Assembly: GCA_902557605.1 (NCBI GenBank)
Contig: CACEAQ010000005.1
Span: 1 to 34,856, forward strand
DNA length: 34,856 bases
DNA from: an uncultured Pelagibacteraceae bacterium
GTDB taxonomy: Bacteria > Pseudomonadota > Alphaproteobacteria > Pelagibacterales > Pelagibacteraceae
Direction of reading: 5' to 3'
Below, piece by piece: positions 1-34,856 of the stretch. Every line of letters starts with the position of its first letter. The first letter of the stretch is position 1. A program made the translations under genes and the position numbers. The notes beneath the pieces are model-generated. The model saw only the letters and a program-made list of their open reading frames with translations. It was not told where the DNA came from and ran no database searches.

Positions 1-1098
1 AAATCTAATATTGGCAAACCTTATCAAAAAATTGGTGGCAAATCATTAATTGAAATTAACCTTATTAAAGCACGTAAATTTAAAGAAATAAAAAAAATTG
101 TTCTTGTGTACAACCGAAAAGACTTAAAACGAGTCAAATCACTTAAACTTAAAGGTGTGAAATTGACACCTGGAGGAAAAAGTAGACAGCAATCAACATT
201 TAACGCTCTAAAATATTTAATTCGTTATAAAAGAAACTCAAAAGTTTTAATACATGATGTTGCTAGACCTAATTTTTCAACCAAGCTTATGAGTTCAATA
301 CTGAGAAATACTAGAAATTCAAAAGCTGTTGTACCTAAAATTAAAATTCAAGATGCAATAAAGCAAAGAATTGAGTCTAGTAAAGAAGAATACATAATAG
401 GAAAAAAAAGAGACAATCTTTTTTTAACTCAAACACCTCAAGCTTTTAATTTGAGAGAGATATATCATTTACATAAAACTAACTCGGGTAAATATAAAGA
501 TGATGACATATCTTTATATATGGATTTAAACAAAGTTAAATTTATAGAAGGTGAAAAAAATAATTTTAAAATTACTGATAAAGCAGATTTTGAAAATTTA
601 AAGAATATTTACAAATCTCAACAAAGTGTTGGTATAGGGTTTGATGTTCATAGACTAGTTCCTAATAGGAAACTTTTTTTAGCTGGTTTAAAAATTAAGT
701 CTAGACTAGGAACACTGGGTCATTCTGATGGAGATCCAGTACTGCATTCTATAACAGACGCAATTTTAGGAGCTTGTAAAATGGGAGATATTGGGCAAAT
801 GTTTTCTGATAAAAGTAAAAGATTTAAAAACATAAGATCAACTATTTTACTTAAACATGTAATAAATCAGATAAAATCAAAAAGTTATCTTATCAACAAT
901 ATTGATATAAATATAATTACGCAAACTCCTAAAATAAAAAATTTAAAGAATAATATGGTAAATAATATTGCTAATCTTTGTGAAATTTCAGAAAATCAAA
1001 TTAATATCAAAGGAAAAACTACTGAAAAGTTAGGTGTTATAGGAAATGAAAAAGCAATAGCATGTGAAGTGATATGCTCAGTCATTAAATATGATTAA
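1..1098 (+). CDS. ispDF: Bifunctional IspD/IspF, 5' end outside window
   Basis: Fused enzyme of the MEP isoprenoid pathway: an IspD domain (MEP cytidylyltransferase) followed by an IspF domain (MEcPP synthase). The reading frame is open from base 1 and the first codons already read as IspD (GKPYQKIGGKSLIE), so the true start lies upstream; the GTG at 106 is internal. IspD motifs are VLIHDVARP (about 241-270) and TQTPQAF. The IspF domain starts near base 631 with GIGFDVHRL, where Asp and His (643-651) are zinc ligands, then GHSDGDPVLH with the next zinc His, GDIG, and the C-terminal KGKTTEKLG segment. The fusion is common in Alphaproteobacteria. It overlaps pgpA by 8 bases, so the two are probably cotranscribed and translationally coupled. 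Confidence 0.95.
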   Translation, partial: KSNIGKPYQKIGGKSLIEINLIKARKFKEIKKIVLVYNRKDLKRVKSLKLKGVKLTPGGKSRQQSTFNALKYLIRYKRNSKVLIHDVARPNFSTKLMSSILRNTRNSKAVVPKIKIQDAIKQRIESSKEEYIIGKKRDNLFLTQTPQAFNLREIYHLHKTNSGKYKDDDISLYMDLNKVKFIEGEKNNFKITDKADFENLKNIYKSQQSVGIGFDVHRLVPNRKLFLAGLKIKSRLGTLGHSDGDPVLHSITDAILGACKMGDIGQMFSDKSKRFKNIRSTILLKHVINQIKSKSYLINNIDINIITQTPKIKNLKNNMVNNIANLCEISENQINIKGKTTEKLGVIGNEKAIACEVICSVIKYD

Positions 1099-1594
1099 AA
1101 CCATAAATTATTTATTTGTTACATGTTTTGGTATAGGAACTTTTAGATTTGCTCCAGGAACTATAACTTCTTTAGTCACAACTATTTTTTTATATAGCCT
1201 ATTTCACATAGTAAATCTATCTAGCAGCATTGTATTATTAATTTTGTTTTTAGTTTTTACATATTCATTTTACGCAGTCTCTGAATATATAAAATATAAT
1301 GAAAATAAGGACCCTAAAGAAATTGTAGTAGATGAATTTATTGGCCAATCTATTCCAATTTATCTTTATGAAATCGCTCACGGAACTACAAAAGGCCCAC
1401 AGGAGTCAATTTTATTTTATTTATATATTTTTATTTTATTTAGATTTTTTGATATCAAAAAACCATTTCCAGTGAGTTTTTTTGATAAAAAATTTAAAAA
1501 TAGTTTTGGAGTAATAATGGACGATGTAGCTGCAGGTCTATATGTTGTCATTACATTAATAATATTTATGGTAATTAAATCAAAGTTTTTTTAA
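1091..1594 (+). CDS. pgpA: Phosphatidylglycerophosphatase A
   Basis: Inner-membrane phosphatase that removes phosphate from phosphatidylglycerophosphate to give phosphatidylglycerol. Family signatures are present in order: GIGTFRFAPGT near residues 14-24, DPKEIVVDEFIGQ around 75-87, and RFFDIKKPFPV followed by GVIMDDVAAG near the C terminus, whose acidic residues are the expected Mg2+/catalytic site. Hydrophobic segments lie between these motifs. At 167 residues it matches the family. The start overlaps the ispDF end by 8 bases and the stop overlaps the next ATG (TAATG), placing it in the middle of a tight three-gene unit. Confidence 0.93.
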   Translation: MIKTINYLFVTCFGIGTFRFAPGTITSLVTTIFLYSLFHIVNLSSSIVLLILFLVFTYSFYAVSEYIKYNENKDPKEIVVDEFIGQSIPIYLYEIAHGTTKGPQESILFYLYIFILFRFFDIKKPFPVSFFDKKFKNSFGVIMDDVAAGLYVVITLIIFMVIKSKFF

Positions 1595-2073
1595 TGAGTT
1601 TAAATAAAAAGATAATTTCATTAATTAAAAGAAAAAGGATGAAACTTTCAATTGCAGAGTCTTGCACTGGAGGAATGCTGTCTAGTGCTATCACATCAGT
1701 AAGCGGATCATCAAAAATATTTAATATGGGATTAGTCACTTACTCAAATCAAGCAAAAAAAACTATATTAAAAGTACCTCAAAAAATAATAAAAAAATAT
1801 GGTGCTGTAAGTGTTCAATGTTGTTTGGCTATGGTCAATAATTTAAGTAAAATTAGCAATTCAAAATTCTGTGTTTCAATAACTGGAATTGCTGGTCCTA
1901 AAGGTGGATCCAAACAAAAACCAGTCGGTTTAGTTTATATTGGAATTAAAATTGGAAAAAAAGTTATGGTTAATAAATGCAATTTTAAAAATAAAGGAAG
2001 AGATTTTATTCAAAAGCAAACAGTAAAAAAAACTCTAAATTTATTAGCTCAAATGATTAAACGGGATAGCTAA
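1594..2073 (+). CDS. cinA: CinA C-terminal domain, nicotinamide-nucleotide amidase
   Basis: Stand-alone CinA C-terminal (PncC-type) domain, which deamidates NMN to nicotinate mononucleotide in NAD recycling. The N-terminal AESCTGG motif carries the catalytic Ser23; Tyr50 and Lys55 in TYSNQAK complete the expected Ser/Tyr/Lys site, and VSITGIAGPKGG (about 105-116) is the conserved glycine-rich segment. At 159 residues it is a complete domain without the N-terminal MoeA-like part of full CinA, so pncC would also be a valid name. It follows pgpA with a 1-base overlap. Its last 17 bases overlap the end of a convergent gene. Confidence 0.92.
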   Translation: MSLNKKIISLIKRKRMKLSIAESCTGGMLSSAITSVSGSSKIFNMGLVTYSNQAKKTILKVPQKIIKKYGAVSVQCCLAMVNNLSKISNSKFCVSITGIAGPKGGSKQKPVGLVYIGIKIGKKVMVNKCNFKNKGRDFIQKQTVKKTLNLLAQMIKRDS

Positions 2074-2368
2074 ATTCCGGGTTTACAATTACATCTAAAA
2101 GGTGGGCAGTAAAACTGTTAAGCAGTAAGAAAATACTGAAAGCTATAATATAAAGTAAAAAAACTAAAAAATTTCTAGCCCTTTTCCTTTGTAATAATTT
2201 TTTATCTTCAGGTACCCACTCTTTATTTTGAGATTTGAAATCATACGAAAACATCCAATAAGTTAAGTTATTTTCATTTGGATCACCTGTTCGAATTGTT
2301 TTGATATATGAAGACAAAAATTTAAAAGTTAAAATAAATAAAATAAGTAAAGATGATATTGTAAACAT
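2057..2368 (-). CDS. Small two-TM membrane protein, function unknown
   Basis: A 103-residue protein with no family I recognise. Residues 3-23 form one hydrophobic helix and about 69-91 a second. Between them is a polar loop with a WMFSYDFKSQNKEWVP segment and basic residues (RKRAR) just before helix 2, so the loop is probably cytoplasmic. It starts in a TAATG overlap with the preceding COQ10/RatA-like gene, so it is likely the last gene of that operon. Its 3' end overlaps the convergent cinA by 17 bases. The tight coupling and clear membrane pattern support a real gene; the role is open. Confidence 0.75.
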   Translation of the reverse strand: MFTISSLLILFILTFKFLSSYIKTIRTGDPNENNLTYWMFSYDFKSQNKEWVPEDKKLLQRKRARNFLVFLLYIIAFSIFLLLNSFTAHLLDVIVNPEFSYPV

Positions 2369-2811
2369 TATTTATATAATTTAATCGCTCTCTCCTCAAA
2401 AGCTTTAGCAATTTTATTTAAACCAAGCTCAAAAGATTTTTTCATTATTCCATTCAATATTGGATTTTTCAATTCAAAATCAATAAAAAATTCCAGCTGT
2501 GTCGAATTGTTTACTTCTCTAAATTTCCACTCATTTTTGAGATGTTTTAATGGTCCATCAAGATTAGTTACTATAATAGTATCTTTTTCCTTATAAAAAG
2601 ATACGTGACTTGAGAATGTTTCGTTAAGAATACTCTTGCCTACTTTCAAATCTCCATTAAAGGTAATTAAATCTACACTCTCATTTTTATCTTGAACTTT
2701 ACCTTCTATACACCAAGGAACAAATTCAGGATATTTTTCGATATCAAGAACCATTTCGATCAATTGATCTTTTTTACAAGGAATAATTTTTTTTATTGAT
2801 GCTGATGACAT
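2368..2811 (-). CDS. COQ10/RatA-family START-domain protein
   Basis: A 147-residue polyketide-cyclase/START-like protein of the COQ10/RatA family. In Alphaproteobacteria this protein sits next to lipA and is thought to bind ubiquinone or related lipids; enterobacterial RatA was described as a ribosome-associated toxin. The N-terminal pattern with [15 protein letters not shown] (residues about 20-34) is the family signature, followed by the alternating beta-strand pattern and a long C-terminal helix (residues 116-143). Its start overlaps the lipA end by 19 bases. Given the lipA neighbour and the aerobic lineage I favour a quinone-binding role over a toxin. Confidence 0.85.
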
Positions 2812-3737
2812 TCAAGCTGTTTATTTCTCGCATCCTGTAATTTTCTAAAATCTTCATCTGCGTGATAAGAAGATCTTGTTAAAGGCGATGAAGAAACAAG
2901 TAGAAATCCTTTTGTCTTTGCTATTTGCTCGAACTCTTTAAATTCATCAGGGTGATAATAACGATTAAGTGGATGATGCTTTGGAGATGGTTGTAAATAT
3001 TGACCGATAGTAATAAAATCGACTTCAGCAGACCTAAGATCATCCATTACTTGAATAACTTCTTCTTTATTTTCACCCAAGCCAACCATTATTCCTGATT
3101 TAGTAAAAACTTTTTTGTTGAATTTTTTTGCATTTTTTAAAAGTTCCAATGAAGCAAAATAACGTGCTCCTGGTCTAACTGTCGTGTAAAGTCTAGGAAC
3201 AGTCTCTATATTATGATTAAAAACATCAAGATCGGCTTTCAAAACTTTTTTGTACGCGTCACCTTTTCTTAAAAAGTCTGGTGTTAAAACTTCTATGGAT
3301 GTTTCTGGATTTTTTTCTCTTGTAGCTTTTACAACTTTGAAGAAGTGATCTGAACCACCATCCTCTAGATCATCTCTATCTACAGAGGTAATGACAACAT
3401 GTTTTAAATTCAAACTTTTAACAGCCTTTGCAATTTTGGCTGGTTCAAAAATATCTAGGTCGGTAGGTTTTCCAGTTTTGACATCACAAAATGCACATGC
3501 TCTAGTACACGTGTCTCCCATGATCATAAATGTAGCATGTTTTTTACTCCAACATTCTGTAATATTTGGGCAGTTTGCTTCCTGACAGACAGTAACTAAA
3601 TTATTCTGATTAACAACTTGTTTGGTTTGAAAGAAAATTTGTGAGTCTACTATTTTTGACCTAATCCATTGAGGTTTCTTTTTAATCGGATTGAAAGGCT
3701 TATTAACTTTTTCTGGATGTCTTGGTTTTTGGCTCAT
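2793..3737 (-). CDS. lipA: Lipoyl synthase (radical SAM)
   Basis: Inserts two sulfurs into protein-bound octanoyl groups to make lipoate for 2-oxoacid dehydrogenases and the glycine cleavage system. The auxiliary 4Fe-4S cluster ligands are C51, C56 and C62 ([12 protein letters not shown]). The radical-SAM cluster ligands are C77, C81 and C84 (CTRACAFC). The C-terminal RSSY motif (288-291) supplies the Ser ligand of the auxiliary cluster. Its 314 residues are typical. The start overlaps the ftsB-like gene by 4 bases (ATGA). In many Alphaproteobacteria pyruvate dehydrogenase genes separate ftsB from lipA; here they are absent. Confidence 0.97.
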
Positions 3738-4027
3738 TTTAACCTAATAATAATTTCGTCCTTGGTACCATATCTAAATTTTTCCCTATAAAGCATGTCT
3801 AAATAATCTAAATCATTATTTTTGACTAATGATATTTTATGTTTTAATTTTTCTAATTTATTAGTTAACATTTTGTCTTTATTATCCAACTCTTCAAACA
3901 ATTTTTTTTTATCAAAATAAGAGATTAAACCTCTTTCACCTCCTATTAAATTAATTCCTATATATAGGGATAAAAAGATATTCAATAATATAAATTTTTT
4001 TTTCTTTAAATTTTCAATAAGTCGCAT
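3734..4027 (-). CDS. ftsB: FtsB/DivIC-family septum formation protein
   Basis: A 97-residue bitopic membrane protein of the FtsB/DivIC family, part of the FtsQLB division complex. A basic N-terminus (LKKKK) is followed by one transmembrane helix at about residues 11-29 and then a charged coiled-coil (about 38-70). The C-terminal segment [21 protein letters not shown] carries the family's YREKF.YG..dE pattern. It lies 3 bases after eno, its usual alphaproteobacterial neighbour. Sequence conservation in this family is low, so the call rests on topology, the C-terminal motif and context. Confidence 0.85.
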
Positions 4028-4030
4028 TAA

Positions 4031-5287
4031 CTAGATTTTAGCCATTTTTGCTTGATTTCCAAGTTCTTCTTCGATGCGTAATAACCTATTATATTTCGCT
4101 ACTCTTTCAGACCTTGCTAATGAGCCGGTTTTAATTTGAGAAGACATTGTCGCAGACGCCAAATCAGCAATAAATGTATCCTCTGTATCCCCCGATCTGT
4201 GAGAAATGATAGTATTAAATTCTGCAGCTTTCGCCATTGAAATTACTTCTAAAGTTTCAGTCAAAGTGCCTATTTGATTTGGTTTTACTAAAATACAATT
4301 TGCTGACTTTTCTTTTATTCCTTTACTTAAACGTTTTACATTTGTAACAAATAAATCGTCCCCAACAATTTGAACGTTTTTCCCTATTTCGTTTGTAATT
4401 TTTTTCCACGACTCCCAGTCTTCTTCAGCAAAAGGGTCCTCAATTGACTTTATAGGATAATTAGAAGTCAGTTTTTTATAATAATTAATGTTGTCATCAA
4501 CTGATGTATAGCTTTTAGATTGAATTGAATACTCCCCTTCTGCATTAATTAATTCGTTAGCTGCTACATCTAAACAAATAACTATATCTTTTCCTGGCTT
4601 TAAATTTGACTTTTCTATTGCATTTACAATTAATTCCAAGGCTTGCTCATTTGTATTAATTGATGGAGCAAATCCACCTTCATCTCCAACATTTGTGAGC
4701 ATTTTGTTTGATTTTAATAATTTCTTCAAATTTTGAATAACAACATAACATTTTTCAATAGCATCCATAAAATTTTTAGCTGAGTCTGGTCTAATCATAA
4801 ATTCTTGAATATTAAGGTCGTTGTCAGCGTGCGCACCACCATTAATAATATTCATTAACGGTATGGGTAAAGAAAAAGTGTTTCCTAGATGTTTAAATAA
4901 TGATTTTTTATTTGATAAAGCTGAACATTTTGAATTTGCTAGTGAAACTGCTAGTGTAGCATTAGCTCCCAAATTTGTTTTATTTTCACTTCCATCTAAG
5001 TCTAATAAAGTTCTATCAATTTTTTTTTGGTCGTCTGACTCAAAACCTTTAAGTTCATCTGAAATTTTATTATTTATATTTTCAACTGCTATATTTACAC
5101 TTTTGCCTAAAAATTTATTCTTATCCTCATCTCTTAATTCGTGAGCTTCAAATGCACCAGTTGATGCACCTGATGGAGAAATCGCAGTGGCAGAAATATT
5201 ATTTTCTAAAAAAACTTCTGCTTCCACTGTTGGATTTCCTCTACTATCAAAGACTTGTCTGCCTTTTATGCTTTTAATTTTTGCCAT
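4031..5287 (-). CDS. eno: Enolase
   Basis: Glycolytic/gluconeogenic enzyme converting 2-phosphoglycerate to phosphoenolpyruvate. The N-terminal capping segment DSRGNPTVE is at about 14-22, GGAHADN at 150-156, and catalytic Glu203 lies in GDEGGFAPS. Mg2+ ligands are D240, E283 and D310, Lys335 is the expected catalytic base in LVKPNQIGT, and SHRSGDTED starts at 362. At 418 residues it is slightly short of the E. coli enzyme, mainly through trimmed loops and C terminus. It sits between kdsA (2-base gap) and ftsB (3-base gap) in the minus-strand operon. Confidence 0.98.
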   Translation of the reverse strand: MAKIKSIKGRQVFDSRGNPTVEAEVFLENNISATAISPSGASTGAFEAHELRDEDKNKFLGKSVNIAVENINNKISDELKGFESDDQKKIDRTLLDLDGSENKTNLGANATLAVSLANSKCSALSNKKSLFKHLGNTFSLPIPLMNIINGGAHADNDLNIQEFMIRPDSAKNFMDAIEKCYVVIQNLKKLLKSNKMLTNVGDEGGFAPSINTNEQALELIVNAIEKSNLKPGKDIVICLDVAANELINAEGEYSIQSKSYTSVDDNINYYKKLTSNYPIKSIEDPFAEEDWESWKKITNEIGKNVQIVGDDLFVTNVKRLSKGIKEKSANCILVKPNQIGTLTETLEVISMAKAAEFNTIISHRSGDTEDTFIADLASATMSSQIKTGSLARSERVAKYNRLLRIEEELGNQAKMAKI

Positions 5288-5289
5288 TC

Positions 5290-6111
5290 TTATTTTACAA
5301 TCTTGTCGATTTCGGTAAGCTTTTTTAACAAAGTTTTCACTTCATTTAATGGAACCATGTTTGGACCATCTGAGGGTGCATTATCTGGATCTTCATGTGT
5401 CTCCATAAAAATTGCTCCTACACCTACGGCAATAGCAGCACGAGCTAAATAAGGAACAAATTCTCTTTGTCCGCCACTTTTCTCTCCCATGCCACCTGGT
5501 TGTTGTACTGAATGAGTTGCATCAAATACAATTGGAAATCCAAATTTCGACATTATAGGAAGGGCTCTCATGTCTGAAACAAGAGTATTGTAACCAAAGC
5601 TCGCTCCTCTTTCTGTAATTAAAATATTTTTATTCCCGGAGTCTTCAATTTTTTTTATTACGTTGGCCATATCCCACGGAGCTAAAAATTGTCCTTTCTT
5701 TACATTAATTATTTTACCTGTTTTAGCAGCAGCAATTAATAAATCAGTTTGTCTACATAAGAATGCTGGGATTTGAAGAACATCAACATGATTAGCGACC
5801 ATAGAACATTGTTCAGCAGTATGAACGTCGGTTAAAACTGGGATACCAACTTCTTTTCTAATTTTGTCGAAAATGGGAAGTGATTTTTCTAAACCTAAAC
5901 CTCTTTTTCCTTTTAAACTTGTTCTATTAGCTTTATCAAATGAAGTTTTGTAAATAAGATTAATATCTAGTTCGCTTGTAATTTTTTTAAGTTCGTTTGA
6001 AATTTTTATAGCATGCTCTTCGCTCTCAAGCTGACAAGGGCCAGCGATTAGAGTAAATGGTTTGTTGTTAGCGATCTCGAAATTAGAACATTTTACTTTA
6101 TGAATATTCAT
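5290..6111 (-). CDS. kdsA: KDO-8-phosphate synthase
   Basis: Condenses phosphoenolpyruvate and arabinose-5-phosphate to KDO-8-phosphate for lipopolysaccharide inner core, so the cell makes a KDO-containing outer membrane. Motifs in order: [68 protein letters not shown] and [15 protein letters not shown]. Cys26 in AGPC is the position of the metal ligand in Aquifex-type KdsA (Asn in E. coli), so this enzyme should be the metal-dependent type. It overlaps the pyrG end by 4 bases (ATGA). Confidence 0.97.
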
Positions 6112-7730
6112 TTTGTCGTATTGATTTTTGCAGCCTTTATAAATGATGAGAATAAAGGATGTGGTGATAAAGGTCTAGATTTAAATTCAGGATGAAACTG
6201 AACGCCAATAAACCAAGGATGGTTTTCTAATTCTATAATTTCTGGTAATTTATTGTCTGGAGATAAACCTGAAAAAATCATACCTTTGTTTTCAAAATCT
6301 TTTTTATAGTTGATGTTAACTTCATATCTATGACGATGTCTTTCGTATATCTTAACTGAATTATAAATTTTACTTATTTTTGTGTCTTTTTTAAGTCTTG
6401 CTTCATAGCTACCTAGGCGCATTGTACCGCCTAAATCTTTGTCAGTGCCCTTCATCAATTTTCCATCTTTTGTCCATTCACTCATAAGTCCAACGACTGA
6501 TGCTTTAGATGGTCCAAATTCACTAGAAGTTGCTTTTTTTATATTTAATTTATTTCTAGCAAATTCAATCACTGCCATTTGCATACCAAAACAGATGCCT
6601 AGGAAAGGAATTTTGTTCAATCTTGCATAATTAATAGCTGCTATTTTTCCCTCTGTGCCTCTTTTGCCAAATCCTCCTGGTATCAAAATTCCAGATACTC
6701 CTTTAAGTTTATTTTTTATTTCATTTGGCTTTAAAAAGTCAGATTCAATCCTTATTAAATTCACTTTCAAATTATTTGCAATTCCACCATGTGTTAAAGC
6801 TTCGTCTAAAGATTTATATGCATCTTTAAGTTCAACATATTTGCCAATTATTGCTATATTCACTTTATTTTTTGTGTTCAAAACTAAATGTGTAATTTTT
6901 TTCCAAGGAGAAAGATTAACTTTTTTTGTAGATTTAATTCTAAAAAATCTTAAAACTCTTTCATCTAGTTTCTCCTTATTAAAACTTATTGGAGCTTCAT
7001 AAATTGTTTTTACGTCTACAGTTTCTATAACATCTTCTATTGCAACATTGCAAAATAATGAAATTTTCTTCCTTTGATCTAAAGGTATAGATCTTTCAGA
7101 TCTGCAAATAATAATATCTGGTTGAATACCTATGCTCCTTAATTCTTTAACTGAATGTTGGGTTGGTTTTGTTTTTATTTCATCAGAGGCTCTCATGTAA
7201 GGGACTAAAGTTAGATGAATGAATAATGTATTTTTTTTACCTATTTCATTTGAAAATTGTCTTATAGCTTCTAAAAAAGGTAGACTTTCGATATCACCAA
7301 CGGTGCCTCCTATCTCGCAAATAACGAAGTCCTCTTTAGCGACATCATTTTTAATAAATTCTTTAATTCTATTTGTTATATGAGGAATAACTTGCACAGT
7401 TTTTCCTAAATATTTCCCCTGCCGTTCCCTTTTTAAAACATCGCTATAAATTTTACCTGTAGTAATATTATCTGACTTTTTTGCTGATATTCCTGAAAAT
7501 CTCTCATAGTGTCCCAAGTCCAAATCCGTTTCAGCGCCATCATCGGTGACAAAAACTTCACCGTGTTGAAATGGGCTCATAGTCCCAGGATCTACATTTA
7601 AATATGGATCAAGTTTTCTAATTCTAACTCTATAGCCTCGAGATTGTAATAAGTACGCAAGTGATGCAGATGATAAACCTTTTCCTAAAGATGAGACCAC
7701 GCCGCCAGTAACGAAAATGTATCGCGTCAT
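6108..7730 (-). CDS. pyrG: CTP synthase
   Basis: Two-domain enzyme making CTP from UTP, ATP and glutamine. The synthetase domain (about 1-270) opens with the P-loop [10 protein letters not shown] (9-18) and includes the substrate-site segments [14 protein letters not shown] and [13 protein letters not shown]-like residues 66-78. The class I glutaminase domain (about 290-535) has nucleophile Cys380 in FLGICFGMQ, and His513 and Glu515 in FHPEF. Full length at 540 residues. A 44-base spacer separates it from the upstream secG, so it probably shares that transcript but could have its own promoter. Confidence 0.98.
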
Positions 7731-7774
7731 GGAAGTATGTTATACTTCAAAAATTAACAATTACAAAGTCTTAA

Positions 7775-8074
7775 TTACTTGGGTTGAGGTATTTGTGGAA
7801 GGTTTGAATTTTCTTCTTCTTCTTTTTCCAAAACAGACTGTGTTTCACGGATCTCATCTCTTGAAATTGCTACAATAGCAATACTACAAACAATAAATAA
7901 TGTAGCTATTATTGAAGTAAATTTAGTTAAAAAAGTTCCTACAGATCTTGCAGACGTGAAATTGTCTTGTGAAACACCTAAGCCTAAAGCTCCACCTTCT
8001 GATCTTTGCAAAAGAATTACAATTATTAAAATTACAGCGAGAATTATGTTAATTAAAATAAGTAAATTTTCCAT
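7775..8074 (-). CDS. secG: SecG, preprotein translocase subunit
   Basis: Small inner-membrane subunit of SecYEG. Two transmembrane helices are visible (about 3-21 and 50-70), separated by the conserved cytoplasmic segment LLQRSEGGALGLG followed by the ARSVGTFLTK region, the hallmark of SecG. The C-terminal tail is acidic (EKEEEE) and ends in Pro/Gln residues. At 99 residues it fits the family. It lies 5 bases after tpiA, its usual proteobacterial neighbour. Confidence 0.93.
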   Translation of the reverse strand: MENLLILINIILAVILIIVILLQRSEGGALGLGVSQDNFTSARSVGTFLTKFTSIIATLFIVCSIAIVAISRDEIRETQSVLEKEEEENSNLPQIPQPK

Positions 8075-8079
8075 GATGT

Positions 8080-8823
8080 TTATCTATAGTAATTCTTTAT
8101 TATATCAATAAATTTTTTTGAAGTTTTTGAAGCTCCTCCTATCAAAAAACCGTCGATTTCTCTTATTTCTTTAAACATTTCAACATTGCTTCCGTCTACT
8201 GATCCGCCATATAGAACAGCGGGGCTTTTTTTTCGAAAGATATTTTTTAAAACTTGTTTTATATAAATTGTTGTCTCCTTTAGTTCGTTTTTTGTTGGTA
8301 TTTTGCCGGTGCCTATTGACCAAATAGGTTCGTAAGCAACAATGATATTGTTCTGATTAAATTTTTTATCTAACACATTTATAAGCTGTTTTTTTAAAAC
8401 GTTAAAAGTTTTTTTATTTTTTTTTTGTATCTTATTTTCTCCAATACAAAAAACTACTTTTAGATTATTTTTTAAGGCGAAAAAAACTTTATTCTTTAAC
8501 ATTTCGTTTGTATCGCCTTCACTTCGATTATCTGAGTGACCTATCAAAGTATATTTTGCTCCAACACTTTTAATCATAAATGGACTAACTGCTGCTGTAT
8601 TGGAAGAAAACTGGTCTTTTTGGTAGCAATTTTGGGAACCAATAGAAATTTTTTTGTTTTTAAAATACTTAGCATACGTCTCAATAAGGGTGTAAGGAGG
8701 TGTTATTACAACTTTATATTTTTGACGGTTTTTATCTTTTGAATGAAAATAATTAATTTTATTAAGTATATTAATGGATTTTGGAACTCCAAACATTTTC
8801 CAATTCCCGATGAAATATCTCAT
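8080..8823 (-). CDS. tpiA: Triosephosphate isomerase
   Basis: Interconverts dihydroxyacetone phosphate and glyceraldehyde-3-phosphate. Catalytic residues are N7 and K9 in GNWKM, H96 in IGHSDNR and E165 in AYEPIW; phosphate-binding loop 6 reads SIGTGK, and YGGS near the C terminus binds phosphate. One oddity is that the usual GHSERR is GHSDNR here. At 247 residues it is of normal length. It is the first gene of the minus-strand operon, divergent from the ppiD-like gene across 66 bases. Confidence 0.96.
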   Translation of the reverse strand: MRYFIGNWKMFGVPKSINILNKINYFHSKDKNRQKYKVVITPPYTLIETYAKYFKNKKISIGSQNCYQKDQFSSNTAAVSPFMIKSVGAKYTLIGHSDNRSEGDTNEMLKNKVFFALKNNLKVVFCIGENKIQKKNKKTFNVLKKQLINVLDKKFNQNNIIVAYEPIWSIGTGKIPTKNELKETTIYIKQVLKNIFRKKSPAVLYGGSVDGSNVEMFKEIREIDGFLIGGASKTSKKFIDIIKNYYR

Positions 8824-8889
8824 TATTTGCCTTAATATAAATTTTAATCTATAGGTGTATTATTTTGTAAAACTTAATAGATTATAATA
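8824..8889. promoter_or_regulatory. Divergent promoter region tpiA / ppiD-like
   Basis: This 66-base spacer must hold the promoters for both the minus-strand tpiA operon and the plus-strand ppiD-trp-lexA-gltX run, because nothing upstream in either direction is co-oriented. A -10-like TATTAT lies at 8858-8863 for the plus strand. I see no well-spaced -35 and no clear inverted repeat. The promoter assignment is by position; the exact boxes are uncertain. Confidence 0.45.
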
Positions 8890-10344
8890 ATGCTAACATC
8901 AATAGGTAAATTTTCTAAGTCTTTTTTAATAAAGCTCTTGGTGGGTATAATTATTCTTCCATTTGTTTTTTGGGGAATGGGAGACGTGTTTAGAGGTGGA
9001 AATCAAAATGTCATAGCTTCAATAGATTCTGAAAAAATCAGCACACAGGAATTTGTTGAATATCTTAGGCGACTTAATCTAAATGAAGATCAGATAAAAA
9101 ATTTACCAAAAACCGATTTAATTGAAAAAATTTTATCTGAATATATTGGAAAAAGAGTAATGGCTTTGGAAATCGATAAAATTGGGATAACTGTAAATGA
9201 TAATTCTTTAAGAAATATAATTAAAAACGATACATTATTTTTTAAAGATAACAAATTTTCAAGAACAGAATATGAAAAATTTCTAATTAAAAGTGGCGTC
9301 ACAGCTCCACTTTTTGAAAATAATATTGCTGAACAAGAAAAAAAAAGACAATTCTTAAGTTCTTTATCTGGAGGGATAGTCATTCCAGAATTATTGGTTA
9401 AAAAAGAATATAGAAAAGAGAATCAAACAAAAAAGATTAAATACATTGATTTAGAAAAATACCACTCTAAAAACAAACCAACTGAAGAGAATAAAAAAGA
9501 ACTTTATGAGAGAAATAAAAATGTTTTTTTTACAGAATTTAAAAGCATTCGTTACGTTGAAATCGACCCTTTAAGAATTAGTGGTAGCAAAGAATACAAC
9601 GAGTCTTTTTTCAAACAATTAGATTTAATTGAAAATAATATATTAGATGGACAATCTTTTGATGAAACAATAAAAACTAATAATTTAAAGGCAATTTCAT
9701 TAAAAAAGGTAAATGCAAAGAAAGAAAACGAAAATCAAAAAAAAATAGACAATTTATCTGACGATTTATTTAAAAAAATTTATAATTTAAAATCTATTCA
9801 AGTGCCTGAAATTATTAGTTTTGATAACAAATATTATTTAGCTGAAATTAATAAAATTGAAAAAAAAGATAGACCATTTAATGATCCAGAAGTTCAAGAA
9901 GCCCTGAATGCCCAGCTTAGTTTTAAAAATAAAGTAGAGAGTAATACTTCGATTATCAAGGATATAAGTATGGGGGCAATTGATAACGAAAAGTTTAAAA
10001 AATTTGCATCAGATAATCAATTAGAAATTAAGGAATATAAAATTAACAATTTAAAACAAAACGATATTTTTTCTGAACCAATTATTAAAAGAATTTTTCT
10101 TACTGAAGATGGTGAAATTGATCTAATTACTAACAATACCCTAACAAAAAGTTTTTTAGTTTTAGCTTTAAATACTGAGTATAAAGAACTTAAAAAAGAT
10201 AGTAATGAATATGAGCAATTTGAAGCGAAAGCTCGTTTGAATTTAATTAATGAGATTTATAAAACACATGATAATAATCTAAATGAGAAGTACAAAGTTG
10301 AGTTAAATCAAAGGACAATAGACAGAGTTAAAAATTCATTTTAA
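8890..10344 (+). CDS. ppiD: PpiD/SurA-like periplasmic folding protein, membrane anchored
   Basis: A 484-residue protein with a single N-terminal anchor helix (about 13-30, FLIKLLVGIIILPFVFWGMG) followed by the PpiD signature GDVFRGG and a SurA-N-like helical region (about 36-150: ISTQEFVEYLRRLN, FSRTEYEKFL). A weakly conserved peptidyl-prolyl isomerase-like region spans about 215-330, then a second helical part. PpiD helps outer-membrane and periplasmic proteins fold after Sec export. It is shorter than E. coli PpiD (623), and I cannot confirm active-site residues in the isomerase part, so chaperone-only function is possible. It overlaps trpE by 1 base, the usual alphaproteobacterial order. 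Confidence 0.85.
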   Translation: MLTSIGKFSKSFLIKLLVGIIILPFVFWGMGDVFRGGNQNVIASIDSEKISTQEFVEYLRRLNLNEDQIKNLPKTDLIEKILSEYIGKRVMALEIDKIGITVNDNSLRNIIKNDTLFFKDNKFSRTEYEKFLIKSGVTAPLFENNIAEQEKKRQFLSSLSGGIVIPELLVKKEYRKENQTKKIKYIDLEKYHSKNKPTEENKKELYERNKNVFFTEFKSIRYVEIDPLRISGSKEYNESFFKQLDLIENNILDGQSFDETIKTNNLKAISLKKVNAKKENENQKKIDNLSDDLFKKIYNLKSIQVPEIISFDNKYYLAEINKIEKKDRPFNDPEVQEALNAQLSFKNKVESNTSIIKDISMGAIDNEKFKKFASDNQLEIKEYKINNLKQNDIFSEPIIKRIFLTEDGEIDLITNNTLTKSFLVLALNTEYKELKKDSNEYEQFEAKARLNLINEIYKTHDNNLNEKYKVELNQRTIDRVKNSF

Positions 10345-11801
10345 TGCGAATAAATACAAGCTTTAAAGATTTTCAAAAGAGACACATAAAAAAGACTCAT
10401 CAAATTTTATTCAAATCGTTTAATTGTAAAGATTACTATAAAGTAGAAAATCTATTTAAATTTCTCTTAGCTGAAAAGAATAGTTTTATTTTTGAGTCAG
10501 TTGAAAAAGGAATTATTAGAGGAAGATATACAATTATCGGTCTTGACCCTGATAAGATTTGGGATATTAACAATAATGTAATTACATTAGAAACTAATAA
10601 AAAAAAAATTAAAATTAAAACAAATCCTTTAAAATACTTAAACAAACTAATTAAAGATTTTAAGATTAAGACTCCAAGTCAATTACCTTCGATGGCCTCA
10701 ATGCTTGTTGGTTATTTCTCATACGATATAATTCGTTACATTGAGAAAATACCTAATAAATGTAAAGATGACTTAAAAATTCCAGACGTGAGGCTCTCTC
10801 GTCCAAGAAATCTGGTTATTTATGATAATTTAAAAAAAAGAATTCACTACATTGAAAATGTTTATGCTGACACTAAAATTAAGAATTATAAAGAAACTTA
10901 TGAAGCAATTGTAAAAAAGTTTGAGCTATTTAAGAATTTTGAAAACATAAAGCTTCCAGAACAATTTACATTCAAACAAAATAAAAACGCTATTAAATCA
11001 AATATTTCGAAAAAAAGATTTAAACAATTAGTTAAAAAAGCAAAAACTTACATAAAAAATGGTGATATCTTTCAAGTAGTTTTAAGTCAAAGATTTGAAA
11101 GAAAAATAAATAAAAAACCTATAGAAATTTATAATCACTTAAGAAAATCAAATCCCTCACCATTTATGTTTTATTTTAATTATGAAGATTTTAATGTTTT
11201 AGGTAGTAGTCCAGAAATATTGGTGAGACTTAGAAAAGGTGAAGTTACAATCAGACCAATAGCTGGGACAAGACCAAGAGGAAAAACTTTAAAAGAGGAT
11301 AAAAAGTATGTATCAGATTTACTAAAAGATAAAAAAGAATTAGCTGAACATCTCATGTTATTGGATCTTGGAAGAAATGATGTAGGAAAAGTCTCTAAAA
11401 TTAATACTGTAAAAGTAACAGAAAAATTCAGAGTAGAAAAATATTCTCATGTAATGCACATTGTTTCGAACGTAATTGGAAAGTTCAATGATCAAACCTC
11501 AGTTTTTGAAACACTTTTATCAGGTTTTCCTGCAGGCACAGTAAGTGGAGCTCCAAAAATTAGAGCGATGGAAATAATTGATGAACTTGAAAAAAATAAA
11601 AGAAAATTATATGCAGGTGGAATTGGTTACTTCACCCCTAATAATGAATTTGATACCTGTATTGCACTACGAACAGCTTTAATAAAAAAGGATAAGTTTT
11701 ATGTTCAAGCTGGAGCAGGTATTGTAGCCGATAGCAAGCCTGAAAAAGAATACGCTGAAACAGTAAACAAAGCTAAAGCTTTAATGAAAGCAGTAGATTA
11801 A
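10344..11801 (+). CDS. trpE: Anthranilate synthase component I
   Basis: Chorismate-utilising large subunit that makes anthranilate with TrpG-supplied ammonia. The N-terminal regulatory domain contains FIFESVEKG (about 49-57), equivalent to the tryptophan feedback-site region, then [11 protein letters not shown]. The catalytic domain includes [40 protein letters not shown], and the C-terminal [16 protein letters not shown] and [15 protein letters not shown] motifs. The full 485 residues argue for a true TrpE rather than PabB. First of four contiguous trp genes; the stop is directly followed by the trpG ATG. Confidence 0.96.
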
Positions 11802-12368
11802 ATGAAAATTTTATTAATAGATAATTATGATAGTTTTACTTACAATCTATTTCATTACATTTCAAAAATTAATAAAAATGTCGAAGTGATTAGAAATGAT
11901 AAAATTGATGGAAGAACAGTTTTAAGAAAAAAATACGATAAAATTGTAATATCCCCAGGACCTGGAAATCCTAATCAAGCTGGAAATTGTCTTAAAATCG
12001 TAAAAGAAGTTTACAAAAAAATTCCAATTCTTGGAGTTTGCTTAGGTCATCAAATCATAGGTCAAGTTTTTGGTGGAAAGATTATTCATGCTAATAATTT
12101 GATGCATGGCAAGACAAGTAAAATTAGACATATTAAAAAAGGTTTATTTAAGAATGTTCAAAATAACTTTGAAGCGACTAGATATCATAGTTTAGTTGTC
12201 GATCGTAAAAAATTCCCAAAAAAACTATTAATTACTGCTGAAACTAAGAATAAAACAATAATGGGATTAATGCATAAAGAATATGATATTCATGGGTTTC
12301 AATTTCATCCCGAAAGTATAAGTACTAAAGTAGGAATGAAATTAATTAAAAATTTTATAAGTAATTAA
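11802..12368 (+). CDS. trpG: Anthranilate synthase component II (glutamine amidotransferase)
   Basis: Class I glutamine amidotransferase delivering ammonia to TrpE. Motifs are DNYDSFTYN at the N terminus, the oxyanion segment SPGPGNP (51-57), nucleophile Cys80 in GVCLGHQ, and His169/Glu171 in FHPES. At 188 residues it is single-domain, not fused to trpE or trpD. It may also serve aminodeoxychorismate synthase, as in some bacteria with one such subunit; that cannot be judged here. No bases separate it from trpE or trpD. Confidence 0.95.
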   Translation: MKILLIDNYDSFTYNLFHYISKINKNVEVIRNDKIDGRTVLRKKYDKIVISPGPGNPNQAGNCLKIVKEVYKKIPILGVCLGHQIIGQVFGGKIIHANNLMHGKTSKIRHIKKGLFKNVQNNFEATRYHSLVVDRKKFPKKLLITAETKNKTIMGLMHKEYDIHGFQFHPESISTKVGMKLIKNFISN

Positions 12369-13364
12369 ATGTCTAAATTTGTAGAAAATTTAAAAAAAGG
12401 TCAAAGTCTTTCCTTTGAAGAAAGTAAAGCTCTATTCAGTGAGCTTATGGAAGGTAAATACAATGAAAATTCAATTATAGAAATTTTAGAGTCTCTCATA
12501 AAAAAAGGTGAAACTAAAGATGAGCTAGCTGGAGGAATTTTTATTTTAAGAGAAAAAGCTACAAAAGTTAAAGCTGAACAAGATACTATAGATACTTGTG
12601 GAACAGGAGGAGACGGGCAAAACTCTTTAAATATTTCTACTGCTGCAGCTATAGTTTTGGCGAGTATGGGTGTAAAAGTTGCTAAGCACGGTAATAAAGC
12701 TGTATCTTCGAACTGTGGATCTGCAGATGTATTAGAGGCATTAAAAATAAATATTAATTTGAAAGCAAATGAGGCTGAGGAAAGTATAAAAAAGTTTAAT
12801 TTTGCTTTTATGTTTGCACCTAATTATCACTCAGCAATGAAACATGTTGGACCTGCTAGAAAAAAAATGGGAAAGAAAACGATCTTTAACTTAATTGGTC
12901 CCTTAAGTAGTCCTGCACAAGTAAAAAGACAGGTAATAGGAGTATTTGACAAAAAATGGATGAAGCCATTCGCTGAGGCGCTTAAAGAAAACGGAGTTAT
13001 TCACGCATTCATCGTTCATAGCGAAGATGGGATGGATGAGATATCACCGTTTGCAAAAACATATGTGGTAGAACTTAAAAACTCAATTATTAAAGAATTT
13101 ATAATTGATCCAAAAACCTTAGGAATTGACTCTGCAAATAAGGAAAATTTAAAAGGAAAAAATGCAGAATACAACTCTGAAAAAATTATTGAAATATTTA
13201 AAGGAAAAAATAATGAATTCTCTCAATCTGTTGCTCTTAATGTAGCAGCAGGTTTAATAGTTTCTGGTAAAGAAAGTGATTATAAACTGTCGTACGAAAA
13301 GGCTATAAAGCATTTAAATTCAGGACAGGTTTTTCACCACTTAGTGAAAATTCAATCAAATTAA
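12369..13364 (+). CDS. trpD: Anthranilate phosphoribosyltransferase
   Basis: Transfers phosphoribose from PRPP to anthranilate, the second step of the tryptophan branch. The PRPP-binding glycine-rich loop DTCGTGGDG (about 79-87), NISTAAA, KHGNKAVSSNCGSADVLEAL, FAPNYHSAMKHVGPARK and FNLIGPLSSPA follow in family order. Its 331 residues are typical. It starts directly after the trpG stop and shares a TAATG with trpC. Confidence 0.97.
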   Translation: MSKFVENLKKGQSLSFEESKALFSELMEGKYNENSIIEILESLIKKGETKDELAGGIFILREKATKVKAEQDTIDTCGTGGDGQNSLNISTAAAIVLASMGVKVAKHGNKAVSSNCGSADVLEALKININLKANEAEESIKKFNFAFMFAPNYHSAMKHVGPARKKMGKKTIFNLIGPLSSPAQVKRQVIGVFDKKWMKPFAEALKENGVIHAFIVHSEDGMDEISPFAKTYVVELKNSIIKEFIIDPKTLGIDSANKENLKGKNAEYNSEKIIEIFKGKNNEFSQSVALNVAAGLIVSGKESDYKLSYEKAIKHLNSGQVFHHLVKIQSN

Positions 13365-14155
13365 TGACAAATATTTTAGAAAAAATTATTGAGGAAAAAA
13401 AATACTCTTTGGACCTGATTAAAAAAGAAAAATCTTTAGATATTTTAGAAAAAAACATCAAAGAGCAAAGTTTTTTAAATTTTAAAGAAACAATCCAAAA
13501 AAATCAGAGTGTTTCTTTAATAACCGAAATCAAAAAAGCTAGTCCATCTGCTGGCGTCCTTGTAAATAATTTTAATCATTTAGACATTGCAAAAATGTAT
13601 GTAGACAATGGTGCTACTTGTCTTTCGGTTTTGACGGAGGAAAAGTATTTTTTAGGAAAATTAGATTTTATTCAAGATATAAAAAAACAAATTAAAGTTC
13701 CAATTTTAGCTAAAGATTTTTTTATTGATCCTTATCAAATCGCATTATCCAAAAGTTATGGTTGTGATTGTATCTTAATAATAGTCGCGGCTCTTAATGG
13801 AGCCCAAGCTGATGAAATTTATTCTGAAGCATTAAGACATAATTTATCTGTCATAGTGGAAGTTCACGATCAGAGAGAAGCTGAAACAGCCTTAAAATTT
13901 GATCAAGCATTAATTGGAATTAATAATAGGAATTTGAAAACACTTGAAGTTTCATTGAACAATACTATTTCAATTTTTGAAGTTATTAAAACACACAAAG
14001 GCCCTATTATTTCTGAAAGCGGAATTAAGACTGCAAACGACGCAGAATATATTTACGAAAAAACCGGAATTAAAAATTTTCTTATTGGAGAATCACTTTT
14101 AAAATCTGACAATCCTGATGAATTAATGAAAAAATTAATTCAAATTACTCAATAA
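13364..14155 (+). CDS. trpC: Indole-3-glycerol-phosphate synthase
   Basis: TIM-barrel enzyme closing the indole ring, stand-alone (not fused to TrpF). Motifs are EIKKASPSAG (phosphate/substrate lysine), CLSVLTEEKYF, PILAKDFFIDPYQI with the catalytic lysine, DCILIIVAAL, VIVEVHD, IGINNRNLKT, and SESGI plus FLIGESLLKS at the C-terminal phosphate site. Full length at 263 residues. It is the last trp gene here; trpF, trpA and trpB are not in the window. A 70-base spacer with an apparent LexA-type operator follows. Confidence 0.96.
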   Translation: MTNILEKIIEEKKYSLDLIKKEKSLDILEKNIKEQSFLNFKETIQKNQSVSLITEIKKASPSAGVLVNNFNHLDIAKMYVDNGATCLSVLTEEKYFLGKLDFIQDIKKQIKVPILAKDFFIDPYQIALSKSYGCDCILIIVAALNGAQADEIYSEALRHNLSVIVEVHDQREAETALKFDQALIGINNRNLKTLEVSLNNTISIFEVIKTHKGPIISESGIKTANDAEYIYEKTGIKNFLIGESLLKSDNPDELMKKLIQITQ

Positions 14156-14196
14156 ATTAGCCATTTATTTGAAGTTGTAATTCAAAAAGAACTTTT

Positions 14197-14227
14197 ATAG
14201 AACATACATGTACGAGGTTTGTTCTAT
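14197..14227. promoter_or_regulatory. Candidate LexA autoregulatory operator
   Basis: A perfect 8-base inverted repeat, ATAGAACA (14197-14204) and TGTTCTAT (14220-14227), is separated by 15 bases, putting the arm centres about two helical turns apart. The left arm also begins an imperfect palindrome, GAACATACATGTAC (14200-14213). GAAC/GTTC half-sites are the building blocks of LexA boxes in Alphaproteobacteria and Gram-positives, though the canonical GTTC-N7-GTTC spacing is not met. The right arm overlaps the chosen lexA ATG, where bound repressor would block transcription. A weak -35/-10 pair (TTGAAG 14169-14174; TTTTAT 14193-14198) lies just upstream. Confidence 0.5.
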
Positions 14228-14900
14228 GCTAACAAAAAAACAAAAAAACTTATTAATATTCATCAATAAGAAGATTAGATCTTCAGGGATTTCTCCTTCT
14301 TATGAGGAAATGAAGAATTCACTCAACCTTAAGTCGAAATCAGGAATACATAGATTAATTTCTGCATTAGAAGAAAGGGGTTTTGTTAAACGATTAGCAC
14401 ATAAAGCTAGAGCATTGGAGGTGGTTAAATTGCCAGAGAACGCTAGCGCAAATGATATATTTAATACTTTCACTCCAAGCGTTATCAAAGGTGGATTAGA
14501 TAAAAATAATAATAAATCTACTGATGTTTCGGTATTAGGAAGTATTGCCGCTGGTACACCAATTGAAGCTATTCAACAAGAAGTTGATAAAGTTGCTTTA
14601 CCAGAAGATCTTCAAAATAATGGTGAGCACTATGGTCTTAAAGTAAAAGGAGACTCAATGATTGAAGCAGGTATTGCTGACGGTGATACTGTTATTATAA
14701 AAAAAGTTTCTAATGTTGATAATGGTCAGATTGCAGTAGTCTTGATAGACGACCAGGAAGCTACTTTAAAAAGAGTAAGAAAAAAAGGAAACACTATCGC
14801 TCTTGAAGCAGCAAATCGAAACTATGGAACTAAAATTTACGCTGCAAATAGAATAAAAATTCAAGGTAAACTTGTTTCTTTATATAGAAACTTTCATTAA
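14226..14900 (+). CDS. lexA: LexA repressor
   Basis: SOS-response repressor with self-cleavage. The N-terminal winged helix (MLTKKQKNLLIFI, then SPSYEEM and a recognition-helix region around SGIHRLISALEERGF) is followed by a linker and the S24 peptidase domain. The cleavage site is A109-G110 in GSIAAGTPIEA, catalytic Ser144 in GDSMIEAGI, and Lys182 in ATLKR. I start it at the ATG at 14226 because GAGG (14214-14217) sits 8 bases before it and MLTKKQ is the usual LexA beginning. An upstream ATG at 14208 lacks a ribosome site and lies inside the candidate operator. The gene keeps its alphaproteobacterial place between trpC and gltX. Confidence 0.95.
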   Translation: MLTKKQKNLLIFINKKIRSSGISPSYEEMKNSLNLKSKSGIHRLISALEERGFVKRLAHKARALEVVKLPENASANDIFNTFTPSVIKGGLDKNNNKSTDVSVLGSIAAGTPIEAIQQEVDKVALPEDLQNNGEHYGLKVKGDSMIEAGIADGDTVIIKKVSNVDNGQIAVVLIDDQEATLKRVRKKGNTIALEAANRNYGTKIYAANRIKIQGKLVSLYRNFH

Positions 14901-14919
14901 AATAGTCTAATTAATATTA

Positions 14920-16308
14920 ATGTCTTTTAATTGTAGGTTTGCGCCCTCTCCTACTGGGCCTCTTCATATTGGTGGAGTTCGAACAGCCTTATTCAATTGG
15001 CTTTTAGCTAAAAAAAATAAGGGAAAATATTTTCTAAGGATAGAGGATACTGATAAAGAGAGATCTAAAGACGAATTCAAAAAACAAATTATTACATCTT
15101 TGGCTTGGCTTGGAATTGAACATGATGGCGATGAATATATTCAATCTAAAAACATATCTAAACACGTTACAGTTGCAGAGGAGCTATTAAAAAAAGGTTT
15201 TGCATATAAATGTTATTGCTCTGAGGAAGAAATTAATGAACAAAAAGAAAAATGCAAAAAACAAGGTATACCATATGTTTATAATAGAAAATGGAGAGAT
15301 GCTAAAGATTTAAAAATTCCCGAAGGAGTTAAACCGGTATTAAGATTTAAAAGTAAAATATCTGGAAATACGATTATAAAAGATTTAGTTCAAGGGAATA
15401 GAAACATTTCAAATTCTACTATTGAGGATTTTGTAATTCTAAGAAAAGATAATACTCCAACATACCAGCTATCGGCTACAGTTGATGACCATGAAATGAA
15501 AATAACTCATGTTATTAGAGGAGATGATCATATGATTAACTCTTTTAAACAGAGACAAATTTACGAAGCAATGGGTTGGGAGGTTCCAAACTTTGCACAC
15601 ATTCCTTTAATTCATAGTGCACAAGGAAAAAAATTATCAAAAAGAGATAATGCTTCCACTCTTGAAGATTATATTAAAATAGGAGTTATATCAGACGCTT
15701 TAAGGAATTATTTATTAAGATTGGGATGGTCTTATAAAGATAAAGAAATTTTTACAAAGCAGGAAAGTATAGAATTATTTGATCTAAGCGGTGTTGGAAA
15801 ATCACCTTCAAAACTTGATATGAATAGGATTTATTCAATAAATGAGACGTATATAAAGAGTATCGATCAGAAAGATCTTTTTAATTTTTTTAAAGAATAT
15901 GTTTCAAAATACAAAAAACCTTTAAATCAATCAAAAGAGAGTATTCTTTTAAAATCTATGGGTTTTTTAAAAAATAAGGCAAAAACTCTAGAGGATATTT
16001 GGAATAATGCTCAATATATAATTAATGATAAAATTGAAATTGGTGCAGATGATAAAAAATTAATTGATGATTTATCGAAGAAAGTAATTAGTGATTTTAC
16101 CTCTGACTATGAAAAACTTCCCTCTTTATCTAAAGAGTCTTTAGAGCCTATAATTAAATCTTTAATTGATAAACATAAGACTAATTTTAAAGGTGTAGGA
16201 CAACCTTTAAGGATAGCGCTAGTTGGCTCAAGATTTGGGCCTGGTCTTTATGATGTTATTCTCTCATTAGATAAGGCTGAAGTACTTAAAAGACTAAAAC
16301 AAATTTAA
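14920..16308 (+). CDS. gltX: Glutamyl-tRNA synthetase
   Basis: Class I synthetase charging tRNA with glutamate. The HIGH-type motif is HIGG (16-19) in PSPTGPLHIGGVRTALFNWLL, and KLSKR (238-242) is the KMSKS-type loop. LRIEDTDKERS and RGDDHMINSFKQ are further class features, and the C-terminal helical anticodon-binding part ends with GQPLRIALVGSRFGPGLYDV. The zinc-site region has C98 and C100 (CYC), but the later Cys-x-His pair of E. coli is YNR, so structural zinc is probably lost. At 462 residues it is of normal size. It shares a TAATG with the downstream nuclease-like gene. Confidence 0.96.
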   Translation: MSFNCRFAPSPTGPLHIGGVRTALFNWLLAKKNKGKYFLRIEDTDKERSKDEFKKQIITSLAWLGIEHDGDEYIQSKNISKHVTVAEELLKKGFAYKCYCSEEEINEQKEKCKKQGIPYVYNRKWRDAKDLKIPEGVKPVLRFKSKISGNTIIKDLVQGNRNISNSTIEDFVILRKDNTPTYQLSATVDDHEMKITHVIRGDDHMINSFKQRQIYEAMGWEVPNFAHIPLIHSAQGKKLSKRDNASTLEDYIKIGVISDALRNYLLRLGWSYKDKEIFTKQESIELFDLSGVGKSPSKLDMNRIYSINETYIKSIDQKDLFNFFKEYVSKYKKPLNQSKESILLKSMGFLKNKAKTLEDIWNNAQYIINDKIEIGADDKKLIDDLSKKVISDFTSDYEKLPSLSKESLEPIIKSLIDKHKTNFKGVGQPLRIALVGSRFGPGLYDVILSLDKAEVLKRLKQI

Positions 16309-17075
16309 TGAAAGACGCTGTATCTTTTAGAACAAGAAAAGCTTCTATCTACGATAAAAAATCTAATACTCCTTTTAAAATAAGTAGGTCTAAATTTTTC
16401 AACTTTATGAGCTGTAAAAGGTGCTTTTATTTAGATCGTGTAAAAGGATTAAAAGAACCCTCAATGCCTGGATGGGCTCTAAACGTTACAGTCGATGAGT
16501 TATTAAAGAAAGAATTTGATCAATATAGAAAAGAACAAAAACCTCATCCGATTATGATTAAACATAACTTAAATTTTATACCTTATCAGCACAAAGATTT
16601 AGATATGTGGAGAAATTCTCTAAAAGGTGGCATTTCATATTTGGATGAAAATACAAACCTTATAATTCATGGAGGTATTGATGATATTTGGTTTGATTTA
16701 ACTGAAAAAAAATTAGTTGTTGTAGATTATAAAGCCCAATCGTCAACTTATCCTGTAACAGTATCTTCTTATCTCGATGCTGAATGGCATCTTAGTTATA
16801 AATTACAGATGGACATTTATGTTCATATCTTAAGAAAAATGAATTTTAAAGTTTCAGACCGAACTTTTTTTTATGTTTGTAATGGAGAAAAAACAAATAA
16901 CAAATTTGATAATAAAATAGATTTTAAGTCGACACTAATCCCATACCGAGTAAATACTGATTGGATAGAGAAAAAATTAATTGAAATGAAAGATGTTCTA
17001 AACTTAGATGTACCGCCTAAAATTGAAAAAACTTGTGAAAAGTGTGCTTATCTTGAGGGCGGAAAGAAATTTTAA
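16308..17075 (+). CDS. PD-(D/E)XK nuclease-family protein with paired CxxC motifs
   Basis: A 255-residue protein with the RecB/Cas4-like PD-(D/E)XK core. D125 in HGGIDDIWF, D140-Y-K142 in VVVDYKA, and Q167 with Y171 in QMDIY fit motifs I to III plus the RecB-type Q/Y motif. Two cysteine pairs frame the fold: C36/C39 (CKRC) near the N terminus and C243/C246 (CEKC) near the C terminus. That resembles the split Fe-S clamp of Cas4 and AddB nucleases, but with a 2+2 rather than 1+3 layout. No cas genes or helicase are nearby. It is translationally coupled to gltX. DNA end processing or repair is an inference; the substrate is unknown. Confidence 0.8.
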   Translation: MKDAVSFRTRKASIYDKKSNTPFKISRSKFFNFMSCKRCFYLDRVKGLKEPSMPGWALNVTVDELLKKEFDQYRKEQKPHPIMIKHNLNFIPYQHKDLDMWRNSLKGGISYLDENTNLIIHGGIDDIWFDLTEKKLVVVDYKAQSSTYPVTVSSYLDAEWHLSYKLQMDIYVHILRKMNFKVSDRTFFYVCNGEKTNNKFDNKIDFKSTLIPYRVNTDWIEKKLIEMKDVLNLDVPPKIEKTCEKCAYLEGGKKF

Positions 17076-17076
17076 T

Positions 17077-17724
17077 TTATCTATTATTATTCTCATCATC
17101 ATTATTAGATGATTGATCTGTGTCAGACGATTGGTCTGTATTTTCTGATTGAGGTTCTTCTTGAGTAGTTTCTGTTGGTGTTTCCTCTTGAACTGGCTGT
17201 TGAGGCTCTGGCTGCGGTTCAGGTGTTGGCTCCTGTGATTGAGCTCTTGCAATATCTGCTGCACTTTGTGGAGCTGGCTCTCTTCTCATAAAGAAATATA
17301 TTCCAGCAGCAATAACTGCAATAGCGCCTAATATGTACAACATGATATTTACAATACTCAATCCTTCTTTTTCTTCCTCAATTGGTGTTTCTTCTGTAAC
17401 TGGTTTCACTTCCTCTTCTTCAGGTTTAGCATCTTGTTCTTGATTGGCTTCAGCGTTAACTTGTTCTTTTGGCTCTTCAGTTTGAGGAGCAGGCTCGGGT
17501 TCCGGTTCCGGCTCTGGTTCTGGCTCCGGTTCTTTAGCTGGTTCTGGTTCCGGCTCAGGTTCTGGTTCCGGCTCTGGTTCTGGTTCCTTTTTAGGTTCAG
17601 GCGCAGGCGTTGAAACTTCAGTTTTAGGTGCTTGAGCTACGTCTTCTTTATTCTTAATTAGAGGATCTATTGCCCCTGTCGCCACAAGAATTATACCAGC
17701 GGCTAAAACTATAATCGGATCCAT
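17077..17724 (-). CDS. Two-TM protein with Pro-Glu repeat tracts, function unknown
   Basis: A 215-residue, highly acidic protein. A short hydrophobic segment (residues 3-19) is followed by a Pro/Glu region with two perfect EP arrays, residues 47-62 (8 EP units) and 65-78 (7 units) separated by AK. A clear transmembrane helix (about 123-145) and basic MRR come next, then a Gln/Pro/Glu-rich tail ending in Asp/Asn/Ser. The EP arrays recall the periplasm-spanning TonB linker, but there is no TonB C-terminal domain or SYP motif. The low-complexity GC-richer DNA contrasts with its neighbours. Convergent with the nuclease-like gene, one base apart. Confidence 0.8.
   Translation of the reverse strand: MDPIIVLAAGIILVATGAIDPLIKNKEDVAQAPKTEVSTPAPEPKKEPEPEPEPEPEPEPEPAKEPEPEPEPEPEPEPAPQTEEPKEQVNAEANQEQDAKPEEEEVKPVTEETPIEEEKEGLSIVNIMLYILGAIAVIAAGIYFFMRREPAPQSAADIARAQSQEPTPEPQPEPQQPVQEETPTETTQEEPQSENTDQSSDTDQSSNNDDENNNR
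17491..17586. repeat. Hexanucleotide-type tandem repeat encoding Glu-Pro arrays
   Basis: The DNA reads as degenerate 6-base units of the type GGTTCT, GGTTCC, GGCTCT or GGCTCC on the plus strand. They are interrupted once by the AK-coding triplets and encode alternating Glu-Pro on the minus strand. Mixed synonymous codons suggest an older, partly diverged array rather than a fresh expansion. Such repeats are unusual in a genome this compact. Confidence 0.85.
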
Positions 17725-17857
17725 GAGTCGGATTCTAGACTTTTGGTTTATTAAATCACCTTTATATGTGAACGATTTGGGTGCTGTGTGAATAAAAAAA
17801 TAAGAAATATTGAGATTTTAACGGTAAAATTTACTCAAAATTTGATAATATCAATTA

Positions 17858-17980
17858 ATGAATTCAATTTTTCTATTTTTTTTAACGGCATATATTATTT
17901 ATTATCTTTTTAGACCTGTAACAAAAAAAGAAATAGAGAAATTTGAAAATCCTGATAACTGGTCAAATATGGGTCTTTAA
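17858..17980 (+). CDS. Probable 40-residue single-TM membrane protein
   Basis: A short frame starting ATG at 17858 and ending TAA at 17978-17980. The first 18 residues are strongly hydrophobic (MNSIFLFFLTAYIIYYLF). They are followed by an arginine-bounded polar tail, RPVTKKEIEKFENPDNWSNMGL, so it looks like an N-out, C-in anchor with a short cytoplasmic tail. It lies in an otherwise empty 238-base spacer and overlaps the 3' end of the convergent amidohydrolase gene by 18 bases. There is no convincing Shine-Dalgarno sequence. The hydrophobic-then-charged pattern supports a real gene; no family is recognised. Confidence 0.45.
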   Translation: MNSIFLFFLTAYIIYYLFRPVTKKEIEKFENPDNWSNMGL

Positions 17981-18892
17981 ACCTTTAAGGTGCTCAATTA
18001 TACTTTCAGATAAAGCTTGTAAATCATAACCGCCTTCCAGAAAAGAAATTACTCGTCCTTTTGAATGAATATTAGCAATTTCAATTATTTTTTTTGTAAT
18101 CGTGAAAAAATCACTAGATTCTAAATTTATATTTGCTAAGGGGTCTCTTTTATGAGCATCAAAACCTGCAGAAATTAAAATAACTTCTGGCTTAAACTTT
18201 TCTAAAGGAGTTAAAACTTTTTTTTCGAAAATATTGATGAATTCTTTACTTTTTATACCAGCTTTCAAAGTAGCGTTATAAATATTGCCTACACCTGTTT
18301 CATTTTCAGCTCCAGTGCCTGGAAATAATGGAAATTCATGAGAAGATCCGTATGCAACAGACTTATCTTTATAAAATATTTCTTGGGTTCCGTTGCCATG
18401 GTGAACATCAAAGTCAATAATGGCTACTTTTCCTATATCATATTTTTTTTGTAAATATCTCGCTGCAACTGCAACATTATTAATAAAACAAAAGCCATTA
18501 GCTCGAACAGTTTCTGCATGATGTCCTGGGGGTCTGACTGCACAAAAAACTCGCTCATTATTTTTTATTAGATCATCACAAGCAGCAATACCTGAACCAC
18601 AAGATCTTAAAATTGCATTCTCACTATTCGGACATAACATTGTATCTGCATACGGCTCTTTCTCAACACCGATAATTCCTTCTTTTGGAATATTAGCAAA
18701 TATCTGTTTAATATGTTTCTTAGGATGCACTAACGAAACTATTTCTAAATCCACCTTAGGAGCCTCTTTAAACTTCACTTTTAAATCAGATGATTTGATA
18801 GATTTTAGAATACTATCTAATCTTTCTTTTCTCTCTGGATGACCTTGTCCATTAAATTTGAGTAAACAATCTGGATGACTGTATACAATCAT
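17963..18892 (-). CDS. Histone-deacetylase-family amidohydrolase
   Basis: Zinc-dependent deacetylase of the arginase/deacetylase fold (class II HDAC-like, acetylpolyamine amidohydrolase or AcuC relatives). The tandem catalytic histidines are H124-H125 in RPPGHHAE. Zinc ligands are D162 and H164 in DFDVHHGNGTQ and D245 in SAGFDAHKRDP, and Tyr289 lies in LEGGYD. All catalytic residues are present, so an active enzyme is expected. Bacterial members act on acetylated polyamines, small amides or acetyl-lysine; which applies here is unknown. It is the last gene of a minus-strand trio and overlaps the SDR gene by 4 bases. Confidence 0.92.
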   Translation of the reverse strand: MIVYSHPDCLLKFNGQGHPERKERLDSILKSIKSSDLKVKFKEAPKVDLEIVSLVHPKKHIKQIFANIPKEGIIGVEKEPYADTMLCPNSENAILRSCGSGIAACDDLIKNNERVFCAVRPPGHHAETVRANGFCFINNVAVAARYLQKKYDIGKVAIIDFDVHHGNGTQEIFYKDKSVAYGSSHEFPLFPGTGAENETGVGNIYNATLKAGIKSKEFINIFEKKVLTPLEKFKPEVILISAGFDAHKRDPLANINLESSDFFTITKKIIEIANIHSKGRVISFLEGGYDLQALSESIIEHLKGLKTHI

Positions 18893-19635
18893 CTTAAATT
18901 TTTAATTTTTCCGCCGTCTATTGAAAAGTTTTTAAAATTTGAATTTTTATCTTTAATCATTTTATAAACTAAATTTGCGACTTCTTCAGGTTTTGTAGGT
19001 CTTTTTATTTTCTCAATTTTGCACCTTTGTTTTAAGATTTGTTTAACACTTCTTTTAAATATCTTTGCGTCTATTTTTAGAAGTTTTTCTAGTCTGCTTG
19101 TTAAAGTCATACCTGGATGAATTATCGATACAGAAACTTTATCAATTTTACCTTGCATAGCTAAAGCTTTGGAAAAATTATTTAACGCTGAATTAACAGC
19201 ACCACCTATCATAAATGTATTTGAAGGATTTCTAGCGGCCCCTCCTCCAATATTAATAACTTTTCCTTTATTTATTTTAAGAGCAGGCCAAAAAGCTCTG
19301 CTTAATCTTACTGCAGCTTTAAATTTTAAATTAAATCCATCTTCCCAGATATTGTCATTTAAATTTAAAAATTTTCCTCCCTTTGTTGCCCCTGCTACAT
19401 TTATGAGGTAATCCAATTTTTTAATTCTTTTAGCAATCGAATTGCATGCAGATAATGATCTCAAGTCTTTAGAAATGATTAAAGAATTTTTAGGAAATTT
19501 TAAATTCTTTTGAAGACTTTTTAATTTACTTTTTGATCTTGAAACTAAAATAACTTTAATTTTTTTATCATTAAGCTTATCAGCTATTGCTGCTCCGATG
19601 CCTTGGCTAGCCCCTGTGATTAATGCTGTTTTCAT
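18889..19635 (-). CDS. Short-chain dehydrogenase/reductase lacking the usual catalytic residues
   Basis: A 248-residue Rossmann-fold SDR. The nucleotide-binding TGASQGIG (7-14) and the structural NVAG (79-82) are intact, as is the IIHPGM segment after the active site. But the catalytic Ser and YxxxK are not where expected: the region reads INIGGGAARNPSNTF (128-141) then MIGGAVNSALNNFSKALA. The lysine position is Asn and the tyrosine position is Gly. It therefore probably binds NAD(P) but may not do standard SDR chemistry, or uses other residues. It overlaps its neighbours by 4 bases on both sides (ATGA), so it is coupled to the FAH-like and amidohydrolase genes. Confidence 0.88.
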   Translation of the reverse strand: MKTALITGASQGIGAAIADKLNDKKIKVILVSRSKSKLKSLQKNLKFPKNSLIISKDLRSLSACNSIAKRIKKLDYLINVAGATKGGKFLNLNDNIWEDGFNLKFKAAVRLSRAFWPALKINKGKVINIGGGAARNPSNTFMIGGAVNSALNNFSKALAMQGKIDKVSVSIIHPGMTLTSRLEKLLKIDAKIFKRSVKQILKQRCKIEKIKRPTKPEEVANLVYKMIKDKNSNFKNFSIDGGKIKNLR

Positions 19636-20411
19636 AAGATCTTAATATTAATATCTCTTAAATTTTCGTAAGTCACAATAATTTTGTCTTTCATATTAAT
19701 TTTGTATGGTTGAGTCAAAGAACCGCAAAGTAGATAATCTCCTTTTTTAAAGCTTATATTTTTATCTTTAAACTCATCAACAAAAGCCTTTAATGAGTCT
19801 CTAGGATCTATTCTCTTTGTACCAGTGAAATAGGGTTCAGTAACTTTGTCGTTGATTTTTAATCTAATCTTAATTTTATTAATGTCTGTATTTTGCCAAT
19901 TCCTTAACTCTTCTCCTATAATAATCTTACCTCCATTTCCATGGTCAGAAATTCCAAGATACATTTGAACTAGTTTATCAAATTTATTTTTTGAACTTTG
20001 TAAATATCTAGAAGATGTAATATCAATTGCTGTATATAATTTAAAATTATTTATCTTATTAAGTAATTCGACATCAATTTTAACATCTTGATCAATTTCA
20101 AATGCATATTCACATTCCAAGTTGGAGTGAGGGATTTCTGAGTATTTTATTGAGCAATTAGAAGGTAAAATAGTTTCTTTAAAAATTTTTCCTGGAACAG
20201 GTCCATCAAAGCCTTCCTCTTTTTGAACTTCTTTTGCGACTGCCCCTATTTTCCAACCTACTGTTTTTTTATCCAATTCTTCATAAAATAAATTTAAAGC
20301 TTTGTATGCTTCATCTCGATTTTTTGGAATTTCATTTTCGCTGAACCCATTTAGATCAACTAAAGTTTTCTTCATCCATGCATTAGCTAGTTCTGTGCCC
20401 AACTTGTTCAT
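19632..20411 (-). CDS. 2-keto-4-pentenoate hydratase-like protein (FAH fold)
   Basis: A 259-residue member of the MhpD/fumarylacetoacetase-fold hydratases and decarboxylases, which act on 2-oxo-enoic acids from ring-cleavage or related pathways. VGWKIGA (51-57), the metal-ligand pair E99 and E101 in LECEYAFEI, AIDITSSRY (128-136), and a C-terminal KGDYLLCGSLTQP segment match the family. The trailing order CGSLTQP resembles MhpD's G-S-L-T motif. It is first in a minus-strand trio and divergent from the DUF1907 gene. Substrate is unknown; hydratase and decarboxylase members cannot be separated from sequence alone. Confidence 0.85.
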   Translation of the reverse strand: MNKLGTELANAWMKKTLVDLNGFSENEIPKNRDEAYKALNLFYEELDKKTVGWKIGAVAKEVQKEEGFDGPVPGKIFKETILPSNCSIKYSEIPHSNLECEYAFEIDQDVKIDVELLNKINNFKLYTAIDITSSRYLQSSKNKFDKLVQMYLGISDHGNGGKIIIGEELRNWQNTDINKIKIRLKINDKVTEPYFTGTKRIDPRDSLKAFVDEFKDKNISFKKGDYLLCGSLTQPYKINMKDKIIVTYENLRDINIKIL

Positions 20412-20462
20412 AATAAAAATTATATTTAATTGATAAACTTCTTTAAATGATATTAATAGATT
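20412..20462. promoter_or_regulatory. Short divergent promoter region, FAH-like / DUF1907
   Basis: Only 51 bases separate two divergent starts, so both promoters must overlap or lie here. On the plus strand TTGATA (20430-20435) and TATTAA (20451-20456) could act as -35 and -10 at a short 15-base spacing. They would put transcription start close to the ATG at 20463, meaning a nearly leaderless message. This is positional inference with weak boxes. Confidence 0.3.
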
Positions 20463-21425
20463 ATGGAATTAACAATCGAAAAAGCCAAGTTTCATCAAAT
20501 TTCCTTAAAACAAGTAAGCGAAGCTTTAAAAAAAGGTTTATCTAAAAACTATATCGAAGTTGACGTTTCGATTGTTGAATGCCCTGATCTAAGAAAATGG
20601 GATTGCCCTGCTGAAGGTATAAGTGGAAATCAAAGAATTATTGATGTTGGAGGTGAACCATACATGCACGATAAAAGGTTCATAGGTACAGAATTTGATT
20701 ATGAAGAAATAGCAAAAAGAATAGGCTCTGAAAAATCATATGCATTAGGTGCAGGTTCAGGAGCAATGTCTTGTTTGGAGGGTCACTGCGGAGAACTTAT
20801 TATTAATGAGAATTTAATAACTAACGAGTCAAAATCTGTAATTGCTCAAGTTGATGAAAATAAAAAATGCAAATCAACGTCATACACTCACAGAAAACAT
20901 GGCGGACTAGGAAATATATATTACTCCGAAGGAAAAAAAGGAAATGTTATAAAAATTAGAATTAAAGGAAGGTCAGGTGAGCAAGGCTCTTTACCTCAAT
21001 CTATTAGAACTGCATTAATTGAAAATTTACAAACAAACTTAAGTGTTGCGCTGGGTGGTGTGTTTAGGATCTTAAATGGTAAGATTAAATCCCATGTTCA
21101 ACCAGACTATGCAGATATAAAACACGAATATTATGATCCAAAACAAATGAAATGTGTTAAGGATTTTTTACAATTTTACGAACCTATAGGGCCACATTTT
21201 CAATGCTATTCAGTTTTATGGACTAATGATCCCTCTGGAGGAAAATTAGATTTAAGAGAATCAGGAGAACACACTCATTTTCATTCTTATAAAGGTGCTC
21301 AGGATGCAGGTCATTATCATTTCGATGTAACCCCTAATGAAATTGAATATGAATGCTATTTCAATACCGCCGAAGAAGTTCATAGAGTAAACAATATTTA
21401 CAAGGAATTGAAAAATACTAATTAG
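20463..21425 (+). CDS. DUF1907 (C11orf54/PTD012-like) zinc protein
   Basis: A 320-residue protein that matches the DUF1907 family, whose human member C11orf54 (PTD012) is a zinc protein with reported ester hydrolase activity. Shared segments I recognise are VDVSIVECPDLRKW (33-46), the IIDVGGEPYM block (59-68), ALGAGSGAM (94-102), GKIKSHVQPDYAD and HFDVTPNEIEYECYF (286-300). The zinc site is the HxH...H pattern: H270 and H272 in EHTHFHS and H284 in GHYHFD. The physiological substrate is not known to me for any member. It is followed after 17 bases by the PanB-like gene, with which it is probably cotranscribed. Confidence 0.88.
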   Translation: MELTIEKAKFHQISLKQVSEALKKGLSKNYIEVDVSIVECPDLRKWDCPAEGISGNQRIIDVGGEPYMHDKRFIGTEFDYEEIAKRIGSEKSYALGAGSGAMSCLEGHCGELIINENLITNESKSVIAQVDENKKCKSTSYTHRKHGGLGNIYYSEGKKGNVIKIRIKGRSGEQGSLPQSIRTALIENLQTNLSVALGGVFRILNGKIKSHVQPDYADIKHEYYDPKQMKCVKDFLQFYEPIGPHFQCYSVLWTNDPSGGKLDLRESGEHTHFHSYKGAQDAGHYHFDVTPNEIEYECYFNTAEEVHRVNNIYKELKNTN

Positions 21426-21442
21426 TTTGATTAAATATAAAT

Positions 21443-22255
21443 ATGAAAAATATTTATACTTGGGCGGCTAATCCTGCAAAAAGAACTGTCACTGTAGGTG
21501 ATATTATTGAAGCTAAAGGAAAAAAAATTCTTACACAAGTAACTGCAAATAATTCATTAGAGGCAAAAGCAGCTGAAGAAGCAGGTTTTGACATGATAAT
21601 AGGAAGTGCTTCAAATGTTAAGAAGGTTCGGGAAGGATCCAAGACTCTTTTTTATACGGCAGCACTCGAACTACATAATTATCCTACAGCCGAGGATGTG
21701 TTACGTGGAGCCTTTAAAGCTTTAGAGAATGGTGCTGATGCGGTTATGACTGCCAGAAGTATGGATGTTGTTTCTATGCTTGCAAAAGAAGATGTTCCAG
21801 TTATGGGTCATTTAGGTTTGGTTCCTAGAAAATCTACATGGATTGGTGGCTTAAGAGCTGTAGGTAAAACTGCTGATGAAGCATACGAACTATTTAAAAA
21901 ATTTAAACGTTTAGAGGATGCTGGGGCCTTTTCAGCCGAATGTGAAGTTATTCCTGAAAATATTATGGGGGAAATATCAAAAAGGACGAAGATTGTAACT
22001 GTATCTCTAGGATCTGGAAAAAAAGCTGATGTTATGTATCTATTCATGAATGATATCTGTGGAGAGCAAGAAAAGTCCCCTAGACATGCAAAAGCTTATA
22101 CAAATTTAAAAAAGATGAAAGATGAAATTGAAGTTGAAAGAGTTAAAGCCTTAAAAGCTTTTATCAAAGATAGTTTAGAGGGGAAATTTCCTGGGCCTGA
22201 AAATTCAGTAAATGTTAGTGAAGAAATTTTAGAAAATTTTAAAAAGAAACTTTAA
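21443..22255 (+). CDS. PanB-like (ketopantoate hydroxymethyltransferase family) protein
   Basis: A 270-residue TIM-barrel protein of the PanB/isocitrate-lyase-like group. GHLGLVP (122-128), GGLRAVGKTADEA (135-147) and AGAFSAECEVIP (160-171, with E168 at the catalytic Glu position) are PanB-like. However, PanB's metal ligand in GDSLG is replaced by GSASN (54-58). The stretch that normally carries a third ligand in KLEGG is missing, because the chain runs directly from ADAVMTARS into GHLGL. True ketopantoate synthesis is therefore unlikely; a related aldol or retro-aldol reaction is possible. It overlaps the convergent DMT permease gene by 4 bases. Confidence 0.8.
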   Translation: MKNIYTWAANPAKRTVTVGDIIEAKGKKILTQVTANNSLEAKAAEEAGFDMIIGSASNVKKVREGSKTLFYTAALELHNYPTAEDVLRGAFKALENGADAVMTARSMDVVSMLAKEDVPVMGHLGLVPRKSTWIGGLRAVGKTADEAYELFKKFKRLEDAGAFSAECEVIPENIMGEISKRTKIVTVSLGSGKKADVMYLFMNDICGEQEKSPRHAKAYTNLKKMKDEIEVERVKALKAFIKDSLEGKFPGPENSVNVSEEILENFKKKL

Positions 22256-23178
22256 TCTTTTTTAATAGGAATAGTTGGGTGTCTTGCTGTTGAGGTAACA
22301 ATGTTTTTCTTTAATTTTACCTCTCTCAAAACGATATATACACCTGCTGCAATTATTATTAAGTTTCCTATATAATTATTAATTGTAGGTATCTCATTAA
22401 AAACAACGTAACCCAAAAATACACCTGCAAAAATTTGAGTATATAAAATTGATCCAAAAATCGCTCCAGGCAGATGTCTGGCGGCATTGATAACAAATAT
22501 CATGGCTGTTCCTCTAGAAATTCCAGAAATAGCGTTCAAAACTAAATCATTAAAAGTCATCTCTTTGAAAACAAAGAATACAAATATACCAGAAAACAAT
22601 ATCATAAAAATCTTTCCGAATATTAAAAATGAGAACAAGCTTTCCTCATAACCATATTTTCTTACTATTAAATAACTTGCAGATGCAAAAATTGGGCACA
22701 ACAAAGCTACAAATACGTAACTGTTAATTTCGGCTCCAAAAGGATTAATAGAAATAAGTGTACCGATAAAACCAATTACTATAGCAGTAAATCTTTTCCA
22801 TCTAACAACTTCACCTAAAAATAAAACCGATCCGATGGTTATTAATAACGGTATTAAAAATACAATACTGTACATAGTAACCATTGGTAATAAATAGAAT
22901 CCTGTGTAGGCAAAAAAAACAGCTAACACCATCGTTAAAGTTCTAAAAAAATGGATTTTTAAATTTGCACCCTTTAATTCCTTCCAGCCATTAAGGGTTT
23001 GGGTGTACAAAATAATAGGTATAAGAGCAAACAAGGAGTTAACGAAAATTATCTGTATTATGTCGTAATCTTCAGCAATATATTTTACTATTGCGTCTTG
23101 AGTTACAAATAAAAAATATCCAAGACAAGCTAAAAAAAATTCGGGAAGATAATTCTTCTCCGATAATTTTGAATTCAT
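22252..23178 (-). CDS. DMT/EamA-family permease
   Basis: A 308-residue inner-membrane transporter of the drug/metabolite superfamily. About ten hydrophobic helices in two EamA repeats are visible, with the second repeat beginning near SYVFVALLCPIFASASYLIVRKYG. Conserved features include FLGEVVRWKRF at the end of repeat 1 and VFNEIPTINNYIGNLIIIAAGVYIV at the end of repeat 2. Members export or import small metabolites; substrates are rarely predictable. It shares a TAATG with the upstream phyH gene, so it is the probable last gene of the livK-to-permease unit and may export a product or take up a related compound. Confidence 0.88.
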   Translation of the reverse strand: MNSKLSEKNYLPEFFLACLGYFLFVTQDAIVKYIAEDYDIIQIIFVNSLFALIPIILYTQTLNGWKELKGANLKIHFFRTLTMVLAVFFAYTGFYLLPMVTMYSIVFLIPLLITIGSVLFLGEVVRWKRFTAIVIGFIGTLISINPFGAEINSYVFVALLCPIFASASYLIVRKYGYEESLFSFLIFGKIFMILFSGIFVFFVFKEMTFNDLVLNAISGISRGTAMIFVINAARHLPGAIFGSILYTQIFAGVFLGYVVFNEIPTINNYIGNLIIIAAGVYIVLREVKLKKNIVTSTARHPTIPIKKD

Positions 23179-24161
23179 TAAATAATATTTGCTAAATCTC
23201 TTTTAGTTCCTTTGAAAGTAGGAAGAGGATATTTATAAGACCATTTTCTTGGAATGCATTTTACTTTAGCTTTTTCCCATAAAGCAATCCATTGTTTGTA
23301 ATTTTGCACTTTGATTTTATTTTTGTTTTTGCTTTTGACAACAAAATTAGGTAATGGATCTCTTCCTGAAGGCTGACCTGCTTTATTATATCTCAAGTCC
23401 ATACTTATTCTAAAATTTTTTGATTTATTTGGTAGTGAACAATGAAGTAGATATCTATTTAATAATATTATATCGCCGACGTCAGCTTCAAGAGGCACGG
23501 TTGATAATTTATCAATTATTTCTTTGCCTCTAACTTCTACTTGTCCCTTACTTCCAAAATCGTGGTTAACAAGTCCAAATTTATGACTTTCTTTTACAGC
23601 AAGCATACAACCATTTTCTATTCTTGTTTTAGTAAAAGGTATCCAACAAGTTACTAATTCAGTACCCTTTTGTCCTTTTTTATTCATAACACCGGCATCT
23701 TGATGCCAAGGAGTTCTTCCAACTAGGCCGTCATTTAAATTCTTTTTTGCAACACCTTTTTCAGGTTGTTTGATTCTTGAATTTTGACAAGGATTAGAAG
23801 CTATTTCGGGACCTAGAATTTTTTCAATCTTATCTAAAATTTTTTTATTTTTAATTAAATTCCATATTGATTGACTTGCAAAAAAATCGCTATTAGCGTT
23901 TATGTTTTTTTCAGGAAGTCTTATGTTAAAATATTGATCAAGTTCAGGAATATCCAAAGAAACCAAATATGAGTATTTTTTTTTAAACTCATAATTTAGT
24001 ACTTTTACTTTGTCACTTTTAGGAACAAATCTATGAATGAGCCTATCCATGATAAAAGCCATATCATTTAAAATTGGTTCTAAATCCTCTTTATAATCTA
24101 AAACACCCTTTAATCTTATGAAACCTTGTTTCTCAAAAATTTTTTTAATATTTTGGCTCAT
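23178..24161 (-). CDS. Phytanoyl-CoA dioxygenase (PhyH) family oxygenase
   Basis: A 327-residue non-haem Fe(II)/2-oxoglutarate oxygenase. The facial triad is H153 and D155 in PWHQDAG and H240 in LLHCSLPN, with R251 in NFRISMDLRY as the expected 2-oxoglutarate ligand. CWIPFTKTRIENGCM between them is typical PhyH (WIPL...NG.L). Members hydroxylate many small substrates, so the name does not imply phytanoyl-CoA. It lies 38 bases after livG and just before the permease gene on the same strand. This suggests it acts on material brought in by the ABC transporter. Confidence 0.9.
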   Translation of the reverse strand: MSQNIKKIFEKQGFIRLKGVLDYKEDLEPILNDMAFIMDRLIHRFVPKSDKVKVLNYEFKKKYSYLVSLDIPELDQYFNIRLPEKNINANSDFFASQSIWNLIKNKKILDKIEKILGPEIASNPCQNSRIKQPEKGVAKKNLNDGLVGRTPWHQDAGVMNKKGQKGTELVTCWIPFTKTRIENGCMLAVKESHKFGLVNHDFGSKGQVEVRGKEIIDKLSTVPLEADVGDIILLNRYLLHCSLPNKSKNFRISMDLRYNKAGQPSGRDPLPNFVVKSKNKNKIKVQNYKQWIALWEKAKVKCIPRKWSYKYPLPTFKGTKRDLANII

Positions 24162-24199
24162 TGAATCGTAATGAATGGGAAAATATTATCAAATTCATT

Positions 24200-24997
24200 T
24201 TAGACTGCAAGTGCTTTTCTCATCTCTTCATCGTCCATTTTTTTACCCAAATACGCCTCGATTACAGCATTGTCATCTTTTACTTGAGCTGGAGTACCCT
24301 CTGCAATTTTCTGACCATGGTCAAAAACAGTTACTGAATTACAAGTATCCATTACAACTTTTAAAATATGCTCTATAATAATAAGAGTAAGGCCATATTT
24401 TTCTTTTAGCTGCATAATAATTTTCATTAAATTATCTACGTTGACTGGGGATAAACCTGCGGCTGGTTCGTCTAACATTAGTAATTTTGGTTTCATAGCG
24501 ATTGCTCTTGCTAAAACTAATAATCTTCTCTGACCACCAGAAAGCTCGCTAGCATTTAGCTCTGCATAGTCTGCTAATCCTACAAAAGAAAGGAGTTCCA
24601 TCATTTCCTCTTTGATAGCTCTTTCTTGATCCCAGATTTTTTTTCTTCCTATAACTGCATCGAAAAACTTGTAAGGCACTCTAGTATGATACCCTGACAT
24701 AACATTATCTATAACTGTCATATCTTGGTAAAGTCTTAGTAATTGGAACGTTCTTGATAAACCATAGGTAGCAATCTCATGTGGAGGTGCAAAAGTAATA
24801 TCATGACCATCAAACTCAATATAGCTTCCAGGATCGCTATCATAGATTCCTGAAACTAAATTAAAAAATGTACTTTTGCCTGAGCCATTGGGTCCAATTA
24901 TTCCTCTAATTTCATTTTTTGGAAGTTCAAAATCAACTTTATTAATAGCTTTCAAACCACCAAATGATTTAGACAATTGTTTAGTTTTTAAAATCAT
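24200..24997 (-). CDS. livG: Branched-chain-type ABC transporter ATP-binding protein LivG
   Basis: Cytoplasmic ATPase of a HAAT (Liv-type) importer. Walker A is GPNGSGKST (36-44), the signature LSGGQRR and Walker B LLMLDEPAAGLSP follow, and the H-loop His lies in IIIEHILKVV. RTFQLLRLYQDMTVIDNVM is characteristic of LivG. At 265 residues it has the usual length, longer than LivF, with a C-terminal tail (DDEEMRKALAV). It overlaps livM by 4 bases (ATGA). The partner LivF is encoded on the opposite arm, on the far side of livK. Confidence 0.93.
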   Translation of the reverse strand: MILKTKQLSKSFGGLKAINKVDFELPKNEIRGIIGPNGSGKSTFFNLVSGIYDSDPGSYIEFDGHDITFAPPHEIATYGLSRTFQLLRLYQDMTVIDNVMSGYHTRVPYKFFDAVIGRKKIWDQERAIKEEMMELLSFVGLADYAELNASELSGGQRRLLVLARAIAMKPKLLMLDEPAAGLSPVNVDNLMKIIMQLKEKYGLTLIIIEHILKVVMDTCNSVTVFDHGQKIAEGTPAQVKDDNAVIEAYLGKKMDDEEMRKALAV

Positions 24998-25986
24998 GAT
25001 GTTTTTTCTGTTCCAGTTTTCTTTTTAAATCTCTTTTCTAAGAAATATCTGTCAATAAAACCGCCTAAACCCTTAGGCATAAACAAAATAGTTAATACAA
25101 TTGTTAAACCAAATATTAAAAGCTGATATTTATATAATGGTCTAGTTAAGTCATAAACAATTGTAATGACTATAGCGCCAATAATTCCACCCCAAATATG
25201 ACCGAGACCTCCTAGGACAACCATAGCTAAGAAGGTTACCATTTCTATAACTGTGTAATTATTAGGATGAATGTATCCTGGAGGCATATGAGCATAAACT
25301 GCACCTGCCGCACCAGCAAACATAGCGCTAAGAATGAAAGCTAAGATCTTATATTTTTTTACATTAATTCCAGCGGCTGCAGCACAAATTGGATCCTCTC
25401 TGATAGACATAAACGCTCTTCCAACTCCAGATCTTAAAATACTGAATGAGAAGTATACCGCTATAATCATTATTGTCATTGAGATGAAATAATATCTATC
25501 TGGGGAGTCGAAATTGTAGCCCATTAAAGAAGGTGTTGGAATATCAGAAATACCAAATGTAGATCTAAAAAAGTTTCCGTTTTCAATAAATAATCTTATT
25601 GCCTCACCTCCACCTAATGTCGCTAAGGCTAAATAAGGACCTTCCAATCTAAAAGATGGAATTCCCATTGCTACTCCAAAAAATGCAGTAACTATTATAG
25701 CTATGGGTAAAGTTGCCCAAAAACCAAGTCCTAAATATAAAAACAATGTTCCAGCAGTGTAAGAACCAACTGCAAATAAACCAACGTGTCCAACTGTAAC
25801 TTGACCACAATAACCCTTAACAATGTTTAGTCCTGCGGCTACCACAATGTTCACAAATATTAAAGTAGCTAAATGTGACTGATAAACATCCGTGAAAACT
25901 ACTGATGGTACAAAAGCTAAGATGACGAAAGCTATAATAAAAGCAATAAAAGGATAATCTCTGATAATCGATTTAAATTTTTCCAT
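24994..25986 (-). CDS. livM: Branched-chain-type ABC transporter permease LivM
   Basis: Inner-membrane permease of 330 residues with about ten hydrophobic segments. The family motif GYCGQVTVGHVGLFAVGSYTAG (58-79) and the EAA-like loop SGVGRAFMSIREDPICAAAAGINVKKYKILAF (about 186-217) are clear. GGLGHIWGGIIGA and the C-terminal MPKGLGG are also typical of LivM. It is coupled to livG at its end and to the 2OG-oxygenase gene at its start (TAATG). Confidence 0.94.
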   Translation of the reverse strand: MEKFKSIIRDYPFIAFIIAFVILAFVPSVVFTDVYQSHLATLIFVNIVVAAGLNIVKGYCGQVTVGHVGLFAVGSYTAGTLFLYLGLGFWATLPIAIIVTAFFGVAMGIPSFRLEGPYLALATLGGGEAIRLFIENGNFFRSTFGISDIPTPSLMGYNFDSPDRYYFISMTIMIIAVYFSFSILRSGVGRAFMSIREDPICAAAAGINVKKYKILAFILSAMFAGAAGAVYAHMPPGYIHPNNYTVIEMVTFLAMVVLGGLGHIWGGIIGAIVITIVYDLTRPLYKYQLLIFGLTIVLTILFMPKGLGGFIDRYFLEKRFKKKTGTEKTS

Positions 25987-26852
25987 TATCCAACTTCTCT
26001 CATTAAATAATCTGAGTCATGTGAAGATGTGAGCATTCTTTTGTTTGTTTTCTTAATTTTGGGTAAATAACTAACGTTTTTATATCTCCATACAACAGGT
26101 TTACTTAAGGCATAACTTCCATAAATGAAAAATCTTTTCTTGCCTTTGATTTCTCTAAATAAAGATACACCATGGTAAGAGTTAGGTGTAGATTGGAAAA
26201 AAATTACACTCCCTTTTGACGGAGTAAATTCTTTGACTTTTGCTAGTTCAGAAATACCAGGAAATCTTTTAAAACTTTTTCTATATTTCATATCAGTTTT
26301 CTTTTTAAAAATTGATAAAGCTCCGCCATTTTTTTTTGGTATATCGTTTAAATAAATAAGAAAATTATAAAGTCTTGTTACATCATCTCTGTGCGGCCTT
26401 AACCTATATCCGCCCCTAGAAACAGAAAAATCTATGTCTAAATTTACATTCGGGTTTTTGTAAGTTTTACCTAACATTTTCATTAATTCTTTTGAATTCA
26501 TTAATTTTTTATTAGTAAACTTTTCCCTCAAAAATTTGCTGGGCAAGTATACATTTGACCAACCATAATCCTTAAAAGTTTTTTTAAATCTATTTTCAAC
26601 TTTTTTGTAAAAAGATTGGCTATTAAATTGTTTATATAATTTGTTAGATAATTTTGATTTTTTTAGATAATTTTTAAAATTACTTGACCCTTTGTTTATT
26701 CTATTTCTACCACCTTGTATTAAATCATCGAATGATTTTGCATTTCGAATTTCGTCTATGAGTTTTTCACAATCTTTTTTTGAAATAGCACCTTGGCCAA
26801 CCATTACAGGAAAGTTGCTTTTTACTTTCTTCAATTTATTAACGTTTATCAT
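25986..26852 (-). CDS. 2-oxoglutarate/Fe(II) oxygenase inside the liv cluster
   Basis: A 288-residue oxygenase of the prolyl-hydroxylase-like 2OG-Fe(II) group. Iron ligands are H154 and D156 in RPHRDD and H227 in SYHGVS, and R240 in KKRFFIYGSY should bind 2-oxoglutarate. FLIYLNDIPKKNGGALSIF between them is the typical strand pattern, and GSVIFFQS precedes the second His. A Lys-rich N-terminal half has no recognised domain. The gene is wedged between livK's terminator and livM, overlapping livM by 1 base, an unusual place for an enzyme. Small-molecule or protein substrate cannot be told from sequence. Confidence 0.88.
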   Translation of the reverse strand: MINVNKLKKVKSNFPVMVGQGAISKKDCEKLIDEIRNAKSFDDLIQGGRNRINKGSSNFKNYLKKSKLSNKLYKQFNSQSFYKKVENRFKKTFKDYGWSNVYLPSKFLREKFTNKKLMNSKELMKMLGKTYKNPNVNLDIDFSVSRGGYRLRPHRDDVTRLYNFLIYLNDIPKKNGGALSIFKKKTDMKYRKSFKRFPGISELAKVKEFTPSKGSVIFFQSTPNSYHGVSLFREIKGKKRFFIYGSYALSKPVVWRYKNVSYLPKIKKTNKRMLTSSHDSDYLMREVG

Positions 26853-26868
26853 TTTTGTGGTTTCCTTG

Positions 26869-26900
26869 AAAAAATGAGCGGTAGTTTTACCTACCGCTCA
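26869..26900 (-). terminator. Intrinsic terminator after livK
   Basis: A perfect 10-base-pair stem, TGAGCGGTAG (26875-26884) and CTACCGCTCA (26891-26900), with a 6-base loop, is GC-rich for this genome. Read on the minus strand it is followed by six U (26869-26874). It lies between livK and the oxygenase-livM-livG genes, so it probably ends most livK transcripts and lets a fraction read on. A run of seven T on the other side means it could also work from the plus strand. Confidence 0.92.
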
Positions 26901-26915
26901 CAATTTTTTTAACTA

Positions 26916-28106
26916 TTATAAACCAGCGCTAGCATTAAATGTTACAGTACCAGCAACTTTTGTTTTAAAGTTTTTTCCACCTTTAGTGTACTCAATCATA
27001 ACAGGAGTTCTGTTACCATCTCTACACTCAGGTGTTCCTGATTTACAGAAATTGATTGGACCAGAAGCTAAACCTCTAAAGTCAGTTGTCGCAGCAATCG
27101 CGTCTCTTACTTTATTTCTGTCAGCAGCTAGATCTCCAGTGAATTTAACTTTTTTAAGAGCTATCTCTAGAATATCTAGTAAGTCCATCATTTGTGAAAA
27201 GTCGTGACCAGGTACAACACCGTATTTGTCTTTTACCATTTTCACAAATTTCTTAGCTACAGGTCTAGTGTCAGATGCAGCGAATGCAGCTGAGAAAGTT
27301 ACACCTTTTGCAGCAGAACCAGCATTTATTGGTATCTCTACTTTAGAACCAATAGAAGCTGTTACTCTGTGAACAGATTTTGGTATTCCAACTTCATACG
27401 ATTGTACAAGTCCTCTAACTGTTTCATCCAATAAAGCTGAAATTACAAGAACTTCTGGATTAGTAGCTTTAGCTTTAGTTAAGTAACTTCTAAAGTCAGT
27501 TTCTTTTTCTCCAGATTGAACCATATAAGTTGGCTCAACGTTGTAGTTCTCTCTCATGTAATCAGCTAAAGATAATGCAAAATCTTTACCAGCAGCATCT
27601 GGACCATAGATATAAGCTATCTTAGTACCTTGATTTTCTGCAGTAAATTTACCTTGTACGATTTTGTAAAATCTTGATGATACAGGCACTCTAAAAATGT
27701 ATTCACTACCTTTTTTAGTAATGTCAGCATTTGTTGAGTGAGGTATTATTTGTGGAACTTTAGCTTTAGCTGAAACAGGTACCATAGGTAATGTTACAGA
27801 ACTACAGCTAGATCCAATTATAACGTGAACTTTATCTTGGTAAGCAAGTTTTGTTGCGTTTGCTACACCTTTTTCAGATTTACACTCATCGTTATAAAGT
27901 GTTAGGTCGATTTTTTGCCCGTTGATAGTGCCTTCTTTATTCCACTTTGCAACAGTATCAGTAATTAACTCTCCGTGTTTATAACCAACATCTGATAGCA
28001 TTCTAAAAGAAACACCAATTTTGATTGTTTCTGCATGAGCTAATGTCGTGATTACTAAACCTGCGGAAAAGACAATTGCTGAAAAAACAAATTTAAGTTT
28101 ATTCAT
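26916..28106 (-). CDS. livK: Periplasmic Liv-type substrate-binding protein
   Basis: Type I periplasmic binding protein of a branched-chain-type ABC importer. A signal peptide (basic MNKLK, hydrophobic core, AHA-ET cleavage after about residue 25) is followed by TIKIGVSF, a domain with VIIGSSCSSVTLPMVPVSAKAKVPQI, and the central IAYIYGPDAAGKDFA. I start it at 28106 because a GGGGGA ribosome site precedes that ATG at good spacing; the in-frame ATG at 28118 would put four extra residues before the signal peptide. Length is about 396. Ligands of this family include amino acids, amides, carboxylates and aromatics; this one is unknown. Confidence 0.93.
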   Translation of the reverse strand: MNKLKFVFSAIVFSAGLVITTLAHAETIKIGVSFRMLSDVGYKHGELITDTVAKWNKEGTINGQKIDLTLYNDECKSEKGVANATKLAYQDKVHVIIGSSCSSVTLPMVPVSAKAKVPQIIPHSTNADITKKGSEYIFRVPVSSRFYKIVQGKFTAENQGTKIAYIYGPDAAGKDFALSLADYMRENYNVEPTYMVQSGEKETDFRSYLTKAKATNPEVLVISALLDETVRGLVQSYEVGIPKSVHRVTASIGSKVEIPINAGSAAKGVTFSAAFAASDTRPVAKKFVKMVKDKYGVVPGHDFSQMMDLLDILEIALKKVKFTGDLAADRNKVRDAIAATTDFRGLASGPINFCKSGTPECRDGNRTPVMIEYTKGGKNFKTKVAGTVTFNASAGL

Positions 28107-28218
28107 TATTTCCCCCATTTGTTATTTAATTGTTGCTAAGGCTATAAAATAATAGTTATAATGTCTATGACTAATAGTTACATTTTTGGTAAATCAGAAA
28201 AAAAAAATTGGAGGATGA
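28107..28218. promoter_or_regulatory. Divergent liv regulatory region with 9-base direct repeat
   Basis: This spacer drives livK to the left and livF onward to the right. On the plus strand a consensus -10 TATAAT (28157-28162) follows TTGCTA (28133-28138) at 18 bases, a plausible promoter. TAATAGTTA occurs twice (28150-28158 and 28172-28180), 22 bases apart, that is two helical turns. The first copy overlaps the -10, as expected for a repressor or tandem activator site. No regulator gene is in the window. A -10 for livK on the minus strand is not clear to me. Confidence 0.55.
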
Positions 28219-28938
28219 TTGCTTAAGATAGATCAACTTATTTCTGGATATGGCTCTGTACAAATTTTAAATGGAGCTAATATGAAAGTTGAAAAACAAT
28301 CTATAGTTGCATTGCTTGGTGGTAATGGAACAGGCAAATCAACAATTCTTAGAGCTGCATCTGGATTAATTAGATCTTGGAAAGGTACGATTGAATTTGA
28401 TGGTGAACAAATTCAAAACTTACCTGCTCACGAAATAGTTGGAAGAGGATTAGTGCAAGTAACTCAAGGAAAGGATGTTTTCCCTGCAATGTCTGTTACC
28501 GAAAATTTAAAATTAGGTGGATTTATTTTAAAAAGTAAACAACAACTGTCAGATAATTTAGAAAAAGTTTATAACTATTTTCCAAGGTTAAATGAAAGAA
28601 AAGATCAGTTGGCTGCAACTTTATCAGGTGGAGAGTTACAAATGTTATGTATTGGAAGAGGGTTAATGTCTAATCCTAAAATGATAATGCTAGACGAACC
28701 TAGTGCTGCTCTAGCGCCTCAAATTGTTTTAGATATCTTTAAAAACATTAATAGAATTAGACAAGATGGATTAACAGTTCTTGTGGTAGAACAAAATGTT
28801 AGGATGGCATTATTGCTTGCTGATTACGGGTATGTAATTAAAGACGGTGTGATCAATGTTGAAGGCGATAGTAAGAAATTAATGTACGACGAAAGTGTAA
28901 AAGAGTCATATCTTGGAGGGACTAAAGCCAATGTTTAA
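28219..28938 (+). CDS. livF: Branched-chain-type ABC transporter ATP-binding protein LivF
   Basis: Second ATPase of the importer, 239 residues. Walker A is GGNGTGKST (about 34-42), the signature LSGGELQML, Walker B MIMLDEPSAALAP, and the H-region reads VLVVEQNVRMAL (Q-N in place of a His pair, as usual for LivF). GLVQVTQGKDVFPAMSVTENL is the LivF Q-loop region. The start is TTG at 28219: GGAGG (28210-28214) lies 4 bases upstream, and the nearby ATG at 28215 is out of frame and stops after three codons. It overlaps livH by 8 bases. Confidence 0.93.
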   Translation: MLKIDQLISGYGSVQILNGANMKVEKQSIVALLGGNGTGKSTILRAASGLIRSWKGTIEFDGEQIQNLPAHEIVGRGLVQVTQGKDVFPAMSVTENLKLGGFILKSKQQLSDNLEKVYNYFPRLNERKDQLAATLSGGELQMLCIGRGLMSNPKMIMLDEPSAALAPQIVLDIFKNINRIRQDGLTVLVVEQNVRMALLLADYGYVIKDGVINVEGDSKKLMYDESVKESYLGGTKANV

Positions 28939-29968
28939 TAAATTGAGAATTGGAAAAAAAGGTGAAAATATCATATTTGGAACATTCGTGCTGCTTTATA
29001 TCGGCTGGTGCGTGAATAGCCCCGATATGAATGTTGAATCGCTCAAATCAGTTTTAACAATTGGTCTTTCTGTTGGTATTATTTATGGCTTAGTTGCGCT
29101 TGGAATTTCATTAATCTACACAGGTCTAGATGTAGTTAATTTTTCTCACGGCGAATTTTTCATGATAGGTGCATTTGCGGGTCTTACTATGTTTAATCTT
29201 TTGGGCAATCAAGATTGGATTTTTAATTTATTTCCTGATGCTTATGGTTGGATAATTTACGTAGTTTGTTTATTTACAGCCTTTGTTTCAATGGGTTTAT
29301 TTGGAGTTTTTATTGAAAGAGTTTTCTTAAGACCTCTAACAAAAAAAGGTGGCGGTTACACTGTAGCTGGAATGGGAATAATCATATGTGGATTTGGTCT
29401 TTCAGTAGTTTTAATAAACGTTGCTTATTTAATTTGGAATCCAGTAGCAAAACCTTTCCCTGCTGAATTAGGTTTGCCAATGGAAATTGGAGGACTATTT
29501 TTACCGATTACTTATATTTGGATGATTGTAGTTGGTTTATCTGTAGCTGCAGGTCTTTGGTTCTTTTTAAATAAAACAAAAATGGGATTAGGTATTAGAG
29601 CCGTAGCTTACTCTAAAGATGTTTCAAATCTGGTTGGGATAAATGTACCACTATACATATCAATTATTTTTGGTATTGCTTGTGCCATAGCAGGTATAGG
29701 AGGAACTTTAGTTGGTCCAACTTATCAAGTTGTTGTATTCATGGGTTATATCATTCTTATGAAAGCTTTCGCTGCTGCGGTCGTAGGTGGTTTTGGTAAT
29801 CTGCCTGGTGCAATAGTTGGAGGTTTTACAGTTGGAATATTTGAAACAGCTTCTTCTTTTTATATTTCTGGAAGTCACAAAGATTTATACGCCTTTTTAT
29901 TAATGATAGTTGTTTTAATGATCAAGCCAACAGGCTTCTTTGGTGTTCAAGTTAAAATGAAAGCTTAA
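28931..29968 (+). CDS. livH: Branched-chain-type ABC transporter permease LivH
   Basis: Inner-membrane permease with eight or more hydrophobic segments. GISLIYTGLDVVNFSHGEFFMIGAF carries the LivH hallmark NFSHGEF, TKMGLGIRAVAYSKDVSNLVGINV is the EAA-like cytoplasmic loop, and GGFGNLPGAIVGGFTVG is the C-terminal motif. I place the start at ATG 28931, 10 bases after GGAGGG (28915-28920), giving 345 residues; the TTG at 28913 is part of the livF coding end and a poor candidate. The stop overlaps the next ATG by 1 base. Confidence 0.93.
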   Translation: MFNKLRIGKKGENIIFGTFVLLYIGWCVNSPDMNVESLKSVLTIGLSVGIIYGLVALGISLIYTGLDVVNFSHGEFFMIGAFAGLTMFNLLGNQDWIFNLFPDAYGWIIYVVCLFTAFVSMGLFGVFIERVFLRPLTKKGGGYTVAGMGIIICGFGLSVVLINVAYLIWNPVAKPFPAELGLPMEIGGLFLPITYIWMIVVGLSVAAGLWFFLNKTKMGLGIRAVAYSKDVSNLVGINVPLYISIIFGIACAIAGIGGTLVGPTYQVVVFMGYIILMKAFAAAVVGGFGNLPGAIVGGFTVGIFETASSFYISGSHKDLYAFLLMIVVLMIKPTGFFGVQVKMKA

Positions 29969-30912
29969 TGATAAAGAAAGATACAAAAGTTGCAGTATTA
30001 GGTGCTGGTGCTATGGGCTGTCTTTTCGGCGGGTTGTTAGCTGAAAAAGGTTTAGAGGTTCATCTTATTGATGTTTGGAAAGAACATGTAGACGAAATTA
30101 ATAGTAAAGGTTTAAAAATGATGGGTCATGGCGGAGATAGAACAGTAAAAATCCATGCTACGACTGATCCAAAAACTTTAAAGCCAGTCGATGCAATAAT
30201 TATTATGTGTAAAGCTACAGCTTTAGAGCAAGCTTTATCCAATTCAAAAAATATTATCGGAGATAATACAGTGCTAATGTCATTTCAAAATGGTATTGGG
30301 CATGAAGAAATCATGCAAAAAATAGCTGGTAAAGAAAAAGTTTTAGGTGGTTCCACAACACAAGCTTCTAGTATTCAAGGTCCTGGAATAATTCAAAACC
30401 ACGCAAGTTTGCCATCATGGATTGGTGAATACGAAGGTGGTTCAAGTGAAAGGGTAAAAGATTTAGCTGAAACTTTTACTGCACATGGCTTAGAAACAAT
30501 TGCAGAAGAAAATATCAAAAGAAGAAAATGGATGAAATTATTTGCTTTAACAGCAATTGGTCCGTTATCTGCAATATTTGATTTACATCATACAGATTTA
30601 TACATTTCTAATAAAAATCAGACCATGTCTCGAAAATTAGGTAAGGATATAATCCTTGAAACTAGAGAAGTAGCAAAAGCCGATGGAGTTGATGTAAGTG
30701 AAAGTGATTGTTTAGAAATGTTCAATAGGATAGTAGATTCAAGACAAACCAACAAATCATCTATGGCATTCGATGTAGTAAAGCATAGAAAAACAGAAAT
30801 TGATTTCATTAGTGGAGCTGTTTCAAAAATTGGAAAAAAACATGGGATTAAAACACCTTTAAATGACCTCATGTATAATATTATTAAGATTAAAGAGGGT
30901 ATGTACGTATAA
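29968..30912 (+). CDS. PanE/ApbA-family 2-oxoacid reductase, altered pocket
   Basis: A 314-residue NAD(P)-dependent reductase of the ketopantoate reductase family. The nucleotide site is GAGAMGCLF (12-20), N108 lies in FQNGIGHE, catalytic K190 in RRKWMKL, and E277 in KTEIDF. The two Asn that hold ketopantoate in E. coli PanE (NxxxN four and eight residues after the Lys) are Leu194 and Gly198 here. So the fold and chemistry fit PanE, but the substrate is probably a different 2-oxo or hydroxy acid. It sits between livH (1-base overlap) and the acyl-CoA synthetase (5-base gap), tying it to the imported compound. Confidence 0.87.
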   Translation: MIKKDTKVAVLGAGAMGCLFGGLLAEKGLEVHLIDVWKEHVDEINSKGLKMMGHGGDRTVKIHATTDPKTLKPVDAIIIMCKATALEQALSNSKNIIGDNTVLMSFQNGIGHEEIMQKIAGKEKVLGGSTTQASSIQGPGIIQNHASLPSWIGEYEGGSSERVKDLAETFTAHGLETIAEENIKRRKWMKLFALTAIGPLSAIFDLHHTDLYISNKNQTMSRKLGKDIILETREVAKADGVDVSESDCLEMFNRIVDSRQTNKSSMAFDVVKHRKTEIDFISGAVSKIGKKHGIKTPLNDLMYNIIKIKEGMYV

Positions 30913-30917
30913 GACTT

Positions 30918-32831
30918 GTGTCTAAAGAAATTATTTGGCAACCATCAAAAGAGCAAATTGAAAATTCAAAACTAACTAAGTTTATTCAGCATTGTAAATT
31001 AAAAGATTATGATGAGTTAGAAAAAAAAAGTTTTTCTGATCCAGGATGGTTATGGGACAATGTAATAAAATTTTCAGATTTAAAATTTTATAAACCATAT
31101 TCAAAAATATTAGATGAATCAAAAGGTATCCCTTGGACTAAATGGTGTGTTGGGGGAAAAACTAATATAGTTTTAAATTGTATAGATCGACATAAAGACA
31201 AAGAATTTTTCAAAAACACTTTTATTTTTGCTGAAAGAGAAGATGGCAAACAAAGCTCAATAACTTATGAAGAATTTGATAAGCAAATCTCAAAAGTTGG
31301 AAATACTTTAAAAATAAATGGATTTAAAAAAGGTGATGTGATTGCACTTTACATGCCTCAATTTATAGAAACTTACATTGCTTATTTTGCTATTTTAAAA
31401 ATTGGGTGCGTAGTGCTACCTTTATTCTCTGGATATGGATCAAAGGCAGTTATTGAAAGACTCAAAATAGCAAAAGCTAAAGGTATTTTTACTGTTGAAA
31501 AGACATTTAGAAAAGCAAAAGAGATAAGAATGTTTGATCAAATTAAAGATGATTTAAATCAAGTCATTTCTATAGAAAAAATATTTTTATTAGGAAAAGA
31601 AAAAGGAAAGAAAATCTTTAATTGGGAAAATTTTCAAAATGTTTCTGATAATTTAAAGACAGAGGAAACTGATGCTGAAGATCCTGCTATTATCCACTTT
31701 ACATCAGGTACAACTGGAAAACCGAAAGGATGTGTTTATACTCATATTGGTTTAGTTGCTAAGATGTCTTTTGATGAAGGAGTTTTAGCAGACTTTAAAC
31801 AAACTGATATTCATTTGTGTATGGCTGATATGGGATGGATGGTGGGCTCTAAGTCTGCAACAATAGCTTCTGCACACGGAGCGCAAATGGTAATTGCTGA
31901 GGGAGTACCTGATTTTCCTGATGAAGTTCGTTTTTGGAAACTAATAGAAAAATATAAGGTTTCCTGGACGGAGCTTTCCCCTGCTCTCATCAGAGCACAA
32001 ATGATTAAAGATGAAAAACTTTTTAAAGATTTAGATTTAAGTTCATTAAGAATGATTTGTACTGGAGGAGAACCTTGGACGGAAAAACCTTGGAAATGGT
32101 TATTTCAAGTCATAGGTAAATCTAAAGTTCCTATTATGAATTCAGCTGGGGGTACTGAGGTTTCTGGTTCTATATTACATTGTTGTTTACATCGTCCTTT
32201 TAAGGTTGGATCTTTTAATGCTCCTATTCCTGGAATGAGCGCGGATATCTTAAATTTAGATGGACAAAAAGTTTCCACAAATGAGATGGGCGAATTAGTC
32301 ATGAGAAAATCATCAATCGGATTAACTAAGAGCTTATGGAAAGATGATAAGCGTTACATCGATAATTATTGGAGCGTAATTAAAGATTATTGGGTGCATG
32401 GTGATCTTGCAAGTAGAGATGCTGATGGTCATTGGTATTTACATGGAAGATCTGATGATACCATTAAAGTATCAGGTAAAAGAATAGGTCCTTCTGAGCT
32501 TGAGAGTGTAATAGTGAAAAGTGGAAAAGCAAAAGAGGTTGCTGCTGTTGGAATACCTGACGTAAATAAAGGTTCAAAAATAATTTTATCTATAGTTCCT
32601 GCAGAAAATAATGATCAAAAAGAAAGTTTTTTTGAAGATTTAGTTATAAAAGATTTAGGAAAATCATTTAAGCCTGATAAGGTAATTTTTGTAAAAGATT
32701 TGCCTAAAACAAGAAATATGAAGATTATGAGAAGAGTTATAAAATCATGTTTATCAAACCAAGACCCGGGGGATTTATCAACGCTATTAAATCCAGAATC
32801 TGTAGAGGAGATTAGATCTCATGCAATTTAA
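30918..32831 (+). CDS. Acyl-CoA synthetase (acetyl/acetoacetyl-CoA synthetase-like)
   Basis: AMP-forming ligase of 637 residues that activates a carboxylate to its CoA ester. An ACAS-type N-terminal segment (DPGWLWDNVIKFSDLKFYKPYSKILD, about 41-66) precedes the core. The P-loop-like FTSGTTGKPKG lies near residues 257-267, then MADMGWMVGS, SAGGTEVSGS, WVHGDLASRDADGHWYLHGRSDDTIKVSGKRIGPSELE, and the C-terminal catalytic Lys region TRNMKIMRR. The start is GTG. Size and N-terminal domain point to the acetyl/propionyl/acetoacetyl-CoA synthetase group, but the acid is not defined. It overlaps the crotonase gene by 11 bases. Confidence 0.9.
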   Translation: MSKEIIWQPSKEQIENSKLTKFIQHCKLKDYDELEKKSFSDPGWLWDNVIKFSDLKFYKPYSKILDESKGIPWTKWCVGGKTNIVLNCIDRHKDKEFFKNTFIFAEREDGKQSSITYEEFDKQISKVGNTLKINGFKKGDVIALYMPQFIETYIAYFAILKIGCVVLPLFSGYGSKAVIERLKIAKAKGIFTVEKTFRKAKEIRMFDQIKDDLNQVISIEKIFLLGKEKGKKIFNWENFQNVSDNLKTEETDAEDPAIIHFTSGTTGKPKGCVYTHIGLVAKMSFDEGVLADFKQTDIHLCMADMGWMVGSKSATIASAHGAQMVIAEGVPDFPDEVRFWKLIEKYKVSWTELSPALIRAQMIKDEKLFKDLDLSSLRMICTGGEPWTEKPWKWLFQVIGKSKVPIMNSAGGTEVSGSILHCCLHRPFKVGSFNAPIPGMSADILNLDGQKVSTNEMGELVMRKSSIGLTKSLWKDDKRYIDNYWSVIKDYWVHGDLASRDADGHWYLHGRSDDTIKVSGKRIGPSELESVIVKSGKAKEVAAVGIPDVNKGSKIILSIVPAENNDQKESFFEDLVIKDLGKSFKPDKVIFVKDLPKTRNMKIMRRVIKSCLSNQDPGDLSTLLNPESVEEIRSHAI

Positions 32832-33591
32832 AGATATATTATATGAAGTTAAAGGTGATTACGCTCATGTCACTATTAATAGACCTAAGGTATTAAATGC
32901 TTTTACACCAGTAACTCTTCAAGAACTTAAGGCTGCTCTCGACGCTGCAGAAAAAGAAAAAGAAGTTGGAGTAATAGTTTTATCAGGTGCTGGAGATAGA
33001 GCTTTTTGCTCAGGTGGAGATATGAATTGGGAAAGCTCTAAAGAATTTCAAGATCACGAATACGAATTTCATATTCACTTAACAAAATGTAGTAAACCAA
33101 TTATAGCAAAAGTTGATGGATACGCGATTGGTGGTGGAAATCATATGGCTTACTTTTGCGATTTAACTATTGCAAGTGAGAATTCTATATTTGGTCAAAA
33201 TGGCCCCAGAGTTGGTTCTCCAGCCGGAGGAGCTATAGTTGCCCACTCTGCAAATATTTTAGGACACAAACGTGCAAGAGAAATGTGGATGACTTGCAAA
33301 AGATACTCAGCAAAAGAGATGATGAATTGGGGTTTGGTAAATTCAGTAGTGAAGAAAGATAAATTAGATGAGGAAGTTAAAAAGTATGGCGATGAAATTT
33401 TAAAAGCTGCACCAACTTGTTTAAAGATATTAAAGGCTAGTTTTAGAAAACAATTTGAAGAAATTTTAAAAATTACCCAAAAAGGTATGGTCGAAGAAGT
33501 TGCTCCTGATTATTTTAAAACTGGAGAACAGGCTGAAGGCGCAAAGGCCTTTCTAGAAAAAAGAAAGCCAAATTTCAAAAAATTTAGATAA
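32821..33591 (+). CDS. Crotonase-family enzyme, MenB/BadI-like
   Basis: A 256-residue enoyl-CoA hydratase/isomerase-fold protein. The first oxyanion segment is AFCSGGD (61-67); the second is GYAIGGGNHMAYFCDLTIA (100-118). FGQNGPRVGS (124-133) and KRAREMWMTCKRYSAKEMMNWGLVN (150-174) closely follow the MenB and BadI pattern (naphthoyl-CoA synthase and 2-ketocyclohexanecarboxyl-CoA hydrolase) rather than ordinary hydratases. The catalytic Asp of MenB, in GSFD, is Ala135 here (GSPAGG). No other men genes are present, so a ring-forming or ring-opening CoA reaction, or simple hydration, is possible. TAATG overlap with the next gene. Confidence 0.87.
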   Translation: MQFKDILYEVKGDYAHVTINRPKVLNAFTPVTLQELKAALDAAEKEKEVGVIVLSGAGDRAFCSGGDMNWESSKEFQDHEYEFHIHLTKCSKPIIAKVDGYAIGGGNHMAYFCDLTIASENSIFGQNGPRVGSPAGGAIVAHSANILGHKRAREMWMTCKRYSAKEMMNWGLVNSVVKKDKLDEEVKKYGDEILKAAPTCLKILKASFRKQFEEILKITQKGMVEEVAPDYFKTGEQAEGAKAFLEKRKPNFKKFR

Positions 33592-34679
33592 TGAAAATTA
33601 AATCAATCAAAGCAATCACTTTGAGTATGCCGTTTAGCCATGGGGGAAAAAAGGTAATTTTTCATGGAAAAGAATGGAAAAGTTTAGAATTTAATTTAGT
33701 AAAAATTGAAACAGATAAAGGTATCACTGGTTGGGGTGAGGCCTTTGGTTATACAAGTTGGAAGGCAGTAAAAATAGCAATTGAAGAAATGGTGGCTCCT
33801 TTACTCGTTGGAAAAGATATGAGTAATATACCGGAACTTCTTTTAACTCTTCAAAAATCTTTGCACTTATTTGGTAGATACGGGATAACAATGTTTGCAA
33901 TATCTGGTGTTGAAATTGCTTTATGGGATGCTTTAGGCAAAGAAAAAAATAAGCCAATTCATGAATTGTTAGGAAAAAAAAATAAGGATCTATTTAAAGC
34001 CTATTCAAGTCTTTTTAGATATGGAGATCCAAAAATTATAGAGCAAAAATGTAAGCAATCATTAGATGATGGTTACCAAGCTATAAAACTTCATGAAATA
34101 GAAAATGATTGCATTGAAGCTGGAAGAAAAGGAACGGGTCATCTTCCTTTAATGTTAGATACTAATTGTCCTTGGACTTATGAAGAAACATTATCCAAAA
34201 AAGATTTTTTAAAAAGTATGAAACTAACCTGGTTGGAAGAACCTATTTACCCGCCGGAAGATTATGAAACTCTTGCAAAATTGAATAAAGAACTTGAAAT
34301 ACCCTTAGCCTGTGGGGAAAATGCGTGTACAGAATTTGAGTTTAAATCAATGATCAAACAAAAAGCAGTTACTTTTGTTCAACCGTCAGTAATTAAAGTT
34401 GGTGGTATTTATGAAATGTTCAAAATTATTCAGCATGCAGAAAAAAATAATGTCTCTGTAATGCCTCACACTGCTTATTTTGGACCAGGTTTTTTAGCTA
34501 CTCTTCAATTAGCTGCGTTGATGGAAAAAGATACATATATTGAGAGATTCTATTTAGATATTGATCAAGAATTCTACCCAAATTTTAAAAGAGCATTAAA
34601 TGGGAAATATAAATTACCTTCAGGACCAGGTCTTGGTATTGACTTAGATTATAATAAATTAAGTAAATATGAAATATAG
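33591..34679 (+). CDS. Mandelate racemase/muconate lactonizing family enzyme
   Basis: A 362-residue enolase-superfamily protein. The N-terminal capping domain has ITGWGEAFG (45-53). In the barrel, K166-x-H168 (AIKLHE) sits at the second-strand acid/base position. Metal ligands are D190 (LMLDTN), E216 (WLEEP) and E243 (ACGEN), and H293 in MPHTAYFGPG is the seventh-strand His. The Asp that usually pairs with this His (QPD) is Ser266 here (FVQPSVIKVGG). It is probably a sugar-acid or hydroxy-acid dehydratase or an epimerase; the substrate is not predictable. It overlaps the following CitE-like gene by 11 bases. Confidence 0.87.
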   Translation: MKIKSIKAITLSMPFSHGGKKVIFHGKEWKSLEFNLVKIETDKGITGWGEAFGYTSWKAVKIAIEEMVAPLLVGKDMSNIPELLLTLQKSLHLFGRYGITMFAISGVEIALWDALGKEKNKPIHELLGKKNKDLFKAYSSLFRYGDPKIIEQKCKQSLDDGYQAIKLHEIENDCIEAGRKGTGHLPLMLDTNCPWTYEETLSKKDFLKSMKLTWLEEPIYPPEDYETLAKLNKELEIPLACGENACTEFEFKSMIKQKAVTFVQPSVIKVGGIYEMFKIIQHAEKNNVSVMPHTAYFGPGFLATLQLAALMEKDTYIERFYLDIDQEFYPNFKRALNGKYKLPSGPGLGIDLDYNKLSKYEI

Positions 34680-34856
34680 ATCTGTTTTATTTGTTCCAGG
34701 ACATGAAGAAAAAAAAATTAAAAAAGCTTATACATTAAATGCAGATTTAATTGTTCTTGACTTAGAGTCAACTGTTCCTGATGATCAGAAAGAACAGGCA
34801 AAAAAGACAATAAAAGAATGCAATGTTAATAAAGATCAAACATATATAAGGATAAA
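34669..34856 (+). CDS. CitE/HpcH-family C-C lyase, 3' end outside window
   Basis: The first 62 residues of a gene running off the window. ATG at 34669 opens YRSVLFVPGHEEKKIKKA, then ADLIVLDLESTVPDDQKEQAK. This is the HpcH/HpaI aldolase and citrate-lyase-beta start: R-S-x-L-F-V-P-G, then the acidic D-L-E of strand 2, written DLEDSVP in most members. Such enzymes cleave citryl-, malyl- or citramalyl-CoA or related hydroxyacyl-CoA esters. The start lies inside the end of the preceding gene, so it continues the livF operon and would make a fitting last step after CoA activation. Confidence 0.85.
   Translation, partial: MKYRSVLFVPGHEEKKIKKAYTLNADLIVLDLESTVPDDQKEQAKKTIKECNVNKDQTYIRI

Follow-up and report, generated by a model that had tools for sequence, protein, structure and literature searches.

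SAR11 bacteria are among the most abundant bacteria of the ocean and the usual picture of their diet is one of small, simple molecules. Two described routes for ring-shaped acids stand closest to the locus reported here. In the badHI-aliAB route for cyclohexanecarboxylate of Rhodopseudomonas palustris, the ring of the CoA ester is oxidised to a beta-oxo-CoA, and BadI, a hydrolase of the crotonase family, then opens it. In the catabolism of quinate and shikimate to protocatechuate, the characteristic genes are AroQ/QuiB, QuiC and LigAB. We analysed a window of 34,856 nucleotides (contig CACEAQ010000005.1, assembly GCA_902557605.1) from an uncultured Pelagibacteraceae bacterium of the SAR11 group, for which a reading of the sequence alone had proposed that a complete Liv importer and seven enzymes, expressed from one divergent promoter, import and degrade a single organic acid.

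Gene content of the island

The window carries an accessory island of about 20 kb, which runs from an SDR gene at position 18889 to beyond the contig end (Table 1). The five-gene Liv-type importer and the seven enzyme genes agreed in ORFs, families and coordinates with the sequence-only reading. The gene set is real and larger than that reading had it, going on to the left of position 22252 and to the right of the window end. SDR, HpaH-like, DUF1907 and PanB-like genes belong to the same insertion, and in relatives one to three Gfo/Idh/MocA dehydrogenases (GFO1-GFO3) follow beyond the point where the contig ends. Nearly all junctions had been said to overlap, and 8 of the 11 same-strand junctions do, the one between livF and livH only with the assumed TTG start of livH; the others are spaced by 38 bp (PhyH/livG), 63 bp (2OG/livK) and 5 bp (panE/acs). 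No integrase or transposase was found among the island genes scanned, and the island is not classed as a self-mobile element on that account.

Table 1 Features of the island in the window
Feature	Position	Strand	Profile score or remark
SDR oxidoreductase	18889..19635	-	Pfam adh_short 119 bits; left edge of island
HpaH/DmpE-like 2-oxo-acid hydratase family	19632..20411	-	TIGR02312 51.7 bits, far under cut-off
DUF1907 protein	20463..21425	+	PF08925 214.6 bits
PanB-like, ketopantoate hydroxymethyltransferase family	21443..22255	+	PF02548 127.9 bits; under NCBIfam cut-offs
EamA/DMT-family permease	22252..23178	-	PF00892 56.9 bits
PhyH-family 2OG-Fe(II) oxygenase	23178..24161	-	PF05721 68.8 bits
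livG, importer ATPase	24200..24997	-	ABC_tran + BCA_ABC_TP_C
livM, importer permease	24994..25986	-	BPD_transp_2 136.7 bits
2OG-Fe(II) oxygenase, within importer operon	25986..26852	-	PF13640 41.1 bits
livK, substrate-binding protein	26916..28118	-	PF13458 121.8 bits
livK/livF divergent intergenic region, presumed promoter region	28119..28218		100 bp
livF, importer ATPase, TTG start	28219..28938	+	ABC_tran 100.4 bits; LivF PRK11614 224 bits, under cut-off
livH, importer permease, TTG start assumed	28913..29968	+	BPD_transp_2 120 bits
ApbA/PanE-family 2-hydroxyacid/2-oxoacid dehydrogenase (panE)	29968..30912	+	TIGR00745 248 bits
AMP-forming acyl-CoA synthetase (acs), acetyl-/acetoacetyl-CoA synthetase group, GTG start	30918..32831	+	AMP-binding 233 bits, ACAS_N 46 bits
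Crotonase, about equally near MenB and BadI	32821..33591	+	BadI 247.7, MenB 235.6 bits
MR/MLE (enolase superfamily) enzyme, KLH/QPS subgroup	33591..34679	+	PF13378 148.2, PF02746 81.8 bits
CitE/HpcH-like C-C lyase, first 62 codons, cut by contig end	34669..34856	+	PF03328 31.7 bits

The single divergent promoter stays putative. The 100-bp livK/livF gap is conserved in four relatives aligned, with row L189, taken at wrong coordinates, disregarded, and positions 27900-28400 contain one sigma-70-like match (TTGCTA-18-TATAAT, + strand) vs a mean of 2.6 in shuffled sequence, so that such matches do not exceed chance. In genome G086, moreover, livK has the same orientation as acs-crotonase-MR/MLE-citE-GFO1 and panE has been relocated into the importer operon.

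Insertion site and conservation in SAR11

In relatives with both flanks visible, the island lies between a histone-deacetylase-like (HDAC) gene and lpxB. The order gltX-PDDEXK-TonB-HDAC-lpxB was contiguous in all four island-less genomes read, which identifies the block as a genomic island. The HDAC-like (17963-18892) and TonB-like (17077-17724) genes were dropped as pathway members because both remain at this empty site.

The island was present in 32 of 91 genomes, mostly incomplete, of one SAR11 genus, about a third. We then compared 32 further SAR11 loci, which were picked by crotonase and so contain it by construction; a gene was scored present when any part of the locus matched it at 48% identity or more, the broken livG and livK of G056 included. 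Importer subunits, PhyH (23 of 23), panE, ligase and MR/MLE were absent from no covered case, CitE from one of 31 and GFO1 from one of 28 covered loci. GGACT, GFO2, GFO3 and the 2OG oxygenase were variably present, and the last, missing from 3 of 25 covered loci (L172, L181 and L194), is dispensable inside the importer operon. Across the 91 genomes (G528-G532 left out), crotonase, counted at 90% identity or more since the weaker matches of most other genomes were other crotonases, and livK occurred together in 28, one alone in 4 and 4, and neither in 55; all 8 mismatches were contigs ending inside the cluster, and Fisher p-values for this co-occurrence ignore genome relatedness. Within G000-G090, every genome with a PanB-like copy of at least 84% identity also had livK or crotonase, the 31% match of G007 not being counted. 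The grouping is not due to chance, because other members of SAR11 have the same genes grouped together, and the gene-neighbourhood search that the sequence-only reading had named as its test showed the set held together across the 32 loci.

A single pathway is likely, qualified by the dispensable 2OG oxygenase and by two reduced versions without livK: G532 retains EamA-PhyH-panE plus GFO1-DUF1907, and a 4.3-kb contig of G024 has EamA, PhyH, panE and DUF1907. Because these two genomes keep a reduced set, the block may combine two or more routes. Two or three modules could then share the insertion site (EamA-PhyH-panE-GFO1-DUF1907; Liv with acs-crotonase-MR/MLE-citE; SDR-HpaH-PanB), as is also suggested by the variable genes and by G072, where panE is followed by livM-livG-PhyH with no ligase after panE, on a contig truncated on either side, and where no close crotonase copy was found in the genome. 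We consider separate modules rather unlikely, given the almost perfect co-occurrence of importer and crotonase, the mixed gene order of G086, and the SDR, panE, GFO1 and HpaH-like genes that accompany the same importer outside SAR11.

Relatives outside SAR11

The closest non-SAR11 importers found had 49-55% identity in livK and 61-62% in livG. Seven such loci (L348 of G150, 4.1 kb, was left out) contained panE in 6, SDR in 4, GFO1 in 4 and HpaH-like in 3 cases, and each of these was found in 0 of 78 control loci, a set retrieved around other genes and heterogeneous in taxonomy and length. Identity to the window genes was 34-40% for panE and 37-41% for the adjoining SDR. One further HpaH-like gene lies in the adjoining stretch L357, so that such relatives (24-27%) occurred in 4 of 8 non-SAR11 importer genomes; the 20-kb loci read in G566 and G544 showed none.

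One or more hydroaromatic or protocatechuate genes stood beside the importer relatives in 4 of the 8 genomes: type II dehydroquinate dehydratase in three, QuiC-like genes in three (one a fragment; match 845, under the curated cut-off of 1200), and shikimate dehydrogenase (by family score) and protocatechuate 4,5-dioxygenase in one each. AroQ and AroE are biosynthetic genes too. About 26 kb read beside the importer of G265 contained no dehydroquinate, QuiC or Lig gene, and the contigs of G513, G573 and G150 are too short to judge for these genes. For the CoA-transferase of these clusters, three regions with a plasmid relative were viewed, and in two of them, from Bosea and Shinella, an annotated shikimate dehydrogenase lay within 4 kb of it. 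What surrounds the importer's closest relatives outside SAR11 thus favours the earlier description of the substrate as probably cyclic, and the substrate itself and the end products stay putative. The clue comes from one half of the island only, because acs, MR/MLE and citE were found in none of the seven loci.

Relatives of the other half were searched for in genomes of the class, 385 of them for crotonase, 385 for MR/MLE and 289 for the ligase. The full set was found in 0 of 20 stretches around 5 crotonase and 15 MR/MLE matches and in 0 of 20 around ligase matches, the best partial match among these 40 being the crotonase-ligase pair of G349. A profile scan of genome contigs with the crotonase alignment confirmed at least 570 stretches; the best 80 comprised 43 SAR11 records and 37 others, and none of these 37 neighbourhoods had the full set. 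Among the matches listed, crotonase relatives in other Proteobacteria had 54-59% identity. Crotonase and an acetoacetate-ligase-like gene adjoin in other lineages too; in L271 some 5 kb separate the crotonase from an MR/MLE relative, and L265, L267 and L272 have other Liv-type importer genes close to the crotonase. Of seven regions viewed around relatives of the window's MR/MLE enzyme, one had an annotated shikimate dehydrogenase near that relative, in keeping with a hydroaromatic acid, and one had iolCDB. Searches of plasmids gave no matches to the ligase, the window LivK or the G343 LivK at the limits set.

Enzyme families and active sites

All seven enzymes stay under the equivalog cut-offs, and their reactions were therefore assigned by family only. 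PanE exceeds the subfamily cut-off of TIGR00745 (141.35, also given as 141), which establishes family membership and not ketopantoate as the substrate. The acyl-CoA synthetase falls under TIGR02188 (AcsA; 463.8 vs 724.95) and TIGR01217 (AacS; 247.1 vs 520.9), and the crotonase under BadI TIGR03210 (cut-off 467.6) and MenB TIGR01929 (342.7). In the crotonase active-site alignment Gln, Gly, Ser and Trp are kept, and Ala replaces Asp of GSFDGG; we take GQxG...S and RExW to be the bicarbonate/active-site positions of the MenB/BadI crotonase subgroup. The full CitE-like copy in relatives has 216 aa (PF03328 103 bits), and that of L035 is under TIGR01588 (108.9 vs 443.4) and NF038242 (RipC; 95.1 vs 375). 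No dehydroquinate or dehydroshikimate dehydratase was found among the island genes scanned, nor was QuiC or AroQ in the island.

The MR/MLE enzyme has the N and C domains and the metal ligands D, E and E of its superfamily. Its best models are arabinonate and galactonate dehydratases, GFO1 and GFO3 score best against inositol 2-dehydrogenase and GFO2 against levoglucosan dehydrogenase, and in Agrobacterium iolCDB is found close to a relative of the MR/MLE enzyme. These matches could mean that one pathway serves an acyclic sugar acid or an inositol-like cyclitol, in which Gfo/Idh/MocA oxidation would be followed by MR/MLE dehydration to a 2-keto-3-deoxy acid, with the last steps left to the crotonase and the CitE-like lyase. 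Such a substrate is unlikely, as the GFO and MR/MLE scores are all far under equivalog cut-offs and the Ser of QPS, present in 36 of 36 aligned subgroup rows, is Asp in all five PDB relatives shown; the Asp of QPD presumably pairs with the catalytic His in MR/MLE sugar-acid dehydratases. With cut-offs missed and Ser instead of Asp, the enzyme does not match the characterised sugar-acid dehydratases. To our knowledge, CoA ligase and MenB/BadI-like crotonase have no part in sugar-acid routes, and the AroQ/QuiC/LigAB genes beside importer relatives also speak against this substrate.

Substrate-binding protein

The importer is a HAAT/Liv ABC importer, with one Peripla_BP_6 protein, two BPD_transp_2 permeases and two ATPases. 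The genome's other LivK has TAYGKG, GGYHTE and SGDA; the window LivK and four relatives differ at the Tyr, Tyr and Asp of these motifs, which we take to be the clamp for the alpha-amino group, as in LIVBP. Judged from these residues, import of common branched-chain amino acids by the window importer is unlikely, and that candidate was rejected for the missing clamp. The family names LivKHMGF, ApbA/PanE and PanB-like would suit branched-chain amino or oxo acids, or pantoate, processed by PanE- and PanB-like enzymes, but this is very improbable in view of the same residues, of the higher Peripla_BP_6 score of the genome's separate protein (205 vs 122 bits) and of the PanB-like score under its cut-off, and we know of no place in such a route for the CoA, MR/MLE and MenB/BadI-type genes; pantoate catabolism, read from the PanB/PanE names, was rejected for its low scores and the CoA genes it leaves unexplained.

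Discussion

The explanation we favour, and put forward tentatively, is that the island is an inserted catabolic unit in which a dedicated HAAT/Liv importer is coupled with the degradation of an organic acid, most likely a hydroaromatic one of the quinate/shikimate type. It draws on gene content, insertion as a unit, conservation, importer-enzyme linkage, the divergent LivK clamp residues and the hydroaromatic/protocatechuate neighbourhood of the importer relatives. The substrate class would most likely be a polyhydroxylated cyclohexane or cyclohexene carboxylate. LivK-LivHMGF would take up the acid, and the PhyH and 2OG enzymes may first hydroxylate it or strip side groups. Ring hydroxyls would be oxidised to ketones by the PanE-, SDR- and Gfo/Idh/MocA-type dehydrogenases, the resulting beta-oxo acid would be activated with CoA by the acetoacetyl-CoA-synthetase-like ligase, and the MenB/BadI-like crotonase would open the ring hydrolytically. 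The open chain could then yield small acyl-CoA and 2-oxo acids via the MR/MLE enzyme, CitE-like lyase, HpaH-like hydratase and PanB-like protein.

Possibly, though doubtfully, part of SAR11 has here a dioxygenase-free route for quinate/shikimate-type acids unmatched in the literature searched, combining PanE/SDR/Gfo oxidation, CoA ligation, a new MenB/BadI-like ring hydrolase, a new KLH/QPS MR/MLE subgroup and a short CitE-like lyase, while SAR116-like bacteria feed a related importer into the protocatechuate route. No description of the cluster was recognised in titles and abstract openings, a coverage outside which most subscription papers and all bioRxiv preprints lie, and PMC12636525 had none of the six terms looked for. 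If true, a ring-acid island would link defined lineages of SAR11 with a specific class of dissolved organic carbon in the sea, one open to testing, with LivK as a single protein for substrate screening. The MR/MLE subgroup and the MenB/BadI-like crotonase clade, nameless in the libraries used and present in many Proteobacteria, could gain a function from the same work.

Among known systems, the R. palustris badHI-aliAB route resembles the island in its ring hydrolase, the window crotonase scoring 248 bits against the BadI model. It differs in that this score is under the BadI cut-off, the ligase is of the acetoacetyl-CoA-synthetase group, and the island is without acyl-CoA dehydrogenase and has extra MR/MLE, CitE-like, PanB-like and oxygenase genes. 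The quinate/shikimate route to protocatechuate is linked through the genes adjoining non-SAR11 importer relatives in 4 of 8 genomes, whereas the SAR11 island genes include neither dehydroquinate/dehydroshikimate dehydratase nor a ring-cleaving dioxygenase. Betaproteobacterial clusters (Hydrogenophaga, Acidovorax; L246, L247, L250-L252) share a crotonase of 58-59% identity, directly preceded by an ACAS_N-type ligase and with a CitE-family gene on its downstream side, but the Liv, MR/MLE and panE genes found no match in these loci, and L251 includes CaiB, acyl-CoA dehydrogenase, MmgE/PrpD and citrate-synthase-like genes. Finally, the Liv-panE-SDR-ACAD-CoA-transferase-Gfo-MaoC clusters of other Alphaproteobacteria, fullest in G356, G566, G544 and G343 and partly seen in G265 and G513, share a related importer (livK 49-53%), panE, SDR, Gfo and in some an HpaH-like gene; they use CoA-transferase, acyl-CoA dehydrogenase and MaoC, whereas the SAR11 island has a ligase, a MenB/BadI-like crotonase, an MR/MLE enzyme and a CitE-like lyase.

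The importer-linked island is conserved among the SAR11 genomes that carry it

The window spans the whole of contig C5 (34,856 bases), from a genome assembly of 661 kb that is 56% complete. ORF and family searches recovered every gene that the sequence-only reading had named, each as placed there, and 8 of 11 same-strand junctions overlapped. The importer consists of one Peripla_BP_6 binding protein, two BPD_transp_2 permeases and two ATPases; as 0 subunits reached the NCBIfam cut-off of the corresponding E. coli Liv model, its proper name is Liv-type (HAAT) importer. A 2OG-Fe(II) oxygenase gene lies within the importer operon, with livK on one side and livM on the other. The CitE-like gene is truncated at the contig end; in relatives its product is 216 aa long, and downstream come one to three Gfo/Idh/MocA dehydrogenase genes (GFO1 to GFO3), preceded in some by a gene of the GGACT family. 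Judged from sequence, the island enzymes other than the crotonase, the ligase (acs) and the MR/MLE enzyme have putative assignments at family level only.

Coordinates of the features discussed
Feature	Located in	Coordinates	Content
HDAC-like gene	window	17963-18892	
Island	window	18889 to past contig end	begins with SDR
2OG-Fe(II) oxygenase gene	window	25986-26852	
acs	window	30918-32831	AMP-forming acyl-CoA synthetase
Crotonase gene	window	32821-33591	
MR/MLE gene	window	33591-34679	
Reduced version	L335 (G532)	8505-13587	EamA-PhyH-panE then GFO1-DUF1907
Recurrent betaproteobacterial cluster	L251 (Hydrogenophaga sp. IBVHS1)	4156-16230	

The crotonase was found at at least 90% identity in 32 of the 91 genus genomes (own genome counted, one partial copy included), and in 0/53 same-order and 0/6 same-class genomes, with a best match outside the genus of 50%. 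Among the best 80 of 570 matches, named records at 90-100% came from SAR11 PRT-SC02, Pelagibacterales SAG-MED28/41 and uncultured Pelagibacteraceae genomes, which places the window in SAR11. Genes were then counted in 32 SAR11 loci besides the window, chosen by their crotonase, and a gene was scored only where the contig spans its usual place. Results showed that the set is kept together in these SAR11 loci, with the importer, PhyH, panE, acs and MR/MLE in every covered locus (acs 32/32; MR/MLE, panE and livH each 31/31; livF 28/28; livK 27/27; livG, livM and PhyH each 23/23), as was the EamA permease (21/21). SDR was present in 5/5, CitE in 30/31, GFO1 in 27/28 and the HpaH-like gene in 8/9, and the 2OG oxygenase was present in 22/25, missing in 3. 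The PanB-like gene was counted in 14/17 and DUF1907 in 14/16, and GFO2, GFO3 and GGACT were counted in 22/27, 21/26 and 18/29 covered loci, respectively.

Over the 91 genomes, crotonase and livK occurred together in 28, crotonase only in 4, livK only in 4 and neither in 55 (Fisher p = 4e-15, a value that ignores shared ancestry). All eight mismatches were contigs ending within the cluster. On the G072 contig, one of the eight, the gene after panE is livM instead of the ligase, so the crotonase may be truly missing there. These results indicate that the island is real, conserved and importer-linked. In the SAG-MED41 record (G056, locus L037), livG and livK are each split into two reading frames, the other cluster genes being full-length; this may reflect either sequencing error or decay.

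The island was inserted as a unit

An anchor search with the PDDEXK gene in eight genomes found it in five, of which four were read. In these island-less genomes (G021, G034, G002 and G014) the order is gltX, PDDEXK, TonB-like, HDAC-like, lpxB, GSDH-family gene, lpxI and lpxA, and in some island-less genomes one small ORF separates TonB and HDAC. The SDR end of the block adjoins HDAC in the window and its relatives, and the GFO3 end adjoins lpxB where the island is carried, for example at L035 and L180; both ends lie on a single contig in G081 (L180 and L197). With the empty site and both block ends placed, the inserted unit runs from SDR through the GFO genes. Its left half reads SDR, HpaH-like, DUF1907, PanB-like, EamA, PhyH, livG, livM, 2OG, livK, and its right half livF, livH, panE, acs, crotonase, MR/MLE, citE, (GGACT), GFO1, (GFO2, GFO3). 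The left border at 22252 set by the sequence-only reading was therefore too far right, and the island, which is about 20 kb in size, reaches to the SDR beside HDAC; by comparison with L035, about 4 kb of it lie past the end of the window. We conclude that the island is inserted as a unit. Within the window, G+C was slightly richer in the island than in the flank (0.319 vs 0.294), and a scan of the island genes gave no integrase or transposase. At locus L038 the right end of the block adjoins trxB instead of lpxB. The HDAC-like gene shares 4 bp with lpxB at the empty site (in all four genomes read) and 4 bp with SDR where the island is in place, and its start thus keeps an upstream overlap.

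Importer and enzymes likely serve a single pathway

The sequence-only reading had joined importer and enzymes into a single pathway. Besides their co-occurrence, the rearranged G086 favours a functional link, since importer and enzymes are still together there, with livK in line with acs-crotonase-MR/MLE-citE-GFO1 and panE within the importer operon. A strictly single route is counted against by reduced sets that persist in genomes without livK. The importer and CoA genes are absent from the 19-kb stretch of G532 that holds the reduced version, and a 4.3-kb contig (L334) of G024, which also lacks a close crotonase, carries EamA, PhyH, panE and DUF1907. On balance, the island likely serves a single pathway.

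The same reading placed both halves under one divergent promoter. The 100-bp livK/livF gap is kept in four relatives, but it holds a single promoter-like match, on the plus strand, and this count is below that of shuffles (1 vs a mean of 2.6 in the 501-base region scanned). A shared divergent control region between livK and livF is plausible. Alignment showed that the window LivK and four relatives differ from the genome's other LivK (L001) at a Tyr, a second Tyr and an acidic residue, the residues that in LIVBP hold the amino acid.

Importer relatives outside SAR11 suggest a hydroaromatic acid as a possible substrate

The closest non-SAR11 LivK relatives found showed 49-55% identity. They occurred in 4 of 278 other genomes of the class sample (G343, G265, G356 and G150). 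A search of 76 genomes of the G356 order added three more (G566, G573 and G544), and a search of 4 genomes of the G343 family added one (G513). Seven of the eight loci were scored, one of only 4.5 kb (L354, G573), and the 4.1-kb L348 (G150) was left out. Relatives of panE (at least 150 bits) were present in 6/7, of SDR (at least 160 bits) and GFO1 (at least 150 bits) each in 4/7, and of the HpaH-like gene (at least 100 bits) in 3/7, with a fourth in the adjoining stretch L357 (G356) and none in G566 or G544, whose loci span 20 kb. Each of these four genes scored 0/78 in control loci fetched for other genes (1.36 Mb), and ligase, MR/MLE and citE genes were in 0/7 importer loci. The SAR11 SDR matches the panE-adjacent SDR of these clusters, not their second SDR, and GFO1 is a far better match to their Gfo genes than GFO2 or GFO3. 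Fuller clusters also carry an acyl-CoA dehydrogenase, a CoA-transferase, a MaoC protein, the second SDR and a xylose-isomerase-like protein.

Two genes beside the importer cluster of G343 pass curated cut-offs, one for a type II 3-dehydroquinate dehydratase and one for a shikimate dehydrogenase; a third, for a QuiC-like dehydroshikimate dehydratase, scores 845 bits (cut-off 1200). By similarity to the G343 genes, a dehydroquinate dehydratase lies beside the importer in G566 and in G356, and QuiC-like sequences in G566 (a fragment) and G544 (a gene). In G356, protocatechuate 4,5-dioxygenase genes flank the cluster on the side opposite the dehydratase. No such dehydroquinate, QuiC or Lig gene was seen in the ~26 kb read from G265; the G513, G573 and G150 contigs are short. 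The CoA-transferase of the non-SAR11 clusters has a close relative in 13 plasmid records, and in two of three regions viewed (Bosea, Shinella) it lies less than 4 kb from an annotated shikimate dehydrogenase, with none within 4 kb in the Azoarcus region. MR/MLE relatives occur in 34 plasmid records; among seven regions viewed, one neighbours an annotated shikimate dehydrogenase (Bradyrhizobium), one iolCDB (Agrobacterium 1D1108) and five neither. From these neighbourhoods together, a hydroaromatic ring acid is inferred as the best-supported substrate class.

By score, the crotonase stands about as close to MenB as to BadI, below the cut-off of each. Compared with MenB, the Gln, Gly, Ser and Trp positions are kept, and Ala replaces the Asp of GSFDGG. 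Among the best 80 of 570 matches, relatives at 48-59% came from Beta-, Alpha- and Gammaproteobacteria, Chloroflexi and single actinobacterial records, and 9/37 non-SAR11 crotonase loci held a ligase match of at least 150 bits. A crotonase relative neighbours an acetoacetate-ligase-like gene on a Leisingera plasmid (26% to the window's ligase) and in G349 (43%). Pairing a beta-oxo-acid ligase with a hydrolase that acts on cyclic beta-oxo-CoA esters makes chemical sense. Import of a hydroaromatic acid followed by CoA-dependent ring opening would be the best single reading, which we hold tentatively, at a little short of an even chance.

In the MR/MLE subgroup, 36 aligned rows picked by similarity to the window enzyme had KLH in 35 and KVH in the remaining one, Ser for the Asp of QPD in 36/36 and the PH motif in 36/36. 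Further motifs of the window enzyme and L122-L150 were NCxW (in most), PPE(D/N) or PPDD, GEN and QPSVxKxGG. A search of 385 alphaproteobacterial genomes found the subgroup in 39, the window's own genome among them, and in several plasmid regions its gene adjoins ABC or TRAP importers. A recurrent betaproteobacterial cluster, with similar loci at L246, L247, L250 and L252, comprises in L251 an AMP ligase, an enoyl-CoA hydratase, a CaiB-type CoA transferase, an ACAS_N-type ligase and a 58-59% crotonase, then an acyl-CoA dehydrogenase, MmgE/PrpD, a CitE-family lyase and a citrate-synthase-like protein.

Relation to known systems

We recognised no description of this island in the literature searched. 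Importer-linked catabolic islands are an already known category, to which the SAR11 block belongs rather than forming a new one.
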